Shown here in pieces: positions 1-64,000 of a stretch of 64,000 nucleotides of DNA. The stretch lies in contig JAIUPD010000006.1 in the NCBI GenBank assembly GCA_020161615.1, positions 1 to 64,000 of the forward strand, read 5' to 3'. The stretch's first letter is position 1. Every line of letters starts with the position of its first letter. The notes beneath the pieces are model-generated. The model made no database searches and had not been told where the DNA came from. It worked only from the letters and a program-made list of their open reading frames with translations. Source of the DNA: Pseudomonadota bacterium. GTDB taxonomy: Bacteria > Pseudomonadota > Alphaproteobacteria > Rhodobacterales > Rhodobacteraceae. The translations under genes were made by a program, and so were the position numbers.

Positions 1-133
1 TCTGGCTCACCTTCGCCTTGTCATGCCCATAGGGCAGAAGATGCTCCGCCGGGATCCCCAGCGTGTCCCCGATCTCCATGATCGGCCTCTTCCGCGCCTC
101 ACGCGCAATCTCAATATCCGTCTTGAAGCTCAT
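1..133 (-). CDS. fhs: Formate-tetrahydrofolate ligase, N-terminal fragment (cut by window edge)
   Basis: Only the first 44 codons lie in the window. The N-terminus, beginning [20 protein letters not shown] and going on through [22 protein letters not shown], is the highly conserved start of Fhs. The enzyme ligates formate to tetrahydrofolate with ATP, giving 10-formyl-THF in the cytosol. The ATG is preceded by a purine-rich AGGAAGAG ribosome site. It lies downstream of tmm on the same strand with a 239-bp gap. In methylotrophic Rhodobacteraceae fhs often sits beside methylated-amine genes, where it handles C1 units released by demethylation. The identification rests on this short stretch, but the match is characteristic. 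Confidence 0.85.
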
Positions 134-183
134 GGTCTTTCTCTTCCTGTCGGTTTTCTGGCTGTCGATTTTCTGGGCAGAGG

Positions 184-203
184 ACCACCCGGTACGGGGT
201 GGT
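184..203. repeat. Inverted repeat in fhs upstream region
   Basis: ACCACCC and GGGTGGT arms of 7 bp are separated by 6 bp, about 50 bp upstream of the fhs start. No T-run follows on the minus strand, so a regulatory site or leader hairpin is more likely than a terminator. The function is unknown. Confidence 0.35.
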
Positions 204-211
204 ATTATTCC

Positions 212-241
212 TTATGCTCAATCTTTTTTCTTATCAGTCAA
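212..241 (-). promoter_or_regulatory. Possible fhs promoter
   Basis: On the minus strand a TTGACT (-35, 241-236) is followed after 17-18 bp by AGCATA/GCATAA (-10). It lies in an AT-rich patch upstream of fhs and downstream of tmm. This is pattern matching only; Rhodobacteraceae promoters are weakly conserved. Confidence 0.3.
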
Positions 242-372
242 CACCGAATCGGGCGGGAAAAGGCGATCGGGCTCGACTTTCTGCAGCGCTTCTGCCCCCC
301 GCCAAAGGATATTCCGGCCTGAAAACAAGGGTCTCCAGGCCGGCACGGGTTGGATCGGGTCCCGGGGGCCCC

Positions 373-1719
373 TCAGTTCCGCAGATAGGCGGCCATGCTG
401 TCGTCCAGCGCATCCTTCCACGGCGTGTGGTGGACGGGCGCCATGGTGCCGGTGATGACCGATTTGTAGGAATTGTTGCGGAAGCCCATGATGTCTTTCA
501 TCTTGTGCTTCTTCCACTCGAAGAAGGCCTCACAGGCGCCGTCGATGTCAAAGCTGGGATAGTCCGTCTCGGCCACCAGTTCCTTGACGTAATCGGCCTG
601 ATACCGGATCGCGTATTTGGGGTCGTCCGAGGCTTCCTCGCGCTCCTCGCGCTCCTTCACATCGGCCAGCATCGCCGCCTTGTCGGCGGGCAGGGCGATC
701 TTGTCCATGATCGCGTCGCGGACCCACCAGGCCTGGGCATCGAACATGTTGAAGGTGAACCACTGGTCCTGCATGCCGAGATAGAACAGCTTGGGGTTAT
801 GCACCCAGACCACGCCCTTGTAGAGGTCGGCGGTCGCCAGCCGGTTCTTCGTCTTCAGCCGCAGATCGTCGGGCAGAAAGTTGAAGAAATGCTTGTAGCC
901 GGTGCACAGGATGATGGCATCGATCGTTTTGGTCGATCCGTCCTTGAAATGGGCCGTGTTGCCCTCGACCTTGACCAGCGCGGGCTTTTCTTCCCAGTTC
1001 TCCGGCCAGGCAAAGCCCATCGGCGCGGTGCGGTAGCAGCTGGTCACCGATTTCGCGCCGTATTTCCAGCATTGCGAGCCGATGTCCTCGGCGGAATAGG
1101 AGGCACCCATGACCAGGATGTCCTTGCCCGCGAATTCCCGCGCGTCGCGGAAGTCATGGGCATGCAGCAGGCGGCCGTTGAAGCTTTCGAACCCTTCGTA
1201 ATAGGGGATGTTCGGGGTCGAGAAATGGCCCGAGGCGACGATCACATTGTCGAACTCCTCGGAATAGACGTAATCCTTCTTGTGGTCGTGCAGGGTGACG
1301 GTGAACCTGCCGGTCTCGTTGCTGTACTCAACCCAGCGCACCACGGTCGAGAAGCGGATCCAGTCACGAACCCGGGCCTTCTTCACCCGGCCCTCGATAT
1401 AGTCGAAGAGCACGGCGCGCGGCGGGTACGAGGCGATCTGCTTGCCGAAATGCTCCTCGAAGGAATAATCGGCGAATTCCAGACCCTCTTTCGGGCCGTT
1501 CGACCACAGGTAACGGTACATCGAGCAATGCACCGGTTCGCCATGCTCGTCGAGGCCGGTGCGCCAGGTGTAGTTCCACAGGCCGCCCCAATTGTCCTGC
1601 TTTTCGAAGCAGACGATCTCGGGGATCTCCTCGCCCTTGGCGGCGGCGGATTGGAAGGCGCGCAGCTGCGCCAGACCCGACGGCCCGGCACCGATGATGG
1701 CGACGCGTTTCTTGCTCAT
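373..1719 (-). CDS. tmm: Trimethylamine monooxygenase (flavin-containing)
   Basis: 448 aa, the normal length for bacterial Tmm, which oxidises trimethylamine to its N-oxide with FAD, NADPH and O2 in the cytoplasm. The FAD-binding GAGPSG is at residues 10-15. The FMO fingerprint region ([11 protein letters not shown]) is at about 180-190, the NADPH Rossmann motif GASYSAED at 205-212, and a CTGY motif follows later. The sequence resembles Tmm of Roseobacters and Methylocella more than Baeyer-Villiger enzymes. fhs lies downstream on the same strand. A divergent binding protein, a GntR regulator and an Amt-like carrier are next door, fitting a methylated-amine module. A promoter with an overlapping operator-like palindrome lies just upstream. 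Confidence 0.85.
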
Positions 1720-1756
1720 GAAGGCACTCCCTTGTCGGTTTGTAATTGGTTCTCAG

Positions 1757-1768
1757 TGGTCCATACCA
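1757..1768. promoter_or_regulatory. GntR/FadR-type operator candidate (TGGTCCATACCA)
   Basis: TGGT-N4-ACCA matches the general FadR-subfamily operator shape. It lies just downstream of the proposed tmm -10 region, where bound repressor would block initiation. The GntR gene at 3215-3934 is the obvious candidate regulator. TACCAAT/ATTGGTA half-sites recur at 5544-5550 (Amt upstream region) and near the start of the divergent gene at 1884. Confidence 0.4.
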
Positions 1769-1769
1769 A

Positions 1770-1798
1770 AGTACGCCCACGCCAGACCAAATTGTCAA
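1770..1798 (-). promoter_or_regulatory. Probable tmm promoter
   Basis: A perfect TTGACA (1798-1793, minus strand) is followed by a 17-bp spacer and CGTACT, a weak -10. It is placed about 50 bp upstream of the tmm start and next to the TGGTCCATACCA palindrome. Confidence 0.4.
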
Positions 1799-1883
1799 CA
1801 ATTATTCACGGCAGGCATATTATTTCGTTACCAGGAAGATAATTTCCCTTTTGACTTCAAGGGGTACGGTGGTAGGAATTGGT

Positions 1884-3182
1884 ATGCTCAACTCCAGTTT
1901 CGCGCACCGCATGGCGGTGACCTCGCTGTTTCCCCAGACCCGAGTCGGCATGAACGAGCCGGTGAAGATCGGTTTTCTGGCGCCGCTGACCGGTCCGGTC
2001 AGTTCATGGGGCCTGCCGGGGCTGCACGGCTGCCGGCTGTGGGAGGATTGGCTCAACCGCGCCGGGGGCATGCTGATCGGCGGGCGCCGCTATCCGGTGT
2101 CGATCGTGCCCTTCGATTGCGGCTATGATCCCGAGCAGGCCATGGAGGGCGCGCGGCATCTGGTTCGCAACGAGCAAGTGCGGCTGCTGATGATGCTGGG
2201 CGGGGACACCTTCACCCCTTGCCGTCAGTTCCTGAATGAAAACAAGGTTCTGACCTCGACGCTGCTGCCCAGCGACCTATCGCCCGACACCCGTTATCTG
2301 ATCGCCCCGGCCGAGGTGCACCCGCTTTACAACGTGACCGGCGTCGACTGGCTGTCGCGCACCCGGCCTGGCATCCGCAGAGTGGCGCTGTGCAGCCAGA
2401 AGGACGCGCTGGGGCTGCCCTCGGTCGCGACCTATCGCGCTGCCTTCGAGGCGACGCGAATCGATGTCGTCAAGGACATCGCCTACGACCCGACCGAAAC
2501 GGATGTCGCGGGGATCGTGCAGCCGATGCTCGATTCGGCGCCCGATCTGCTGTGCTGGTGCACCAGTTACACGCCCATGGTCCATGCAATGACCGAATAT
2601 GCGTACAAGAGGGGCTTTCAGGGCGAAATCCTGTCCTGCACGCTGGACAACTACCAGCGACTGGTTGCGCGAACCTCGGTCGACTTCATGGACGGGGCGA
2701 TCTTTCAGTTCCCCGATTTCGACGACCCGAAGCTGGCCAAGAAGGCCTTCTTCTTCAACCGGCCCAGCACCTTCTTCAAGGAATACAACGCCCGTTATCC
2801 CAACAGCTGGAGCGCGGTTAGCTGGGAATATGTCGCGATCCTGGACCTGTGGCATGCGGCGGTGGAAAAGGTGGGCTCGGTCAATCCGGTCTCGGTGCTG
2901 AACACGATGAAGCACATGGACACGACGCCCCATGCCTTCGGCTCGGCCCGCTGGTGGGGCGAAAGCATCTTCGGCATCGACAACGCGCTGATCGGCGACT
3001 GGCCGGTGGTGACGCTGCAGGACGGGCGCGCCCGGATCGCCGAATTCGGCTCGATCCCCGACTGGCTGGAAAAGCACGAGGCGCTGCTGCACCGGCATCT
3101 GGGCAAGGTCGGCCAGCTCTGGCAGCAGCGGCTGGAGAGCGCGGGCCAGAAGACCGGCCTCACCTCGCGCCAGGTGGAGTGA
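1884..3182 (+). CDS. LivK/AmiC-like substrate-binding protein without signal peptide
   Basis: About 432 aa from the ATG at 1884, which has AGGA six bases upstream. The next start, at 1950, would begin directly at the conserved fold (NEPVKIGFLAPLTGPVS). It belongs to the periplasmic-binding-protein type I family (branched-chain amino acid/amide binding: LivK, UrtA, AmiC, FmdD). Neither start gives an export signal: no hydrophobic core precedes the fold. No permease or ATPase genes accompany it. It may therefore be a cytoplasmic ligand sensor like AmiC rather than a transporter component. It is divergent from tmm and convergent with the GntR gene, so a sensor of methylated amines or amides is a reasonable guess. 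The ligand is unknown. Confidence 0.7.
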   Translation: MLNSSFAHRMAVTSLFPQTRVGMNEPVKIGFLAPLTGPVSSWGLPGLHGCRLWEDWLNRAGGMLIGGRRYPVSIVPFDCGYDPEQAMEGARHLVRNEQVRLLMMLGGDTFTPCRQFLNENKVLTSTLLPSDLSPDTRYLIAPAEVHPLYNVTGVDWLSRTRPGIRRVALCSQKDALGLPSVATYRAAFEATRIDVVKDIAYDPTETDVAGIVQPMLDSAPDLLCWCTSYTPMVHAMTEYAYKRGFQGEILSCTLDNYQRLVARTSVDFMDGAIFQFPDFDDPKLAKKAFFFNRPSTFFKEYNARYPNSWSAVSWEYVAILDLWHAAVEKVGSVNPVSVLNTMKHMDTTPHAFGSARWWGESIFGIDNALIGDWPVVTLQDGRARIAEFGSIPDWLEKHEALLHRHLGKVGQLWQQRLESAGQKTGLTSRQVE

Positions 3183-3188
3183 GGCGCC

Positions 3189-3227
3189 TCAGCCGCCGTG
3201 CTCAGCCGCCGTATTCAGCCGTCGTGC
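3189..3227. repeat. Three tandem 13-bp repeats at the GntR gene 3' end
   Basis: Units at 3189-3201, 3202-3214 and 3215-3227 follow TCAGCC(G/T)(C/T)CGTRY with few differences. The third unit contains the stop codon of the GntR gene, so the gene end appears locally triplicated between two convergent genes. Replication slippage is the simplest origin. Confidence 0.7.
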
Positions 3228-3934
3228 AGGAAGAGCTTCTGCTCCTCGACCAGATGCAGCTTGGTGATCTCGACCGCGGCCTCGACATCGCGGGTGGCGA
3301 TGGCGTTGAAGAGCGAGTTGAACCGCGTCTGGTATTCCTGGATCCGGTCGGGCGTCAGGTGCTTGCGCATCAGCGCCGTGCGGAAGGACTGGCGGCAGAC
3401 CTCGATGGTCAGCTCATAGCAGGATTCCAGCAGCGGGTTGCGCGTGGCCTGCGCGATCCGGCGATAGAATTCCTCTTCGCTGCGGATGAATTCGTTGAGG
3501 TCGGTGCGCACCGCTTCGATCCGGGCAACGGTCTGTGCCAGCGCGTCCAGCTCCCGCGGGGTCATGTTCATCACCGCCAGGCGCGTCATCTCGGGCTCGA
3601 TGATCGAGCGGACGATGAGGTGGTCCAGCGGGCTGGTCCTTTCGCCGATTGAATCGGGCGAGGGGGTCTCGGGCCGGGCCGATTGATAGATCACGAAACT
3701 GCCGCTCCCCTGACGGCGGCGGATCAGCTTGCGGGTCTCAAGAACATCCAGCGCCTCGCGCACGGTGTTGCGCGAGACCCCCAACTCTGCCGCCAGCGCC
3801 CTTTCGCTGGGCAGGCGGGAATCGGGGGGATATTCGCCCGAGCGGATCCGCGCATAAAGCGTGTCGATCACGATGCGGACGGTCTCGCCGACGGCTTGGC
3901 CGTTGGGCAGCTCCGCGGTGGGCAAAGAAGTCAT
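3215..3934 (-). CDS. GntR family transcriptional regulator (FadR subfamily)
   Basis: About 239 aa from the ATG near 3934; a TTG 72 bases upstream would extend it with an unlikely N-terminus. The N-terminal winged helix-turn-helix contains the GntR signature (SRLPSERALAAELGVSRNTV, then REALDVLETRKLIRRRQGSGSFV). An all-helical FCD ligand domain follows, with acidic and histidine metal-ligand positions. It is downstream of the Amt-like gene on the same strand and convergent with the binding-protein gene. It probably represses the tmm, Amt-like and binding-protein promoters through TGGT/ACCA sites. The ligand is not evident; a methylated amine or a downstream product is inferred. Confidence 0.85.
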   Translation of the reverse strand: MTSLPTAELPNGQAVGETVRIVIDTLYARIRSGEYPPDSRLPSERALAAELGVSRNTVREALDVLETRKLIRRRQGSGSFVIYQSARPETPSPDSIGERTSPLDHLIVRSIIEPEMTRLAVMNMTPRELDALAQTVARIEAVRTDLNEFIRSEEEFYRRIAQATRNPLLESCYELTIEVCRQSFRTALMRKHLTPDRIQEYQTRFNSLFNAIATRDVEAAVEITKLHLVEEQKLFLHDG

Positions 3935-4028
3935 GATGGATCTACTTTGAGACGATACAGGACCTGGACGTGCACAAAGCATAAGCAGGGGTCCGGCAAG
4001 CCACAAGCACGACCCGACGAATAGTGCA

Positions 4029-4049
4029 GGCCCCGGCGAAACCGGGGCC
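4029..4049 (-). terminator. Hairpin downstream of the Amt-like gene
   Basis: GGCCCCGG and CCGGGGCC arms of 8 bp surround a 5-nt loop, 14 nt beyond the Amt-like stop codon. There is no strong U-tract, so termination may be partial and may let some transcript continue into the GntR gene. Confidence 0.5.
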
Positions 4050-4062
4050 TTCGACGTTGCGT

Positions 4063-5436
4063 TCAGGCCCCGCGCGGCGTGTCGGCATGGGTGACGACAT
4101 CGGGCTCAAGCCCCCAGCGCACGATATCGAGGCCCTTGATCTGATCCTCGTCCGAGACCTTGAGCCCGGTCGTCGCCCGCAGGATCACCGACAGGACCAG
4201 CCCGGTCACGACACCCGCGCCGATGCAGGTGACGATCCCCACGACCTGCATCAGCAGCGAGATTTCCCCGTGCTGGAAAGCATAGGCACCTTCCTCGATC
4301 CCCAGATAGCCACCGCGCGGCGTGCCGGCCTTGAAGATGCCGACCAGCAGCATGCCGAGGACCCCGCTGCCCAGGAACAGCGGGAAGAGCTTGTGCTCGT
4401 CGATGCCGCGCTTGAGGGTGAACTCATAGACCGCATAGGCCGCCAGCGGCGCGACGAGGCCGACGATGAATGCCTGCCACGGCAGCCAGACGTCAAAGCC
4501 CGGCGCCCCGGCCACATAGCCCGCCAGCGGACCGAGCAGCGTGTAGGCGTAATTGCCCGACCGATAGGCCAAGAGCAGCCCGGTGATGGCGCCGCCCGCC
4601 CAGACCAGCGCGTAATTGCTCAGCGCGATGCCGACGCTGGTGTCGGCCATGGTCACGCTTACCGCATGGGCCTCGGGGTCGAAGAAGAAGAGGCAGGACA
4701 TGATCACCATCGGCAGACCCGCGAAGATGATCAGCAGGCCCGGCGCGCAAAGGCCGATGCTGGGGGCCAGATAGGCGCGCACCTCAGGGTGCGGTTCCAT
4801 CATGCCCGGACGCTTGCCCATCTGCGCATTCAGCACCAGCGCGATGCCGGCGGGGAACATATAGACGAAGCCGACGCCGAAGAAATCGTGGAAGCCCAGA
4901 TTGGTGAGCGGCCCGACCGAGCCCCAGGTCACCCAGCTGAGCACCGACGAGCCCACGGTCGCCACGATACAGGTGATGTAATAGGCCGAAGGCTTCATCC
5001 GCTCGGAGACCGAGAAGTGCAGCAGGATGTTCACGATCCCGGCAAAGACAGCCAAGAAGAAGATGAAGACCTGGAACGTGTTCAGCCCGGGAAAGACCGC
5101 CGGATCGACATGCTGGGCCATAGCATTGGCCAAGGTGCCACCCAGCCACCAATCCTTGAGCGAGTCCATCATCGTCCCCTCGACCATGATGTAATACTGC
5201 CCCGCCCAGAAGCCGAAGCCGATCATGTAATAGGTCGCGAAGCCCACAAAGAAGCCCATCGTCTTCTCGATGGTCGAGTTGAACAGGCTGCGGCGTCGCG
5301 CGGTGCCCGCATCGATCAGCAAGAGGCCGACCACGACCAGGATCGCGCCCACCGTCCCGGATGCGTAGAGCACGTTCTGCACCAGCGAATTCAATGTCAC
5401 CTGTTCCGCGTAGAACGCGGTTGTATCGACGGACAT
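4063..5436 (-). CDS. Amt/Mep/Rh-family transporter lacking the twin histidines
   Basis: 457 aa with about 11 hydrophobic segments, typical of the Amt/Mep family of trimeric inner-membrane channels for ammonia/ammonium. By-eye alignment with E. coli AmtB is good around SERMKPSA, the pore Trp (SWVTWGS), the conserved Asp of LDFAGG (here HDFFGV) and the C-terminal GL-V-E-GLD tail. However, the two pore histidines are replaced: His168 aligns with Tyr (FVYMFPAG) and His318 with Phe (FPLFLGSG). The natural substrate may therefore not be ammonium. With tmm and a GntR gene nearby, methylated amines are a candidate. GAGGAACTG precedes the ATG. The call to the family is firm; the substrate is inferred. 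Confidence 0.8.
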   Translation of the reverse strand: MSVDTTAFYAEQVTLNSLVQNVLYASGTVGAILVVVGLLLIDAGTARRRSLFNSTIEKTMGFFVGFATYYMIGFGFWAGQYYIMVEGTMMDSLKDWWLGGTLANAMAQHVDPAVFPGLNTFQVFIFFLAVFAGIVNILLHFSVSERMKPSAYYITCIVATVGSSVLSWVTWGSVGPLTNLGFHDFFGVGFVYMFPAGIALVLNAQMGKRPGMMEPHPEVRAYLAPSIGLCAPGLLIIFAGLPMVIMSCLFFFDPEAHAVSVTMADTSVGIALSNYALVWAGGAITGLLLAYRSGNYAYTLLGPLAGYVAGAPGFDVWLPWQAFIVGLVAPLAAYAVYEFTLKRGIDEHKLFPLFLGSGVLGMLLVGIFKAGTPRGGYLGIEEGAYAFQHGEISLLMQVVGIVTCIGAGVVTGLVLSVILRATTGLKVSDEDQIKGLDIVRWGLEPDVVTHADTPRGA

Positions 5437-5606
5437 CAGTTCCTCCCTCTTCTGTCCCTGCGTGTTCCGCCGGCTTTTTCTTCGCGGCTTTCGGGCTGCA
5501 AAAGGACAAACGTCGAGAGGCGCCTGCCACCGATCGGAAGTAGTACCAATTTAGACCTGTTTGGGTCCTCCTCGACCCAGAGAAATCATGTCCGAGAACT
5601 GGCTCT

Positions 5607-5626
5607 TTTCAAACATATTTTTGAAA
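5607..5626. repeat. Inverted repeat TTTCAAA-N6-TTTGAAA
   Basis: Perfect 7-bp arms lie in the AT-rich region upstream of the Amt-like gene, about 170 bp from its start codon. It could be a regulator site. No matching second copy was noticed. Confidence 0.35.
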
Positions 5627-5778
5627 CTAAAATTTCCCCAATTAATACAATGATATAGAACTATAAGTGCAATATTATTCCTACTATGAAAGAACCACTT
5701 CCGACCAGATGGCCCTGAAGACCCACAGAATCACGGGGCCACTTCGCCCACAGCACCGGCATCTCGGCACAAGGAAAA

Positions 5779-5802
5779 GCGCCCTCCGGTTGCGGAGGGC
5801 GC
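5779..5802 (-). terminator. Rho-independent terminator of the flavin monooxygenase operon
   Basis: Perfect 10-bp GC-rich arms (GCGCCCTCCG / CGGAGGGCGC) with a 4-nt loop are followed on the minus strand by TTTTCCTT. It lies 35 bp past the flavin reductase stop codon. Confidence 0.75.
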
Positions 5803-5837
5803 CTGTTCCTGCCGGGCCGGGGGGGCCGACGCGACGC

Positions 5838-6332
5838 TCAGAGGGGGGCGAGGCGGTGGAAGCGCGATTGCTCATAGAGCAGGGCCGCGCCTTCGGCCTC
5901 GCTGATATCGGTGATCTGGCCGATGAAGATCTGATGCGTCCCGGCCTTCAGGCTTTCGGCCACCTCGCAGGAAAAGGCGACCCGGGCATCGGCCAGAACC
6001 GGCACCCCCTGCGCATCGGGCCGCCAGTCGCCGAGCGCGAATTTCTCCTCGCCGGTGGCGCCGCCAACGCCGGCGAAGCGCATCGCCATATCGCCCGAGG
6101 GATCGGGCAGCAGGTTCACGGCGAAGCGCCCGGTCTCCAGGATGCCCTGGCAGGTGCCGGTCGCCCGGTTGACGCAGACCAGCAGGCTGGGCGGGTCGGC
6201 CGTCACCGAACAGACCGCCGTCGCGGTGATGCCGCGCCTTCCCTGCGGGGTGAGCGTGGTGATGATCGTCACCGCGCCCGGAAACCGCGCCATGGCGGAC
6301 CGGAATTGACCGGGATCGACGGACACGCCCAT
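5838..6332 (-). CDS. Flavin reductase (DIM6/NTAB, HpaC/StyB-like)
   Basis: 164 aa, the usual size for the small NAD(P)H:flavin oxidoreductase partner of two-component monooxygenases. The family pattern is clear: FRSAMARFPGAVTIITT near the N-terminus, GITATAVCSVTADPPSLLVCVN in the middle, and GRFAVNLL and HQIFIGQI segments. It would reduce free FAD (or FMN) with NADH for transfer to the StyA-like oxygenase encoded immediately upstream (15-bp gap), acting in the cytosol. It is the last gene of the SDR-monooxygenase-reductase operon and is followed by a strong terminator. In indole (iif/ind) and styrene (sty) operons the same partner occupies this place. Confidence 0.88.
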   Translation of the reverse strand: MGVSVDPGQFRSAMARFPGAVTIITTLTPQGRRGITATAVCSVTADPPSLLVCVNRATGTCQGILETGRFAVNLLPDPSGDMAMRFAGVGGATGEEKFALGDWRPDAQGVPVLADARVAFSCEVAESLKAGTHQIFIGQITDISEAEGAALLYEQSRFHRLAPL

Positions 6333-6347
6333 GCTCCCCTCCCTCGC

Positions 6348-7580
6348 TCAGGCGGCTTTCAGTTCGGCCAGATAGGCCGAGGCGGCCTGCGGATCGGCGA
6401 ACCACGGGAAGAAGTCGCGCGGATCGTCGAAGCCGTTGGCGATGCGATGCGCCAGACGCGGCTCGATGCCGGCGGTGCCCATGATCTCCAGGATGAAGGG
6501 CGGCGGCGGGGCCAGCATCATGTTGGTCCAGGTGACCACCCATTGCGCGTAATCCCAATAGGCGTCGAAGGTGCCCTGCATCCAGGCCGCGTCGAAGGGC
6601 CGGTCGCCATGATCGAGGATGCGCTTCAGATAGACCCGCGCCGCCTTGGCCGCGTTGTTCGAGCCCTGCCCGGTGATCGGATCGTTGAGGCAGACGGCAT
6701 CGCCCAGCCCCAGAACCCGCGCGCCTGAGGGCAGTGTGCCGATGGGCTTGCGCACCGTCGGCGGGAAACGCCCGGCGAGAATGCCGTTGTCATCGGTCAG
6801 GCTCAGGTTGCGGCAGCGCTCGGCCTCCCACGGCAGGAAGGTGTTGAGGATGCCCAGCGAGGTCTCCAGATGCTGCTCAGGACTCTTCACATCGGCCCAG
6901 CAATCCATCGGGCCACCGGGCACGCCCTCGAACACCATGATGTCGCAGGGGCCGGTGGTGGTCAGCGCCGGGAAGACGAAATATTCGCCGACCCCGGGGA
7001 TCAGGTTGAAGTTCACCGCCGAATACTCGGGGCGCGGGGTCATGCCCGTCACATAGGTCAGCGCCAGCGCCCGCTGCGGCCGGTCGTAGGGGGATTTGGT
7101 CGCGTCCCGCTCGAACATCTTGCCGACATCGCCCTTGCCGGAGGCCACGATGACCAGATCGTCCTCTCGCGCGTAAAGCTCCATATCGGCAATGCCCGCT
7201 TCCTTAAGCACCAGCCGGCCGCCCAGCTTTTCGAACTCGGCCATCCAGCGCGGGATCTTGACCCGTTGATCCACCGAATAGGCGTTGCGGTCGAGGCGCG
7301 AGGCCCAGTCGACCGCCTTGGCGCCCGGCACTTCGGGATGCGGCACGGCAAAGCTGATGCCCTCGACCGGCGGGCAATGATCGGTCCAGAAGTCGATGCC
7401 GAGCGCGCGCTCGGCCTCGATGGCATCGCCGAACATGCATTGGCTGGACAGGACCTTGCCCGTCGCCATGTCCTGCGCGTCGCGGTTCTGGACGACGCGG
7501 ACCTGATAGCCCTGTTGCAGAAGGCCGATGGCCAGCTGGAAGCCCGACTGGCCGCCGCCGACAATGGTGATCTTTCTCAT
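6348..7580 (-). CDS. StyA/IndA-type FAD-dependent monooxygenase (candidate indole oxygenase)
   Basis: 410 aa, group E flavoprotein monooxygenase. The N-terminal GGGQSG dinucleotide fold (residues 8-13) is followed by GKVLSSQCMF, a DLVIVASGKGDVGKMFERD stretch and PQRALALTY, the typical StyA layout. A later GLGDAVCLNDPITGQGSNNA binds the FAD phosphate. The family epoxidises styrene or oxidises indole at C2-C3 using FADH2 from a separate reductase. Here the reductase is directly downstream and an SDR directly upstream, with a divergent AraC gene. This is the gene set of indole-oxidising iif/ind operons, so indole or an indole derivative is the preferred substrate guess. The start ATG at 7580 matches the conserved N-terminus. 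Confidence 0.82.
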   Translation of the reverse strand: MRKITIVGGGQSGFQLAIGLLQQGYQVRVVQNRDAQDMATGKVLSSQCMFGDAIEAERALGIDFWTDHCPPVEGISFAVPHPEVPGAKAVDWASRLDRNAYSVDQRVKIPRWMAEFEKLGGRLVLKEAGIADMELYAREDDLVIVASGKGDVGKMFERDATKSPYDRPQRALALTYVTGMTPRPEYSAVNFNLIPGVGEYFVFPALTTTGPCDIMVFEGVPGGPMDCWADVKSPEQHLETSLGILNTFLPWEAERCRNLSLTDDNGILAGRFPPTVRKPIGTLPSGARVLGLGDAVCLNDPITGQGSNNAAKAARVYLKRILDHGDRPFDAAWMQGTFDAYWDYAQWVVTWTNMMLAPPPPFILEIMGTAGIEPRLAHRIANGFDDPRDFFPWFADPQAASAYLAELKAA

Positions 7581-7603
7581 GGTCAACTCCCTGTTGTTCT
7601 TTG

Positions 7604-8380
7604 TTATTCCATCAGTTTCGGGATCGCCGGCACCGCCTGCTCGGGGCCCATGGCGGTATAGCCGCCGTCGACCCGGATATCGGTGCCGGTGATGAAGCTC
7701 GCCTCGTCCGAGCAGAGGAAGAGCACGGTGCTCGCCACCTCCTCGGGGTTGCCGGTGCGGCCCAGCAGGTGGAAGGGCGCGGCCACGGCATCGGTCTTGG
7801 CGCGGTCGCCGCCGGTCAGCTGGTCCATGATGTTGGACCAGGTCCAGCCAGGGCTGACGGCATTGACGCGGATCCCCTCGGGCGCCAGATCCATCGCCTG
7901 GCTGCGGGTCAGTTGCAGGATCGCCGCCTTGCTGACCGGGTAGAGCCAGCGCCCGGTCTGCGCCACCCGCGACGAGATCGAGCCAAAGTTGACGATCGCC
8001 CCCTTGGTCGCGGCCAGATCCTTGCGCGCGGCCTGCATCAGCATGACCGAGCCCACGAGGTTCACGTCCAGCGCCTCCAGCCATTCCGCGCGGGGCGAAT
8101 CGGCGCCGTTGTCCAGGTACGAGCAGGCGACGTTCACCAGAAAGTCGATCCGGCCATAGGCGTCGCGCGTCGCCTGAACCAGCGCCGCGATATCGTCGTC
8201 GCTGCGCAGGTCGCAGCGGGTGAAGCCCACGCCCTCGGCCACCATCGCGTGACCGCCCTCGGCGTCGATATCCGCCACCATGACCCGCACGCCCGCCTCG
8301 CGGAACGCGGCCACGACGGCCCGCCCGATCTTGGTGGCGCCGCCCGGAACGATGGCGACCTTGCCGTCCAATCCCCGCAT
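7604..8380 (-). CDS. Short-chain dehydrogenase/reductase (SDR family)
   Basis: 258 aa classical SDR. The NAD(P)-binding glycine motif is slightly atypical (PGGATKIG, with Pro in place of Thr/Ser), and the usual NNAG is NVAC. The catalytic Ser lies in NFGSISS and YPVSK provides Tyr and Lys. The C-terminal ITGTDIRVDGGYTA is standard. It is the first gene of the operon that continues with the StyA-like oxygenase (23-bp gap) and flavin reductase. In iif-type indole operons an SDR oxidises the 2,3-dihydroxyindoline product to 3-hydroxyindolin-2-one; a similar role is inferred here. An aldehyde or alcohol substrate is possible. Confidence 0.85.
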   Translation of the reverse strand: MRGLDGKVAIVPGGATKIGRAVVAAFREAGVRVMVADIDAEGGHAMVAEGVGFTRCDLRSDDDIAALVQATRDAYGRIDFLVNVACSYLDNGADSPRAEWLEALDVNLVGSVMLMQAARKDLAATKGAIVNFGSISSRVAQTGRWLYPVSKAAILQLTRSQAMDLAPEGIRVNAVSPGWTWSNIMDQLTGGDRAKTDAVAAPFHLLGRTGNPEEVASTVLFLCSDEASFITGTDIRVDGGYTAMGPEQAVPAIPKLME

Positions 8381-8557
8381 GATCTTCCCCTGTTGTACCT
8401 TGTTTGACTGGTACTCTGGCAGGGTCGGCGGGGGTGACTATCCGCGCAGCACGCCGATTATCCGAAAAACGAAAAAACCTTCATCCAACCGTAAAAATAT
8501 GTGCAGACGCATGTATCTGGTGTTAGCCTCGGTGGGTCCCCGGCCCTGGAGGCTGTC

Positions 8558-9565
8558 ATGGCGAATCCCGCTGCGGTCCCGCTGGCCGCCCACGCGCTGT
8601 TTCATACCCACGACCTTGACGAGGCGCGCGAGCGTGTCGCCTCGGTTTTCTGTCCGCACCGGCTGGACCGGATCGGCAAGGGCGAGTTCGACGCCTGCCA
8701 CCACCATCTGCGTGGCGAGCGGCTGTCGCTGAATTACATCGCCTATGGCACCAAGACCCTGATCGCGCCCGGCGAGCTGCGGGATTTCTATCTGGTGCAG
8801 GTGCCGCTGACCGGCGCCGCGGCAATCCGCAACGGGACGGATACCTATGTCTCGGACAGCGCGCGGGCGGCGGTGCTGAACCCGCATCACGCAACGACGA
8901 TGATCTGGGACGGCGATTGCCGACAGGTCTTGTTGCAGATCGACCGGCAGGCGCTGAATGCCCATCTGGCCGGGCTGATCGCCGGACGGCCCGACCGGCC
9001 GCTGACCTTCACCGGCTCCTTCGATCTGACCAGCCAGCGCGGCGCCGCGCTGAAGGCGCTGCTGCTCTATCTGGTGAGCGAGGCCGACGCCGGGCGCCCG
9101 GTCCTGCGCCCCGGCAGTCTGTTGGGGCGGCAGATCGAAAGCACGCTGATGACCGGCCTGCTGGAAGCGCATCGCCACAATTTCACCGACGCGCTGAGCC
9201 ACAGCCGCGGCCCCGCCCCCCTGCCCCGGCTGGTCCGGCAGGCCGAGGATTACATGCTAGCCCATGTCGACCGGCCCATCGCGCTGGAGGATGTGGCGCA
9301 GGCGGTGGGGGTCAGCGCGCGGACGCTGCAACTGGCCTTCCGGCGGTTCAAGGATACGACGCCCATGGCCTTCCTGCGCGACGCCCGCCTCGACCGGGCG
9401 GATGCCGATCTGCGCGCGGCCAGGCCCGGCGCCAGCGTGACCGAGATTGCCACGCGCTGGGGCTTCGGTCATTTCGGCCGTTTCGCCGGGATCTACCGCG
9501 CCCGTTTTGGCTGCACGCCGCGGCAGACCTTGCAGGACGCGCTGGCCGACAAATTCCTCAACTAG
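8558..9565 (+). CDS. AraC-family regulator with AraC_binding_2-type sensor domain
   Basis: 335 aa from the ATG at 8558, which has GGAGG about 6 bases upstream. The N-terminal 200 residues look like the sensor domain found in XylS/FeaR-like regulators of aromatic catabolism (LIAPGELRDFYLVQVPLTGAA region). The C-terminal 100 residues are a double helix-turn-helix (IALEDVAQAVGVSARTLQLA, then ATRWGFGHFGRFAGIYRARFG with P-R-Q end). It is divergent from the SDR-monooxygenase-reductase operon, with a 177-bp shared promoter region. An AraC gene in the same position controls iif/ind indole operons, so substrate-dependent activation of the operon is the likely role. Confidence 0.85.
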   Translation: MANPAAVPLAAHALFHTHDLDEARERVASVFCPHRLDRIGKGEFDACHHHLRGERLSLNYIAYGTKTLIAPGELRDFYLVQVPLTGAAAIRNGTDTYVSDSARAAVLNPHHATTMIWDGDCRQVLLQIDRQALNAHLAGLIAGRPDRPLTFTGSFDLTSQRGAALKALLLYLVSEADAGRPVLRPGSLLGRQIESTLMTGLLEAHRHNFTDALSHSRGPAPLPRLVRQAEDYMLAHVDRPIALEDVAQAVGVSARTLQLAFRRFKDTTPMAFLRDARLDRADADLRAARPGASVTEIATRWGFGHFGRFAGIYRARFGCTPRQTLQDALADKFLN

Positions 9566-10370
9566 CGCGCTGGAACCAGGGCTTTTTCGGGTCGGGCTCG
9601 GGGATCGCCTCCAGAAGCTCGCGCGTATAGGCGGCCTGCGGCGCGGCAAAGAGCGTCTCGCAGGCCGCGTCTTCGACGATCTCGCCCTGATGAAGCACCA
9701 GCACCCGGTCGCAAAGCCGGCGAATGACGCTCAGGTCGTGGCTGATGAAGGCGAGCGTCAGGTTCATCTCGCGCACCAGATCCCGCAGGATCGACAGCAC
9801 CTGTGCCTGACTGGACACATCGAGGCCCGAGACGATCTCATCCGCCAGGATGAAATCCGGCCTCAGCGCGATGGCGCGGGCGATGCCGACCCGCTGGCGC
9901 TGTCCGCCGGACAGCTCGTGCGGATAGCGGGCGCCGAAGCTGCGCGGCAGGCCCACACGTTCGAGCGCGTCCAGCGCCTCGGCCCGCGGATTGGCGCGGC
10001 CGTGCAGCGAGAGGGGGGCGGCGATGATCCGCGCCACGGACATGCGCGGGTTCAGCGACGACATGGGATCCTGAAAGATCATCTGGAACCTGTGCCTGAG
10101 CGGGCGCAGCGCGGGCTCGGACAGATGGGTGAGGTCGGTGCCGTCGAAGGTCACGCGGCCCGAGCTCGGCTCCAGCAGCCGCACCAGCGCCCGCCCCAGC
10201 GTGGACTTGCCCGAGCCCGAGCCGCCGACGATGCCCAGCACCTGCCCCCGGGGGATGGCAAAACTCATGCCCTTCAGAATCTCGATGCGGGGGGCCGCAC
10301 CAAACAGCGGCTTGCGGGTCATGTCGGGCAGCGAGAGGCGCAGAGCCTCGACGCGGTAGAGATCGCTCAT
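9558..10370 (-). CDS. Dipeptide/oligopeptide-type ABC transporter ATP-binding protein (DppF-like)
   Basis: About 270 aa from the ATG at 10370, which forms an ATGA overlap with the previous stop; an in-frame ATG 9 bases earlier is possible. Walker A GGSGSGKST, Q-loop FQDP, signature LSGGQRQR and Walker B (FILADEIVSGLD) with the switch His (ISHD) are all visible. The SSLNPRMSV stretch is typical of DppF/OppF. It pairs with the DppD-like ATPase upstream to energise the importer. The last 8 bp overlap the 3' end of the convergent AraC gene. Confidence 0.9.
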   Translation of the reverse strand: MSDLYRVEALRLSLPDMTRKPLFGAAPRIEILKGMSFAIPRGQVLGIVGGSGSGKSTLGRALVRLLEPSSGRVTFDGTDLTHLSEPALRPLRHRFQMIFQDPMSSLNPRMSVARIIAAPLSLHGRANPRAEALDALERVGLPRSFGARYPHELSGGQRQRVGIARAIALRPDFILADEIVSGLDVSSQAQVLSILRDLVREMNLTLAFISHDLSVIRRLCDRVLVLHQGEIVEDAACETLFAAPQAAYTRELLEAIPEPDPKKPWFQRAS

Positions 10371-11236
10371 GCGTGCCACCTCTGGTCGGCTTCGGCGACG
10401 GCGCGGCGGGCCTCGGCGATCACCGCCTCGGGCACCGGGGTCAGGTCGGCGGTGGGGTCGGTGTGCCGGGGGGTCGCGGCCAGCAGGGCGCGGGAATAGG
10501 CGTGCCGGGGCGCCTCGAAGAAGGCGCCGACCTCGGCCTCTTCCATCACCAGGCCGCCATAGAGGACGGTCAGGCGCTGGCAGATCTTCGACACCACGCC
10601 CAGGTCATGCGTGACGAACAGCAGCGCCGTGCCATGACGCGCCTGCATCTCGAAAATCAGCTTCAGGATCTGCTTCTGCACCGTCACGTCCAGCGCCGTG
10701 GTCGGCTCATCCGCGACGATCAGCCGGGGTTCGGCGGCGAAGGCCGAAGCGATCAGCACACGCTGGCGCATGCCGCCGGACAATTCATGCGGATAGGCGC
10801 GCAGCACCCGGTCCGGCTGCGGGATGTGCACGTCGTGCAGGATCTCCTCGGCCCTTGCCCGGGCGCGGGCCTTGTCCCAGCCCAAGATGTCGACCAGCCG
10901 GTCCGAGATCTGCGGCCCGATCCGCCGCGCGGGATTGAGCGCGGTCAGCGGGTCCTGCGGGATCAGCGCGGCCTTCTGACCGATCAGGTGCCGCCGCTGC
11001 CGGGGCGGCAGGGTCAGCAGGTCCACGCCATCAAGCTCGATGGAGCCGCCGACGATCCGGGCCGACCGAGGCAATATCCCCAGCACCGCCTTGCCGATCA
11101 TCGACTTGCCGGCGCCGGATTCGCCCACCAGCCCCATCACTTCGGTCGCGCCGACGTCCAGCGACACGCCCCTCAGCAGCCGGTGGTTCGTCCCCCTCAG
11201 GATGACCGACAGGTCGCGGATCTTCAGGAAACTCAT
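10367..11236 (-). CDS. Dipeptide/oligopeptide-type ABC transporter ATP-binding protein (DppD-like)
   Basis: 289 aa. Walker A is GESGAGKSM, the Q-loop [11 protein letters not shown], the signature LSGGMRQR, Walker [13 protein letters not shown], and the switch His lies in FVTHDLGVV. The C-terminal peptide-transporter extension is present but lacks an obvious cysteine cluster. It is coupled to the DppF-like gene by ATGA overlap and follows the DppC-like permease by 10 bp. It forms the cytoplasmic ATPase heterodimer with the DppF-like subunit. Confidence 0.9.
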
Positions 11237-11246
11237 CCCCGCCCCC

Positions 11247-12098
11247 TCAATTCAGCACCGGGTCGAAGCGGTCCTTCAACCCCTCGCCCAGCTGCGAAAA
11301 GGACAGCACCGTCAGGAACAGCGCGATCAGCGGGAAGACCAGCACCCACCAGGCCTGATGGATCGACAGCCGCCCCTCGGCAATCATGCCGCCCCAGGTG
11401 GGATCGTCGGTCGAGACCGAGAGGTTCACGAAGGACAGGATCGCCTCGACGATCACGGCGATGCCCATTTCCAGCGTGAGCAGGACGGTGATGGTGGACA
11501 GGACGTTGGGCAGGATCTCAGTCAGCAGGGTCGACATGCGGCCGCGTCCGGCGATCTGCGCCGAGGCCACGTAATCCATCGCCCCCTGCGCCATGGCCTC
11601 GGCCCGCACGACACGGGCAAAGCGCGTCCAGTCGATGACGATGATCGCCACCACGACCGAGGTCAGGCCGGTTCCCATCACGGCGATCAGCAGGATCGCG
11701 AACAGGACCGGCGGAAAGGCCATCCAGATATCGACGAGGCGCGAGATCACCATGTCGGCCCAACCCCGGTAATAGCCCGCGATCAGGCCCAGCGTCGCGC
11801 CAATGAGCGCGGTTGCGGTGCCGGCAATCAGCGCGACGATCAGCGCCACGCGGCCGCCGTACAGGATCCGGCTGAGAACATCGCGGCCGAGGCTGTCGGT
11901 GCCCAGCCAATAGCCGGGCTCGGCCCCGTCCATCCAGAAGGGCGGCAGGCGGCTGGTGAACAGATCCTGCATCAGCGGGTCCTGCGGCGCGATCCAGGGC
12001 GCGAAGACCGCGCCGATCACCAGCGCCGTCAGCCAGCCGGCCGAAAGCCAGAGCCTGAGCCCGGCCGTGCGTTTCACAAGCGAGCGGCCGTCAAGCAT
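11247..12098 (-). CDS. Dipeptide-type ABC transporter permease (DppC-like)
   Basis: 283 aa, about six transmembrane segments, with the longer N-terminal cytoplasmic lead and first periplasmic loop (PLMQDLFTSRLPPF...YWLGTDSLGRDVLSR) typical of DppC/OppC. The EAA-like coupling loop (ASAQIAGRGRMSTLLTEILPN) faces the ATPases. Its start overlaps the DppB-like gene by 8 bp. It forms the inner-membrane channel with DppB. Confidence 0.9.
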   Translation of the reverse strand: MLDGRSLVKRTAGLRLWLSAGWLTALVIGAVFAPWIAPQDPLMQDLFTSRLPPFWMDGAEPGYWLGTDSLGRDVLSRILYGGRVALIVALIAGTATALIGATLGLIAGYYRGWADMVISRLVDIWMAFPPVLFAILLIAVMGTGLTSVVVAIIVIDWTRFARVVRAEAMAQGAMDYVASAQIAGRGRMSTLLTEILPNVLSTITVLLTLEMGIAVIVEAILSFVNLSVSTDDPTWGGMIAEGRLSIHQAWWVLVFPLIALFLTVLSFSQLGEGLKDRFDPVLN

Positions 12099-13098
12099 GG
12101 CGCAGCCTCGGGTTCAGCACGGCGTAGAGCAGGTCGACCGCCAGGTTCACCAGGGTGAAGAGCAGCGCGAACAGCAGCACGATCCCCTGGATGAGCGGCA
12201 GGTCGCGGTTGATCACGGCGTCGATGGCCATGTTGCCCAGCCCCTCGTAGGAAAAGAGCCGCTCGATGATCACCGTGCCGCCGATGAGGAAGGTGAATTG
12301 CACGCCGATCAGCGTCAGCGTCGGCAGCACGGCGTTGCGCAGGGCCTCGCGCAGGATGACGTGGTTTTCGCTGTAGCCCTTGGTGCGGGCCAGCGTCACA
12401 TAATCGAGGTGCATGGTTTCCTTGAGGCTCTGCTTCAGAAGCTGGCCGATGATCGCGGCCAGCGGGATGGCCAGCGCCAGCGCCGGCATCAGCATGTGCT
12501 GCACAAGGTCCAGCCAGAGGTCGAAGCGCAGGCGCAGCACGCTTTCGAACAGGAAGAAGGAAGTGGCGAATTCCGGCACCAGATTGGGCGAGACCCGCCC
12601 CGAGATGGTGAAGACCGGCCAGAGCACCCCGAAGAGCAGGATCAGCACCAGCCCCCAGAGGAAATCCGGCACGCTCAGCGCCATGCCGTTGGCCACATCG
12701 AGCGCGCCCTCGGTCCGCGTATAGCGCAGCCGCGTACCGGTCAGCGCGACGAGGCCGCCGAGGACCACGGCGATGACCAGCGCCATGACCGACAGTTCCA
12801 GCGTGGCGGGCAGGCGCGACAGCACCAGCCCCAGCACCGGCTGGCGGGTGGTGATCGAGGTGCCGAAATCCCCCTGCACCACGCCGCCGAGCCAAATGAA
12901 GAATTGCTCGGGGATGGATTTGTCGAGCCCGTAGAAGGCGTTCAGCCGGGCGATATCGGCCTCGGTCGCGCCGGGGGGCAGCATCATGGCGACAGGATCG
13001 CCAGGAACGATACGGATCACGGCAAAGACGATCACCGCCACGCCCAACAGCGTGACGAGCGTGGTCGCGATCCGTGTCAGAAGACGGCGCAGGAACAT
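12091..13098 (-). CDS. Dipeptide-type ABC transporter permease (DppB-like)
   Basis: 335 aa with an N-terminal membrane anchor (FLRRLLTRIATTLVTLLGVA) and the DppB hallmarks: PGDP close to the N-terminus, Y-G-L-D-K, GDFGTSI, and the coupling loop LARTKGYSENHVILREALRN. About six transmembrane segments. It is the first permease gene after the binding-protein gene, separated from it by 48 bp containing a strong hairpin. Confidence 0.9.
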   Translation of the reverse strand: MFLRRLLTRIATTLVTLLGVAVIVFAVIRIVPGDPVAMMLPPGATEADIARLNAFYGLDKSIPEQFFIWLGGVVQGDFGTSITTRQPVLGLVLSRLPATLELSVMALVIAVVLGGLVALTGTRLRYTRTEGALDVANGMALSVPDFLWGLVLILLFGVLWPVFTISGRVSPNLVPEFATSFFLFESVLRLRFDLWLDLVQHMLMPALALAIPLAAIIGQLLKQSLKETMHLDYVTLARTKGYSENHVILREALRNAVLPTLTLIGVQFTFLIGGTVIIERLFSYEGLGNMAIDAVINRDLPLIQGIVLLFALLFTLVNLAVDLLYAVLNPRLRHA

Positions 13099-13112
13099 CA
13101 GGACCTCGGAAA

Positions 13113-13140
13113 GCCGGGGGACGGTTCGACCCGTCCCCCG
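13113..13140 (-). terminator. Intercistronic hairpin after the binding-protein gene
   Basis: Perfect 11-bp arms (CCGGGGGACGG / CCGTCCCCCGG) with a 6-nt loop lie in the 48-bp gap between the binding-protein and DppB-like genes. There is no U-tract. Such stem-loops usually stabilise the upstream mRNA or attenuate transcription so that binding protein is made in excess over the membrane subunits. Confidence 0.6.
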
Positions 13141-13146
13141 GATGGA

Positions 13147-14670
13147 TCAGGCGCGCGTCATCAGATGCGGCAGCAGCGCACCCGAGGCATGCGGCACCAC
13201 GGTGACGCCCGAGGCATGGAGGATCGGCTGCACATATTGCAGCAGCGGCAGGACATAGGCGTGTTCGGCAATGTAGCGCGAGACATCCTTCCAGCCCTGA
13301 ATCCGCGTGGCCTCGTCCGGTTCTGCCCAGAGCGGGCCGATCCGCTCGATCAGATCGGGGCTGTCCCAGACCGAATGCGGCGAGGGGCCGAACATGGCAA
13401 AGCCGGTCGAGGTCGTCGGATCGCCGACCGAGTTGCCCCAGTTGTAGAAGGCCGCAGGCGCCAGCTGGTCGGCCGCGCGCAGCTCGTAATGGCGGGCGAC
13501 CTCGTAGACCTCGATCTCGGCCTCGATCCCCACCCGGCGCCACATGCCGACGATGGCCTGGATCATCTCGTAATCCTTGGGCTTGAAGCCGCGCGTGGTC
13601 TGGATGGTGAAACGCACCGGATTGTCGGTCGAGAAGCCCGAGGCCGCCAGCAATTCGCGGGCCAGATCGGGGTCATAGGCCACCTCGATCGAAGGATCGA
13701 AGGCCGCGTATTCCGGCGTCTCCAGCGTGCTGATCGCCACCCCGTAGCCCGAGAGCAGACGGTCGATGATCAGCTGCTTGTCCACCGCATGAACCGCAGC
13801 GCGGCGGACGTTTTCGTCCAGCATCACGTCGATGTCGTTGAAGAAGATCATCGCGATGTCGGAGACCGGCGTGGCGACGCCACCAAGGCCTGAGCGTTCG
13901 CGCAGGCGGTCGTATTCCTCGTAGGGGATTTCCAGCGTGACATGGCTGCGGCCCGATTCCACCTCGGCCACGCGGCTGGCGGCATCGGTGACAAAGCGGA
14001 TGGTGACCGTCTCGAACTCGGGCACGCCGTTCCAGTAATCGGCATTCGCGCGCAGACGGACGAAGGCGTTGCGCTCGTATTGCTCGACCTTGTAGGGGCC
14101 GGTGCCGATCGGCGCGGCCTCGAATCCCTCGGCGCCGACGCGTTCGTAATAGGCCTTGGGCAGGACATAGCCGGTCAGGAAATACATCCATTTGAAGATC
14201 GTCGGATCGAACTGGGCGACATCGGCGATGACCCGGTTGCCCTCGACCCGGTGATTGGCCAGCGTACCCCAGACGAACTGGATCGGGTTGCCCGTGGCGG
14301 GATCGGCGGCGCGGGCCAGCGACCAGGCGACATCCTCGGCGGTGAAGTCCGAGCCGTCATGCCATTTGACGCCCTCGCGGACATCCATCCAGACCTGGGT
14401 ACGGTCCTCGTTCCAGCCCCAATCGGTTAGCAGGCCCGGCGCGGGCGTGAGGTCCGGCTGCTGCAGGATGAACTGGTCAAAGACCGACTGATAGAGGCCC
14501 TGGATCGTCGGGTTGACGGCCGAGGGGCCGACGGTCGGGTCCCAGCTGGGCAGGTTGACGTTATAGGCGATCACCAGCTCGTCGATGGCCTGCGCGAAAG
14601 CGGGCAGCGCAACGCTCAGCGTCACCGAGGCGGCGCTCATCTTCAGAAGACTGCGGCGTGAGAGTTTCAT
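13147..14670 (-). CDS. Peptide/nickel-type ABC transporter substrate-binding protein (SBP family 5)
   Basis: About 507 aa from the ATG at 14670; a TTG 6 bases earlier also fits. The signal peptide MKLSRRSLLKMSAASVTLSV... ends at AFA-Q and contains SRRSLLK, a twin-arginine motif, so Tat export is likely. The SBP_bac_5 pattern is visible in WNEDRTQVWMDVREGVKWHDGSDFTAEDVAWS and PIGTGPYKVEQY. It delivers substrate in the periplasm to the Dpp-like permease. Family members bind peptides, opines, glycosides or nickel. Its position between an indole-type operon and an isatin-hydrolase-like gene suggests import of an indolic conjugate or related compound, but nothing in the sequence proves that. Confidence 0.88.
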   Translation of the reverse strand: MKLSRRSLLKMSAASVTLSVALPAFAQAIDELVIAYNVNLPSWDPTVGPSAVNPTIQGLYQSVFDQFILQQPDLTPAPGLLTDWGWNEDRTQVWMDVREGVKWHDGSDFTAEDVAWSLARAADPATGNPIQFVWGTLANHRVEGNRVIADVAQFDPTIFKWMYFLTGYVLPKAYYERVGAEGFEAAPIGTGPYKVEQYERNAFVRLRANADYWNGVPEFETVTIRFVTDAASRVAEVESGRSHVTLEIPYEEYDRLRERSGLGGVATPVSDIAMIFFNDIDVMLDENVRRAAVHAVDKQLIIDRLLSGYGVAISTLETPEYAAFDPSIEVAYDPDLARELLAASGFSTDNPVRFTIQTTRGFKPKDYEMIQAIVGMWRRVGIEAEIEVYEVARHYELRAADQLAPAAFYNWGNSVGDPTTSTGFAMFGPSPHSVWDSPDLIERIGPLWAEPDEATRIQGWKDVSRYIAEHAYVLPLLQYVQPILHASGVTVVPHASGALLPHLMTRA

Positions 14671-14727
14671 GTCCAATTTCCCTGTTGTTCGGTGGTTCGT
14701 TATGCGCCCCGTTGATCGGGGTCTGGT

Positions 14728-16290
14728 TCATGTCAGACGTTGCGCCAGCAGATAGCCGGGCCCGGCGCCGGTCCCCGCCCCGGGCCAGACGGCGGCCCCG
14801 GTCAGATGCAGGTTGCGGATCGGCGTGCTGCCATCGGCATGGCCGGGGGCAGGCCGGAAGAGGAAATGCTGCGCCAGATGGTGGCTGCCGCAGACCTGAT
14901 CGCCCCCGACGAGATTGGGATTGTCGGCCTCCAGCTCCATCGGCGTGACGATCCGGCGGCCGAGGATCTTGCCCCTGGCCCCGGGCGCGTAACGCTCGAG
15001 GATATCGAGCGCGCGTTCGGCCATGGGCTCGGCGGCCTCGGCCCAGTCACGGACGGTGATCTGACCGGCAGCGTCGCCGTGAATCGTGCCCGGCACCATG
15101 CGGACCTGCATCCAGAGGACATGCTTGCCCTCCGGGGCGCGCGAGGGGTCGAAGACCGTCGGCTGGCCCACCACGATCACCGGCTCGTCCGGCAGCAGCC
15201 CGGCCTTGGCCTGCTGATAGGTCCGCGCCATCTGGTCGAGCGAGGGGGCCAGATGGACATAGGCGAAGCCCTTCAGCGCCTCGCCAGCCGCCCAGTCGGG
15301 CAGGCTGTCCATGGCGAGGTGGAGCATCATCGTGCCGGGCGCATGGGCGTAATCGAGCATGCGCTTGTCGAAACCGGCGTCGCCGGTGCCGCCGGTCAGC
15401 CGGACCAGCGCGCGCGGTGCGAGATTGGCGATCACCGCCTTCTTCGCCGCGATGGTTCGGCCATCGGCCAGCGTGATGCTGCGCGCCACGCCCCCGTCAT
15501 GGTTGATCCGCGAAACCTCGACCCCGCAGTCGACGCGCCCGCCGCGCGCCTCGATGGCCTTGACCAGTGCTCGGGTGACGGTATCCGCGCCCCCCTGCCC
15601 CAGCGCCATGCCGAAGGCCTGGCCCGCCATCCCCTCCAGATAGGGGAACAAGGCGCCGCCGGCGCTGTCGGGCGCGTAATCAAGATGCATGCCCCAGGCG
15701 CCCAGCATGGCCCGCAGTTTTTCGGACACGAAAGTCTCGGTCAGCCAGGCCCGGGGCGAGGCCAGCAGGAAGCGCGCCAGTTCCAGCGCCCCGGTCAGGC
15801 CCCGGCGCCGCCAGAGGCCCCAGAGAAAAGATGCTAATGCACGCATTTTCATTCTGGCGCCAAGCAGGGCGAAGACATCCTCGGCCCGGGTCGGGAAGGT
15901 TTCGGTGAGCGAGTCCCAGACCTTCGCATCTGCCGCAGACAATGCTGCGATGCGGCCACGGTTGGCGGCCGCGTCCTGCTCTATCCCCAGCCAAGTCCCG
16001 TCCGGGAAGGCCGAGGCGAAGGGGCGGTCAATCGCCACGAAGGCAAGCCCGTGACCGGCCAATTCCTGGGCGAATTGCTTATGAAACTGACTTCCAGCGA
16101 AGAGAGACAGGTTCATCGCCGCCCAGTCATGGCGGAAGCCCGGCAGCGTGTAGTCTCCGCTTTTCACAGCTCCGCCGGGCACCGCCGCGCGCTCGAAAAC
16201 GCCGACCTTCCAGCCCTTGGCCGCAAGGGTCAGGGCACAGGCCAGAGAGTTATGTCCGGCGCCGATCAGCACCGCATCGAGATCATCCAC
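14728..16290 (-). CDS. CrtI/PYROXD2-like FAD-dependent oxidoreductase (first copy)
   Basis: About 520 aa. No ATG fits. GTG at 16290 has GGGGG 7 bases upstream and is preferred over TTG at 16296. The N-terminal FAD fold (DAVLIGAGHNSLACALTLAAKGW, with GGAV) and the C-terminal LTGAAVWPGAGTGAGPGYL match phytoene-desaturase-like amine oxidoreductases, a family with few assigned substrates. It is the first gene of the transporter operon and is divergent from the isatin-hydrolase-like gene. A paralogue is encoded at 17190-18752. In this setting it may dehydrogenate an indoline or dioxindole intermediate; this is inference. Confidence 0.8.
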   Translation of the reverse strand: MDDLDAVLIGAGHNSLACALTLAAKGWKVGVFERAAVPGGAVKSGDYTLPGFRHDWAAMNLSLFAGSQFHKQFAQELAGHGLAFVAIDRPFASAFPDGTWLGIEQDAAANRGRIAALSAADAKVWDSLTETFPTRAEDVFALLGARMKMRALASFLWGLWRRRGLTGALELARFLLASPRAWLTETFVSEKLRAMLGAWGMHLDYAPDSAGGALFPYLEGMAGQAFGMALGQGGADTVTRALVKAIEARGGRVDCGVEVSRINHDGGVARSITLADGRTIAAKKAVIANLAPRALVRLTGGTGDAGFDKRMLDYAHAPGTMMLHLAMDSLPDWAAGEALKGFAYVHLAPSLDQMARTYQQAKAGLLPDEPVIVVGQPTVFDPSRAPEGKHVLWMQVRMVPGTIHGDAAGQITVRDWAEAAEPMAERALDILERYAPGARGKILGRRIVTPMELEADNPNLVGGDQVCGSHHLAQHFLFRPAPGHADGSTPIRNLHLTGAAVWPGAGTGAGPGYLLAQRLT

Positions 16291-16317
16291 GACCAAGCCC
16301 CCACGAGTCGAAATGAT

Positions 16318-16327
16318 ATTTGCAAAT
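16318..16327. promoter_or_regulatory. Palindrome ATTTGCAAAT in the divergent promoter region
   Basis: A 10-bp perfect palindrome lies in an AT-rich stretch (TGATATTTGCAAATGCATAT) between the two divergent operons. Its size and position suit a MarR-family site. The MarR gene at 18749-19219 is in the rightward operon. Confidence 0.4.
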
Positions 16328-16394
16328 GCATATAAACCTGTCTAGTCTGTTTTTGTGAAGGGCCGACACAGGCCCCGTGACAGGGAGAATCGCC

Positions 16395-17186
16395 ATGACC
16401 GCATCCAATGTTCTGACGCAGCTTGCCGGCCTGCTGGCCAGCGGCGGCATCGAGGTGGTGGATTGCACGGGGACGCTGGGCCCCGACACGCCGCTGCTCA
16501 AGCTGCCGCCGGAACTGGCCAAGGACACGCCGCCCATCAAGATCCACCGGATCAGCGAATACGACCAGGACGGGCCGTTCTGGGCCTGGAACTGGCTGGA
16601 ACTGGGCGAGCATTCGGGCACGCATTTCGACGCGCCGCACCATTGGATCACCGGCAAGGATTACTCGGATGGCTACACCGACACGCTGGACATCAAGCGC
16701 GTCGTGGCCCCGGTCAACGTGCTGGATTTCAGCGCCGAATGCGCCGCCGACCCTGATTTCCTGCTGACGGTCGACCATATCGACGCCTGGGAGGCCAAGC
16801 ATGGCGCGATCAACGCCGGCGAATGGGTCGTGCTGCGCTCGGACTGGGACAAGCGCGCGCATGACGAGGCGCTGTTCCTCAACGCCAACGAAACGGGGCC
16901 GCATACCCCCGGGCCGACCGCCGAGGCGATCGAGCACCTGATCGGCAAGGGCATCGTCGGCTGGGGCAGTCAGTGCATTGGCACCGACGCGGGCCTTGCG
17001 GGCGGCATGACTCCGCCTTTCCCGGCGCATAACCTGCTGCATGCGAACAACCGCTTCGGCCTGGCCTCGCTCGCCAATCTGGACAAGTTGCCGCCCAAGG
17101 GCGCGATCCTGATCGCCGCGCCCCTGAAGATCGTCCAGGGCACCGGCTCGCCGATCCGGGCGCTGGCGCTGGTCGCGCGGGACTGA
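16395..17186 (+). CDS. Cyclase family hydrolase, isatin-hydrolase/kynurenine-formamidase-like
   Basis: 263 aa from the ATG at 16395 (AGGGAGA upstream; GTG at 16377 is less likely). The metal-binding signature HSGTHFDAPHHW is at about residues 72-83, matching the HxGTHxDxPxH motif of Mn/Zn-dependent cyclase-fold amidohydrolases. Members include kynurenine formamidase and isatin hydrolase, which opens isatin to isatinate. Length and context (indole-type monooxygenase operon, IorAB, MarR) favour an isatin or related lactam-ring hydrolase. It is the first gene of the operon that continues with a FAD oxidoreductase 3 bp downstream. The exact substrate is inferred. Confidence 0.78.
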   Translation: MTASNVLTQLAGLLASGGIEVVDCTGTLGPDTPLLKLPPELAKDTPPIKIHRISEYDQDGPFWAWNWLELGEHSGTHFDAPHHWITGKDYSDGYTDTLDIKRVVAPVNVLDFSAECAADPDFLLTVDHIDAWEAKHGAINAGEWVVLRSDWDKRAHDEALFLNANETGPHTPGPTAEAIEHLIGKGIVGWGSQCIGTDAGLAGGMTPPFPAHNLLHANNRFGLASLANLDKLPPKGAILIAAPLKIVQGTGSPIRALALVARD

Positions 17187-17189
17187 CCC

Positions 17190-18752
17190 ATGGCGGCCGA
17201 TCACGTCATCATCGGGTCCGGGATCAACGGGCTCGTGGCCGCGGCCATGCTGGCGCTCAAGGGCCGCAAGGTCATGGTGCTGGAACGCGAGGACAGGCTG
17301 GGCGGCTGCCTTCTGACCGAGGCCGCGACGCTGCCGGGCTTCCAGCATGACGTGATGGCCGCGACCTGGGTGCTGTTCATGACCTCGCCCGCCGGCGCGG
17401 CGCTGGGTCCGCATCTGGCGAAGCACGGGTTCGAGTACTGCCATACCCCGCATCCCACCGCGGTGCTGCGCCCCGATGGCAGCGCGCTGGTGCTGAGCAT
17501 GGATCCGGCCCGCAACCGCGCCGCCTTCAACGCGCTGGCCGCGGGCGACGGCGACCAGCATGCGGCCGATACCGGGCAGATCGCGGCGGATGCGCCATTC
17601 CTGTTCGGGCTTCTCGGCGGGTCGCTCTGGTCCTGGGGCACGGCGAAACTGCTGTTCGGGCAGGTGCGCAAACGGGGCTTGCGCGGTCTGGCCGGCTGGA
17701 TGGGTCAGGCGCTGGCTCCGGCGCGCGGCTGGCTGGAGGCGCGCTATCGCAGCCCCCTGGTGCAGGCCCTCTGGGCACCCTGGGTGCTGCATTGCGGCCT
17801 GACGCCCGAATCCGCCTATTCGGCGCAGATGGGCAAGGTCATCGCCTTCGCGCTGGAGGCCGCCGGCGCACCGGTCGTCAAAGGCGGCTCGGGCGCGGCG
17901 GTCGCCGCCTTCAGATCGCTGATCGAGGCGCAGGGCGGCACCTTCCGCACCGGCGCCGATGTGTCCCGGATCGAGGTTCTGGATGGCCGCGTCACCGGGG
18001 TGATGCTGACCTCGGGCGAGACGATCGCCGCGCGCTCGGTCTTGGCCTCGGTCGCGCCGGGGCAGCTGTACGACCGGCTTCTGGGCGATGTCGAGCTGGC
18101 CCAGGATCGTGCCGCGCTGCCCGATTTCCGGCATGGGCGGGGCAATTTCCAGCTGCATTTCGCGCTGGACCGGGCGCCGGAATGGCTGACCCCGGGGCTG
18201 GAGGACGTGGCGCTGATCCACCTTTCCGACGGGATCGACGCCGTGTCGAAATCCGCCAACGAGGCCGAGCGCGGGCTCTTCCCCGAAACCCCGACAATCT
18301 GTGTCGGCCAGCCCTCCAGGATGGACCCGAGCCGTTGCCCCGAGGGCAAGGCGATCCTCTGGCTGCAGATCCCCGACGCACCCCGCGTGATCAAGGGCGA
18401 TGCCGCCGGCCAGATCCCCGGCCGGAGCTGGGACGACGCCACGCGCGAGGCCTTCGCCGACCGGATCGAGGCGATCCTTGCCCGCCACATCAAGGATTTC
18501 GGCCAGATCAAGCTGGCGCGGCGTGCCTATTCCCCCGCCGATCTGGAAGCGCTGAACGTCAACCTGGTCGGCGGCGATCCCTATGGCGGACATTGCGGCA
18601 TCGACCAGTTCTTCATCTGGCGCCCCTTCGCCCATTCCACCAACGGGATTGGACCCGTGCGCGGCCTGATCCATATCGGGGCCTCGACGCATCCGGGGCC
18701 GGGCCTCGGCGGCGGATCGGGGTTCAACGCGGCGAAAAGGCTGGGTGCATGA
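17190..18752 (+). CDS. CrtI/PYROXD2-like FAD-dependent oxidoreductase (second copy)
   Basis: 520 aa. The N-terminal FAD fold is HVIIGSGINGLVAAAMLALKGRKVMVLERED with GGCL, and the C-terminal LIHIGASTHPGPGLGGGSG closes the FAD site. It is clearly a paralogue of the protein encoded at 14728-16290: both share QPxxxDPSRxPEGK, GDAAGQI and the LE-x4-N-LVGGD stretch. It sits between the cyclase gene and the MarR gene and ends with an ATGA overlap into the latter. A soluble or peripheral flavin dehydrogenase acting on a pathway intermediate is likely; the substrate is unknown. Confidence 0.82.
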   Translation: MAADHVIIGSGINGLVAAAMLALKGRKVMVLEREDRLGGCLLTEAATLPGFQHDVMAATWVLFMTSPAGAALGPHLAKHGFEYCHTPHPTAVLRPDGSALVLSMDPARNRAAFNALAAGDGDQHAADTGQIAADAPFLFGLLGGSLWSWGTAKLLFGQVRKRGLRGLAGWMGQALAPARGWLEARYRSPLVQALWAPWVLHCGLTPESAYSAQMGKVIAFALEAAGAPVVKGGSGAAVAAFRSLIEAQGGTFRTGADVSRIEVLDGRVTGVMLTSGETIAARSVLASVAPGQLYDRLLGDVELAQDRAALPDFRHGRGNFQLHFALDRAPEWLTPGLEDVALIHLSDGIDAVSKSANEAERGLFPETPTICVGQPSRMDPSRCPEGKAILWLQIPDAPRVIKGDAAGQIPGRSWDDATREAFADRIEAILARHIKDFGQIKLARRAYSPADLEALNVNLVGGDPYGGHCGIDQFFIWRPFAHSTNGIGPVRGLIHIGASTHPGPGLGGGSGFNAAKRLGA

Positions 18753-19219
18753 GTGATCAGGGCAAAAGACGGACGAGGCTGGGCGAAACGGGGCTGGAGG
18801 GTTTCGCGCCCTACCTCATGAACCGCATCATGGGACGCTACAACGCCGAGATCCGCTCGGCCCTGGGCAAGAACGGCCTCTCGACCCCCAAGATGCGGGC
18901 GCTCGCTGTCCTTTCGGTGGTGCAGGCGCCCCTGATCCGCGAGCTTGCCGTCAATGCCGTGACCGAACAATCGACCCTCAGCCGGGCATTGGACCAGCTG
19001 GAGGCCGATGGCCTCGTGCGGCGTGAATCCGACGTTAACGACAGCCGGGCCACCCGCATCTATATCACCGCTGCCGGGCGCGAGGTCTTCGAGGGCCTCT
19101 GGCCGCACATGACCGACGCGCAGGAAGTCATGTTCCGCGGCATTTCCGACGACGAACGGCAGGCCTTCCTGCTCACCTTGCAGAAGATGCTGCGCAACAT
19201 CCGCAAACACGAATTCTGA
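18749..19219 (+). CDS. MarR family transcriptional regulator
   Basis: 156 aa, the normal MarR length. The winged helix is seen in LIRELAVNAVTEQSTLSRAL, then DQLEADGLVRRESDVNDSRATRIYITAAGRE, with the DxR wing. ATGA overlap with the upstream oxidoreductase gene and a 7-bp gap to the IorA gene place it inside the operon, so it probably autoregulates. MarR proteins are the known ligand-responsive repressors of bacterial auxin catabolism loci, which fits the gene content. The ATTTGCAAAT palindrome upstream of the operon is a candidate site. Confidence 0.9.
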   Translation: MSDQGKRRTRLGETGLEGFAPYLMNRIMGRYNAEIRSALGKNGLSTPKMRALAVLSVVQAPLIRELAVNAVTEQSTLSRALDQLEADGLVRRESDVNDSRATRIYITAAGREVFEGLWPHMTDAQEVMFRGISDDERQAFLLTLQKMLRNIRKHEF

Positions 19220-19226
19220 GGACCGC

Positions 19227-21389
19227 ATGGCCGAACGTTCATTCAAGGCCGAGGTCGCCGACCTGCGCAAGGGCGCGGGCGAGACCTTCACCGGCGAGGG
19301 GATCCTGGCGATCACCAAGGCGCTTCTGGAAAACGGCGTCGGCTATGTCGGCGGCTATCAGGGGGCGCCGATCAGCCATTTGATGGACGTTCTGGCCGAT
19401 GCCGAGGATCTGCTGAAGGAACTCGACGTCCGGTTCGAGGCCAACGCCTCGGAAGCCGCCGCCGCGGCGATGCTGGCGGCCTCGGTGCATTACCCGATCC
19501 GGGGCGCCGTGACCTTCAAGGGGCCGGTGGGCGTCAACGTGGCCTCGGACGCGCTGGCCAACCTCGCGTCTTCGGGCGTGACTGGCGGGGCGCTGATCAT
19601 CGTCGGCGAGGATTACGGCGAGGGCTCCAGCATCATGCAGGAGCGCAGCCATGCCTTCGCCATGAAGTCGCAATTCTGGCTGCTGGACCCGCGGCCCAAC
19701 CTGCCCTCGATCGTCAAGGCGGTCGGCGACGGGTTCGAGCTGTCGGAGGCCTCCAACACCCCGGTCATGCTGATGGTCCGCATCCGCGCCTGCCACGTCA
19801 CCGGCCAGTTCCAGACCCGCGACAACCAGCGCCCGCCGCTCAGCGTGCGCGAGGCTCTGGCCAAGCCGCAGCGCAATGTCTCGCGCATCGTGCTGCCACC
19901 GATGAGCTATGCGCAGGAGCATGACAAGATCAACAACCGCTGGCCAGCCGCCGAGCGCTACATCCGCGAGCACCGGCTGAACGAGCATTTCGGGCCGGAA
20001 ACGGCGCCGGTCGGCATCGTCTGCCAGGGCGGGATGTACAACGGCGTGATCCGGGCGCTGCAGCGGCTGGGTCTGGCGGATCTCTATGGCAACACGCAGG
20101 TGCCGATCTATTGCCTGAATGTGACCTATCCCCTGCTGCCCGACGAATTTGCCGGGTTTTGCGCCGGGAAGGAGGCCGTGCTGGTGGTCGAGGAAGGCCA
20201 ACCCGAGTTCCTGGAACAGGCTTTCGCCACGATGATGCTGCGCTCGGGGTCTTCGACCCGGCTGCACGGGAAGGACATCTTCCCGATGGTGGGCGAATAC
20301 ACCGGACAAGTGATGAAGGACTCGCTGGAAACCTTCCTGCGCCAACACGCCCCGACCCTGCTGCCGGCGCAGGTTCTGGCGCCGAATACCGAGGCCCCGG
20401 CCATCCCCGACCTGTCGAAGACCGTGCCGATCCGCCCGCCGGGGTTCTGCACCGGCTGCCCGGAACGCCCGATCTTCGCCGCGATGAAGCTGGTGCAGAA
20501 GGAACTGGGCGAGCATCAGATCAGCGCCGATATCGGTTGCCACCTGTTCGCCTCGCTGCCGCCCTTCAACATCGGCGGGGCGACGATGGGCTACGGCCTT
20601 GGCCCGGCGTCCAACGCGGCCTTTGACGGCGGCAAGGCCGGGGGCGCCGAGAAACGCTCGATCGCGGTGATCGGCGACGGCGGGTTCTGGCACAATGGCC
20701 TGTCCTCGTCGTTCGGGAACATGGCGTTCAACAAGTCGGACGGCGTGGCAGTCATCGTCGACAATTATTACTCGGCCGCGACCGGCGGGCAGGACGTCAT
20801 GTCCTCCCGCGCCCAGAATCCGACCAAGGCCACCAACAACCCGATCTCGAAGGCGCTGCGCGGCATCGGCATCGACTGGGTGAAGCAGGTCGACCGGACC
20901 TATGACGTGGCGGGCATGCGCGACATCTTGCGCGAGGCGCTGACCACCGATACGCCCGGGCCGAAGGTCATCGTCGCCTCGTCCGAATGCATGCTGAACA
21001 AGCAGCGGCGCGAGAAACCCCTGCGCAATGCCGCGATCCGCGAGGGGCGCCGGGTCGAGGCGCCGCGCTTCGGCGTGGACGAAGCCGTCTGCACCGGCGA
21101 TCACGCCTGCATCCGGCTGTCGGGCTGCCCCTCGCTGTCCCTGAAGAAACTGGACGATCCCTTGCGGGACGATCCGGTGGCCGCCATCGACACGTCCTGC
21201 GTCGGCTGCGGCAATTGCGGCGAGGTAGCCGAGGCCGCGGTCCTCTGCCCTTCGTTCTACGAGGCGCGGGTGATCCACAACCCCTCGGCCCTGGAACGCC
21301 GGCTGAACGGCTGGCGGCAGGGTCTGATCGGCTGGCTGGCGAAGCGCCGCCAGTCCCGCCGCCTGAGCTTCGAGGAGAGCGCGGCATGA
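19227..21389 (+). CDS. iorA: Indolepyruvate ferredoxin oxidoreductase alpha-like subunit (TPP and 4Fe-4S)
   Basis: 720 aa. The N-terminal pyrimidine-binding domain carries the GYQGAPISHLMD motif. The TPP-binding GDGGFWHNG begins near residue 484 and ends at a VDNYY stretch. A conserved CTGCPERP lies near 407. The C-terminal ferredoxin-like part holds cysteines in CTGDHACIRLSGCPSLS (about 620) and CVGCGNCGEVAEAAVLCP (about 657). The family oxidatively decarboxylates aryl-2-oxoacids to acyl-CoA. Indolepyruvate is the namesake, but arylglyoxylates such as isatinate are conceivable given the isatin-hydrolase-like gene upstream. ATGA overlap joins it to the beta gene. Confidence 0.88.
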   Translation: MAERSFKAEVADLRKGAGETFTGEGILAITKALLENGVGYVGGYQGAPISHLMDVLADAEDLLKELDVRFEANASEAAAAAMLAASVHYPIRGAVTFKGPVGVNVASDALANLASSGVTGGALIIVGEDYGEGSSIMQERSHAFAMKSQFWLLDPRPNLPSIVKAVGDGFELSEASNTPVMLMVRIRACHVTGQFQTRDNQRPPLSVREALAKPQRNVSRIVLPPMSYAQEHDKINNRWPAAERYIREHRLNEHFGPETAPVGIVCQGGMYNGVIRALQRLGLADLYGNTQVPIYCLNVTYPLLPDEFAGFCAGKEAVLVVEEGQPEFLEQAFATMMLRSGSSTRLHGKDIFPMVGEYTGQVMKDSLETFLRQHAPTLLPAQVLAPNTEAPAIPDLSKTVPIRPPGFCTGCPERPIFAAMKLVQKELGEHQISADIGCHLFASLPPFNIGGATMGYGLGPASNAAFDGGKAGGAEKRSIAVIGDGGFWHNGLSSSFGNMAFNKSDGVAVIVDNYYSAATGGQDVMSSRAQNPTKATNNPISKALRGIGIDWVKQVDRTYDVAGMRDILREALTTDTPGPKVIVASSECMLNKQRREKPLRNAAIREGRRVEAPRFGVDEAVCTGDHACIRLSGCPSLSLKKLDDPLRDDPVAAIDTSCVGCGNCGEVAEAAVLCPSFYEARVIHNPSALERRLNGWRQGLIGWLAKRRQSRRLSFEESAA

Positions 21390-22909
21390 GCGTCACTTTC
21401 CCCCCGCCCGCCGATGCGGGCAATGTGATCAAGCTGGCGATCCTGGCCGTGGGCGGTCAGGGCGGCGGCGTGCTGGGCGGCTGGATCGAGACGCTGGCGC
21501 GCTCGCAGGGCTATGCCGTGCAGGCGACCTCGGTCGCAGGCGTGGCGCAACGCACGGGCGCGACGATCTATTATCTGGAGATGGCACCCGAGGGCCCGGT
21601 CGCGCCGGTCTTTTCGCTCGCCCCGGCGGCGGGCGATGTGGATGTGATGATCGCGGCCGAGATGATGGAGGCCGGGCGGGCGATCCTGCGCGGCTTCGTC
21701 ACGCCCGACCGGACGGTGCTGATCGCCTCGACCCACCGCGCACTGGCGGTCAGCGAGAAGATGGTGCCGGGTGATGGCATCGCCAATGCCGACGAGGTTC
21801 GGGCCGCGGCCGAGGTCGCCGCGCGCGGGCTGGTGCTGGCCGATTTCGAGGCGGCGGCGCTGAAGGCGGGCTCGGTCATCTCGGCCAGCCTGTTCGGCGC
21901 GCTGGCGGGATCGGGCGCCCTGCCCTTCCCGGTCGAGGCTTTCGAAGCGGCGATCCGCGCCGGTGGCAAAGGGGTCGAGCCCTCGCTCCGCGCCTTCGCG
22001 GCGGGGCGCGAGGCGGCGTTGGACGGCAATGTCCCCGCTCCGGTCAAAGGCCTGCCGAAGACTCCGGGCGCCGCGCGCGGGCCGGAGAAGCTGACCCGGG
22101 GCTGGCAGGCGCTGGCCGACCGCGTTTCCACCCTGCCCGCTGCCGTCCGGCCGATGGCGCTGGCCGGTCTGCGCAAGGTGGTGGATTTTCAGGACCTTGC
22201 CTATGGCGAGGCCTATCTGGACCGTCTGGAAACCGCCGCCCGCGCGGACCACGGAATCGACAATGCCTTCACCATTGCGGCCGCGAAATACCTCGCCAAT
22301 GCCATGGCTTATGACGACGTGATCCGCGTGGCCGATGCCAAGACCAGGCCCGAGCGGCTGGACCGGATCCGGGCCGAGATGGGCGGAGCCGAGGTCATGC
22401 AGCTGACCGAATTCACCCATCCGAGGGCCGAGGAAGTGGTCTCGCTGCTGCCGCGCGCCCTGGGTCAGGCGATCATGGACCGGCCGCGCCTGCTGGGCTT
22501 CATCGACCGGCGGGTGAACAAGGGGCGCAGGCTCAGGACCGACCGGCTGCTGCCCTTCCTGCAACTGCATATGCTCGCGTCGATGCGTGGCTGGCGGCCG
22601 CGCAGCCTGCGCCATGCCGAAGAGATGGCGCATCTGGACCGCTGGTTCACCACCGCGCTGGACCGCGCGCCGCGCGATCTGGCGCTGGCCACGGCAACGC
22701 TGCAGGCCCGGCGGCTGGTGAAGGGCTATTCCGACACCCATGCGCGCGGACTGGGCAAGTTCGACCGGGTGATGGAGGGAATCGCGCTGGTCGAGGGGCG
22801 GGACGACGCCGCCGACTGGGCCCGCCGCCTGACTACCGCGGCACTGCAGGACGAAGAGGGCGTGGCGCTGGACGGTGTGCTGAAGACGATCCGCAGCTTC
22901 CTCGACTGA
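21386..22909 (+). CDS. iorB: Indolepyruvate oxidoreductase beta-like subunit with long C-terminal extension
   Basis: 507 aa, more than twice the length of archaeal IorB (about 200). Residues 15-200 form the gamma/beta-type domain (LAILAVGGQGGGVLGGWIE, TSVAGVAQRTGATIYYLE). The remaining 300 residues are a helical extension, as in the DUF6537-type proteobacterial forms, with RLVKGYSDTHARGLGKFDRV close to the end. The extension is common in aerobic bacteria, but its role is unclear; electron transfer to a non-ferredoxin acceptor has been speculated. It is translationally coupled to IorA and ends 6 bp before the convergent IclR gene. Confidence 0.86.
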   Translation: MSVTFPPPADAGNVIKLAILAVGGQGGGVLGGWIETLARSQGYAVQATSVAGVAQRTGATIYYLEMAPEGPVAPVFSLAPAAGDVDVMIAAEMMEAGRAILRGFVTPDRTVLIASTHRALAVSEKMVPGDGIANADEVRAAAEVAARGLVLADFEAAALKAGSVISASLFGALAGSGALPFPVEAFEAAIRAGGKGVEPSLRAFAAGREAALDGNVPAPVKGLPKTPGAARGPEKLTRGWQALADRVSTLPAAVRPMALAGLRKVVDFQDLAYGEAYLDRLETAARADHGIDNAFTIAAAKYLANAMAYDDVIRVADAKTRPERLDRIRAEMGGAEVMQLTEFTHPRAEEVVSLLPRALGQAIMDRPRLLGFIDRRVNKGRRLRTDRLLPFLQLHMLASMRGWRPRSLRHAEEMAHLDRWFTTALDRAPRDLALATATLQARRLVKGYSDTHARGLGKFDRVMEGIALVEGRDDAADWARRLTTAALQDEEGVALDGVLKTIRSFLD

Positions 22910-22915
22910 CCCGGC

Positions 22916-23677
22916 TCAGCGCGGGGCGCCGATCCGGCCGATGGCCAGGGCGCAGCGTCGCAACACGTCCAACACCCGCTCCAGCCGCCCTGACTCGTCG
23001 AAAGCGTTGACCGAGGCGGTGGTCGCCAGCACAAAGGGCACCTGTCCCAGCCCGCCCAGAGGCACGGCGACCCCGGCCGCGCCCAGCTCGAATTCGTCGC
23101 GGGCAAAGGCATAGCCCTGCTCGCGCGCCGTCTCGACCGCGGCGCGCAGGGGGGCGGCATCCAGTTCCGTCGCCTCGGTATAGGGCTGCGGCGAGCGGGC
23201 GGCGAGGGCCTGATCCAGCACCTCGGCGCTTGAGCGCGCCAGCAGCATCCGCCCCACCGCCGTGTGTAGCAAGGGCAGCGCGCTTCCGATACCGAAGCCC
23301 AGCGTCACCCGGGCCGAAGCCGGCGCAGCGCGGTCGACATAGACCGCGTGAAGCCGGTCGCGGGTGGCGAGCGCGACTTCCATGTCCAACTCTTCGGCCG
23401 CGTGGCGCAGGACGGGCTGCACCACCCGCCCGACCTGCAAGCCGCGCAGAAACCCGCCCGCCAGCGTCAGCACCCGGGGCGCGAGGCGCAGGCCGCCCTC
23501 GCCCTCTTCCAGATAGCCGCAGCGCACCAGCGTCAGGCAGAGCCGCCGCACCACCGCCCGGTCGAGGCCCGAGCGGCGGGTGATCTCGGGCAGGGTCAGT
23601 TGGGGCGTGCCGGTCTCGAAACAGGCCAGCACCTCCAGCCCCTTGGCCAGGGTCAGGGCGAAATCGCGATCGCTCAT
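22916..23677 (-). CDS. IclR family transcriptional regulator
   Basis: 253 aa from the ATG at 23677. The N-terminal winged helix (LAKGLEVLACFETGTPQLTL, PEITRRSGLDRAVVRRLCLT) and C-terminal effector domain (GIGSALPLLHTAVGRMLLA, EQGYAFARDEFELGAAGVAVPL) are standard. The PcaR/PobR-like effector domain suits aromatic ligands. It is divergent from the Rieske oxygenase operon. An excellent 15-bp palindrome lies between the two, so control of that operon and itself is likely. Confidence 0.9.
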   Translation of the reverse strand: MSDRDFALTLAKGLEVLACFETGTPQLTLPEITRRSGLDRAVVRRLCLTLVRCGYLEEGEGGLRLAPRVLTLAGGFLRGLQVGRVVQPVLRHAAEELDMEVALATRDRLHAVYVDRAAPASARVTLGFGIGSALPLLHTAVGRMLLARSSAEVLDQALAARSPQPYTEATELDAAPLRAAVETAREQGYAFARDEFELGAAGVAVPLGGLGQVPFVLATTASVNAFDESGRLERVLDVLRRCALAIGRIGAPR

Positions 23678-23724
23678 TTGACAGGTCTCCCGCACTCTGG
23701 CAAAGTTCACATATCGCCCACTAT

Positions 23725-23739
23725 GTGCGATTATCGCAC
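23725..23739. promoter_or_regulatory. IclR operator candidate, 15-bp perfect palindrome
   Basis: GTGCGAT-T-ATCGCAC, with 7-bp arms around a single central base, lies between the divergent IclR and Rieske genes, 25 bp upstream of the Rieske start. Size and position suit an IclR dimer site overlapping both promoters. Confidence 0.6.
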
Positions 23740-23763
23740 GATTCGCAAGGGGAGCCCGAGCCG

Positions 23764-24165
23764 ATGTCCGCCGAAACGCCACCTGCCGAGGGCTGGGTGC
23801 AGATCGCCACGACGGCCGATCTGGACCGCCCCCGCCCGCTGATCCCGGTGACGCTGGCCGGCCGCCGGCTGGTCCTTTTTCGCGACGACGAGGGGCAGCT
23901 GGGCCTGATCGGCCGTCATTGCCCGCATCGCGGCGCCGACCTGTGTTATGGTCGGCTCGAAGACAACGGCCTGCGCTGCCCGTTCCACGGCTGGCATTTC
24001 GACCGGACGGGTCAATGCGTCGAGCAACCGGCCGAGCCCGAAGGCTCGCGCATGCACGAGCAGATCCGCATCCCGATGGTGCCGGTGCGGGAAAAGGATG
24101 GCGCGATCTGGGCACGGGTCGGCGTGGAACTGGAACAGGCAGCCGCAGCGGGGACAGACGCATGA
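23764..24165 (+). CDS. Stand-alone Rieske [2Fe-2S] protein of a split ring-hydroxylating oxygenase
   Basis: 133 aa. The cluster ligands are Cys53-x-His55 (CPHRG) and Cys72-x2-His75 (CPFHGWH), spaced 17 apart. The CPFHGWHFDRTGQC and REKDGAIWAR stretches resemble the N-terminal Rieske domain of oxygenase alpha subunits more than BphF-type ferredoxins. The gene for a catalytic subunit lacking these ligands follows with an ATGA overlap. The simplest reading is that this protein supplies the Rieske centre in trans. No reductase gene is seen nearby, so electron input is unknown. Confidence 0.85.
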   Translation: MSAETPPAEGWVQIATTADLDRPRPLIPVTLAGRRLVLFRDDEGQLGLIGRHCPHRGADLCYGRLEDNGLRCPFHGWHFDRTGQCVEQPAEPEGSRMHEQIRIPMVPVREKDGAIWARVGVELEQAAAAGTDA

Positions 24166-25382
24166 TCAGCCAGCAGCTCAACGACCGCATCACCCGCATC
24201 GCCCCCGGCACCCCGGCGGGCGCCGTGCTGCGGCAATATTGGCAACCCGCCGCTCTGGTGGATGAACTCGCCCATGGGCCGCTGGTGCCGGTCAACCTGC
24301 TGGGCGAACGGCTGGTCCTGCGGCAGGGCGCGCAGGGGCTGGAGCTGGCGACCCGCATCGCCTCCCCGGATGAGGCACCGACGTATTACCCGGCTTCCGA
24401 CGCCATCCAGGTCGACGCCGCGGGGCCGGTCTATCCGACCGAGACCCGCGCGGGTCTGGTCTTCGCCTATCTCGGCGAAGGCGCCCGGCCGCCCTTCCCC
24501 GCCTTCGACTGCTTCCGCGCGCCCGATACCCATGTCTTCGCCTTCAAGGGGCTCTGGGAATGCAACTGGCTGCAGGCGCTGGAGATCGGCATCGACCCGG
24601 CCCATGCCTCGTTCCTGCACCGTTTTCTGGAGGATGAGGACCCCGCCGACAGCTATGGCAAGCAGTTCCGCGACAAGGCGGGGGCGACCGACATTCCGAT
24701 GACCAAGCTCTTGCGCGACTATCCCCGCCCGGAAATCCGGGTGGATGAGACCGATTACGGCCTCAAGATCACTGCGCTGCGCCACATGGAGAACGGCCAT
24801 ACCCATGTCCGCGTCACCAACCAGATCTTCCCCGAGGCGATCTGCATCCCGATGTCGCGCGAAATGACCATCACCCAGTGGCATGTCCCGGTGGATGACC
24901 AGACCTGCTATTGGGTTACCGTCTTCACCAGTTTCGACAAGCCGGTGAACAAGGAACTGATGCGCGCGCAGCGGCTGAAGGAGCATCGGCTGCCCGATTA
25001 CGCGCCGCTGAAGAACCGCCGCAACGATTACCATTACGACCCGGCCGAACAGGCGGCGCTGACCTATACCGGCATGGGGCTGGACATCAACGTCCACGAC
25101 CAATGGGCGGTCGAGGGGATGGGCGCCATTCAGGACCGCACGCAGGAGCATCTGGGCCGCTCGGACGTGGCGATCATCCGCTACCGGCGGATGCTGCGGC
25201 GGATGATGGATGCGCTGGAACAGGGCGACCGCACCGCGCTGCCGATGCATGGTGACGGCGCGGCGCGGATCGTCGGACCGCTGTCGAACGACGCGATTGC
25301 CGAGACCGCCGACTGGCAGGCGGTGAGCCGCGCGGCCGATCTGGCGCGGCGGGCGGCCTGCCCCTGGGATGCAACGGTGTGA
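24162..25382 (+). CDS. Rieske-type oxygenase catalytic subunit lacking Rieske ligands
   Basis: 406 aa. The mononuclear iron site is intact: Glu141-x3-Asp145-x2-His148-x4-His153 in ECNWLQALEIGIDPAHASFLH. The N-terminal part keeps the opening of one-component oxygenases (LNDRITRIAPGTPAG, LRQYWQPAAL) and the GLVFAYLG end of the Rieske fold. Where C-x-H and C-x2-H should be (residues about 55-95) there is no cysteine or histidine pair. The upstream 133-aa Rieske protein presumably replaces the lost cluster. The family hydroxylates or demethylates aromatics. In MarR-regulated auxin loci a two-protein Rieske system begins indole-3-acetate oxidation, which this pair resembles in context. Confidence 0.85.
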   Translation: MISQQLNDRITRIAPGTPAGAVLRQYWQPAALVDELAHGPLVPVNLLGERLVLRQGAQGLELATRIASPDEAPTYYPASDAIQVDAAGPVYPTETRAGLVFAYLGEGARPPFPAFDCFRAPDTHVFAFKGLWECNWLQALEIGIDPAHASFLHRFLEDEDPADSYGKQFRDKAGATDIPMTKLLRDYPRPEIRVDETDYGLKITALRHMENGHTHVRVTNQIFPEAICIPMSREMTITQWHVPVDDQTCYWVTVFTSFDKPVNKELMRAQRLKEHRLPDYAPLKNRRNDYHYDPAEQAALTYTGMGLDINVHDQWAVEGMGAIQDRTQEHLGRSDVAIIRYRRMLRRMMDALEQGDRTALPMHGDGAARIVGPLSNDAIAETADWQAVSRAADLARRAACPWDATV

Positions 25383-25384
25383 CG

Positions 25385-26833
25385 ATGGACGGGGCGATCA
25401 AGGGGGCGCTCTTCGAGCGCGGCTTGTTGACCGAGGATCAGGCACGCGCCGGGGCGGAACTCGCCGCCCGGGTGGCGGCCGAGGGGTTCGAGACGGTGCG
25501 CCTGCTCTTCGCCGACCAACACGGCATTCTGCGCGGCAAGGCGATTGCGGCACGGACGCTGGGCTCGGCGCTGGCCTCGGGTCTGTCAGTGCCCTCGACG
25601 CTGATCCTGAAGGACACGGCGCATCGCACGGTGTTCGACGTCTGGAAGGACGGGCTGACGCTCGACGGCGTGTCGCTGGCGGGCGCCGGGGACCTGTTGC
25701 TCGTGCCCGATGTCGCCACCTTCACCCCCCTGCCCTGGTCGCCGCATTCGGCGATCATCCTGTGCGACCTTGCCTATCGGTCGGGACAAAGGGTGTCAGT
25801 CTCGCCGCGCGGCGTGTTGCGCCGGGCCACCGAGGCGCTGGCCCGCACCGGCCATGACGCGGTGATGGGGCTGGAGGTCGAGTTTCAGGTCTTCGCCATC
25901 GAGGACGACGGCCTTTCCCACGACCAAGCCACCATGCCCCCCGCCGCCCTTACCACCCGCAACACGACGCAGGGCTGGGCCTTCCTCACCGAAACCCGCT
26001 ATGGCGCGGTGGAGCCCCTGCTGGACGAGATCCGCCGCGCGGCCGAGGCGATGGGCCTCGCCCCCCGCTCGATGGAGATCGAGATGGGGCCGTCGCAGTT
26101 CGAATTCACTTTCGACGCCTCGGACCCGATGACTCAGGCCGACCGCTTCGTCCTGTTCCGCATGATGGTCAAGGACATCTGCCAGCGGCAGGGCCTGCAC
26201 GCCAGTTTCATGCCCAAGCCTCGGGTGGCAAATGCGGTGGCGAACGGCTGGCACATCCACCAGTCGCTGGTCTCGCGCCAGACCGGGCGCAACGTCTTCA
26301 CCCCCGCCGTCGATGGCGAACCGACCGCCGAGGCCGGGGCCTGGATCGCCGGGCTTCTGGATCATGCGCCGGCCACCTGCCTGCTGACCAACCCCACGGT
26401 CAACGGCTACAAGCGCTTCAGCGCCTTTCAACTGGCGCCGAACCGGGTGCAATGGGGCACCGACAATCGCGGCGCCATGCTGCGGACGCTGCTCTATGCG
26501 GGGGATCCGGCATCCCGGATCGAGAACCGCGTCGCCGATACCGCCGCCAACCCCTATTACGCGCTGGCTGGGCAGATCCTGTCCGGGCTGGACGGGCTGA
26601 ACCGGGGCGCGACGCCGCCGCCCCCCACCCTCACCCCCTATGCCGAGGATCAGGTGAGCCTGCCCGCGACGCTGGACGCAGCCATCCAGGCTTTCGAGGC
26701 CTCGCCACTCTATGCGCAGGCGCTGGGAGCGGATTTCGTCCGCTACCTGTCGCATCTGAAGCGGGCGGAATGGGGGCGGTATCTGGCGACGATCTCGGAA
26801 TGGGAACAGGCCGAGTATTTCACCCTGTTCTGA
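25385..26833 (+). CDS. Glutamine synthetase family protein (gamma-glutamyl ligase-like)
   Basis: 482 aa from the ATG at 25385; a GTG 6 bases earlier overlaps the previous stop. The glutamine synthetase fold is seen in LFADQHGILRGKAI, GLEVEFQVF (metal-binding Glu), SMEIEMGPSQFEFTF, NGWHIHQSL, the NPTVNGYKRF loop and ASRIENRVADTAANPYYALAG. It is closer to the catabolic ligases (PuuA, or TdnQ/AtdA1-like gamma-glutamylanilide synthases) than to housekeeping GlnA. Such enzymes attach glutamate to amines with ATP. In an operon with a Rieske oxygenase, an aromatic-amine or aryl-acid intermediate is a plausible acceptor; this is inferred. Confidence 0.82.
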   Translation: MDGAIKGALFERGLLTEDQARAGAELAARVAAEGFETVRLLFADQHGILRGKAIAARTLGSALASGLSVPSTLILKDTAHRTVFDVWKDGLTLDGVSLAGAGDLLLVPDVATFTPLPWSPHSAIILCDLAYRSGQRVSVSPRGVLRRATEALARTGHDAVMGLEVEFQVFAIEDDGLSHDQATMPPAALTTRNTTQGWAFLTETRYGAVEPLLDEIRRAAEAMGLAPRSMEIEMGPSQFEFTFDASDPMTQADRFVLFRMMVKDICQRQGLHASFMPKPRVANAVANGWHIHQSLVSRQTGRNVFTPAVDGEPTAEAGAWIAGLLDHAPATCLLTNPTVNGYKRFSAFQLAPNRVQWGTDNRGAMLRTLLYAGDPASRIENRVADTAANPYYALAGQILSGLDGLNRGATPPPPTLTPYAEDQVSLPATLDAAIQAFEASPLYAQALGADFVRYLSHLKRAEWGRYLATISEWEQAEYFTLF

Positions 26834-26840
26834 GGCACGC

Positions 26841-27443
26841 ATGGCCGATCACCCCGTCGCCGGGCATTTCTTCGAAGAGATCATCGACGGCTATTTCCCG
26901 CTGGGCGAGAGCCTGCGGCAGATGCTGGCGCGGCAGGATTTCGGCGCGGCGCTGGTGGTGATCACCCATGCGCCGGTGCTGCATTGGCCGGGCGATGACG
27001 GCCAGGGCCCAGTGCCGATGCGCCTGCAGACGGCGACGGCGGGTCTGATCCGCGCCTTTATCGCGCTGGCGGTGTTGAAGGGCAACGGGATGCGGCTGAG
27101 CGGGGTGGCGGACTGGCGCTGGCCGGGGGCGGATCACGGGTTGAGCGCCGGAACGCGGCTGGCGGAACCTGCCTTCCTGCGCGGTATCGGGCTGCGGCCC
27201 GGGGCCGAGGATGGCGGCGCCTTCGGTCTGGTTCGCCGGGACGACACCTCGGGCCTGGGCATCGCCGGGCCGGACGTGCCCGGCTGGGGCTTCACCCGCC
27301 CGGTTGACGGGATCCTCCGCGATATCGGGGCCATCGCCCGGCCGGACAGCCCCGGCGGCACGGGGCCGCGGCTGTCGGTCGATCTGTCGGACCCGGGCCA
27401 CGCCGCGGCATCGGCGGCGATGGCGCGCGATCTCGGCCTTTAA
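26841..27443 (+). CDS. Conserved-type hypothetical protein, last gene of the Rieske operon
   Basis: 200 aa, not recognised. The gene follows the glutamine-synthetase-like gene by 7 bp and ends 3 bp before the convergent Lrp gene. The protein is soluble with no signal peptide or membrane segment, and rich in Gly, Ala and Asp. The N-terminal 70 residues (HPVAGHFFEEIIDGYFPLGESLRQMLARQDFGAALVVI) look helical; the rest has many Gly/Pro turns (WRWPGADHG, VPGWGFTRPVDGIL). Operon position suggests a role with the oxygenase or ligase. No catalytic motif could be identified. Confidence 0.65.
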   Translation: MADHPVAGHFFEEIIDGYFPLGESLRQMLARQDFGAALVVITHAPVLHWPGDDGQGPVPMRLQTATAGLIRAFIALAVLKGNGMRLSGVADWRWPGADHGLSAGTRLAEPAFLRGIGLRPGAEDGGAFGLVRRDDTSGLGIAGPDVPGWGFTRPVDGILRDIGAIARPDSPGGTGPRLSVDLSDPGHAAASAAMARDLGL

Positions 27444-27446
27444 CCG

Positions 27447-27917
27447 TCAGATCGGAATGTCGCGCCCCGCAGCGATCGATTCCATGGTGATCAGCGAGGT
27501 CACATTCTCCAGTTCCAGCCTTGCGATCAGCCGCTGATAGACCTGATCGAACCCGTTCATGTCGGCCGCCACCACCTTCAGGATGTAATCGTACTCGCCG
27601 GCGATCCGGTACATGTCGATCACCTGCGGAATCGCTAGAACCTCGCGCCGGAAACTCTCCAGCCATGGCCGTGAATGATTGCGGGTGCGGATCATCATGA
27701 AGACGGTCAGCGGCAGGCCCAGCTCGGCCGCGTCCAGCCGGATCGTCTGGCCCTTGATCACGCCCTCGGCCTGCAAGCGGTTCAGCCGACGCCAGCAGGC
27801 GTTCTGGCTGAGGCCCACCGCCTCGGCCAAGGCGCGCTGGGGCTGGGACGCGTCCCGCTGCAGAGCCCGCAGGATGCGGCGATCAATCTCGTCGAGTTTG
27901 GGTCCACCTTCGTTCAT
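27447..27917 (-). CDS. Lrp/AsnC family transcriptional regulator
   Basis: 156 aa. The N-terminal helix-turn-helix (LDEIDRRILRALQRDASQPQ, LAEAVGLSQNACWRRLNRLQ) is followed by the RAM ligand domain (MYRIAGEYDYILKVVAADMNGFDQVYQRLI). It is divergent from the PLP enzyme gene at 28008 with a 90-bp gap, so amino-acid-dependent control of that gene is likely, as usual for locally acting Lrp proteins. Confidence 0.92.
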   Translation of the reverse strand: MNEGGPKLDEIDRRILRALQRDASQPQRALAEAVGLSQNACWRRLNRLQAEGVIKGQTIRLDAAELGLPLTVFMMIRTRNHSRPWLESFRREVLAIPQVIDMYRIAGEYDYILKVVAADMNGFDQVYQRLIARLELENVTSLITMESIAAGRDIPI

Positions 27918-28007
27918 GTGATCGAAAATAGCTGCAGTACGGGCAAAGTTCGATAGAAATTATTGCCTCCGCCTTGGGTAGCCTCTGCCCCAATGACAGG
28001 AGCCCCC

Positions 28008-29426
28008 ATGCCCGAGACCCCTTTCTTCGACCAATTCCGCAGCCAGCTTGACGGCGCCGACAGGATCGAGCGCCTGCGACAAGGCCTGATCGGCGACGGG
28101 CGGATGATCGACGGCCCGCAGGGACCCCGCCTGCTGATCTATGCCGATTATGTGGCCTCGGGCCGGGCGCTGCGTCAGGTGGAAACGGCGGTGTTGGACG
28201 AGATCCTGCCCTACTACGCCAACAGCCATACCGAGGGCTCCTATTGCGGCGCCTTTGTCACGCGGTTGCGGCGGGAGGCGCGGGCGGTGATCGCCCGGCA
28301 TTGCGGCGCGGACGAGCGCTTCGCCACGATCTTCGCGGGCTCGGGGGCCGCGGCGGGGCTGAACCGGCTGGTTGCGCTGCTGGGCCTGCCGCAGGACGTC
28401 GCTGCCGGGCGTCAACCGCTGGTGCTGATCGGACCTTATGAGCATCATTCCAACATCCTGCCCTGGCGCGAATCCGGTGCCGAATTGCGCGAGATCCCCG
28501 AGGATCCGGCGACTGGCGGGCCGTGCCTCACCACACTGGAGTCGGAACTCCTCGCCGCCGAAGGCCGCCCCGTGATCGGCGCCTTTTCCGCCGCGTCGAA
28601 CGTGAGCGGCATCCTGACCGATACGGTGGCGGTGACGCGGCTGCTGAAGCGCCATCGCGCGCTGGCGATCTGGGATTACGCGGGCGGCGCCCCCTATATC
28701 GCGATGTCGATGGACGCGGGCACCGACCATGAAAAGGACGCCATCGTCTTCTCGCCCCACAAATTCATCGGCGGGCCGAGCGCCTCGGGCGTGCTGATCT
28801 TGCGAAAGGCGGCCGCGCGGCGCGACACGCCGTTCTGGCCGGGCGGCGGGACGGTCACCTATGTTTCGCAATGGGGGCATGATTACAGCACCTCGCTGGA
28901 AACGCGCGAGGAAGCGGGCACGCCCAACGTTCTGGGCGACATCCGCGCGGCGCTGGCCGTCGTGGTGAAGGAGGCGATGGGGCAAGACTGGCTGAACGCC
29001 CGCCACGCGGCGCTGCGCGCCCGCGCGGTGGCCACCTTCGAGGCGCTGCCGGGCTTCCATTACGCGGGCAAGGGCACCCCGGCACGCGCCCTGCCCTTCT
29101 TCTCGTTCTGGCTGGAGGGACGCGACCGGCATCAACAGATCACCCGCGCGCTGTCCGATCATTTCGGCATCCAGACCCGCAGCGGCTGCGCCTGTGCCGG
29201 CCCCTATGGACACCGGCTCTTCGGTATCGGGCACGCGGAAAGCGACGCCATCCGCCGCCGCATCCAGTCGGGCGACGATGCGGCCCGGCCCGGTATTACC
29301 CGCTTCAACCTCAGCGCCCTGATGACCGACGACAAGACCGCATTTATCCTCGAGGCCATCGCCCGGATCGCCCGGAACCCGGCGCAGTACCTGCCGTTCC
29401 CGGCGCCGCTCGCCAAGGCGGGCTGA
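28008..29426 (+). CDS. Class V aminotransferase/cysteine desulfurase-like PLP enzyme
   Basis: 472 aa from the ATG at 28008, with AGGAG 6 bases upstream. The PLP Lys is in SPHKFIGGPSASG and the PLP-contacting Asp in AIWDYAGGAPY. The loop RSGCACAGPYG has cysteines where SufS/CsdA carry the catalytic Cys. The substrate phosphate/carboxylate region YANSHTEGSY resembles the NSH motif of desulfurases. The N-terminal 40 residues are longer than in SufS. No Suf/Isc partner genes are near. It is divergent from Lrp, pointing to amino-acid catabolism or local sulfur mobilisation rather than general Fe-S assembly. Confidence 0.8.
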   Translation: MPETPFFDQFRSQLDGADRIERLRQGLIGDGRMIDGPQGPRLLIYADYVASGRALRQVETAVLDEILPYYANSHTEGSYCGAFVTRLRREARAVIARHCGADERFATIFAGSGAAAGLNRLVALLGLPQDVAAGRQPLVLIGPYEHHSNILPWRESGAELREIPEDPATGGPCLTTLESELLAAEGRPVIGAFSAASNVSGILTDTVAVTRLLKRHRALAIWDYAGGAPYIAMSMDAGTDHEKDAIVFSPHKFIGGPSASGVLILRKAAARRDTPFWPGGGTVTYVSQWGHDYSTSLETREEAGTPNVLGDIRAALAVVVKEAMGQDWLNARHAALRARAVATFEALPGFHYAGKGTPARALPFFSFWLEGRDRHQQITRALSDHFGIQTRSGCACAGPYGHRLFGIGHAESDAIRRRIQSGDDAARPGITRFNLSALMTDDKTAFILEAIARIARNPAQYLPFPAPLAKAG

Positions 29427-29432
29427 CACGAA

Positions 29433-29458
29433 AACGGCCCCCGGCTCGGGGGCCGTTT
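29433..29458. terminator. Bidirectional Rho-independent terminator
   Basis: AACGGCCCCCGG and its inverse form a long GC stem flanked by A-run on the left and T-run on the right. It lies between the convergent PLP enzyme and MFS genes. Confidence 0.85.
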
Positions 29459-29479
29459 CCTGTTGCGCGAAGGGTCGGC

Positions 29480-31201
29480 TTATTCGCCCGCCACCGGCAC
29501 CGCTTTCGGCGCCTCGTGGTGATGGTGCTCCTTCACCGGACGCATCAGCATATTGGCGATGAAGCCCACGACCAGCAGCGCCGCCATGCAATACATCGTA
29601 GTGTTGTAGAGCGAGGGCGTCGGGTCGATGGTGCCCGCGGGGGCGATCTCCATCAGCCGGGCGATGGTCACTGTCCGCGCCGCGACCAGCTGGTCGAGTT
29701 GCGCCAGCGGCGCTCCGAACCGCTCGGCAAAAGCGGCCGCATCGACGCGCGAGGCCAGGTCGCGGATGGCGCTGTTGACCGACATCTCGCGCAGCGAGGT
29801 GATGGCCAGCGGCCCCAGCACCCCCGCCAGCGACCAGGCGGTCAGCAGGCGCCCGTGGATGCCGCCCACATGCATGGTGCCGAACATGTCGGCCAGATAG
29901 GCCGGGATCGTGGCAAAGCCGCCGCCGTACATCGAAAAGATGATCATCGTCGCGATGTAGAAGCCGATCAGATAGATGATCGCCGGATTGGTGGCCACCG
30001 CGCTGGCGAAATAGGGGATCGAGAGATAGAGCAGCGTCCCCAGCGCGAAGAAGCAGGTATAGGTGGCCTTTCGCCCGATGTAATCCGAGGTCGAGGCCCA
30101 GAAGAACCGCCCGACCATGTTGAAGACCGAGATCATGAACACATAGGTCGAGGCGAATGCGGCCGTGACGATCAGCGGCATGACCGAACCGAAGATCTCG
30201 GACATCATGGTCTTGGCGACCCCGATCACGCCGATCCCGGCGGTCACGTTGAAGCACAGCATGATCCAGAGCTGCCAGAATTGCGGCGTCTTCAGCGCCT
30301 GGTCGATATGGACGTGGTTCTGCGAGACCATGCCCGAAGCGACCGGCTTGGGCTCCCATCCCGCCGGTTTCCAGTTGGGCGCGGGCACGCGGTACTGGAA
30401 GGCGGCCAGGATCATGACGATGAAATAGACCACGCCCAGCGTCATGAAGGTGCCCGCAGCGCCGGTGTTGCCGGTACCGATGACATAGACGCCCGCCTCG
30501 CCGCCGAAGGGCGCGGCCTGCGCGGCGGTGGCGATCACCACCTCGACCCGGCCCGCGGCGGTTTCGGCGAAGACCCGGCCGCTCTCGACCACGGTGGCGA
30601 CGGCATCCTGCGCGCCCAGGAAGTCGGGCGCCTTCTGGAACATCTCCAGCAGCCAGCCCTTGACCGGCGTGGCGATCATCGCCCCGCCGCCGAAGCCCAT
30701 GATGGCCATGCCGGTCGCCATGCCGCGGCGGTCGGGGAACCAGCGGATCAGCGTCGAGACGGGCGAGACATAGCCCAGCCCCAGCCCGCAGCCGCCCAGC
30801 ACCCCGTAGCCGAGATAGAGCAGCCAGAGCTGATGGGTGGAGATCCCGAACGAGCCGATGATGAACCCTCCGCCCCAGAGGATCGCGGCGACGACGCCGA
30901 CCATGCGGGGGCCGACCTCTTCCAGCCATTTGCCGGCGAAAGCCGCGGCGAGGCCTAGGAAGACGATGGCGACCGAGAAGATCCAGACGACGGAGCCAAG
31001 ACTCCAATCCTCGGCCGAGGAGGCGACGACGCCCAGTTCCCGCGTCAGCGGCGGGTTGAACACCGACCAGGCATAAACCGAGCCGATGCAGAGATGGATG
31101 GCGATGGAGGCGGGCGGAACCCGCCAACGGTTGTATCCCGGTTCGGCGACGATGTGGCTCTTGTGCAAGAACCCCAGCGCGCCCCCTGACGCTTTGCTCA
31201 T
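29480..31201 (-). CDS. OFA-family MFS transporter (oxalate/formate antiporter-like)
   Basis: 573 aa, inner membrane, with twelve predicted transmembrane segments. The OFA features are present: GSVYAWSVFNPPL in TM1, GYGVLGGCGLGLGYVSPVSTLIRWFPDRRGMATGMAIMGFG across TM4-5, and a large insertion between TM6 and TM7 (about residues 190-300). The tail is His-rich (EHHHHE). Members exchange oxalate/formate or move monocarboxylates such as acetate, pyruvate or lactate. GGGAGGATCGAGA precedes the ATG. The kinase/regulator pair upstream and two operator-like palindromes (31354-31370, 31398-31412) suggest two-component control. Confidence 0.85.
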   Translation of the reverse strand: MSKASGGALGFLHKSHIVAEPGYNRWRVPPASIAIHLCIGSVYAWSVFNPPLTRELGVVASSAEDWSLGSVVWIFSVAIVFLGLAAAFAGKWLEEVGPRMVGVVAAILWGGGFIIGSFGISTHQLWLLYLGYGVLGGCGLGLGYVSPVSTLIRWFPDRRGMATGMAIMGFGGGAMIATPVKGWLLEMFQKAPDFLGAQDAVATVVESGRVFAETAAGRVEVVIATAAQAAPFGGEAGVYVIGTGNTGAAGTFMTLGVVYFIVMILAAFQYRVPAPNWKPAGWEPKPVASGMVSQNHVHIDQALKTPQFWQLWIMLCFNVTAGIGVIGVAKTMMSEIFGSVMPLIVTAAFASTYVFMISVFNMVGRFFWASTSDYIGRKATYTCFFALGTLLYLSIPYFASAVATNPAIIYLIGFYIATMIIFSMYGGGFATIPAYLADMFGTMHVGGIHGRLLTAWSLAGVLGPLAITSLREMSVNSAIRDLASRVDAAAFAERFGAPLAQLDQLVAARTVTIARLMEIAPAGTIDPTPSLYNTTMYCMAALLVVGFIANMLMRPVKEHHHHEAPKAVPVAGE

Positions 31202-31353
31202 TCTCGATCCTCCCTGTCGGTTCCCCGGGGTCGCGGCCTCCTACCGCGGCTCCCGTGACAGCATGCGACGGCATGCCACAGACGAAAGGCACCGCTGCTC
31301 CCTTCTCTGTCAAGGATTTTCTACATATATAACAATATCTTAGATTGATCCTT

Positions 31354-31370
31354 GCGGACATTCTGTCCGC
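31354..31370. promoter_or_regulatory. Response-regulator binding site candidate 1 (GCGGACA-N3-TGTCCGC)
   Basis: Perfect 7-bp arms with a 3-bp spacer, about 160 bp upstream of the MFS transporter start. Together with the similar site 43 bp away it has the look of paired activator sites for the NtrC-type regulator encoded next door. Confidence 0.55.
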
Positions 31371-31397
31371 CCGATGCTGCACCAGCCGCCCCAGAAC

Positions 31398-31412
31398 GGG
31401 ACATTTTGTCCC
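31398..31412. promoter_or_regulatory. Response-regulator binding site candidate 2 (GGGACA-N3-TGTCCC)
   Basis: Perfect 6-bp arms around TTT. It shares the GGACA-N3-TGTCC core with the palindrome at 31354-31370, centre-to-centre 43 bp (about four helical turns). It is located between the kinase 3' end and the MFS gene. Confidence 0.5.
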
Positions 31413-31457
31413 CGGTCCCCCGGCCGGTCCCCCCGGATTTGCGTCAAAGTGACCGGA

Positions 31458-33407
31458 TCACGCCCCGGGCGCCAAAGGCAAAGAAATTTCGAACCGCGTG
31501 CCCTGACCGGGCTCGGACCGGACCGAGATCTGGCCGCCGACCTGCCCCACCAGTTGCTGACTGATCGACAGGCCCAGCCCGGTGCCTTGCGCCTGTTTGG
31601 TGGTGAAGAAGGGGTCGAAGACCCGCGAGAGGATCTCGGGCGGGATGCCGGTGCCGGTATCGGCGAGGCTGACGACCAGCTGATCGCCCCGCGCCTCGGT
31701 GCCCACGCTGAGCACCCCGCCCTCGGGCATGGCATGGACTGCATTCAGCACCAGATTGACGATCACCTGCTGCAATTCGGTGCGCGACATGCTGACCTGC
31801 CCGGCGCTGTCGAAACGCGTCTCGACCCGGATCCCCGCCGCATCGAGTTGGCGCCGGGTCAGCACCAGACAATCGCGGACCACATCGGCCGGGGCGATCA
31901 GGGTCCGGGCACCGGAATAATCCTCGGGCCGGGCGAATTGCAGCAGTTTCGAGACGATGACGCTGATGCGATAGACCTGATCGTCGATCAGGCGGAATTC
32001 CTCGCGCACCGGTGCCGCGCCCTCGCCCAGGATGCTGCGGGCAAGGTCCAGGTTGCCCTGGATCACCGCCACCGGGTTGTTGATCTCATGCGCGACCGAG
32101 GCGGTGATCTCGCCCACCGTCGCCAGTTTTTCAGACATGATCAGCCGCTCGGTGGTCCGCTCGATGCGCCGGTTCGCCTCGCGCAGATCGGCGGTGCGTT
32201 CCTCGACCTTGGCTTCCAGACTCTCGGCCCAGTCGCGCAACTCGCGGTCCCGCGCCTGCACCTGGTCGAGCAGTGTGTCGAGATGGGCAGCCACCTGCGT
32301 AATCTCGTCCGCCTCGCCGCTGACATGGTTGCGCGCCTCCAGATCCCCGGCCTCGACCCGGGCCATGGTGCGGTTCATCCCCTCAAGCGGCAGGAAGATC
32401 CGCCCGGCCCATCGCAGGAAGATCGGGATCGACATCAGCGCGATCAGCAGGAAGGCACCGGTCAGCGCCAGCGCCGAATTGCGCTTGGCCTCGCGGAACG
32501 GGGTTTCCAGAAAGCCGACATAGAGCATACCGACCCGCTGGCCAAAGCTGTCGACGATCGGCTCATAAGCCGAGATATACCAGTCGTTCACCACGAAGGC
32601 CCGGTCCAGCCAGATCTGCCCCTGATCCAGCACCTGCGCCCGCACCTCGGCCGAGACCCGCGTCCCGAGCGCGCGCACATTCTCGAAAAGCCGCACATTG
32701 GTCGAGACGCGCACATCCTCCAGAAACAGCGTGGCGGTGCCCTGACTGCCCTCGGGCAGGCTCTGCTCGCGATAAACGAGGTCGTTGATCGTGTCGATGA
32801 AGCCGAGGTTCTGGTTCAGGAGCGTGCCGCCGACCAGCGCCGCCACCCTGCCCCCTGGCAGCCGCACCGGCGCCGCCGAATGAATGACGATACCGCGGCT
32901 CTCGACGCTGCGGTCGGTCGGCACGGCGCCGCGGGTCGGCACCAGCGGCAGCGCCGCGCGCAACGCCAGCGCCGGGTCCTGCACGCGCAGATCCTCGGCC
33001 GCGAAGACGTCGACCGCGCTGTGCCAGCGCCCGTTCAGGGCCGCCGTCACCACCGGCCAGCGCGCCGCCCCCTCGGCATCGGCGAGATAGAGAAAATCGA
33101 GGCCCAGCCGCTGCCGCTCCCCCTCCAGGAAATCGCGCAACCGCTCCCCGGCGATGGCGTCGCGCAGATCGGTCGACCGCGCCACCGCATCGACCCTTTC
33201 GCCCGAGAACTCCACCAGCCGGCGCAGGTATTGATCGGCAATCGTCAGATCGCCCGTCACCTTGTTGATCAGGATATCGTCGATCTTGCCCGACCAGCGC
33301 CACATGGTCCCGCCCAGCATCAACGGCAGCAGCACCACCATCGGCAAGAGCGCGATCACCAGAAGCCGCACCCGCACCGAGGTAATCCAGCGCTTCAGCC
33401 GCCCCAT
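31458..33407 (-). CDS. Membrane sensor histidine kinase (DctB/NtrB-like, cache and HAMP)
   Basis: 649 aa. TM1 spans about residues 14-36. A periplasmic sensor of roughly 270 residues (single-cache-like, VGMLYVGFLETPF close to its end) follows, then TM2 at about 310-332, HAMP (FLPLEGMNRTMARVEAGDLE) and a coiled coil. The phospho-acceptor His is at about 436 in SVAHEINNPVAVI; N, D/G1 (DTGTGIPPEIL) and G2 (GTGLGLS) boxes complete the ATPase domain. Its stop codon precedes an intergenic region with two palindromes. The start abuts the end of the regulator gene, so the pair is cotranscribed. The stimulus is likely a small carboxylate handled by the downstream transporter; this is inferred. Confidence 0.9.
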   Translation of the reverse strand: MGRLKRWITSVRVRLLVIALLPMVVLLPLMLGGTMWRWSGKIDDILINKVTGDLTIADQYLRRLVEFSGERVDAVARSTDLRDAIAGERLRDFLEGERQRLGLDFLYLADAEGAARWPVVTAALNGRWHSAVDVFAAEDLRVQDPALALRAALPLVPTRGAVPTDRSVESRGIVIHSAAPVRLPGGRVAALVGGTLLNQNLGFIDTINDLVYREQSLPEGSQGTATLFLEDVRVSTNVRLFENVRALGTRVSAEVRAQVLDQGQIWLDRAFVVNDWYISAYEPIVDSFGQRVGMLYVGFLETPFREAKRNSALALTGAFLLIALMSIPIFLRWAGRIFLPLEGMNRTMARVEAGDLEARNHVSGEADEITQVAAHLDTLLDQVQARDRELRDWAESLEAKVEERTADLREANRRIERTTERLIMSEKLATVGEITASVAHEINNPVAVIQGNLDLARSILGEGAAPVREEFRLIDDQVYRISVIVSKLLQFARPEDYSGARTLIAPADVVRDCLVLTRRQLDAAGIRVETRFDSAGQVSMSRTELQQVIVNLVLNAVHAMPEGGVLSVGTEARGDQLVVSLADTGTGIPPEILSRVFDPFFTTKQAQGTGLGLSISQQLVGQVGGQISVRSEPGQGTRFEISLPLAPGA

Positions 33408-34763
33408 TCAGAACCCCCAGGCCGCGCATTTCCGGTCGATGGTCTTGCGCGAGACACCCAGAAGCCGCGCCGCCTCGCTGCGGTTGTTGCCGGTCAGCTC
33501 AAGCGCCCGCAGGATCTCGCGCCGTTCCAGATCCTCCAGCGGCGTGACAGGGACAGCGCGGGCGGGGGCGCTCAGCGTCTCGATGGGGAAATGGCCGAAG
33601 ATCAGCGAGCGTTCGATGAAATTGCGCAATTCGCGGATATTGCCCGGCCAGTCGTGCCGCAGCAGCGCCGAGCGAAGGGCGGGCGAGAGGTCGAGCTTCG
33701 GCAGCGAATGGGCGGCCGAGATTTCGCTCAGGAACAGCTCGGCCAGTTCCAGGATGTCGGTGCCCCTTTCGCGCAGCGCCGGCATGGCGATCTCGACCAC
33801 CGTGGCGCGGAAATAGAGGTCCTCGCGGAAGGCGCCGCTTTCGACCGCGGGCAGCAGCGGGCGGCTGGATGACAGCACGAAGCGCAGGTCCAGCTGCTGG
33901 TCGCGCTCTGTCCCCACGGGGCGGATCACGCCATCCTCCAGCACGCGGAGCAGCGCGTTTTGCGCCCCGGGGCTGAGTTCGGCAACCTCGTCCAGAAACA
34001 CCGTCCCCCCGGCGGCCGAGGCGAGCAAGCCCTCGCGCGCGTCCTTGGCGCCCGGGAAGGCGCCTGCCGAATGGCCGAAAAGCTCCACCTCGATCAATTC
34101 ATTGGGGATGGAGCCGCATTGGATCGCCACGAACGGCCCGGCGGCCCGGGCCGAGCGCGCGTGCAGATGCCGTGCCGCCACCTCCTTGCCCGACCCGCAG
34201 GGGCCGGTCAGCAGAACCGGAGTCGACACATTCGCCACCCGTTCCAGCAGCGTGCGCACTTCCGACACCGCAGCCGAGGCGCCGACCAGTTCCGTGCGCC
34301 GCCGCTTGCCCAGACCGACCGTCTCCAGCTCGCGCCGCAGAAGCCGGTTCTCGCGCCGGAGCCGCGCGATCTCCAGACAGCGGCGCAGCGCGGTCAGGAT
34401 CTGGTTCGAGCGGAAGGGTTTCAGCACGAAGTCGGACACACCGGCACGGACCGCCTCGATCGCAGTTTCCAGATCGGCATAGGCGGTAATCATGATCGTG
34501 TCGCTGAAACCGCCCTGAAAGCGCTGTTCGGCCAGCCAGTCGAGCCCGCGCTGGCCAGGCATCATGTTGTCCAGCACCATGACATCGTATTGCCGTTGGC
34601 GCAGCAGCCGCGCAGCGGCTTCGGCATGCTCGGCCTCATCGACCCGGCGGCAAAGGGGTTCGAGCGTCTTGACCAGGAAATGGCGCATGCCCGGCTCGTC
34701 ATCGACCACCAGAACGCTGGCACTGGCCAAGGGGTCCTGCCCCGCATTGCTGCCCGCGCTCAT
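33408..34763 (-). CDS. NtrC-family response regulator with degenerate GAFTGA loop
   Basis: About 451 aa from the ATG at 34763, chosen because GGGGGG lies 9 bases upstream (ATG at 34772 has no spacing). The receiver domain has Asp21-Asp22 and phospho-acceptor Asp65 (VMVLDNMMPG). The AAA+ domain carries an unusual Walker A (GPCGSGKE) near residue 186 and Walker B (GGTVFLDEVAEL). A Fis-type helix-turn-helix is at the C-terminus (NNRSEAARLLGVSRKTIDRK). The sigma54-contact loop reads GAFPGA (about 232) instead of GAFTGA. Rhodobacter NtrC and HupR also lack a canonical loop and work with sigma70, so the same may apply here. Confidence 0.9.
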   Translation of the reverse strand: MSAGSNAGQDPLASASVLVVDDEPGMRHFLVKTLEPLCRRVDEAEHAEAAARLLRQRQYDVMVLDNMMPGQRGLDWLAEQRFQGGFSDTIMITAYADLETAIEAVRAGVSDFVLKPFRSNQILTALRRCLEIARLRRENRLLRRELETVGLGKRRRTELVGASAAVSEVRTLLERVANVSTPVLLTGPCGSGKEVAARHLHARSARAAGPFVAIQCGSIPNELIEVELFGHSAGAFPGAKDAREGLLASAAGGTVFLDEVAELSPGAQNALLRVLEDGVIRPVGTERDQQLDLRFVLSSSRPLLPAVESGAFREDLYFRATVVEIAMPALRERGTDILELAELFLSEISAAHSLPKLDLSPALRSALLRHDWPGNIRELRNFIERSLIFGHFPIETLSAPARAVPVTPLEDLERREILRALELTGNNRSEAARLLGVSRKTIDRKCAAWGF

Positions 34764-34959
34764 GACGCCCATCCCCCCGGCTGAGGACCGAACGCTACAG
34801 GCGGTGGCTCGGGCTTGTCCAGCCGTGAGGGGCTTGTGGTGCGGGGATGCGATCTGCGGCCGAAGTTTATTCGCGAAACGGGCTCAAAGGGTCCATTCTT
34901 CAATGCGCATAATCGGACTATTTTGCGCGCCACCTTGACGACTTGTCTTGTGCAGGTTT

Positions 34960-34988
34960 AGTCATGATAAGTTCTCATTATCATGACT
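34960..34988. repeat. Perfect 11-bp inverted repeat with 7-bp spacer (possible recombination core site)
   Basis: AGTCATGATAA and TTATCATGACT flank GTTCTCA. The site is AT-rich against a GC-rich background and lies in the 271-bp gap between the response regulator start and the ccdB 3' end, 620 bp from a tyrosine recombinase gene. The arm-spacer-arm geometry is that of a tyrosine-recombinase crossover site. No T-run follows, arguing against a terminator. An operator is the alternative. Confidence 0.45.
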
Positions 34989-35034
34989 CTTGAACATTGC
35001 CTTGAATCGGCTCAGTCTGGCTGCGCATGGAGGC

Positions 35035-35328
35035 TCAGATGCCGTCGATCAGGATGTCCAGCGCGCGTTTCAGCGCATCGCGATGCGCTGCCAGGCTGCC
35101 GACCCGGTTGCGCAACTCGCGTCCCGGCACGGCGGCGAGTTCTTGCACGCGCACCACCCAGCGCTGCCCCCCGTGCTCGACCAAGGGCGTCAGTCCGGGG
35201 AACGCGGCGTATCGCTCGGCCTCTCGCAACGGTGCGACCACCCGCGAAGCCTCGATACCGATGAGGTCAGTCTGCAGGTCGACGACCAATTGGCCGCCCG
35301 GCAATCGGTACAGGTCGAACTGCGCCAT
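35035..35328 (-). CDS. ccdB: CcdB-family toxin
   Basis: 97 aa, the normal CcdB size (about 100). MAQFDLYRLPGGQLVVDLQTDL and the C-terminal AHRDALKRALDILIDGI (ending in Gly-Ile as in F-plasmid CcdB) are characteristic. CcdB poisons DNA gyrase when the antitoxin decays, killing plasmid-free cells. The ATG overlaps the ccdA stop codon (TGATG), the classical coupling. It sits at the edge of the replication/partition module, consistent with plasmid addiction. Confidence 0.9.
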   Translation of the reverse strand: MAQFDLYRLPGGQLVVDLQTDLIGIEASRVVAPLREAERYAAFPGLTPLVEHGGQRWVVRVQELAAVPGRELRNRVGSLAAHRDALKRALDILIDGI

Positions 35329-35549
35329 CAGAAACCACGATAGCCCGCCAGTGGCAGGCCCTCGTCCTCGACCTCCTGCGCATAGGCGTGCAACGCGGCG
35401 GCATTGGCCTCGCGCCATTGCCGGTTGCGCTCGATCCGCGTCGCTTCGGCAATCGCGGCCTCGGCCAGCCGCGACATGTTCAGCCCCAGCGCGCGTGCGG
35501 ATTGCGCGACCTCGGCATCGAGGGTCAGGTTGACCTTGATACGGGCCAT
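35328..35549 (-). CDS. ccdA: CcdA-family antitoxin
   Basis: 73 aa. The N-terminus MARIKVNLTLDAEVAQSARALG is a ribbon-helix-helix DNA-binding segment. The C-terminal half (ERNRQWREANAAALHAYAQEVE, then ..GLPLAGYRGF) is the CcdB-binding tail. GAGGAGTC lies upstream of the ATG. It would neutralise CcdB and repress its own operon; the 60 bp before the divergent recombinase gene holds the promoter. Confidence 0.92.
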   Translation of the reverse strand: MARIKVNLTLDAEVAQSARALGLNMSRLAEAAIAEATRIERNRQWREANAAALHAYAQEVEDEGLPLAGYRGF

Positions 35550-35609
35550 AAAGACTCCTCTTTCATACGCCTGGACCACCAGTATATTCCATCCGGACGA
35601 CACGGCAAG

Positions 35610-36650
35610 ATGACCCTCCCCCTCCCCGCCCACGCGCAGCTCTCCCCCGCCGATGAACAGGCGTTGACCGAGCTGTTCCGCAAGGGCACGCCGGCCAATA
35701 CCCTGCGCGCGTGGGAGCGCGATCTGGCCTATATCGCGGCCTGGAAGATGACCGCTTTCGGCACCCCGCTCAGCTGGCCCGAGGAGGAGAGCGTCGCCCT
35801 TCGCTTCGTGCTGCATCATGCCGCGGACCTGACCCAGGCGACCGGTCCCGCCCGCACCGTCGCCGAGGCGCTGATCGCGCTCGGCCTCCGGCGCAGCCTT
35901 ACGGCCCCTGCCCCGTCGACGCTGGATCGCCGCATCGCCAGTTGGCGGGCCTTTCACCGGATGCGCAACCTCGCCTCGCCCTTCGAGGCGCCGCTGTTGC
36001 AACAGGCCCGACAGAAGGCCCGCAGGGCCCTGGCCCGTCCCCGCCAGCCGAAATCACCGCGCCCCGTCACCCGTGAGGTTCTGACCGCGCTGCTGGCCAG
36101 TTGCGACGACAGCCTGCGCGGAATCCGCGACCGGGCGATGCTGACGCTGGCCTTCGCCTCGGGCGGGCGCCGGCGGTCCGAAGTGGTGGCGCTGGATCTG
36201 GCCGATGTCGACCTACGGCCCTTCGCTGCCCGGGGGCTGATCTGGCTGCGGCTGCTGGAAACCAAGACCACCGGCAAGGGCGAGGCCCCGCGCCTGCCGC
36301 TCAAGGGTCCCGCCGCCCGCGCGCTGCTGCATTGGATCGAGACGGCGGACCTCGACGATGGCCCCCTATTCCGCCCGGTCTCGCGCAGCGACCGGGTGTT
36401 GAACCGCCGTCTCGCCCCCGACGCGCTGCGGGTCATCCTGCGTCACCGGCTGGCACTGGCCGGCCTGCCCGAGGATTTCGCCACACCGCACGGCCTGCGC
36501 GCGGGGTTTCTGACACAGGCCGCCCTGGACGGCGCCCCGCTGGCCGCGGCCATGGCGCTGAGCCTGCACCGCTCGGCGATCCAGGCGCAGCGCTATTACG
36601 CCGATGTCGAGATCAGTGCCAATCCGGCGACGGATCTGCTGGGGGAATGA
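35610..36650 (+). CDS. Tyrosine recombinase/integrase
   Basis: 346 aa. The N-terminal SAM-like core-binding domain (about residues 10-140) is followed by the catalytic domain with Arg in GGRRRSEVVAL (about 185), Lys in LLETKTTGKG, HGLR (about 293-296), the second His in SLHRSAIQAQ (about 318) and Tyr in QRYYADV (about 328). All catalytic positions are present. Proteins of this type near plasmid rep/par genes usually resolve multimers or drive integration. It is divergent from ccdAB and ends 31 bp before parB (convergent), with a parS-like palindrome between. The inverted repeat at 34960-34988 is a candidate target. Confidence 0.9.
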   Translation: MTLPLPAHAQLSPADEQALTELFRKGTPANTLRAWERDLAYIAAWKMTAFGTPLSWPEEESVALRFVLHHAADLTQATGPARTVAEALIALGLRRSLTAPAPSTLDRRIASWRAFHRMRNLASPFEAPLLQQARQKARRALARPRQPKSPRPVTREVLTALLASCDDSLRGIRDRAMLTLAFASGGRRRSEVVALDLADVDLRPFAARGLIWLRLLETKTTGKGEAPRLPLKGPAARALLHWIETADLDDGPLFRPVSRSDRVLNRRLAPDALRVILRHRLALAGLPEDFATPHGLRAGFLTQAALDGAPLAAAMALSLHRSAIQAQRYYADVEISANPATDLLGE

Positions 36651-36663
36651 TCTCCCAGCGATC

Positions 36664-36679
36664 TGTCCCCGCGGGGACA
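36664..36679. repeat. parS-like palindrome, copy 1 (TGTCCCCGCGGGGACA)
   Basis: Perfect 16-bp palindrome between the ends of the recombinase and parB genes, 1 bp from the parB stop codon. It is identical to copies at 37686, 38072 and 39164. Confidence 0.75.
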
Positions 36680-36680
36680 C

Positions 36681-37766
36681 TCACTGATCGAGCGCCGCGA
36701 AAAAGGCGGCGACGGCCTTTTCCAGCCGCAGCCGGTCGATGGCCGAGAAGTCGCGCGGCAGCCGCAGTTCAACCCGCCCGTCCGAAGCGGTACATTGCGC
36801 GATCTGCGCGCCATGCGCGACCCTGAGCGTGGTCTTGGCGCCGGGCTTGCGGGGTTTGACCTCGCCACCAGTTGGGGGCGCCGCCTCAGGCGTATCGGCA
36901 AGGATCCGCAGCAAGGCCAACTCCCGCTCCGCATCACGATCAGGCTCGGCACGCAGGCGACGGGCCAGGCGATTGACGAAGCCCGGCTCCTTCTCGACCC
37001 GTTTCCACAGCGCCAGACCCAGCGCCCTGGGCATCGCCGGGGCATGGGCCAGTTCCTCGCCCAGGGCGTCGAGCAGCATGGCGAAGTTGCGGATGTAGAT
37101 CCGCTTTTGCCGGTTGGCCGAGGCAAAGAGCGTCTTGATTGCCTCGTCCAGCGACCTGGCCGGACATTCGGGATCGCGCACGTAGGCGCGCGCGAGTTCC
37201 GCCATCTCCGCAAACGAAATGTCCCGCCGCACCAGGTTCTCATCCACCATCCGGCGATAAAGCAGCTCGATCCCCTCGCCCGGCGGCACCAGCCCGGCCG
37301 GGATCGCGGCATAGGCCGAATCGCCGGTCTCGACCAGCAATTCGCGATAGGCCGTGAGCCGGCGGAAGCCCTGAACCAGCTCATATCCCTCGCCGCGCTG
37401 AACGACGCGGATCGGGTTCGACAGACCGATCTCGCGGATCGATTCCTTCAGTTCGTCCAGCTCCTCGTCCCGCTCGGACGAGCGGTCGCGGGTGATCTCG
37501 TCGGCGCGGATCCGGTCCAGCGGGATCAGATCGACCACCAGCCCCAGCTGCCGCAGTCGCACGAATTCATGGGCGAGCGAATCGTTCTCCTGCCGGATCC
37601 GGGCCTCAAGCTCGGCGCGTTCGCGCAAGGCCTCGGCGTTTTCCGAGATGGCCGAGGCCATCGGGCCCCGCCGGCTGGGCGCCTCTGTCCCCGCGGGGAC
37701 AGCAGGTTCGGCCACGGGCGGCGTGTCGCCCGGAAAGCCGATGTCGAAGATGCGCCTCTTGCTCAT
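36681..37766 (-). CDS. parB: ParB-family plasmid partition protein
   Basis: 361 aa. The ParB/Spo0J N-domain is visible: GLSNPIRVVQRGEGYELVQGFRRLTAYREL (box I and the FRR nucleotide-binding patch), ENLVRRDISFAEMA (box II), then a helix-turn-helix region and a C-terminal dimerisation segment (LRLEKAVAAFFAALD). It binds parS centromeres and, with ParA, positions plasmid copies. The coding region itself contains a parS-like palindrome at codons 22-27, read as VPAGT. ATGA overlap couples it to parA. Confidence 0.92.
   Translation of the reverse strand: MSKRRIFDIGFPGDTPPVAEPAVPAGTEAPSRRGPMASAISENAEALRERAELEARIRQENDSLAHEFVRLRQLGLVVDLIPLDRIRADEITRDRSSERDEELDELKESIREIGLSNPIRVVQRGEGYELVQGFRRLTAYRELLVETGDSAYAAIPAGLVPPGEGIELLYRRMVDENLVRRDISFAEMAELARAYVRDPECPARSLDEAIKTLFASANRQKRIYIRNFAMLLDALGEELAHAPAMPRALGLALWKRVEKEPGFVNRLARRLRAEPDRDAERELALLRILADTPEAAPPTGGEVKPRKPGAKTTLRVAHGAQIAQCTASDGRVELRLPRDFSAIDRLRLEKAVAAFFAALDQ
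37686..37701. repeat. parS-like palindrome, copy 2, inside parB
   Basis: TGTCCCCGCGGGGACA, identical to the other three copies, embedded in the parB reading frame in the linker before the conserved ParB domain. Confidence 0.75.
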
Positions 37767-39067
37767 GCCTCACCCCCCATCTGATCCCAGGCGTTGAGCG
37801 CATGGGTGCGGAATTCCTCATAGGCGCGGTCGAAGGACAGCCGCGCCCGACGCCAGGTTTCACGCGTCATCTGCCGGTAGTCGATCTCGTAGATCGAGGA
37901 CAGGAAGCGCCCCGATTGTTCGACCGCGCGGGTCAGCTCGATCGGATGCTCGGCCATGCGGTCGCCGAAGACCTTGCCAAAGGCGTCCTGCATCGCGCGG
38001 TGCAGATCGTTGTTCGGCTCGAACCGGGTCAACAGGAAGCGAACATCGAGGAAAGCCTTTGGCAGGCTGAATGTCCCCGCGGGGACAATGCCGGAAAAGC
38101 GGCTCAGATCCTCCAGCGCCTCGGACAGCTGGCCGATGAAAGAGGTGGTCGAATCGTATTCCCAATAGCCGGGCCCCGAAGGGATATAGAGCAGGTCCGC
38201 CGCGAAGACCGCGTTCATCGACTGGTAGCCGATGGCGGGCGGGCAGTCGAAGATGATCAGGTCATAGCTGTCGGCCGGCAGCTGATCGAGGAACCGCGAC
38301 ACTGCCGCGAAGAAGGACCATTCCGGGTTCAGGTGCCGGTATTGCGCGCTGGCGAATTCCACGAAAGCGGCATTGGCGCAGCTGGGCACGATGTCGATGG
38401 TGGGCCAACTGGTCGGCTTGATGAAATCGGCAAGCCTGAGGTCGGCGAGCCCCATCTCGGTGATCGAGGCGGGCAGCTTGCGCTGGGGCAGGGCGGTGCC
38501 GCTCTGCGCCCCCCGGGCGGAGGAGTTCATGCGCTCCGTCTCACGCGTGAGGTCGCGGGCCATGATGCCCCAGACGGTGAATTCCTCGGCCACGTCCGAC
38601 AGGCCCATCGAATGGCTAAGCGTCGCCTGCGGGTCGAAATCGACCGTCAGCACGCGATAGCCATCCAGCGCCGCAGCATGGGCGAAATGCAGGGCGACGG
38701 TCGATTTCCCGGCACCGCCCTTGAAATTGGCGATGGCCGCGCGCAGCGCCCGCTTGCCCGCCGGACGCGCCGGCAGCAGCGACTGGCGGTTGATGCGCAG
38801 CCGGCGCCGGATCTCGTTGATCTCGTCCAGGGTGAACCAGCGCTGGCGGCCGTCCTCCTCCACCAGACCCTGCGGCAGGGACGGGTCGGCCGCGAGTTTG
38901 CCCCGCAGCGTCGATTGATTCACTTTCAGGATCAGCTCGCCCAGCTCCCAACTGGAAAAGCGGCGCAGGGTCTTCTCATTCTCCGGCGAGAAGGTTTGCT
39001 GGCGAATCCAGCCCTGCATTTTCAAGGATTGCGCCTGCAGGCGCGCCAGGTCTTCGTGTGTGTACAT
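37763..39067 (-). CDS. parA: ParA-family partition ATPase with N-terminal DNA-binding extension
   Basis: 434 aa, the long (P1/RepA-like) ParA type. The N-terminal 100 residues carry a MerR-like helix-turn-helix (FTLDEINEIRRRLRI) expected to bind the par promoter. The deviant Walker A FKGGAGKST is at 115-123, with A' and Walker B (YDLIIFDCPPAIGY) downstream. It drives plasmid segregation with ParB and probably represses the operon. A parS-like palindrome is embedded at about codons 327-332 (VPAGT). The start faces the origin region. Confidence 0.93.
   Translation of the reverse strand: MYTHEDLARLQAQSLKMQGWIRQQTFSPENEKTLRRFSSWELGELILKVNQSTLRGKLAADPSLPQGLVEEDGRQRWFTLDEINEIRRRLRINRQSLLPARPAGKRALRAAIANFKGGAGKSTVALHFAHAAALDGYRVLTVDFDPQATLSHSMGLSDVAEEFTVWGIMARDLTRETERMNSSARGAQSGTALPQRKLPASITEMGLADLRLADFIKPTSWPTIDIVPSCANAAFVEFASAQYRHLNPEWSFFAAVSRFLDQLPADSYDLIIFDCPPAIGYQSMNAVFAADLLYIPSGPGYWEYDSTTSFIGQLSEALEDLSRFSGIVPAGTFSLPKAFLDVRFLLTRFEPNNDLHRAMQDAFGKVFGDRMAEHPIELTRAVEQSGRFLSSIYEIDYRQMTRETWRRARLSFDRAYEEFRTHALNAWDQMGGEA
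38072..38087. repeat. parS-like palindrome, copy 3, inside parA
   Basis: TGTCCCCGCGGGGACA in the C-terminal third of parA, identical to the other copies; the reading frame again gives VPAGT. Confidence 0.75.
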
Positions 39068-39163
39068 GGTCGCTCAACGCTGTTTGCTCGATGACCGGAA
39101 TTTACGCGGAATATCGGAAAACGCAAATCCAGAAGTTCCCCTGAACAACGTTTCGCGCTATTC

Positions 39164-39179
39164 TGTCCCCGCGGGGACA
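39164..39179. repeat. parS-like palindrome, copy 4, upstream of parA
   Basis: TGTCCCCGCGGGGACA, about 100 bp upstream of the parA start; probably serves both as centromere and par promoter element. Confidence 0.75.
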
Positions 39180-39296
39180 CCGTATTGGCCGTTTCCCCTG
39201 TTTCCGAAAGGGTTTCCGCCCCGCGCTGATTCGGACCAGGTGGCAGAAAACGCACCGGGGGCGGCGGGCCGGAATCGTCTCTCCGATTGCCGTTTG

Positions 39297-39371
39297 GGGG
39301 ACAGATCGGGACCGTGTCCGCCGTTTGAGGGGACAAAAGAGCAGCCTTGAGGGGACACCATGGCTGTCCCC
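39297..39371. repeat. GGGGACA repeat cluster
   Basis: GGGGACA occurs at 39297-39303, 39329-39335 and 39351-39357, the last two as TTGAGGGGACA spaced 22 bp apart (two helical turns). An inverted TGTCCCC at 39365-39371 pairs with the third. These equal one arm of the parS-like palindrome. Confidence 0.55.
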
Positions 39372-39457
39372 CAATACCTTTAAACCCGATTTTTCAAATC
39401 TGGTTTTGGGGTCGGATTGGTCCCGGTCACAGAATCGTTGACACCATCGAAACTCCC

Positions 39458-39494
39458 AACGTAAATTCCAGACAAGCTGGGAATAGCGTTGAGA
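39458..39494. repeat. Imperfect inverted repeat in the rep upstream region
   Basis: CAACG...CCAG and CTGG...CGTTG arms around a 5-bp centre, about 110 bp upstream of the rep start. It could be a Rep autoregulation site or an origin element. Confidence 0.4.
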
Positions 39495-39602
39495 TGTCTG
39501 GCAAGACCGCCAACACCTCTACGCCATATCCGGGCAAATGGGCATCAAGACCCGACGAGAGCAGAGCAGCCTCCCCGATCCGGGGACAGCGAAGGGACAG
39601 GC

Positions 39603-40283
39603 ATGAGTACCGTCAGACCATTGGGCAACGGGGCGGCAGCGCGCAAATACGATTTGCTGACCGCGCTGGGGACCATGGGCCTTGCCGCGACACCGGGCGA
39701 ACAGCGGCTGGTGCTGCGTCTCATGGTCGCCATCACCGCCCGCTACAATTGGGCCAGCGACACGCTCGCCGTGGCGCAAAGCGAACTCGCCAAACTCTGG
39801 GCCGTGGACGAACGCACCGTGAAACGCGCCATGGCCGAGTATCGGGCCCGCGGCTGGCTGCGGTTGAAGCGGCAGGCGGCGCGGGGCAGGGTGGCCGAAT
39901 ACGGGCTGGGGATCGAGCGGCTGATGGAGGACACGCGCCCGGTCTGGGCCACGGTCGGCCCCGATTTCGCCGCGCGCCTCACCCCGGCCGAGCCCTCGCC
40001 CACCCCCGATCCCAAGATCGTCCGCTTCCCGCTGCCGGCGACCGAGGGCGTGCTCTGGCCGCGCGTCCTGCAACTCATCGCCGAAAGCGACGGCGACACG
40101 GCGCGCGCCTGGCTGCAGGGGCTGGGCGAGGAGCCGGCGGAGCCCGGCGTCCTGCGGCTCGTGGCGCGGGGGCGCTATCAGGCGAGCTATGTGCGGACCC
40201 ATCTGGCCGGGCGATTGCTGGCCGCGGCCAGGCGTGTCGATCCCGCGATCACCAGCGTCGAGATCGCCTGCGAAACGGCCTGA
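39603..40283 (+). CDS. DnaA-like plasmid replication initiator
   Basis: 226 aa. The first 110 residues form a replication-initiator-like winged helix (TLAVAQSELAKLWAVDERTV, KRAMAEYRARGWLRLKR). The last 80 residues (LWPRVLQLIAESDGDTARAW, then LQGL...GVLRLVARGRYQASYVRTHLAGRLLA) closely follow the DnaA N-terminal domain I pattern. This combination is the DnaA-like replicase type known from Rhodobacteraceae plasmids, distinct from RepABC systems. AGGGACAGGC precedes the ATG, so the ribosome site overlaps a GGGGACA-like repeat. It is divergent from parAB across the origin region. Confidence 0.8.
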   Translation: MSTVRPLGNGAAARKYDLLTALGTMGLAATPGEQRLVLRLMVAITARYNWASDTLAVAQSELAKLWAVDERTVKRAMAEYRARGWLRLKRQAARGRVAEYGLGIERLMEDTRPVWATVGPDFAARLTPAEPSPTPDPKIVRFPLPATEGVLWPRVLQLIAESDGDTARAWLQGLGEEPAEPGVLRLVARGRYQASYVRTHLAGRLLAAARRVDPAITSVEIACETA

Positions 40284-40403
40284 GGCGCGCCGATCCGGTC
40301 AACCCTTCGACAGGACAGTCGAATTGACCTTGTTGCGACGTGCATTCATGTCATCGTACCTGATATCACTCTTTGCGTATCTAGGCGACGGCGGACCCGG
40401 CTC

Positions 40404-41540
40404 ATGGCATTCTGGAAACAGCTCTTTCTGAGCCTCGTGCTGCTTTGCGGCGCCCTGTGGGGGGCGGCGCTCTGGGTGCCCGGCGCGGCGGGGCTGCTGC
40501 GGTCCTGGGGTTTGGGACCCGTCATGGATCAGGTGGGCATTCCGGCCGAAGCGGCGGAACCCGCGGCGCCGGCTGCGGGCCGACCGCGCGGGGCAGGGGG
40601 CGGCGCCGTGGTTCGGGCGGAACCCCCGGGCGAGGGCCGGGTTGCGGATACCGTCGCGGCCATCGGTGACGGGCGGGCGCTGCGTTCGGTGACGCTCTAC
40701 CCCCAGACGCCCGGGCATGTGGCCGAGGTTCTGGTGCAATCGGGCCAGCGGGTCGAGGCGGGGGCGGTGATCCTGCGACTTGACAGCGAGGCCGAGGAGA
40801 TCGGCCTCGAACGCGCCCGCTTGGTGCTGGACGACGCGCGGACCCGGCGCGACCGGGTGCAGCAATTGCGCGGCTCGGGCGCGGCGACCGATGTGCAGAT
40901 CCGCGAGGCAGAGCTGGCCGTGCGTCAGGCCGAGCTTGGGTTGCGTCAGGCCGAGTTCGACCTCACCCAGCGCACGCTGCTGGCGCCGATCAACGGCTGG
41001 CTGGGCATCCTGAACGTCGAGCCCGGCACCCAGGTCGGCACCCAGACCGAGATTGCCCAGATCGACGACCGCAGCGCGCTGCTGGTCGACTTCCGCCTGC
41101 CTGAAAGCATGGTCGGCCGCGTGGCCCTCGGCGATGCGGTCGAGGCCGAGATCCTGGCCGGGGGGCAGGGCAGGGTGACCGGCCATGTCAGCGCCATCGA
41201 CAACCGGGTCGACGCGGCAAGCCGGACGCTGCGCGTTCAGGCGCGGCTGGAGAATGCCGAGGACCGGCTGCGGGCGGGCATGGCCTTTTCCATCCGTATC
41301 GCCTTGCCGGGAAGCCCTGCGGCCTCGGTCGATCCGCTGGCCGTGCAATGGAGCCGCGAGGGCGCCTTCGTCTGGGTGGTGCGCGAGGGGGTCGCGACCC
41401 GCCTGCCCATCGCGATCCTGCAGCGCGCCGATCAGGCGGTGATGGTCGAGGCCGATTTCCAGCCCGGCGATCTGGTGATCGTCGAAGGGGTGCAATCCGT
41501 GCGCCCCGGCGCCCCCGTCACACTGCAAGGCGAGGGCTGA
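40404..41540 (+). CDS. RND efflux periplasmic adaptor (membrane fusion protein)
   Basis: 378 aa. One N-terminal membrane anchor (FWKQLFLSLVLLCGALWGAALWV) precedes a Pro/Ala-rich linker. The lipoyl halves (LYPQTPGHVAEVLVQSGQRVEAG and TLLAPINGWLGILNVEPGTQV) flank a short alpha-hairpin (DARTRRDRVQQL...AELAVRQAELGLRQAE). Beta-barrel and membrane-proximal domains follow. The permease gene starts 3 bp after it. No outer-membrane factor or regulator gene is adjacent, so it presumably uses a TolC encoded elsewhere. The exported substrate is unknown. Confidence 0.9.
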   Translation: MAFWKQLFLSLVLLCGALWGAALWVPGAAGLLRSWGLGPVMDQVGIPAEAAEPAAPAAGRPRGAGGGAVVRAEPPGEGRVADTVAAIGDGRALRSVTLYPQTPGHVAEVLVQSGQRVEAGAVILRLDSEAEEIGLERARLVLDDARTRRDRVQQLRGSGAATDVQIREAELAVRQAELGLRQAEFDLTQRTLLAPINGWLGILNVEPGTQVGTQTEIAQIDDRSALLVDFRLPESMVGRVALGDAVEAEILAGGQGRVTGHVSAIDNRVDAASRTLRVQARLENAEDRLRAGMAFSIRIALPGSPAASVDPLAVQWSREGAFVWVVREGVATRLPIAILQRADQAVMVEADFQPGDLVIVEGVQSVRPGAPVTLQGEG

Positions 41541-41543
41541 GCC

Positions 41544-44500
41544 ATGTCCACCCGCATCGAGCGCAGCGCGCATCTGTCGGGCACCGCCATGCTGATCCGG
41601 CGGCCGATCCTGGCCTTCGTGCTGAACGCGCTGATCCTGCTGGCGGGCATCGCCGGGGGTCTGGGCGGCGAGGTGCGGGAATTGCCGGATGTGGACCGCC
41701 CGGTGATCACCATCACCACGAACTACGCCGGGGCCGCCCCTGAAACCATCGACCGCGAGATCACCGCCTTGATCGAGGGTGCGGCGGGGCGCGTCTCGGG
41801 CGTCAGCGCGATTTCGTCCAGTTCCCGGTTCGGCCGCAGCCGGGTGACGGTCGAATTCTCCACCTCGACCGATCTCGATGTGGCGGCGACCGACATGCGC
41901 GACGCCATCGCCCGGATCACCAACAGCCTGCCGGACCAGGCCGACGCCCCCCGGATCGTCAAGGCCGACGCCAACGCCGATGCGGTCATGCGGCTGTCGC
42001 TGACCTCGGCCACGCGCAGCCCGCAGGACCTGACGCGGATCATCGAGGATCTGGTGCAGGACCGGCTTCTGTCGGCCGAGGGGGTGGCCGATCTGCAGGT
42101 CTACGGCAACCGGCAAGAGGTCTTCCGCATCGACATCGACATGCGGCAACTGGCGGCGCGGGGCCTGTCGCTGGCCAATATCCGTGATGCGGTATCGACC
42201 GTCTCCTATGACGCGCCCGCGGGCTCGCTGGCCTCCGAGCGGCAATCGCTGGTCGTGCGCACCACCGCCGCCATCACCACCCCGGCGCAGTTCGAGGCGC
42301 TGGTGCTGGCCGATGGGGTACGGCTCGGCGACGTGGCGCAGGTCAGCATGGGGCCGGGGCTGGGGGAATCCATCCTGCGCGCGAATGGTGAGGCCGGGAT
42401 CGGTCTGGGCATCATCCGCGCGGCGCAATCCAACACGCTCAACATCTCGGCCGCGGTGACCCGCGCCGTCGAGGAAATCCGCCCCCTGTTGCCGCCGGAC
42501 GTGTCGCTGACCATCACCTCGGACGACGCGACCTTCATTCAGGGCGCGCTGGACGAGGTGATCACGACCCTGGCGCTGGCCACGCTGATCGTGATCGCGG
42601 TGATCTATGTCTTCCTGCTGGATCTGCGCGCCACCTTCATCCCCGCGATCGCCATGCCGGTGGCGCTGGTCGGCACGTTGGCGGCGATCTGGATCGTCGG
42701 ATTCTCCATCAACATCCTGACCCTGCTGGCGCTGGTTCTGGCCACCGGCATGGTGGTGGATGACGCCATCGTCGTTTTGGAAAACATCGTGCGCCGCCGC
42801 TCCGAAGGCATGGGTGCCCGCGCCGCTGCCGTGCTGGGCACGCAACAGGTCTTCTTTGCCGTCGTCACCACCACGGCGACCCTGGCCGCGGTCTTCGTGC
42901 CGCTGTCGTTCCTGCCGGGGCAGGCGGGGGGGCTGTTCCGAGAATTCGGCTTCACGCTGGCCATGGCGGTGATGCTGTCCTCGGTCGTGGCGCTGACGCT
43001 TTGCCCGGTGCTGGCCAGCCGGTTGCTGCGCGACCACAAGGCGCCCGCAAAACGCGGCCCGATGCAGCGGCTGGGCGATGCGCTGGCGGGATTCTACCGC
43101 GTGACCTTGAAGGCGGCGCTGGCCGCGCCGATGGTGGTGCTGGTGGCGAGCGGGCTCTTTGCCGGGGGGGCGTTCCTCTCGGCCGGGCTGATCCATCAGG
43201 AACTGACCCCGCCCGAGGACCGCGCCGTCGCGCTGTTGCGTATTTCGGCGCCGCAGGGCGTCTCGCTGGACCATACCGCCGCGGCGATGCGCGAGGTCGA
43301 GGATCTGTTGCAGCCGCTGATGGCCTCGGGCGAGGTCACCAATCTTTTCTCCATCGCCGGGGCAGGCGGGTCCACCAATTCGGGCTTCATGGTGATGACC
43401 CTGGCGCCCTGGGACCAACGGACCCGCAGCCAGCAGGAAATCGTGGGTGAGATCAACGGCTTGCTGCGTCAGGTGATCGGCGTCCGCGCCTTTGCCATGC
43501 AGCCCAACAGCCTGCGGATCCGCGGAGCGGGGCAGGGGCTTTCCTTCGCCATCGTCGGGCCCAGCTATGACGCGCTGGCGACGCAGGCCAGCGAGCTTGT
43601 CGCGGCGATGGAGCGGAACCCGGCCTTCGGTCAGGTGCGGATCGACTATGACACCACCCAGCCCCAGCTTTTCATCGAAGTCGACCGCGCCCGCGCCTCG
43701 GATCTTGGCATCTCGATCGCCGGTCTGGGCGAGGCGCTGCAGGCGGTGCTGGACGGGCGCACGGTCGGCACGGTCTTCATCGGCGACCGCAGCCACGACA
43801 TCCAGCTCATCTCGACCGCCGATCCGGTGAACGATCCTTCGGACCTTGAGCGGGTCTTCATGCGCACGGCCTCGGGGCAGATGGTGCCGATCTCGACCTT
43901 CGTGACGCTGGAAGAACGCGCCGTGGCGCCAGAACTGGGCCGCGAGTCGCAGATGCGCTCGATCCCGATCAGCGCCAGCCTGACGGACGATCTGTCGCTC
44001 GGCAGCGCGCTGTCGCAGGTGGAGGCGCTGGCGGCCGAGATCCTGCCCGCGGGCAGCCGCATCGTTCCCCTGGCCGAGGCCGCGACTTTGGGCGAGACCA
44101 ATTCCGGGATCTTCCTGACCTTCGGATTCGCCATCCTCATCGTGCTGCTGGTTCTTTCGGCGCAGTTCGAAAGTTTCATCTCGGCTTTCATCGTCATGTC
44201 CACCGTGCCGCTGGGTCTGGCCTGCGCCCTGCTGGCGCTTTTGCTGACCGGGGGCAGCCTGAACGTCTATTCCCAGATCGGACTGGTCTTGCTGGTCGGG
44301 ATCATGGCCAAGAACGGCATCCTGATCGTCGAATTCGCCAACCAGCTGCGCGATCAGGGGCGCAGTGTGCGCGACGCGATCATGGAGGGCTCGGTGATCC
44401 GCCTGCGTCCGGTGATGATGACCATGGTGTCGACCGTGCTGGGCGGCGTGCCGCTGATCCTGTCGCAGGGGGCGGGGGCCGAGGCGCGCGAGGCGCTGGG

Positions 44501-44657
44501 TTGGGTCATCGTCGGCGGGCTGGGGCTGGCCACGCTGGTGACGCTCTACCTGCTGCCGGTGGTCTATCTGCTGATCGCCGGGTTCAGCACGCCCAAGGCG
44601 GCCGAGGAAGCCCGCCTGCGCCGCGAACTGGATCAGGCCGAGGCGGGGGGAGCATAG
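41544..44657 (+). CDS. RND efflux transporter permease
   Basis: 1037 aa, full length for an AcrB/MexB-type HAE1 proton-drug antiporter with twelve transmembrane segments and two large periplasmic loops. TM4 has GMVVDDAIVVLENIVRR with the proton-relay Asp pair. FFAVVTTTATLAAVFVPLSFLPGQAGGLF and the C-terminal GLVLLVGIMAKNGILIVEFANQLR and RLRPVMMTMVSTVLGGVPL stretches are family hallmarks. It acts with the adaptor encoded upstream. Export of toxic aromatics or drugs is plausible from context but not shown. Confidence 0.93.
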   Translation: MSTRIERSAHLSGTAMLIRRPILAFVLNALILLAGIAGGLGGEVRELPDVDRPVITITTNYAGAAPETIDREITALIEGAAGRVSGVSAISSSSRFGRSRVTVEFSTSTDLDVAATDMRDAIARITNSLPDQADAPRIVKADANADAVMRLSLTSATRSPQDLTRIIEDLVQDRLLSAEGVADLQVYGNRQEVFRIDIDMRQLAARGLSLANIRDAVSTVSYDAPAGSLASERQSLVVRTTAAITTPAQFEALVLADGVRLGDVAQVSMGPGLGESILRANGEAGIGLGIIRAAQSNTLNISAAVTRAVEEIRPLLPPDVSLTITSDDATFIQGALDEVITTLALATLIVIAVIYVFLLDLRATFIPAIAMPVALVGTLAAIWIVGFSINILTLLALVLATGMVVDDAIVVLENIVRRRSEGMGARAAAVLGTQQVFFAVVTTTATLAAVFVPLSFLPGQAGGLFREFGFTLAMAVMLSSVVALTLCPVLASRLLRDHKAPAKRGPMQRLGDALAGFYRVTLKAALAAPMVVLVASGLFAGGAFLSAGLIHQELTPPEDRAVALLRISAPQGVSLDHTAAAMREVEDLLQPLMASGEVTNLFSIAGAGGSTNSGFMVMTLAPWDQRTRSQQEIVGEINGLLRQVIGVRAFAMQPNSLRIRGAGQGLSFAIVGPSYDALATQASELVAAMERNPAFGQVRIDYDTTQPQLFIEVDRARASDLGISIAGLGEALQAVLDGRTVGTVFIGDRSHDIQLISTADPVNDPSDLERVFMRTASGQMVPISTFVTLEERAVAPELGRESQMRSIPISASLTDDLSLGSALSQVEALAAEILPAGSRIVPLAEAATLGETNSGIFLTFGFAILIVLLVLSAQFESFISAFIVMSTVPLGLACALLALLLTGGSLNVYSQIGLVLLVGIMAKNGILIVEFANQLRDQGRSVRDAIMEGSVIRLRPVMMTMVSTVLGGVPLILSQGAGAEAREALGWVIVGGLGLATLVTLYLLPVVYLLIAGFSTPKAAEEARLRRELDQAEAGGA

Positions 44658-44660
44658 GCC

Positions 44661-44684
44661 CCGCCGCAACCGGACCCGCGGCGG
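44661..44684. terminator. Hairpin between convergent RND permease and kdgK genes
   Basis: CCGCCGC and GCGGCGG arms with a 10-nt loop lie in the 48-bp gap of two convergent genes. No T-run, so only a weak candidate for a shared terminator. Confidence 0.35.
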
Positions 44685-44705
44685 CGAACGGGCGCAAGGG
44701 CATGG

Positions 44706-45659
44706 TCAGCGATCCGCCGAGGCGATCTCCCGTTGCGCCTCGGCCCAACCGCGCCGCAAGACCCCGGGCTCGGCCAGCGCGCCATAGACGCCAATGACCT
44801 CGGCCGCCATCCGGTTGGCAAGACGTGCCGCCACGGTCGGCGCGTGTCCCGCCAGCCGCGCGGCCAGATAGGCGCCGTTGAACCCGTCGCCCGCACCGGT
44901 CGTATCCAGCGGCGTCAGGTCGGGCAGGGCAGGGACGACCTGGGCGGGCGTGCCAGCGGTGGCGGTCAGCGCCCCCTCGGCCCCCAGCTTCAGCGCAACT
45001 TCGGGCACGCCCAGCGACAGGAGGCGCCCGCAGCAGACCTGGGGATCGGTATCGCCGAAGAGCGCGCCCTCATCGGGCCAGCTGGGCAGGGCGATGTCGC
45101 AAACCGCCAGCAGTTCCCGCATGGCAGAGCGGGCGACGTCGGGGCCGGGCCAGAGCGCCGGACGCCAGTTCGGATCGAAGGACACCAGCGCCCCGCCTTG
45201 CCGCGCGCGGGCCAGTTCGTCGCGCAGGACGCGCCGGGCCTCGGGCGTCAGGATCGCCAGGGTGATGCCTGAGACATGGATCAGGTCCCGTCCCGTCAGG
45301 CTTTGACGCAGCGCGGCGGGATCGTCGGCCAGCCGCCGCGCGGCGCTGTCCGACCGCCAATAGGAAAAAGACCGCTCGCCCGCCGCATCCAGCGTGATCG
45401 CATAGAGGCCCGGCCGAAGCCCCGGCAGGCGGGGACTGGCGGCGGTGCCGATCCCGTGGCCGGCCATGAAATCGCGCTGCCGGTCCGAGAAGGGGTCATC
45501 CCCGAAGGCGGTGACGTAATCGGTCTCGGCCTCGGGCGGCAGCAGCGCGCGCAGCATCCACAGCGTGTTGAACGTGTCCCCCGCATGGCCCAGATGCCAG
45601 TCAGCCCCCCGGGCCTGCAGCTCCAGCATGCATTCCCCGACCGAGGCCACCCGGATCAT
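44706..45659 (-). CDS. kdgK: 2-dehydro-3-deoxygluconate kinase (PfkB family)
   Basis: 317 aa. PfkB features are visible: RVASVGECMLEL with a substrate glycine region at the start, HVSGITLAIL and FDPNWRPALWP in the middle, and the ATP/anion-hole motif DTTGAGDGFNGAYLA with the catalytic Asp near the C-terminus. It phosphorylates KDG to KDPG, the last step encoded here of hexuronate breakdown. It is the final gene of a nine-gene minus-strand run, with ATGA overlap to uxuB. The KDPG aldolase (Eda) is not in the window. Confidence 0.88.
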   Translation of the reverse strand: MIRVASVGECMLELQARGADWHLGHAGDTFNTLWMLRALLPPEAETDYVTAFGDDPFSDRQRDFMAGHGIGTAASPRLPGLRPGLYAITLDAAGERSFSYWRSDSAARRLADDPAALRQSLTGRDLIHVSGITLAILTPEARRVLRDELARARQGGALVSFDPNWRPALWPGPDVARSAMRELLAVCDIALPSWPDEGALFGDTDPQVCCGRLLSLGVPEVALKLGAEGALTATAGTPAQVVPALPDLTPLDTTGAGDGFNGAYLAARLAGHAPTVAARLANRMAAEVIGVYGALAEPGVLRRGWAEAQREIASADR

Positions 45660-47038
45660 GCGGCACCGCCGCTGAGGCGTGCCACATGCGCCGCGACCTG
45701 ACGGTTCCAGACCGGATCGTCGCGCAAGGGCGGCGGGACCAGCCCGGGCAGCGCCATCAGCGCCGCCGTCAGCGCGACGGGATCGCGGGGGACATCGGCC
45801 AGACGGGCGTGGATCTCCTCGGCCCTTGGATCGCGGAGCGGCCGGTGCTGCGCGGCGTGCCAGACCCAGCCGGCTGTCACCCGGGCGAAACTGTCGGTAT
45901 CCCCGCCCCGCGCCAGCACCTCGGTCGCTGGATTCAGGATACGCGGCGGCAGTTTCTGCGTGCCGTCCATGGCGATCTGCTCCAGCCGGTGCGCGATGGC
46001 CCGGTTTCGGAACCGCGCAAGCAGCGCGGCGGCGTAGTCGGCGGGCTCGACCCCCGGCACCGGCGCCAGGGTCCGCGCCGCGGCCTCCAGATGTATTTGC
46101 GCGGCGCGGGCAATGGCGGGATCGGCGATGGCGTCGCGGACGTATTCATGCCCGGCCGCCAGGCCCAGCCAGGCCAGCAGCGAATGCGTGCCGTTCAGCA
46201 TGCGCAATTTCATCGCCTCATAGAGCGTGACATCCTGAACAAACAGCGCGCCCGCCCGGTCCCAATCGGGGCGGCCCTGGGCGAAGTTGTCCTCGATCAC
46301 CCATTGCAGGAAGGGTTCGGTTTCCACCGCCAGCGGGTCCTCGATACCCGTCAGGCGCCTTGCATCCGCCAGGGTGGCCGGGGTGCTGGCCGGGGTGATG
46401 CGGTCGACCATGGTGCTGGGAAACGGCACCGTCTCAGCGATCCATTCGGCCAGCTCCGGGTCGCGGTGCGCGGCGAAATCGAGGACCAGCCGGCGCAAGA
46501 GATGCCCGTTGCCCGCGAGGTTGTCACAGCTGAGCGGCGTGAAGGGGGGCAGGCCGGCCTGCCGTCGAGCGGCGAGGCCGGCGGCGATCAGGCCCACGGC
46601 ACTGCGGGGCGGGGCATTGCCGGCCAGATCGGCGGCAATGGCGGGGTGGCTGAGGTCCAGCCCGCCGGTCGCGGGGTCGAGGCCATAGGCCTTTTCCGTG
46701 AGGGTCAGCGTGACGATGCGGATCTCGGGCGCGGCCATGCGGGACAGGATCACCTCGGGCGCGAGCCCGCCCAGCACCGGACCCAGCACCTGCGCCCGCG
46801 TCTCGGCCCCGTCGCGGACCAGCAGGGTGAAGCAGCCCTCCTGTGCGCTGAAGAGATCAGCGGCCCGCGCGTCGCGCAGGCCCGCGACCTCGATCCCCCA
46901 ATCCCCGCCGGTCGCCTGAAGCGCGCCTTCGGTATAGACCGCCAGATGCGCGCGGAAAAAGGCGCCCGGCCCCAGATGCAGGATGCCGGGCCGGGGGCGG
47001 TTCGGGTTGCTCAGCAGGGCAGCGAGGGGATGGGTCAC
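45656..47038 (-). CDS. uxuB: Fructuronate reductase / mannitol dehydrogenase family
   Basis: 460 aa, long-chain polyol dehydrogenase. The N-terminal Rossmann part (ILHLGPGAFFRAHLAVYTEG) and the catalytic segment (VPFPSTMVDRITPASTP, KLRMLNGTHSLLAWLG with the active Lys and Asn/His) are typical. In this operon it should reduce D-fructuronate to D-mannonate with NADH. Mannitol or arabinitol dehydrogenase activity belongs to the same family, but neighbouring uxaC and uxuA make UxuB the better call. ATGA overlaps link it to genes on both sides. Confidence 0.88.
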   Translation of the reverse strand: MTHPLAALLSNPNRPRPGILHLGPGAFFRAHLAVYTEGALQATGGDWGIEVAGLRDARAADLFSAQEGCFTLLVRDGAETRAQVLGPVLGGLAPEVILSRMAAPEIRIVTLTLTEKAYGLDPATGGLDLSHPAIAADLAGNAPPRSAVGLIAAGLAARRQAGLPPFTPLSCDNLAGNGHLLRRLVLDFAAHRDPELAEWIAETVPFPSTMVDRITPASTPATLADARRLTGIEDPLAVETEPFLQWVIEDNFAQGRPDWDRAGALFVQDVTLYEAMKLRMLNGTHSLLAWLGLAAGHEYVRDAIADPAIARAAQIHLEAAARTLAPVPGVEPADYAAALLARFRNRAIAHRLEQIAMDGTQKLPPRILNPATEVLARGGDTDSFARVTAGWVWHAAQHRPLRDPRAEEIHARLADVPRDPVALTAALMALPGLVPPPLRDDPVWNRQVAAHVARLSGGAA

Positions 47039-48450
47039 AGCGCATAAGCCCTTCTGGCGGCCTCGCCCGAGAGGTCGCGCGCCAGATGCGCCGCCTCCAC
47101 CGCGCCCAGCCGGTGTTCGCCCACCTGCCGCGCCAGGAACCCGGCCAGCACCCGGCGCCAGACATCGTGACGGGCGGGGATCGACAGCAGCGCGCGGGTG
47201 TCGTCGTTGAACCCGGCGAGATTGGCGAAGCCGGCGGTCTCGACCACCTGCTCCAGATAACGGCGGATGCCCTCGGCGCTATCATGGAACCACCAGGGCG
47301 GCCCCAGCATCAGGCAGGGCCAATAGCCCGCCATCGGTGCCAGTTCCCGCGCATAGGCGCTTTCGTCGAGGGTGAAGACGATGAGGCGCAGCCCCGGCGC
47401 ATGGCCGTGACGGTTGAGCAGCGCGTCGAGCCCGCCGACCCAATCGGCGCGATGGGGAATGTCCGCGCCCATGTTCGCCCCCCGGACCGTGAACATCGCC
47501 CGGTCGGTGTTGCGCCGCGAGCCCGCGTGCAGCTGCATGACCATCCCGTCCTCGGCCGAGAGGCCCGCCATCTCGGTCAGCATCTGGGCGCGGAAGAGCT
47601 CGGCCTCGGCCGGAGTCAGATGGCCCGCGCGGGCGCCGGTCAGTAGGCGCTGGCACTCGGCCAGCGGCAGATCGGCGGTCAGAGGCGAGGGCGTGCCATG
47701 GTCGGTGGCGGTCGCCCCCAGCGCGCGGAAGGCGGCGCGGCGGCGGCGGTGGGCCTCGATCATCCCCGCCCATTCGGCGGTGTCGCAACCGGTCATCGCC
47801 CCGAGCCGGTCGAGGGCTGCGGTGAAGCCCGGTGCCTCGGGGTCGGTCACGGCATCGGGGCGATAGGTCGGGCGCACCCGCGCCCCCCAACCATCCGCCG
47901 CCAGCGCCGCGTGATGCTCCAGGCTATCCAGCGCGCCATCGGTGGTGGCGATGACCGCGACCCCGAAGCGGTCCATCAGCGCGCGGGGGCGCGCGCCGGG
48001 CTCGGCCAGCACCGCGCCGATATGATCGAAGAGCGCATCGGCGTTCTGGGCGCTCAGCCGTTCCGGGCAACCAAGCACCGCCCCCATCGCGTGATCGAGC
48101 CAGAGCGCCGAGGGCGTGCCGGCGAAAAGCCCGTAATGCCGGGCAAAGCAGCGCCAGGCCTCGCGCGGAGAGGCGACGGGCGCCCCGTCCGACCGGGGCA
48201 CGCCCAGGGCGTCATAGGAAATCCCCCGACTGTGCAGCATCCGCAGCAGGTAATGATCCGGCGTGACCAACAGGCTGGCCGCATCGGTGAAGGCCGCATC
48301 GCTGGCGAACCAGGCGGGGTCGGTGTGGCCATGCGGGCTGACGATCGGCAGATCGCGCACGCCTTCATAGAGGTCGCGGGCGATGCGGCGCAGGCCGGGA
48401 TCGGCGGGCAGCAGCCGGTCGGGATGCAGGAAGCCGTCGCCCAGGCTCAT
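47035..48450 (-). CDS. uxaC: Glucuronate isomerase
   Basis: 471 aa, the normal UxaC length. The N-terminal metal-binding stretch LPIVSPHGHTDPAWF has the His-x-His of the amidohydrolase fold. VIATTDGALDSLEHH and LQLHAG-type (MQLHAGSRRNTD) motifs follow, as does FTLDESAYARELAPMAGYWP. It isomerises D-glucuronate to D-fructuronate (and galacturonate to tagaturonate). It is coupled to uxuA and uxuB by overlaps. Confidence 0.92.
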   Translation of the reverse strand: MSLGDGFLHPDRLLPADPGLRRIARDLYEGVRDLPIVSPHGHTDPAWFASDAAFTDAASLLVTPDHYLLRMLHSRGISYDALGVPRSDGAPVASPREAWRCFARHYGLFAGTPSALWLDHAMGAVLGCPERLSAQNADALFDHIGAVLAEPGARPRALMDRFGVAVIATTDGALDSLEHHAALAADGWGARVRPTYRPDAVTDPEAPGFTAALDRLGAMTGCDTAEWAGMIEAHRRRRAAFRALGATATDHGTPSPLTADLPLAECQRLLTGARAGHLTPAEAELFRAQMLTEMAGLSAEDGMVMQLHAGSRRNTDRAMFTVRGANMGADIPHRADWVGGLDALLNRHGHAPGLRLIVFTLDESAYARELAPMAGYWPCLMLGPPWWFHDSAEGIRRYLEQVVETAGFANLAGFNDDTRALLSIPARHDVWRRVLAGFLARQVGEHRLGAVEAAHLARDLSGEAARRAYAL

Positions 48451-49649
48451 GCAAAGGCCCCCGTCACCTTGAGCGCCCGCTCCACCCCGCGCAATTCGGC
48501 CAGACCGCGCAGCCGACCGACCAGCGGATAGCCCGGCTGGCCGCCCCGGCGCAGGTCGTCGGCGATCTCCTGCCCGTGGTCGGGGCGCATGGGGATCTCG
48601 TGATCCGGGCGCCCCTCGGCCCGGCGGCGGGCTTCCTCGCGCAGGACGGCGGCGATCAGCGCAACCATGTCGGTTTCCCCCTCCAGATGCTCGTCCTCGA
48701 AGAACGAGCCATCCGCCTCGCGCCGGACGTTGCGAAGGTGCAGGAAATGCACCTTGGCCCCGAACCGGTCCATCATCGCCGGCAGGTCATTGTCGGCCCG
48801 CGCCCCCAGCGACCCCGAACACAGGGTCATGCCGTTGGCCGGGCTCCCCACCGCCCCCAGCACCGCGGCGTAATCCCCGGCGGTGGACATGATGCGCGGC
48901 AAGCCCAGCAGGGGGAAGGGGGGATCGTCGGGATGACAGCACAGGCGCAGGCCGAGGCGTTCGGCCAGGGGCACCACCTCGGACAGGAAGTCGATGAAAT
49001 GGCTGCGCAGCCGCTCGGCGCTGATCGCGCCATATTCGGCCAGATGGTCGCGGACGGCGCCCATGTCCATCGCCTCGGTCGAGCCGGGCAGGCCCATGGT
49101 GATCGCATCGGCCAGCGCCCGGCGGGCGCTGTCATCCATCGCGGCAAGCCGCCGCGCGGCGGTGTCGACCACGGCGGGGGCGAAATCCTGCGCGGCGCCC
49201 GGGCGTTGCAGCAGATGGATGTCGAAGGCTGCGAAATCGGCGATGTCGAAGCGCATGGTCCGCGCGCCGGTCGGGCGGCGCCAGCGCAGATCGGTGCGGG
49301 TCCAGTCCAGCACCGGCATGAAATTGTAACAGATGACCCGGATCCCGGCCCCGGCCAGATGTTCGAGCGAGGTCTTGTAGGCCGCGACATGCGCGCGCCA
49401 CTCGCCCTTCTGCTTCTTGATATCCTCGCTGACCGGCAGGCTTTCCACCACCTCCCAGGCCAGGCCCGAGGGGCTGCCGTCCGAGGCCATCGCCACCTCG
49501 GCCTGCCGCCGGGCGATGGCCTCGGCGGTCCAGACCTGGCCGTTCGGCACGTGATGCAGCGCCGAGACGACGCCCTGCACCCCGGCTTGGGCGATATCCT
49601 CGGGGCGGATCGGATCGCGCGGACCGAACCAACGCCACGTGTGCCTCAT
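48447..49649 (-). CDS. uxuA: Mannonate dehydratase
   Basis: 400 aa from the ATG at 49649. MRHTWRWFGPRDPI at the start, GVVSALHHVPNGQVW, YNFMPVLDWTRTDL, and the metal/substrate region LCCHPDDPPFPLLGLPRIMST are diagnostic of UxuA. FLHLRNVRREADGSFFEDEHLEG completes the site. It dehydrates D-mannonate to 2-keto-3-deoxygluconate with Mn/Fe. ATGA overlaps both ways; it bridges UxuB and KdgK steps. Confidence 0.94.
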   Translation of the reverse strand: MRHTWRWFGPRDPIRPEDIAQAGVQGVVSALHHVPNGQVWTAEAIARRQAEVAMASDGSPSGLAWEVVESLPVSEDIKKQKGEWRAHVAAYKTSLEHLAGAGIRVICYNFMPVLDWTRTDLRWRRPTGARTMRFDIADFAAFDIHLLQRPGAAQDFAPAVVDTAARRLAAMDDSARRALADAITMGLPGSTEAMDMGAVRDHLAEYGAISAERLRSHFIDFLSEVVPLAERLGLRLCCHPDDPPFPLLGLPRIMSTAGDYAAVLGAVGSPANGMTLCSGSLGARADNDLPAMMDRFGAKVHFLHLRNVRREADGSFFEDEHLEGETDMVALIAAVLREEARRRAEGRPDHEIPMRPDHGQEIADDLRRGGQPGYPLVGRLRGLAELRGVERALKVTGAFA

Positions 49650-50656
49650 CTCGTGTCTCCATCGGCGAGAATCTGGGCCTCGATGGCCAGCCGCGTGACC
49701 CTGAGGGCATGGCCCCGGGGCATGGCGGTATCGGTGCGGTCGCGCACATCGGCCAGGAAGCGGGTGAAATAGCGCAGCGGCTCGGCCGAGCAGTCGAGAT
49801 GCCGCATGCCGTGCCGGTCGCAGAGGAACAGGTGATCGGCGCCGGGTCGCCCGGCCGGGTCGAGGTATTTGCGCAGCTCGATCGTTCCCTCGGTCCCGGT
49901 CAGGAACAGCCGCCCGTCGCCCCAGGTCGGCAAGCCATCGGGCGTGAACCAATCGACGCGGATGAAGCCCCGCGCCTCGCCGCTATCGAGCAGGATATCG
50001 CCGTAATCGCGGAAGGCCGGCACATCGGGCAGCGCGCGGTTGGCGGTGGCGGCGGCGGTGATGCGGGCGGTATCAGCGCCGGTGAAATGCAGGAACTGGT
50101 CGATCTGGTGGCTGGCGATGTCGGTCAGGATGCCGCCGAAAGCCTCGGGGCGGAAGAACCATTCGGGCCGGATCGCCCGGTTCAGCCGGTGGGGGCCCAG
50201 GCACGTGGTCTGGATCACCCGGCCGATGGCGCCCTCGGCCACCAGCCGCGAGGCCGTCTCGCAGGCGCGGACGACGAAACGTTCGGAAAAGCAGATCGAC
50301 AGCAGGCGCCCGGTCTCGGCCGCCACCTGTTCCAGCGCGGCAACCTGATCGAGGGATGTGGCGCCGGGCTTGTCCAGCATTACGTCCTTGCCCGCCTGCA
50401 TCGCCCTGATGGCGATGGCTGGGCGATCCACCGGGATCGCGGCGCAAAGCACGATCTGGATATCGGGGTCGTCGAAAAGCGCCTCGCGCGGGCGCTGGGT
50501 CAGGTCGGGGAAACGTTCGCGGAAGCCGTCCAGCACGCGGGGATCGCTGGTTTCCGGGCAATAGCCCGCGCAGACCGCCCCCGCGGCCAGCAATTCGCCG
50601 ACCATGTGATAGATGTGCCGATGGTCGAGGCCGATGGCGGCAAAGCGCAAAGTCAT
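49646..50656 (-). CDS. Gfo/Idh/MocA family oxidoreductase (first copy)
   Basis: 336 aa. The N-terminal NAD(P) fold starts LRFAAIGLDHRHIYHMVGEL, an atypical nucleotide loop in which the usual GxGxxG is not clear. DKPGATS takes the place of the EKP motif, with GGILTDIASHQIDQFLHFTG providing the catalytic Asp/His. Domain II resembles sugar dehydrogenases. The operon suggests a sugar acid or lactone substrate linked to hexuronate use, but none can be assigned. It is coupled on both sides. Confidence 0.82.
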   Translation of the reverse strand: MTLRFAAIGLDHRHIYHMVGELLAAGAVCAGYCPETSDPRVLDGFRERFPDLTQRPREALFDDPDIQIVLCAAIPVDRPAIAIRAMQAGKDVMLDKPGATSLDQVAALEQVAAETGRLLSICFSERFVVRACETASRLVAEGAIGRVIQTTCLGPHRLNRAIRPEWFFRPEAFGGILTDIASHQIDQFLHFTGADTARITAAATANRALPDVPAFRDYGDILLDSGEARGFIRVDWFTPDGLPTWGDGRLFLTGTEGTIELRKYLDPAGRPGADHLFLCDRHGMRHLDCSAEPLRYFTRFLADVRDRTDTAMPRGHALRVTRLAIEAQILADGDTR

Positions 50657-51681
50657 GCCCGCACCTGCACCGGCTGGCCGGTGGCGCCGGTCTGGATCAG
50701 CGCGTCGATCAGGCGGTGAACGCGCAGCGCCTCCTCGCCGGTGACGCGGGGGTCACGGCCTTCGGCGATGGCTTCGGCGAAATCGGCCATGACGGCGCGG
50801 TGCCAGTCATGCGGAAAGGCCATCGGATCGGCCCCGGTGCCGCCCGCGCCGGTGTCGGCCTCGACCCGCTCCTCGGTCCCGTCGTGGAACCGAGCGAGGA
50901 GCGTTCCGCCGCGCAGGGCCAACGTGCCGCGGGTGCCGGTCAGGGTGATTTCCTCATGAAAGCCGGGATAGGCGGCGGTGGTCGCGTCGATGGTGCCAAT
51001 GGCGCCCGAGGCGAAGCGGGCGGCGGCACAGACCATGTCCTCCGTCTCCATCCGGTGCACGGCGGTGGTCTCGGCAAAGCCCGTCACCCGCTCGATGGGA
51101 CCGGCGAGCGAGAGCATCAGGTCCAGCGTGTGGATCCCCTGCGAGATCAGCACCCCGCCCCCGTCCCGCGCCAGCGTGCCGCGCCCCGGTTCGTCGTAAT
51201 AGGCCTGCGGCCGCCAGAGCCGGATGGTGGTGGAGCAGCCGACGACCCGCCCCAGCGCGCCGGCTGCCAGCAACTCCGCCGCGCGCATCGCGGCGGGGCG
51301 GAAGCGGTGTTGCAGCACCACACCCAGCCGCACGCCCGCCTCGCGGCAGCCGGTGACCAGCGCTTCCGCCCGCGCGGTGGTGATGTCGAGCGGCTTTTCC
51401 ATCAGCACATGCTTGCCCGCCCGCGCGCAGGCCAGGCCGATCTCGGCATGGCTGCTGGCGGGGGTGAAGACGGCGACGGCCTCGACCCTGTCGTCGGCCA
51501 GGATCCTGTCCAGGCTGTCGGTCAGCGGGAAGGGATAGCGCGCGCCGAAATCCGCGCGCCGGGCGGCCGACGGGGCAAAGGCGTGCAGCACCTCGATCCG
51601 GTCGGACAGGTCCATCAGGCCGCGGGCATGCGGGGTCACGGCCATGCCCAGCCCGACGATGGCGATACGCAGACGGCTCAT
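50653..51681 (-). CDS. Gfo/Idh/MocA family oxidoreductase (second copy)
   Basis: 342 aa. Nucleotide fold RIAIVGLGMAVTPHARGLMDL, EKP motif HVLMEKPLD, and catalytic GGVLISQGIHTLDLMLSLAG are present. It differs clearly from the neighbouring copy, so the two probably act on successive or different substrates. It follows the TRAP transporter gene by 13 bp on the same strand. A sugar-acid dehydrogenase role is inferred. Confidence 0.85.
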   Translation of the reverse strand: MSRLRIAIVGLGMAVTPHARGLMDLSDRIEVLHAFAPSAARRADFGARYPFPLTDSLDRILADDRVEAVAVFTPASSHAEIGLACARAGKHVLMEKPLDITTARAEALVTGCREAGVRLGVVLQHRFRPAAMRAAELLAAGALGRVVGCSTTIRLWRPQAYYDEPGRGTLARDGGGVLISQGIHTLDLMLSLAGPIERVTGFAETTAVHRMETEDMVCAAARFASGAIGTIDATTAAYPGFHEEITLTGTRGTLALRGGTLLARFHDGTEERVEADTGAGGTGADPMAFPHDWHRAVMADFAEAIAEGRDPRVTGEEALRVHRLIDALIQTGATGQPVQVRA

Positions 51682-51694
51682 GCCGCGGTTCCTT

Positions 51695-53569
51695 TCATTG
51701 TCCCAGCCAGCGCAGCGGGACCTGGGTCAGCGCCGGCACGAAAGCAACCAGCATCAGGACGACCAGCATCGCGGCAAGGAAGGGCAGGACGGCGCGGAAG
51801 GTGGCGACCTGATCGGCCCCGCCCGCCCGCGCGGTGGTGAAGATCAAGACCCCCAGCGGCGGGGTCAGCGCGCCGATCACCAGGTTCATGACGATGACGA
51901 GGCCGAAGGTGATCGGATCGAAGCCAGCCAGCACGACCAGCGGCACCAGGATGGGCACCAGGATCACCAGCGCCGCGATCATCTCCATGAAGAGGCCGAC
52001 GATCAGCAGGAAGGCGTTGATCGCCAGCATCAGCAGCCACGGCCGCTCGACCAGCACGGCGAGCCCCGCGGCGATGCGCTGCGGCACGCGTTCGAAGGCC
52101 AGCACCCAGGCGAAGGGGGCGGCGGCGGCGATGATCACGACGATCACCACCGTGTCCATCATCGCCTCGCGCACGGCGGCGACCAGGGCGCGGCCGGTCA
52201 GCTTGCGATAGAGGAAGGCGCCGCAGAAGAGCGCGTAGATCATGGCCACGGCCCCGGCTTCGGTCGCGGTGAAGACGCCGAAGCGCACGCCGCCGACGAT
52301 CAGCACCGGCAGGATCAGCGCCGGGATCGCCACCACCAGCCCGCGCAGCCGGTCGCGGCCGCTGGCCTTGGGCATGTCGCCGCCATAGCCGCGCGCGCGG
52401 GAGATGATGTAGACCACCATCATCAGCGCCGCCGCCATCAGCAGGCCCGGCACCAGCGTGGCGACGAACAGCGCGCCCACCGAGACCGAGGCCAGCGCAG
52501 CATAGATGATCAGCCCCAGCGACGGCGGGATCAGGTTGGCCAGCGTCGAGCCCGCGGCGGTCAAAGCCGCGGCGAAGGGCCGGTCATAGCCGCGCCGGGC
52601 CATTTCCGGCACCAGGAGCTTGGCCACGGTCGAGGCATCGGCGGTCGACGACCCCGACACGCCCGCCAGCATGGTGTTCGTCACCACATTCGCTTGCGCC
52701 AGCCCGCCACGCAGATGGCCGACCAGCATCATCGCCAGTTCGATCAGCCGCGGCGTGATGCCGCCCACATTCATCACCGCCGCGGCGAGGATGAAGAAGG
52801 GGATCGCCAGCAGCGTGAAGGAATTGAGCGAGGCGCCCATGTTCTGCGCCAGCGTGACCAGCAGGATCGGGTTGGCCGAGGCGAAGGCGGTAAAGGTGCC
52901 CAGGATCAGCGAAAAGGCGACCGGAACGCCCAGAAGGATGGCGCCGAGCCCGACGCCCACCAGCACCCAGGGGCCCGACGCCGGGGAATAAAGGAAGCCT
53001 GCGCCATGGCGGACGGACCAGTAGATCAGCCCGCCCAGGGCCAGGATCGCCAGCCCCTGCAGGAAGCCGCGCTGCCCGTCGGGCCAGGCCAGGAAAAGGA
53101 GGTTCAGCCCCGCCCCGACCGGCACGGCCAGGAACAGGTATTTCATCGGCACCTGCAAGGCGGGCGAGGCGGCGATGGCGCGCTCGACATAGGCCATCCC
53201 GTGGATGACCAGCACCAGCGAAGCCGCGGCCATCAGCGCCAGCGTCAGGAATTCCAGCCCCCGCCGGGCGCGCCCCGGCAGAAGCCGGGGCACCAGGTCG
53301 ATGGCGATATGCGCCCCCCGTCCCGTGGCCAGCGCCATGCCCAGCATCACCGCCCAGGTGAAGAGCCAGGTCGCCACCTCTTCCGGCCAGGGCATCGCGG
53401 CACGGAAGACATAGCGCATGACGACCTGCAGGCAGGCCACGCCCACCGCCCCCAGAAGCAGGGCGACGCAGGCAAGTTCCACGCCCTGATCCACGCGGCG
53501 ACGCAGGGTGAGGACAGGTCCGGGTTCAGGCGCCACCGGGGGGGCGCCTGCGGGGGATGCGGAAGTCAT
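51695..53569 (-). CDS. TRAP transporter fused small and large permease (DctQM)
   Basis: 624 aa. The first about 190 residues are the four-helix DctQ domain (VELACVALLLGAVGVACLQVV, MPWPEEVATWLFTWAVMLGMALA). After a linker helix the DctM domain (about 220-620) has LILGTFTAFASANPILL, GGLAQANVVTNTMLAGVSGSSTADASTVA and LIPPSLGLIIYA, with about twelve transmembrane segments. It imports organic or sugar acids with Na+ or H+. The binding-protein gene is 10 bp upstream. The hexuronate genes downstream suggest uronates as substrate. Confidence 0.92.
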   Translation of the reverse strand: MTSASPAGAPPVAPEPGPVLTLRRRVDQGVELACVALLLGAVGVACLQVVMRYVFRAAMPWPEEVATWLFTWAVMLGMALATGRGAHIAIDLVPRLLPGRARRGLEFLTLALMAAASLVLVIHGMAYVERAIAASPALQVPMKYLFLAVPVGAGLNLLFLAWPDGQRGFLQGLAILALGGLIYWSVRHGAGFLYSPASGPWVLVGVGLGAILLGVPVAFSLILGTFTAFASANPILLVTLAQNMGASLNSFTLLAIPFFILAAAVMNVGGITPRLIELAMMLVGHLRGGLAQANVVTNTMLAGVSGSSTADASTVAKLLVPEMARRGYDRPFAAALTAAGSTLANLIPPSLGLIIYAALASVSVGALFVATLVPGLLMAAALMMVVYIISRARGYGGDMPKASGRDRLRGLVVAIPALILPVLIVGGVRFGVFTATEAGAVAMIYALFCGAFLYRKLTGRALVAAVREAMMDTVVIVVIIAAAAPFAWVLAFERVPQRIAAGLAVLVERPWLLMLAINAFLLIVGLFMEMIAALVILVPILVPLVVLAGFDPITFGLVIVMNLVIGALTPPLGVLIFTTARAGGADQVATFRAVLPFLAAMLVVLMLVAFVPALTQVPLRWLGQ

Positions 53570-53579
53570 GCCGTCAATC

Positions 53580-54608
53580 TCAGCCCAGGGCGCGGATGGC
53601 GGCGATCATCTCGGCCGTTTCGGGGCTGACCGATCCGAATTGCTCGAACAGGGGCTCGGTGCGGGCCTCCATCTGCGCCAGCTCCTCCTCGGGCAGGGCG
53701 AAGATCTCGACCCCCTGCGCGCGCAGCCCTTCCAGCGTCTGGTCGGCCAGCGCCCGGTTGACGCGGCGCTGCTCGGCGAAGGCCTCCTGCGCCGAGGAAC
53801 GCACCAGATCCTGCAGGTCCTGCGGCAGGCTGTCCAGCCAGGCGGCGTTGACGCGCACCGCCTTGGGCAGGAACCAATGGCCGGTCAGGGTCAGATAGCG
53901 CGCCTGTTCGTAGAAGCGGAACCCCTCGATCGAGAAGACATCCGAGTCGATGGCGTCGATGATCCCGGTCGAGAGCGCCGAATACTGCTCGGAATAGGGC
54001 AGCGGCGTCGGCGCGGCGCCCAGCAGCGACCAGAAATCGACCCAGATGCGCAGCTGCGGCACGCGGATCTTCAGCCCTTCCAGATCGGCCAGGGACTGCA
54101 CTGGGCGCTTGGCCAGGATGTGCCGGAAACCGGTCTCGCCGTAGGCCACGAACTCGACCCCGGTCTTTTCCCGGGCGATCTGGGAGGCGCGGCGGCCCAG
54201 CTCGCCCTGCAGCACGGCGTCGACATGGGCCTCGTTCTTGTAGATGAAGCCCGGCGCCCCGCCCAAAGCGGCAATCTCGGGCGCGATGGCTTCCTCGCTG
54301 TCGGGACCGGCCGTGGTCACCTGGATCGTGCCGATCCGGCTGCCCTCCAACGCTTCGGCCAGACCGCCCAGCTGCGCGGCAGGGAAATGCTGCGCGTCGA
54401 TGCGGCCGCCCGAGCGGGTGTTCAGCATCTCGGTCCAGGCGTCGAAGGCATTGGTGATCGGTGTACCGATCCCCTCGGTATGGGCGATGCGACAGGTATA
54501 GGTCTGCTGTGCCAGCCCGCGCGTTGCCAGCGCAGGCATGGCCAGCGCGGCGGCGCCGGTCGCCAGAAAACTCCGGCGAGTCTGCCGGGTGAGCGTCTCG
54601 ATGGTCAT
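53580..54608 (-). CDS. TRAP transporter substrate-binding protein (DctP family)
   Basis: 342 aa from the ATG at 54608. The signal peptide carries TRRSFLA, a twin-arginine motif, and ends near LAQQ. The mature protein has DctP features: EMLNTRSGGRIDAQHFPAAQLGG, the substrate-carboxylate Arg region (GLKIRVPQLRIWVDF) and GIIDAIDSDVFSI. It is the first gene of the hexuronate/TRAP operon, divergent from the GntR gene, and delivers substrate to DctQM in the periplasm. Confidence 0.9.
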   Translation of the reverse strand: MTIETLTRQTRRSFLATGAAALAMPALATRGLAQQTYTCRIAHTEGIGTPITNAFDAWTEMLNTRSGGRIDAQHFPAAQLGGLAEALEGSRIGTIQVTTAGPDSEEAIAPEIAALGGAPGFIYKNEAHVDAVLQGELGRRASQIAREKTGVEFVAYGETGFRHILAKRPVQSLADLEGLKIRVPQLRIWVDFWSLLGAAPTPLPYSEQYSALSTGIIDAIDSDVFSIEGFRFYEQARYLTLTGHWFLPKAVRVNAAWLDSLPQDLQDLVRSSAQEAFAEQRRVNRALADQTLEGLRAQGVEIFALPEEELAQMEARTEPLFEQFGSVSPETAEMIAAIRALG

Positions 54609-54691
54609 GGTCTCTCCTCCCTTGGCCCTTGGTGCGGTCGAGGCGGGCAGGGCCTTCTCCCCCCTGCTGCCGTGGCTTGCCCCGTAACCAC

Positions 54692-54703
54692 CATACCGGT
54701 ATG
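54692..54703. promoter_or_regulatory. GntR operator candidate, palindrome CATACCGGTATG
   Basis: A perfect 12-bp palindrome in the 149-bp region between the divergent TRAP operon and GntR gene. TACCGGTA resembles the core spacing of FadR-type sites. A TTGACA at 54722-54727 may belong to the GntR promoter. Confidence 0.5.
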
Positions 54704-54757
54704 TTGCATATCGGGCTCCCGTTGACAACCGCAAATCGTGCTGACAGGAACTTGCTG

Positions 54758-55498
54758 ATGCAGACCGCGCTTGAACCCACGAAACCCCTGGCTCCGCAGC
54801 TGATCGCCGTGCTGCGGCGGCGGATTGCGGCCATCGACCTGCCGCCCGGGTCAGCGCTGTCCGAGAAGGATATCGCGGCGCAATTCCGCGTCTCGCGCCA
54901 GCCGGTACGCGAGGCGTTCATCAAACTCTCGGAAGCCGGCCTTGTCGAGATCCGGCCCAGCCGCGGCACCTGGGTGATGAAGATCTCGGTGCGCGAGGTC
55001 TGCAACGCCCGCTTCGTGCGCGAGGCCATCGAAAGCGATCTGGCCCGGCACGCTGCCCGGTTGGCCACGCCGCACCAGGTCGCCGGGCTGCAGGACCTGA
55101 TCGACCGCCAGCGTGCCGCGGCCGAGGCGGGCGATTTCGCCGGGTTCAACGCACTGGACGAGACGTTCCATGGCGCGATCACCGACACGCTGGGCAACGA
55201 TTTCGCCCTGCGGATCGTCGAGTCCGCGCGGTTCCAGACCGACCGGGTGCGGCTGCTCTCGCTGCCCAATGCCACGCCGATGAAGGTGCTGATCGGCCAG
55301 CATCAGGCGATCCTCGACTGCATCGCCCGCCGCGATGGCGAGGGGGCGGCCGAGGCGATGCGCCGCCATCTGCGCGAGATCCTGCTGGCGCTGCCCAGCA
55401 TCGCCGCCGCCCATCCCGAGTATTTTTCGGACACCGACCTGCCCGACCACGCCAAATCGCTGGTTCCCCGCGACACGCCAGCCGATCCTGCGGGGTGA
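54758..55498 (+). CDS. GntR family regulator (FadR/UxuR-like)
   Basis: 246 aa from the ATG at 54758 (AGGAA 8 bases upstream). The winged helix (LPPGSALSEKDIAAQFRVSR, QPVREAFIKLSEAGLVEIRPSRGTWV) is followed by an FCD domain with the Asp and three His metal/ligand positions (DETFHGAI, GQHQAIL, MRRHLREI). It is divergent from the TRAP/uxu operon with a palindrome between them. A uronate intermediate is the expected inducer, by analogy with UxuR/ExuR. Confidence 0.9.
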   Translation: MQTALEPTKPLAPQLIAVLRRRIAAIDLPPGSALSEKDIAAQFRVSRQPVREAFIKLSEAGLVEIRPSRGTWVMKISVREVCNARFVREAIESDLARHAARLATPHQVAGLQDLIDRQRAAAEAGDFAGFNALDETFHGAITDTLGNDFALRIVESARFQTDRVRLLSLPNATPMKVLIGQHQAILDCIARRDGEGAAEAMRRHLREILLALPSIAAAHPEYFSDTDLPDHAKSLVPRDTPADPAG

Positions 55499-55531
55499 GG
55501 ACACCGGCGGTCTGAAACGCTCTGTCCGCCC

Positions 55532-57706
55532 CTATGCCAGACCGACCAGAACCCTGTCCGGGGTCGCAGGCCACTCTCTTACCCGGACGCCGCAGGCGTG
55601 GTGGATGGCGTTCAGGACGGCCGCGCCGGCGCCGCAGATCGCCAGCTCTCCAATGCCCTTGACCATCAGCGGACCGGCCCAGGGGTCGCGCTCATCGACG
55701 AAATGCACGGTCAGGGGCGGCACGTCGGCGTTGACCGGCACATGGTACTCGGCAAGATCGCGGTTCACCACGTGACCGTCCCGCCGGTCGAGAACCATCC
55801 CCTCGGTAAGCGCCATGCCGATCCCCCAGGTCATCCCGCCATGACATTGCGAGCGCGCCGTGAGCGGGTTCAGGATACGTCCGGCGGCAAAACTGCCCAA
55901 CATCCGGCGTACCCTGACTTCCCCCGTCACGTCGCTGACCGCCACTTCGGCGAAATGCGCGCCATAGGTGGCCTGACGGACCTGTTTCAGCGCCTCGCCG
56001 CCCCTGATATGGCCATGGCCGGTCAGGCTGCCTTCATTCAGCAGGGCGACGAGCGGGCGGCGCATATTGGCCACCCGTGCCTCGCCGTCCTGCAGGCTCA
56101 GGTCGCCTTCCTCGCACCCGAGGCGGGATGCCAGCTGCTGGCGCAGATCCAGCGCGGCAAGCCAGACGGCGTTGCCCGTCGTGGCAGCGCCGAACGAGCC
56201 GCCTGAGCCCGAGCCGGGCGGCAGATCGGTATCGCCCAGCCGGACGGTCACGAGATCGACAGGCAGGCCAAGCGCTTCGCCGGCAATCTGGGTGAGGATC
56301 GCATAGGTCCCGGTGCCGATATCGGTCATGTCGGTTTCGACAAGGGCGCCCTCGGACGTCAGGGTGATCCGTGCCTCGGCCTCCGTCAGGGTATTGACCC
56401 GGAAGGCCGCAGCGACGCCGGTGCCGATCCACCATTCGCCCTCGCGGCGCTGGCGCGGGGCAGGATTGCGGCCGGCCCAACCGAAACGCTCTGCCCCCTC
56501 TGTCAGGGCCTGTTCCAACCGGTGCGATGAAAAGGGCTTGCCGTTCTGGGGGTGCCGGTCGGGAATATTGCGCAGCCGCAGGGTGATCGGGTCGATCCCC
56601 GTCGCACTGGCCAGCTCGTCCATCGCGCATTCAAAAGCGGTGACGCCGATCGCTTCGCCCGGCGCGCGAACCGATCCCGCGGTCGGCAGGCTGACCCGTG
56701 CCACCCGCTCGCCCACCACACGGTGCGGTGCGGCATAGGCGAAGCGGCTGGCCTGCGTCACCGGCTCGATGTGATCCTCGCCGGGCAGGTTCGACACCAG
56801 GGCCTCATGGCCAAGACCGAGGAGCCGTCCGCCTGCATCCGCTGCGAGACGGATGCGCTGGTGCGATTCCGAGCGGCGATTGACCAGTTCGAATACCTGA
56901 CGTCGTTCCTGCACCACGCAGACCGGCCGGCCCAGACGCCGCGCCGCCAGCGCAGCGGCGACGGCCTCGGGCGCGATCCCGAGTTTCGACCCAAAGCCGC
57001 CGCCAACGAAGGGCGCGAGCAGGCGCACCCTGTCTTGCGGGATGCCCAGGCAATCCGCCAATTCCGCCCGGTTGTCTTTCAGCATCTGCAAGGAACTGCG
57101 GACAGTGACGTTTTCTCCTTGCCACCAGGCGACTGCGGCATGGGGTTCCATCGCTGCCGAGGCCATCGACGGCGTGCGATAGGTCACATCGACGGTATGC
57201 TCTGCCTCGCGCATCGCGCTGTCCAGATCGCCCTGGGCTTTGGGCTCACCCTCCGGGTTTGCCGCTGCAGGGTCGATCAGGCCAGGGTCGCCGGTCACGA
57301 TGACGCGCGCGGTCCTGGCGGCATGCCTCGCGGCTTCGAAACTTTCGGCGACGATCAGGGCTATGGCTTGGCCGGCGAAGTCGGCAGTCCCGGGCCCCTG
57401 CCGTGGCGCCTTGCCAGCGCCGCCTTGGGCGGTCCGCCGGATCATCGCCGGATCCTGCAGGACCGACAAAACGCCGTCGAAGGCAGCTAGTTCGTCCGCA
57501 TTGGCCAGGGTGATCGTGCCGGGGGCGGGGGCGCGAACGAGGACGCCGAAGGCGCAATCCTCCGGCAAATCCTCCGCCGCATAGACGGCTCGGCCCGTGA
57601 CCTTGAGCGGCCCGTCAGGTCGCGGAGTCGCCACACCCACAAGCCCTTGCTTCATCTCGGGCATACGGTCCTCGGCGGGCCCGTCGGTCGTGAGGGTGAT
57701 GGTCAT
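55532..57706 (-). CDS. Molybdopterin-binding subunit, xanthine/aldehyde oxidase family (PaoC-like)
   Basis: 724 aa from the ATG at 57706. The aldehyde-oxidase N-domain (DGPLKVTGRAVYAAEDLPED) and the Mo-pterin domains are clear: APFVGGGFGSKLG, VRAPGEAIGVTAFECAMDELA, GSGSGGSFGAATTGNAV, and KGIGELAICGAGAAVLNAIHHA containing the catalytic Glu. Length and the three-gene arrangement fit the PaoABC (YagTSR) group of aldehyde oxidoreductases. It is coupled by ATGA to the FAD subunit gene. Substrate is unknown; the divergent alcohol/sugar dehydrogenase operon makes an aldehyde plausible. Confidence 0.9.
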   Translation of the reverse strand: MTITLTTDGPAEDRMPEMKQGLVGVATPRPDGPLKVTGRAVYAAEDLPEDCAFGVLVRAPAPGTITLANADELAAFDGVLSVLQDPAMIRRTAQGGAGKAPRQGPGTADFAGQAIALIVAESFEAARHAARTARVIVTGDPGLIDPAAANPEGEPKAQGDLDSAMREAEHTVDVTYRTPSMASAAMEPHAAVAWWQGENVTVRSSLQMLKDNRAELADCLGIPQDRVRLLAPFVGGGFGSKLGIAPEAVAAALAARRLGRPVCVVQERRQVFELVNRRSESHQRIRLAADAGGRLLGLGHEALVSNLPGEDHIEPVTQASRFAYAAPHRVVGERVARVSLPTAGSVRAPGEAIGVTAFECAMDELASATGIDPITLRLRNIPDRHPQNGKPFSSHRLEQALTEGAERFGWAGRNPAPRQRREGEWWIGTGVAAAFRVNTLTEAEARITLTSEGALVETDMTDIGTGTYAILTQIAGEALGLPVDLVTVRLGDTDLPPGSGSGGSFGAATTGNAVWLAALDLRQQLASRLGCEEGDLSLQDGEARVANMRRPLVALLNEGSLTGHGHIRGGEALKQVRQATYGAHFAEVAVSDVTGEVRVRRMLGSFAAGRILNPLTARSQCHGGMTWGIGMALTEGMVLDRRDGHVVNRDLAEYHVPVNADVPPLTVHFVDERDPWAGPLMVKGIGELAICGAGAAVLNAIHHACGVRVREWPATPDRVLVGLA

Positions 57707-58674
57707 TGTGTGGCTTCCTCCAGTACGGCGCGCAGCAGGCGTCGCGTCAGCGGCAACTTGAACGCCGTGCCCTCTCGGGGCTGGGCTGGATGCAGCAGCA
57801 GGTCTGCTGCCTTGTCGAAAAGGACCATTGACGGTGCCTCGCCCGTCAGCAGGGCATCGACGGCGGGGTCGCGCCACGGAACAGTCCCCAACCCCCCGAA
57901 AGCCAGCGCCGCGTGAACAATCCGTCCGCGTTCCAGCCGCAGCACCGCCGCGACCGAAACCAGCGCAAAGGCATAGGACGCGCGGTCTCGCACCTTGCGA
58001 TAGATCTGCCGGTCCCCCTTCGGCGCCGGCAATGCCACGGAGGTGATCAGGGCACCGGGCGGAAGCACTGTCTCAACGTCGGGCGTGGTCCCCGGAGGCA
58101 GGTGGAATCCCGCGATCGGATGGGCATGCGCGATGCCCTGGGCGTCGCGGAACTCGACCACCGCGTCGAGCGCCCGCAGCGCCACCGCCATGTCGCCCGG
58201 GTTCAGCGCCAGGCAATGGGCCGAGGTACCAAGAACCGCATGGTTGCGCAGTTCGCCCCCCATGGCGGCGCAGCCAGATCCCGGGGTGCGTTTGTTGCAA
58301 GGGGTGGCAAGGTCCTGAAAATACGGGCAACGCGTGCGCTGCAACAGGTTGCCGCCTGTCGTTGCCTTGTTGCGCAATTGACCGCTGGCCCCGGCAAGAA
58401 GCGCCCGTGACAGCACCGGCCATCGCTTCCTGACCCGGGGGTCCGCGGCCAGATCGCTGTTGGAGACCAGGGCGCCGATGCGCAGGCCGTCGCCGTCATC
58501 CTCGATCCGGTCCAGACCCAGCCGCGCGATGTCGATTACCCTGTCGGGTGTCATCACCTGCAACTTCATGAGGTCCACCAGATTGGTGCCGCCCGCGATG
58601 AAGACACTGCCGGGCTGGTGGGTCGCCGCGGCCTCGGTCAGATCGGCGGCACGGTAATAGTCGAAGGGCTTCAC
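57703..58674 (-). CDS. FAD-binding subunit with extra [4Fe-4S] insertion (PaoB-like)
   Basis: 323 aa with a GTG start at 58674 that overlaps the preceding stop (GTGA). FAD motifs are FIAGGTNLVDLMK and ATTGGNLLQ. The cysteines in RTRCPYFQDLATPCNKRTPGSGCAA match the loop that holds an additional [4Fe-4S] cluster in E. coli PaoB. It passes electrons from molybdenum and Fe-S centres to the acceptor. The N-terminal FDYYRAADLTEA is standard for the family. Confidence 0.9.
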   Translation of the reverse strand: MKPFDYYRAADLTEAAATHQPGSVFIAGGTNLVDLMKLQVMTPDRVIDIARLGLDRIEDDGDGLRIGALVSNSDLAADPRVRKRWPVLSRALLAGASGQLRNKATTGGNLLQRTRCPYFQDLATPCNKRTPGSGCAAMGGELRNHAVLGTSAHCLALNPGDMAVALRALDAVVEFRDAQGIAHAHPIAGFHLPPGTTPDVETVLPPGALITSVALPAPKGDRQIYRKVRDRASYAFALVSVAAVLRLERGRIVHAALAFGGLGTVPWRDPAVDALLTGEAPSMVLFDKAADLLLHPAQPREGTAFKLPLTRRLLRAVLEEATQ

Positions 58675-59198
58675 GCCGCGTCCTCCGATGTTGTCCCCTC
58701 TGCGGCCCCGCCAAACTCGCTGATCGCGGCGTTGATGCCCGGATAGCAGGCGCAACGGCAGAGATTGCCGCTCATCCGTTCCGCGATCTCGGCTCGGGTC
58801 AGGACGGGATGGGGCTCGAGGCTGGGGCTCACGTGACTGGGCCAGCCTTGCCGCACCTCCTCCAGCATGCCCAGTGCCGAGCACAGCTGTCCCGGCGTGC
58901 AATAGCCGCACTGAAAGCCGTCATGGGCGATGAACGCCTTCTGTAGGGCAGAGGCGCCGGTCTCTTCCAACCCCTCGACCGTGATGATCTGGTCGCCGTC
59001 GTGCATCACGGCCAAGGCAAGGCAGGCGTTGATCCGGCGGCCGTTCACCAGGACGGTGCAGGCGCCGCATTGGCCGTGGTCGCATCCCTTCTTCGTGCCC
59101 GTCAAACCAAGGTGATGCCGCAGGGCATCGAGGAGGGTCACCCTTGGATCAAGATCCAGCGAGTGGCGGGCGCGGTTGATGTCGAGCGTGATCAGCAT
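58671..59198 (-). CDS. [2Fe-2S] subunit, xanthine/aldehyde oxidase family (PaoA-like)
   Basis: 175 aa. The plant-type cluster is in GCDHGQCGACTVLVNGRRINAC and the second cluster in GFQCGYCTPGQ and MSGNLCRCACYPGI. Unlike E. coli PaoA (YagT) there is no Tat signal peptide, so the complex is probably cytoplasmic. It is the first gene of the three-gene operon and transfers electrons from the Mo site to FAD. Confidence 0.93.
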   Translation of the reverse strand: MLITLDINRARHSLDLDPRVTLLDALRHHLGLTGTKKGCDHGQCGACTVLVNGRRINACLALAVMHDGDQIITVEGLEETGASALQKAFIAHDGFQCGYCTPGQLCSALGMLEEVRQGWPSHVSPSLEPHPVLTRAEIAERMSGNLCRCACYPGINAAISEFGGAAEGTTSEDAA

Positions 59199-59536
59199 GA
59201 GGCCTCCGCAGGCAGCAATTCCAGGCTTGGGTCACGGGACCAACAGGCAAGCTCCCGCAAGGTTCCCGCGCCGCTTGCCCGGGTCCGCCGGCGGGCGCTT
59301 CGGGCCGGGCGGTCGATAACGAAGGGTCAATTTCTTGGGAACAACGGCGCTGCCGAGCGGTTGAGAGAAGGGACGTCAGACAACAAACCGAAGAAGGCGC
59401 GCGTCGTGTCGGGAATAAAATCATTTATTATCAATGGTTTAATTTGGAGCTTTCGCGAAAGCGAGCGGGTTGCTCCCGCCGCACTCCCCTGTCTGGCGTC
59501 CTCACCCCGAAACTTTCTGCCGGAGGGACCAGCCAG
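59199..59536. other. Divergent promoter region of the molybdoenzyme and GMC dehydrogenase operons
   Basis: No gene seen. An AT-rich patch (about 59414-59444) adjoins a perfect 14-bp palindrome GCTTTCGCGAAAGC at 59449-59462, about 75 bp upstream of the rightward start. It is the best regulator-site candidate for one or both operons; no regulator gene is adjacent. Confidence 0.45.
59449..59462. promoter_or_regulatory. 14-bp perfect palindrome GCTTTCGCGAAAGC
   Basis: It follows an AT-rich block in the divergent intergenic region and may be an operator. The cognate regulator is not recognisable in the window. Confidence 0.4.
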
Positions 59537-60232
59537 ATGCCACCCAAAATACCCCATACGACAAGGCGCCTGTTTCTAGGCAGTTCTGCCAGCGCCGCCG
59601 TCCTTGCAGGGCTGCCGATCCGCGCCCAAACCCCGGCCGAACCCGACATCTCGCTTGAAGACTACACCCCGGAATTCCTCGATGCGGCGGAATGGGCCTT
59701 CATCCTGGCTGCGACCGCCCGCATCATCCCCTCGGAAGGGGAGGGGCCAGGTGCGCTGGAAACCCGGGTGCCGGTGTTCATCGACCGGCAATTGGCGGGG
59801 GATTTCGGCGCCGCCGTCGATCTTTACATGGAAGGGCCCTTCGTCGCCGACGCAGACCCCTTCCTCGGCACCCAGTCGCCCTTGACCCCGGCCGAGGTCT
59901 ATCGCCAGGCCATTCCCGCCTTCGATGCCTGGTGTGAACGGACGCAGGGTGCGGGATTCGGCGCGTTGGCCCCCGAGGTTCAGGATGCAGCCTTGCAGGC
60001 GCTGGCCGATGGCGAAACCGACCTTGCGCCCGAACTGCGCGATTTCTGGGCGCTGCTGCTGCAAAACACCAAGGAAGGCTATTTCGCGGATCCGATGTAC
60101 GGCGGCAATGCCGGAATGCAATCCTGGATCTACATCGGCTTTCCCGGCGCGCGCGCGAATTTCCTCGAATGGGTCGGACGGGACGAAGTCTATCCGATGG
60201 GCCCGGTCAACATCGCTGGCGAGAGGGCCTGA
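59537..60232 (+). CDS. Gluconate 2-dehydrogenase subunit 3 family protein
   Basis: 231 aa from the ATG at 59537 (GGAGG upstream). The Tat signal TTRRLFLGSSASAAVLAG directs the small subunit, probably carrying its partner flavoprotein, to the periplasm. The body matches the subunit-3 family: EWAFILAATARIIPSEGEGPGALE, VPVFIDRQLAGDFG and GMQSWIYIGFPGARANFLEWV. It stabilises the GMC flavoprotein and its Fe-S cluster. A 3-bp gap separates it from the flavoprotein gene. Confidence 0.9.
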   Translation: MPPKIPHTTRRLFLGSSASAAVLAGLPIRAQTPAEPDISLEDYTPEFLDAAEWAFILAATARIIPSEGEGPGALETRVPVFIDRQLAGDFGAAVDLYMEGPFVADADPFLGTQSPLTPAEVYRQAIPAFDAWCERTQGAGFGALAPEVQDAALQALADGETDLAPELRDFWALLLQNTKEGYFADPMYGGNAGMQSWIYIGFPGARANFLEWVGRDEVYPMGPVNIAGERA

Positions 60233-60235
60233 ACC

Positions 60236-62005
60236 ATGGCACGCACCGATCCGAAGAAAGACGTCGTCATCGTGGGGCTCGGCTGGACCGGCTCGATCAT
60301 GGGGATCGAACTGGCGAAGGAAGGGTTGGAGATCCTCGCGCTGGAACGCGGGCCCGAACGCTCGACCGTGCCGGATTTTCAATATCCCAACGTCATCGAC
60401 GAGCTGAAATACGGAATCCGTTTCGGCTTCATGCAGAAGCCGCGAAATTCAACCATCACCGTGCGCCGAAATGTCGATGAAACCGCGCTGCCGATGCGCA
60501 AGCTGGGTTCGTTCCTGCCGGGTGACGGCGTGGGCGGCGCGGGCATTCACTGGAACGGCCAGACCTGGCGACCGATGGCAAACGAATACAACCTGCGCAG
60601 CTATGTCATCGAGAATTTCGGCGAGGACGCGATCCCGGATGGCATGACGATCCAGGACTGGGGTGTCACCGCGGAAGAGCTGGAACCCTATTACGACCGC
60701 TTCGAATACATGGCCGGGATCGCCGGTCAGGCGGGCAACATCCAGGGCGAGATCATCCCCGGCGGCAACCCGTTCGAGGCGCCCCGCAGCCGCGACTACC
60801 CGATGCCGCCCCTGCCCGAGCAGACGGATTCGCGCATGTTCCGCGAAGTCGCCGGGCAGATGGGCTATCACCCTTTCCCGCGACCCTCGGCGAATGCCTC
60901 GATTGCCTATACCAACGAATACGGCATGCAGCTGGGCCCGTGCAATTTCTGCGGCTTCTGCGAACGCTACGGGTGTCTCAATTACTCCAAATCCTCGCCG
61001 CAGACCTGCATCCTGGACGCGCTGCGGCGCTACGACAACTTCAGCTATCGGGTGAATTCCGAAGTTCTCCGGGTCGATCTCGCCGTCGACGGGCGGACCG
61101 CGACCGGCGTCACCTATTGGGACGAGGAAGCGCAGGAAGAGGTGATCCAGCCCGCCGATCTGGTGATCCTCGCGGCCTATCAGCTGCACAACGTGCACCT
61201 GATGCTTCTGTCGGGGATCGGCGAGCCCTACAATCCGGCCTCGGGCGAGGGCGTTACCGGAAAGAACTACTCGTACCAGATGAACGGCGGCACGACGCTG
61301 TTCTACCGCGATGTCGAGTTCAATCCCTTTGCCGCCGCCGGCTCGTCGGGCGTCAGCATCGACGATTTCGCCATCAACCAGATCGACTTCGGCGCCGAAG
61401 GTTTCATCGGCGGCAGCTACATCACCGCCGGGCTTTCCAACGGGCAGCCGATCCGCGGGATCTCGCTGCCGCGGGGCACGCCCTCGTGGGGGGCGGGCTG
61501 GAAGCAGGGGATCGGCGAATACTACGGTCATGCGATGTCGATCGGCTCGCACGGGTCGAACCTGTCCTATCAGGACTGCTATCTCGATCTCGATCCCAAT
61601 TACACCGACCGGCACGGGCGCCCGCTGATGCGGATGACCTTCGACTGGAAACCCAACGACATTCGGATGACCCAGTTCATGCGCGCTCGCATCGAGGAAA
61701 TCGCGCAGGAAATGGGCGCTGACAGCTGGCAGTCGAGCTTCAAATCCGAAGGCGCGCGCTACGATATCCGCCCCTATCAGACGACCCACAACGTCGGCGG
61801 CGCCATCATGGGCACGGATCCGAACACCTCGGCCGTCAATCGCTATCTGCAGGCTTGGGGTCAGCACAATGTCTTCGTGCTGGGCGCGGGCGCCTTCCCG
61901 CAGAACATCCAGTACAACCCCACCGGCGCGGTGGGCGCGCTGGCCTATTGGGCGGCGGAGGCCATCGTCAACGATTACCTGCCAAACCCGAGGCCGCTGG
62001 TCTGA
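60236..62005 (+). CDS. GMC oxidoreductase, flavoprotein subunit of a membrane-bound dehydrogenase
   Basis: 589 aa. The FAD fold VVIVGLGWTGSIMGIELAKEG lies at the N-terminus. The cysteine cluster CNFCGFCERYGC (C-x2-C-x2-C-x4-C) is the 3Fe-4S ligand set of gluconate, fructose and FAD-glucose dehydrogenases. The C-terminal HNVGGAIMGTDP, then VFVLGAGAFPQNIQYNPTGAVGALAYWAAE holds the catalytic His-His/Asn pair. No signal peptide: export would rely on the Tat signal of subunit 3. It oxidises an alcohol, sugar or sugar acid in the periplasm and hands electrons to the cytochrome encoded 12 bp downstream. Confidence 0.9.
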   Translation: MARTDPKKDVVIVGLGWTGSIMGIELAKEGLEILALERGPERSTVPDFQYPNVIDELKYGIRFGFMQKPRNSTITVRRNVDETALPMRKLGSFLPGDGVGGAGIHWNGQTWRPMANEYNLRSYVIENFGEDAIPDGMTIQDWGVTAEELEPYYDRFEYMAGIAGQAGNIQGEIIPGGNPFEAPRSRDYPMPPLPEQTDSRMFREVAGQMGYHPFPRPSANASIAYTNEYGMQLGPCNFCGFCERYGCLNYSKSSPQTCILDALRRYDNFSYRVNSEVLRVDLAVDGRTATGVTYWDEEAQEEVIQPADLVILAAYQLHNVHLMLLSGIGEPYNPASGEGVTGKNYSYQMNGGTTLFYRDVEFNPFAAAGSSGVSIDDFAINQIDFGAEGFIGGSYITAGLSNGQPIRGISLPRGTPSWGAGWKQGIGEYYGHAMSIGSHGSNLSYQDCYLDLDPNYTDRHGRPLMRMTFDWKPNDIRMTQFMRARIEEIAQEMGADSWQSSFKSEGARYDIRPYQTTHNVGGAIMGTDPNTSAVNRYLQAWGQHNVFVLGAGAFPQNIQYNPTGAVGALAYWAAEAIVNDYLPNPRPLV

Positions 62006-62017
62006 GGAGGACGAACC

Positions 62018-63325
62018 ATGCGTACCTTTCTGAAAATCGTCGGCGGCCTGGTCGTCCTCGGCATCGTCGTGCTGCTGGCCATCATCTTCGTTCCGGTCCA
62101 GCGGACGCCCGCACAAACCGCGCTGGCCGCCGATTGGCAGCCCCAGGAGGGGCACGGCGAATATGCCATGCGGCTCAGCGATTGCATGGCCTGCCATACC
62201 GAGGAGGGCGGTGAGCCTTTCGCCGGCAACCGCGCCATCGAAAGCCCCTTGGGCACGATCTATTCGACCAATATCACGCCTGACGACGAGACCGGCATCG
62301 GCGGTTGGAGCCTCGCCGACTTCCGCGCCGCGCTTTATGACGGGGTGCGGCCGGACGGGACGCATCTCTATCCCGCGATGCCCTACGAGAACTTCCGCCA
62401 TATCGGCGAAGAAGATCTGCGGGCCATGTACGATTACTTCATGACAGAGGTTCCGCCGGTCCGGCAGGAAGTCGAGGAAACCTCGCTGACCTTTCCCTTC
62501 AATCAGCGCTGGGGTCTGCGGCTGTGGAAATGGGTCGCGCTGGATGACGCAGGTTTCACGCCCGACACCGACGATCCGGTGCTGGCGCGCGGGCAATATC
62601 TGGTCGAAGGACCGGGGCACTGCGCCGCCTGCCACAGCCCGCGCAATATGGTCATGGCCCAGGCCGGCACCGGGGCCGGCGACGATGCCTTCCTCATGGG
62701 CGGCGAAGTCGCGGGCTGGACTGCGCCGCCGCTGCGCGGGCCGCAAAGCGCCATTCGCGGCTGGACCGAAGCGGATGTCGCGATGATCCTCGGCACGGGG
62801 AGGAACGCCCATGCCGCCCTCAACGGCGAGATGCAGCTGGTCGCGCGTGACTCCACGCAGTATTTCACCGAGGACGACCTGCAGGCGGTGGCGCGCTTCC
62901 TGATCGGCCTGAACGAGCCGCTCGACCCGGCGGCTGAAACTCGGGATGATCGCGTGACCGAGACCGAGCAGCTTCTCGCTTCGGCAACGCCCGATATGGA
63001 CCTGGGCGCACGGCTTTATCTCGACAATTGCAATGCCTGCCATTTCGTCGACGGGCGCGGGGCGGATGAGGTCTTTCCCGAGCTTGCCGGAAACTCGCTG
63101 GTGACGGCGGAAAGCCCGCGCGGCTTGCTGACGATGATCCTGGGCGGATCGCAACTGCCCTCGACGGCGCTCAGGCCCTATCGGCTGCGGATGCCCGGCT
63201 TTGCGCATCGGCTGGACGACGACGAGGTCGCGGCGCTGGCCAGTTTCCTGCGCAGCGCCTGGGGGAATGCCGCGGCCGAGGTCGATGCCGGCACGGTGGC
63301 CGACGTCCGCGACGCCCAACTCTGA
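62018..63325 (+). CDS. Triheme cytochrome c subunit of the GMC dehydrogenase
   Basis: 435 aa. An N-terminal signal/anchor (FLKIVGGLVVLGIVVLLAIIFVP) is followed by three c-type haem sites: CMACH, CAACH and CNACH. Each domain has a downstream Met region. It carries electrons from the flavoprotein to ubiquinone or the cytochrome chain at the periplasmic face. Length and three haems match gluconate/alcohol dehydrogenase cytochrome subunits. It is the last gene of the operon, followed by a hairpin. Confidence 0.93.
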   Translation: MRTFLKIVGGLVVLGIVVLLAIIFVPVQRTPAQTALAADWQPQEGHGEYAMRLSDCMACHTEEGGEPFAGNRAIESPLGTIYSTNITPDDETGIGGWSLADFRAALYDGVRPDGTHLYPAMPYENFRHIGEEDLRAMYDYFMTEVPPVRQEVEETSLTFPFNQRWGLRLWKWVALDDAGFTPDTDDPVLARGQYLVEGPGHCAACHSPRNMVMAQAGTGAGDDAFLMGGEVAGWTAPPLRGPQSAIRGWTEADVAMILGTGRNAHAALNGEMQLVARDSTQYFTEDDLQAVARFLIGLNEPLDPAAETRDDRVTETEQLLASATPDMDLGARLYLDNCNACHFVDGRGADEVFPELAGNSLVTAESPRGLLTMILGGSQLPSTALRPYRLRMPGFAHRLDDDEVAALASFLRSAWGNAAAEVDAGTVADVRDAQL

Positions 63326-63349
63326 GCTCGGTCACCCCGTCATGTCCTG

Positions 63350-63374
63350 CCCCGGCGGCGATGGTCCGCCGGGG
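63350..63374. terminator. Hairpin between convergent cytochrome and membrane-protein genes
   Basis: CCCCGGCGG and CCGCCGGGG 9-bp arms with a 7-nt loop, 24 bp after the cytochrome stop. There is no clear T-run; probably a bidirectional terminator. Confidence 0.5.
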
Positions 63375-63379
63375 TGGCA

Positions 63380-63703
63380 TCATGGGTAGGGGGCCGGGCA
63401 GCTTTCCACCATGACCACCGGCGCCAGAGTGACCACCACCGAAACCAGGCCGATCCAGGCGCCCAGGCCGAGAAGCCTGTCGCCCCGGTCTAAGGCCGGG
63501 CGGGGCCGCCGGGCCACCACCAGCGTGACGGCGGCAAGGGTCGCGATCCAGCCGCCCAGCAGCGCGACCCGATGCAGCGGGCCGAACGGTGTCGCGACCA
63601 GGGCCCAGCCTTCGGCGCAGCCGATGCCGTGCAGGGCATAGATCGCCGAGAAACCCGCAGCCCAGATCAGGGGGCCGGCCGCCAGGCGCAGCAGCCATCT
63701 CAT
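63380..63703 (-). CDS. Small membrane protein, unidentified
   Basis: 107 aa with about three transmembrane segments (LLRLAAGPLIWAAGFSAIYAL, VALLGGWIATLAAVTLVVA, LGLGAWIGLVSVVVTLAPVVM). The ATG at 63703 overlaps the stop of the previous gene (ATGA). Small three-helix proteins of this kind occur beside cytochrome oxidase genes in Proteobacteria, but no family is firmly recognised. Confidence 0.6.
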   Translation of the reverse strand: MRWLLRLAAGPLIWAAGFSAIYALHGIGCAEGWALVATPFGPLHRVALLGGWIATLAAVTLVVARRPRPALDRGDRLLGLGAWIGLVSVVVTLAPVVMVESCPAPYP

Positions 63704-64000
63704 GCCAGCGCCTCCTGTCCGGCGGCGACCAGAACCAGTGCCGCCGCCGTCACCAGGGTGAAATCCTGCCACAGGCGCCACACCCTGCCGGCCGCCGCCC
63801 CGGTGCCGGGCTGCCGGTCCCGGGCGATCAGCGCCAGCACGATGCCGACACCGATATGCAGCGCGACGAAGCCCAGGGCGGCCGCGCGCAGGGCGTCACG
63901 GGCGTGGCGGGTCGGATCGTCCAGCATCAGGGCAAGGCCCGCCACGCCTGCCAGCGCCGCCAGACCGGCCAACGCTCCGGCGAGCGGGGCGGTCCGTCCG
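63700..64000 (-). CDS. Membrane protein, C-terminal part (continues past window edge)
   Basis: The frame is open to the window edge with no stop, giving about 99 residues. Two or three hydrophobic helices (AALAGVAGLALMLDD, ALGFVALHIGVGIVLALIA, FTLVTAAALVLVAAG) are present. It might be the C-terminus of a larger respiratory-chain membrane protein such as a fused cytochrome oxidase subunit, but this cannot be decided from the fragment. Confidence 0.5.
   Translation of the reverse strand, partial: GRTAPLAGALAGLAALAGVAGLALMLDDPTRHARDALRAAALGFVALHIGVGIVLALIARDRQPGTGAAAGRVWRLWQDFTLVTAAALVLVAAGQEALA

Follow-up and report, generated by a model that had tools for sequence, protein, structure and literature searches.

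Indole-oxidation genes beside a conserved isatin hydrolase-IorAB unit in a member of the Rhodobacteraceae: a probable route for indole through isatin

Indole and auxin act as signals among bacteria, algae and plants. For the aerobic breakdown of indole, a 2018 review (PMC6221969) has isatin handled by no iif gene, asks if isatin takes part, and treats its standing, genuine intermediate or dead end, as an open question. This question is raised afresh by a locus in which genes for indole oxidation adjoin a gene resembling isatin hydrolase: does indole pass through isatin here, and which genes would carry the steps? The locus lies in a 64,000-nucleotide stretch (the window) at the beginning of a contig of 310,270 bases from a member of the Rhodobacteraceae (JAIUPD010000006.1, assembly GCA_020161615.1). 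The nearest named relative of the source is Pararhodobacter aggregans. All the genes that a first-pass annotation had named between positions 5838 and 27443 are present there as open frames with the codon statistics of real genes and with family matches. The window also contains a ParA/ParB pair at 36.7-39.1 kb, and a plasmid location for the island is plausible. The island consists of known parts in a new combination.

The left end of the island carries, as previously annotated and as borne out by Pfam and PDB matches, a flavin reductase (IifD/IndB-like; 5838..6332, minus strand; Pfam Flavin_Reduct, 139 bits), the StyA-family indole monooxygenase IndA (IifC-like; 6348..7580, minus; Smoa_sbd; 643 bits to PDB 7z4x and 545 bits to 9lrq with phmmer), a short-chain dehydrogenase (SDR, IifB-like; 7604..8380, minus; adh_short_C2, and PRK08265 subfamily at 389 bits, above its cut-off) and a divergent AraC-family regulator (8558..9565, alternative start 8501, plus; AraC_binding_2 and HTH_18). 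These components are shared with the iif/ind operons of Acinetobacter O153 and Cupriavidus SHE and with the ipo/dho genes of the WHOP island, and the placement of the flavin reductase after the SDR and indA recurs in loci L161, L162 and L165. Unlike those operons, this one has an empty IifA position, with no gene called between the SDR and AraC in the window; CrtB, an isatin hydrolase and IorAB lie nearby instead. The sole cyclase-family gene of the island is isatin-hydrolase-like.

Next to the ind operon, family matches confirm the annotated importer, CrtI-like proteins, cyclase-family hydrolase, MarR and IorA/IorB, and further on an IclR regulator and a glutamine-synthetase (GS)-like ligase. 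The Opp-type ABC importer comprises five genes for two ATPases, two permeases and an SBP_bac_5 binding protein (9558..14676, minus; Pfam). The CrtI/CrtO-like FAD oxidoreductases CrtA (14728..16296, minus; 180 bits to the CrtO model, below its cut-off) and CrtB (17190..18752, plus; Pfam/NCBIfam), the latter a predicted dioxindole dehydrogenase, have weak matches alone among PDB sequences (phytoene dehydrogenase 4dgk and oxidoreductase 3ka7). The isatin hydrolase of B type (16395..17186, alternative start 16377, plus) precedes CrtB, and MarR, IorA and IorB follow. Together the importer, CrtA, CrtB, isatin hydrolase, MarR, IorA and IorB constitute a conserved Rhodobacterales unit. Among the best 80 of 474 loci, taken with flanks of up to 10 kb, the unit is syntenic in most: the hydrolase is found in 80, IorA in 75, MarR in 74, CrtA, CrtB and IorB in 69 each, and the importer genes in 54 to 62, several of the absences being contig ends. 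Loci L059 and L075 possess the hydrolase, IorA and IorB without the remainder of the unit.

The linkage is strong beyond these loci as well. Across 295 genomes of the family, IorA is matched in all 59 with a hydrolase match versus 12 of the 236 others (Fisher, 1.7e-50), and CrtB is found in 10 of the 11 genomes with IndA versus 24 of the 284 without it (p=1.1e-9); these Fisher tests treat related genomes as independent, with E-value limits set per query. IorA lies on the same contig within 12 kb of the hydrolase in 43 of the 50 genomes whose hydrolase shows at least 66% identity, a count from which 26 of 83 isatin-hydrolase rows (identity no higher than 56%) and 11 of 77 IorA rows (no higher than 55%) had been dropped. 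The neighborhood comparison upholds the proposed association of indole genes with the isatin-hydrolase core: in six IndA genomes the hydrolase is about 10 kb or less from the ind operon, in two arrangements corresponding to either side of the unit, while in three of the 11 the operon does not lie within 10 kb of the unit and a fourth is fragmentary. In Azospirillum (L161) a single row reads SDR-IndA-flavin reductase-transporter-CrtB-isatin hydrolase. Within the 80 best stretches (of 474; flanks up to 10 kb) indA itself is present in seven, and in six loci (L022, L038, L041, L052, L079 and L084) an FMO-like gene occupies its place beside the same SDR.

The hydrolase is a close relative of the solved isatin hydrolase B of Labrenzia aggregata (4j0n), with 467 bits over 261 residues. 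It contains a HSGTHFDAPHHW-type motif together with full-length isatin hydrolase similarity, and is predicted from its sequence to turn isatin into isatinate. The adjoining MarR regulator (18749..19219, plus) is nearest to PDB 3cjn (185 bits), followed by 7kym (80 bits), which comes from an auxin-MarR study, and by 3cdh (50 bits), an IAA-binding MarR with a KD for IAA of 0.237 uM (PMC9613470). Its predicted operator is the palindromic site GATATTTGCAAATGCATATAAA (16315..16336, plus) in the promoter region between crtA and the hydrolase. This palindrome has a single match in the window, and when the 4.87-Mb genome was searched with a 20-base pattern allowing up to three mismatches, this was again the sole match; ATATTTGC is present in 68 of 72 crtA-hydrolase intergenic regions. 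The site and the AraC gene at the ind operon agree with the earlier idea that each branch has its own regulator: the ind operon would be under AraC, and both the CrtA-importer and the hydrolase-CrtB-MarR-IorAB transcripts may be governed by MarR from one operator.

The IorA-like 2-oxoacid:ferredoxin oxidoreductase alpha subunit (19227..21389, plus; TPP_enzyme_C) is a predicted isatinate enzyme and is followed by an IorB-like beta subunit with POR and DUF6537 regions (21386..22909, plus; PRK08312 subfamily, 636 bits, above cut-off). IorA is 81% identical to its Paracoccus saliphilus counterpart and found no match in a PDB sequence search at 1e-5. Against the IOR_alpha equivalog model (TIGR03336) it scores 273.2 bits, below the cut-off of 650.9 that defines an indolepyruvate ferredoxin oxidoreductase. 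Given that isatinate is a 2-oxo acid, we propose that IorAB acts on it. In the literature searched, which covers few subscription papers, so that an absence weighs little, no paper links IorAB to isatin, isatinate to an oxidoreductase, or aminophenylglyoxyl to a ferredoxin oxidoreductase.

In light of these contextual connections, the island is probably an indole catabolic locus that passes through isatin. IndA with the flavin reductase would oxidize indole, and the SDR would yield 3-hydroxyindolin-2-one (dioxindole), as reported for iif/ind systems. A CrtI-like flavoprotein, most likely CrtB, could then replace IifA and convert dioxindole to isatin, whose ring the hydrolase would open to give isatinate (2-aminophenylglyoxylate). 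IorAB, as a CoA-dependent 2-oxoacid:ferredoxin oxidoreductase, may decarboxylate isatinate to anthraniloyl-CoA and reduced ferredoxin, and the thioester would then be consumed by a pathway of the 2-aminobenzoyl-CoA monooxygenase/reductase type, the genes for which lie in another part of the genome. The importer and CrtA may supply another oxidized indole derivative. We consider it about an even chance that the IorAB of isatin loci is in general no indolepyruvate enzyme but an isatinate:ferredoxin oxidoreductase, producing anthraniloyl-CoA with no need for ATP, and forms with a CrtI-family dioxindole dehydrogenase a lower pathway behind varied upper ones (indole via IndA or FMO, auxin via iadCDE, perhaps oxindole via a molybdenum hydroxylase). 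Among the best 80 of 474 loci, 11 have a gene resembling 2-aminobenzoyl-CoA monooxygenase/reductase downstream of IorB, as do L111 and L113. Such a gene is also present in Alloyangia, where 37 kb contain no annotated AMP ligase; an Azospirillum row combines one with IorAB, its sole AMP ligase being iad-like; and the source genome has such a cluster outside the island. Other observations count against the isatin route: the monooxygenase/reductase model is named for salicylyl-CoA 5-hydroxylase, other catabolic genes also adjoin CrtB relatives, and in Sulfitobacter indolifex the hydrolase is about 63 kb from the importer-CrtA-CrtB genes. Furthermore, a benzoate-CoA-ligase-like gene (361 bits, cut-off 375) occurs in the source genome's cluster, in those continuing L111/L113 and in L054; therefore anthranilate may be the source of anthraniloyl-CoA. 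In favor of the route, strains overexpressing iadC-K2 alone accumulate C8H7NO3 and C7H7NO (PMC12633357), which we assign as the formulae of isatinate and 2-aminobenzaldehyde. Against it, the iadC-K2 region fully restores anthranilate (PMC12633357), and since by its name it lacks iadA and iadB (IorAB), IorAB appears dispensable for anthranilate there.

The hydrolase might instead be IifA-like and convert dioxindole directly to anthranilate, leaving CrtA/CrtB and IorAB to another substrate. In Providencia the gene GS-A, which corresponds to IifA by letter and order, carries a cyclase-family annotation (PMC9871250), and Variovorax IadI, annotated as a kynurenine formamidase, works after C8H7NO2, the formula of dioxindole (PMC12633357). 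Nevertheless, this is unlikely, given that measured isatin hydrolases are nearest to the window protein, that IorA accompanies the hydrolase in 59 of 59 genomes and that Azospirillum places CrtB between the ind genes and the hydrolase. It is equally doubtful that the unit from importer to IorAB serves some other imported compound, with the ind operon a recent neighbor concerned only with indole detoxification. The rarity of indA around the unit (7 of the best 80 of 474 stretches; flanks up to 10 kb) and the separation of the hydrolase from importer-CrtA-CrtB in S. indolifex favor it; however, the ind operon adjoins the unit in two arrangements and joins it in a row of another order, CrtB is present in 10 of 11 IndA genomes, and the FMO-like gene replaces IndA beside the same SDR in six loci.

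IorAB could also be the ordinary indolepyruvate:ferredoxin oxidoreductase of tryptophan breakdown, as its family name and annotation imply. The low IOR_alpha score (273 versus 650.9), the companion isatin hydrolase in all 59 hydrolase genomes and the lack of any aminotransferase by Pfam annotation inside the unit (9558-22909) make this improbable. Far less likely still is the first-pass proposal that the island also degrades auxin through its Rieske/GS operon. P. saliphilus does couple the same isatin core to iad genes, and the second-best solved relative of MarR stems from the auxin study noted above; yet the Rieske operon belongs to another family and lies elsewhere in a congeneric genome (G222), and the source genome offers no close IadD relative. 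The Ruegeria pomeroyi IadD query recovers from it just a distant Rieske protein in two pieces (37% and 36%), as against 67% between the R. pomeroyi and P. saliphilus proteins, and on this basis an auxin branch in the source genome was rejected. The window Rieske enzyme is LigXa-type rather than IadD, and MarR is far nearer to 3cjn than to IAA-binding 3cdh. The iad loci of Variovorax, Bradyrhizobium and R. pomeroyi share with the window IorA/IorB (IadA/IadB), a cyclase-family hydrolase, MarR and isatin-level chemistry; in contrast, the Rieske system IadC-D-E, AMP ligase IadF and thiolase IadG are missing from the island's annotated genes, whereas the importer and CrtA/CrtB are present. The suggestion that indole and indole-3-acetate share an isatin level is thus a good one for the group, because P. 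saliphilus and Azospirillum thermophilum combine iad genes with the isatin core or IorAB, even though its auxin half finds no support here.

Returning to the isatin route, the remaining operon is most likely a neighbor rather than a pathway step, so that the single five-operon island once envisaged holds for the ind operon and isatin-hydrolase core and probably excludes this one. It encodes an IclR regulator (22916..23677, minus; IclR_C and HTH_IclR), a stand-alone 133-residue Rieske [2Fe-2S] protein (23764..24165, plus; 73 bits; CPHRGAD...CPFHGW), a LigXa_C-type catalytic protein (24162..25382, plus), the GS-like ligase (25385..26833, alternative start 25379, plus; Gln-synt_C; 323 bits to 8wwu) and, at its end, a 200-residue protein, p200, without a Pfam match (26841..27443, plus). 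The two-protein Rieske oxygenase was thus correctly recognized, with the refinement that alignment with one-piece relatives shows the cluster loops, and hence the cluster motif, deleted from the catalytic protein. A frameshift or sequencing error as the origin was ruled out: in all 12 split proteins that were aligned, the catalytic protein retains a start and N-terminus of its own and has lost the loops. All 13 split loci have a Rieske stretch immediately ahead of the catalytic gene, and this is a natural split that arose once from a one-piece ancestor. A report on the caffeine N7-demethylase NdmCDE (PMC4408171) describes a comparable non-heme-iron catalytic subunit devoid of its own Rieske cluster and its ligands, but with the Rieske domain fused to a reductase and a GST-like NdmE required, where the window has a stand-alone Rieske protein and p200. 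The latter is seen solely beside split-form oxygenases, and its single-sequence structure model (mean pLDDT 39.1) is unusable for a GST-like comparison. The operon sits on a different contig from the unit in G222, and its catalytic subunit adjoins the unit in just three (L014, L018 and L031) of the best 80 of 474 hydrolase stretches. Against a neighbor-only view, and with genomes taken as independent, this subunit correlates with the hydrolase (20 of 37 genomes with it versus 39 of 258 without, p=6.7e-7), with CrtB (12 of 37, p=2e-4) and weakly with IndA (4 of 37, p=0.036). A role in an anthranilate step, though possible, is not supported. The split oxygenase is in itself a clean case of one enzyme parted into separate proteins.

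Hydrolase matches are common in the family (59 of 295 genomes), and the conserved orders joining indole oxygenase, flavoprotein, isatin hydrolase and IorAB provide named genes and simple assays for two questions, namely whether aerobic indole breakdown passes through isatin or leaves it as a dead end, and what IorAB does in auxin degraders. If the proposed IorAB activity is true, the 'indolepyruvate' markers in auxin-degrading loci would be misnamed.

The window opens a 310,270-base contig of a 4.87 Mb genome whose closest relative is Pararhodobacter, and the genes listed in the first-pass annotation are borne out by codon-statistics gene calls together with Pfam and NCBIfam matches. They comprise the ind operon with its AraC gene (5838-9565), an isatin unit (9558-22909) and an IclR/Rieske/glutamine synthetase (GS)-like operon (22916-27443). 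The gene order is the same in the P. aggregans locus (L014), where 18 of the 19 matched genes have 92-99% protein identity and p200, a 200-residue protein without a Pfam match that is truncated where the stretch ends, has 82%. An ammonium transporter gene (4063-5436) adjoins the ind operon; a class V aminotransferase/cysteine-desulfurase-like gene with a divergent AsnC-type regulator lies at 27447-29426.

The isatin unit is genuine. A single scan of genome contigs with the isatin hydrolase (IH) as query recovered 474 relatives, and the stretches of the best 80 contain strong matches to IH (80), IorA (75), MarR (74), the CrtI/CrtO-like oxidoreductases CrtA and CrtB (69 each), IorB (69) and the binding protein (62), with contig ends accounting for part of the missing genes. 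Tritonibacter mobilis and Sulfitobacter mediterraneus carry the same order on plasmids. Among 295 family genomes, matches to IH, IorA and CrtB occur in 59, 71 and 34 respectively, and all 59 with IH also have IorA. Given that several loci (L059, L063, L066, L075, L091 and two Sulfitobacter plasmids) show IH-(MarR)-IorA-(IorB) without CrtA and CrtB, the core appears to consist of IH and IorAB. Importer fragments and a CrtB-like end beside IH, MarR, IorA and IorB (L028:8747-11251) suggest decay in which the upper part was lost and the core kept.

Before IH in L063 and L066, and divergent from IH-MarR-IorA, are apparent xanthine-oxidase-family molybdenum hydroxylase subunits, identified only by inspection of the sequence starts. 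After IorB in L019, L022, L024 and others lie a luciferase-like monooxygenase (29 of 89 clustered loci) and a divergent winged-helix regulator (30 of 89), often with a flavin reductase. The genome under study (G000) encodes a second, 67% identical isatin hydrolase (contig C1:190218-192206; L005:14218-16206), which forms an in-frame fusion downstream of a class V aminotransferase-like domain and has TRAP transporter genes next to it.

The StyA-type indole monooxygenase IndA is matched in 11 of the 295 genomes, ten of which also have CrtB and IH; the lone exception is 71% complete. In six of the 11, IH lies 7 to 10 kb from the ind operon on the same contig, in a seventh (L106) IorB adjoins it near a contig end, and three (L108, L110, L112) are without an isatin unit within 10 kb of it. 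The ind operon stands beside the isatin unit in two arrangements, before the importer (window, L014, L015, L018, L031) or after IorB (L043, L064, L073, L107, L109, L111), with L064 and L113, and likewise L015 and L105, counted once because their contigs are equally long. The best evidence that CrtB would act between the SDR product and the hydrolase comes from Azospirillum thermophilum, of another order, which has SDR-IndA-flavin reductase-transporter-CrtB-IH in a row with AraC facing; its flavoprotein shares 60% identity with CrtB and 36% with CrtA, and its hydrolase 53% with that of the window. Six loci (L022, L038, L041, L052, L079, L084) carry an FMO-like monooxygenase in IndA's place beside the same SDR; a second type of indole oxygenase may be plugged in.

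Isatinate (2-aminophenylglyoxylate) belongs to the 2-oxo acids, on which IorAB-type enzymes act, and IorAB would convert it to anthraniloyl-CoA. A protein that by Pfam is a flavin monooxygenase/old-yellow-enzyme fusion, the architecture of 2-aminobenzoyl-CoA monooxygenase/reductase, is encoded in 11 of the 80 best stretches (out of 474) as well as in L111 and L113; it scores above the cut-off of a model named salicylyl-CoA 5-hydroxylase/oxidoreductase. In L111, L113 and their continuations it is followed by genes for enoyl-CoA hydratase, acyl-CoA dehydrogenase, RidA, a thioesterase-like protein and a ligase. An Azospirillum row combines IorAB, iadC-, iadD- and iadE-like genes, an AMP ligase, an SDR, the fused protein and the remaining genes; this ligase shares 55% identity with the one beside iad (auxin) genes in P. 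saliphilus and 28% with the benzoate-type ligase of G000. Alloyangia has the ind operon, fused protein and isatin unit within 37 kb, in which no AMP ligase is annotated, the plasmid gene tables being incomplete. In G000 the fused-protein cluster, on contig C9, includes a ligase, so free anthranilate could enter too.

Several observations weigh against the isatin route. In Variovorax the iadC-K2 region alone is reported to restore anthranilate (PMC12633357), which makes IorAB dispensable there. Strains overexpressing this region build up C8H7NO3 and C7H7NO (PMC12633357), which fits a missing isatinate step without proving it; the terms iadA and iadB are absent from the text of that source. The cyclase family includes Providencia GS-A (PMC9871250), the apparent counterpart there of IifA, which takes dioxindole to anthranilate, so the island hydrolase could act on dioxindole directly. 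In Mesorhizobium and Agrobacterium, CrtB-like proteins (44-56% identity) are encoded next to other catabolic genes.

The crtA/IH promoter region of the window contains GATATTTGCAAATGCATATAAA, the sole match in the whole window at ≤3 mismatches (shuffles expect 0); its 20-base form has one match in the genome at ≤3 mismatches. ATATTTGC is present in 68 of 72 crtA-IH intergenic regions, the window included, and the 23-base form occurs somewhere in 74 of the best 80 of 474 stretches at ≤5 mismatches. MarR is predicted to bind this promoter site. A looser copy (6 of 23 mismatched) lies directly upstream of iadC in R. pomeroyi (L167:1140-1162).

In relatives the isatin core is joined to auxin genes. 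The P. saliphilus locus comprises iad-like genes, a TRAP transporter, MarR, IH, a second MarR (67% identical to that of the window) and IorAB. R. pomeroyi, reported to degrade indole-3-acetate (PMC9613470), has iadC-D-E-F-G-H-like genes with an SDR and a cyclase 46% identical to that of the window. However, in G000 the best match to its Rieske component IadD falls in two pieces, of 37% and 36% identity, as against 67% between the IadDs of two true iad loci, which speaks against an auxin branch in G000. Hence, of the indole and auxin island first proposed, the indole part stands and the auxin part is dropped.

The Rieske operon, initially included in that island, encodes a split Rieske oxygenase. 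Its catalytic subunit occurs in 37 of 295 genomes, and stretches were fetched for 20 of these. At 13 loci (window, L007, L008, L014, L018, L031, L141-L147; L146 by layout only) a separate catalytic gene is directly preceded by a Rieske stretch. p200 is present at 11 of these, the L018 and L031 stretches ending before its place, and at none of 13 one-piece family loci (L148-L160). The full catalytic protein, aligned for 12 of the 13, lacks the CxH...CxxH motif in all. In a tree of 28 proteins these 12 group together as a single clade (100/100) within the one-piece forms, with L148 as neighbor (96/91), and the cluster loops are deleted in the catalytic protein and kept in the stand-alone Rieske protein. 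The Rieske domain was thus copied out, in the simplest case once, and the remaining copy lost its cluster; NdmC is a known parallel of this cluster-less subunit (PMC4408171). The GS-like neighbor suggests gamma-glutamylation of an amine ahead of oxygenation, as described for aniline (PMC4539516). In G222 this operon and the isatin unit are on different contigs, and in L015, the same contig as G222's, other genes follow IorB.

The genome-level correlation of the Rieske operon with isatin hydrolase makes its role less settled than initially judged and slightly lowers our confidence in the overall reading, though we still consider that the island is probably an indole catabolic locus operating via isatin. 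The catabolic island itself is real and well conserved, joins known parts in a new combination, and gives two testable enzyme assignments.
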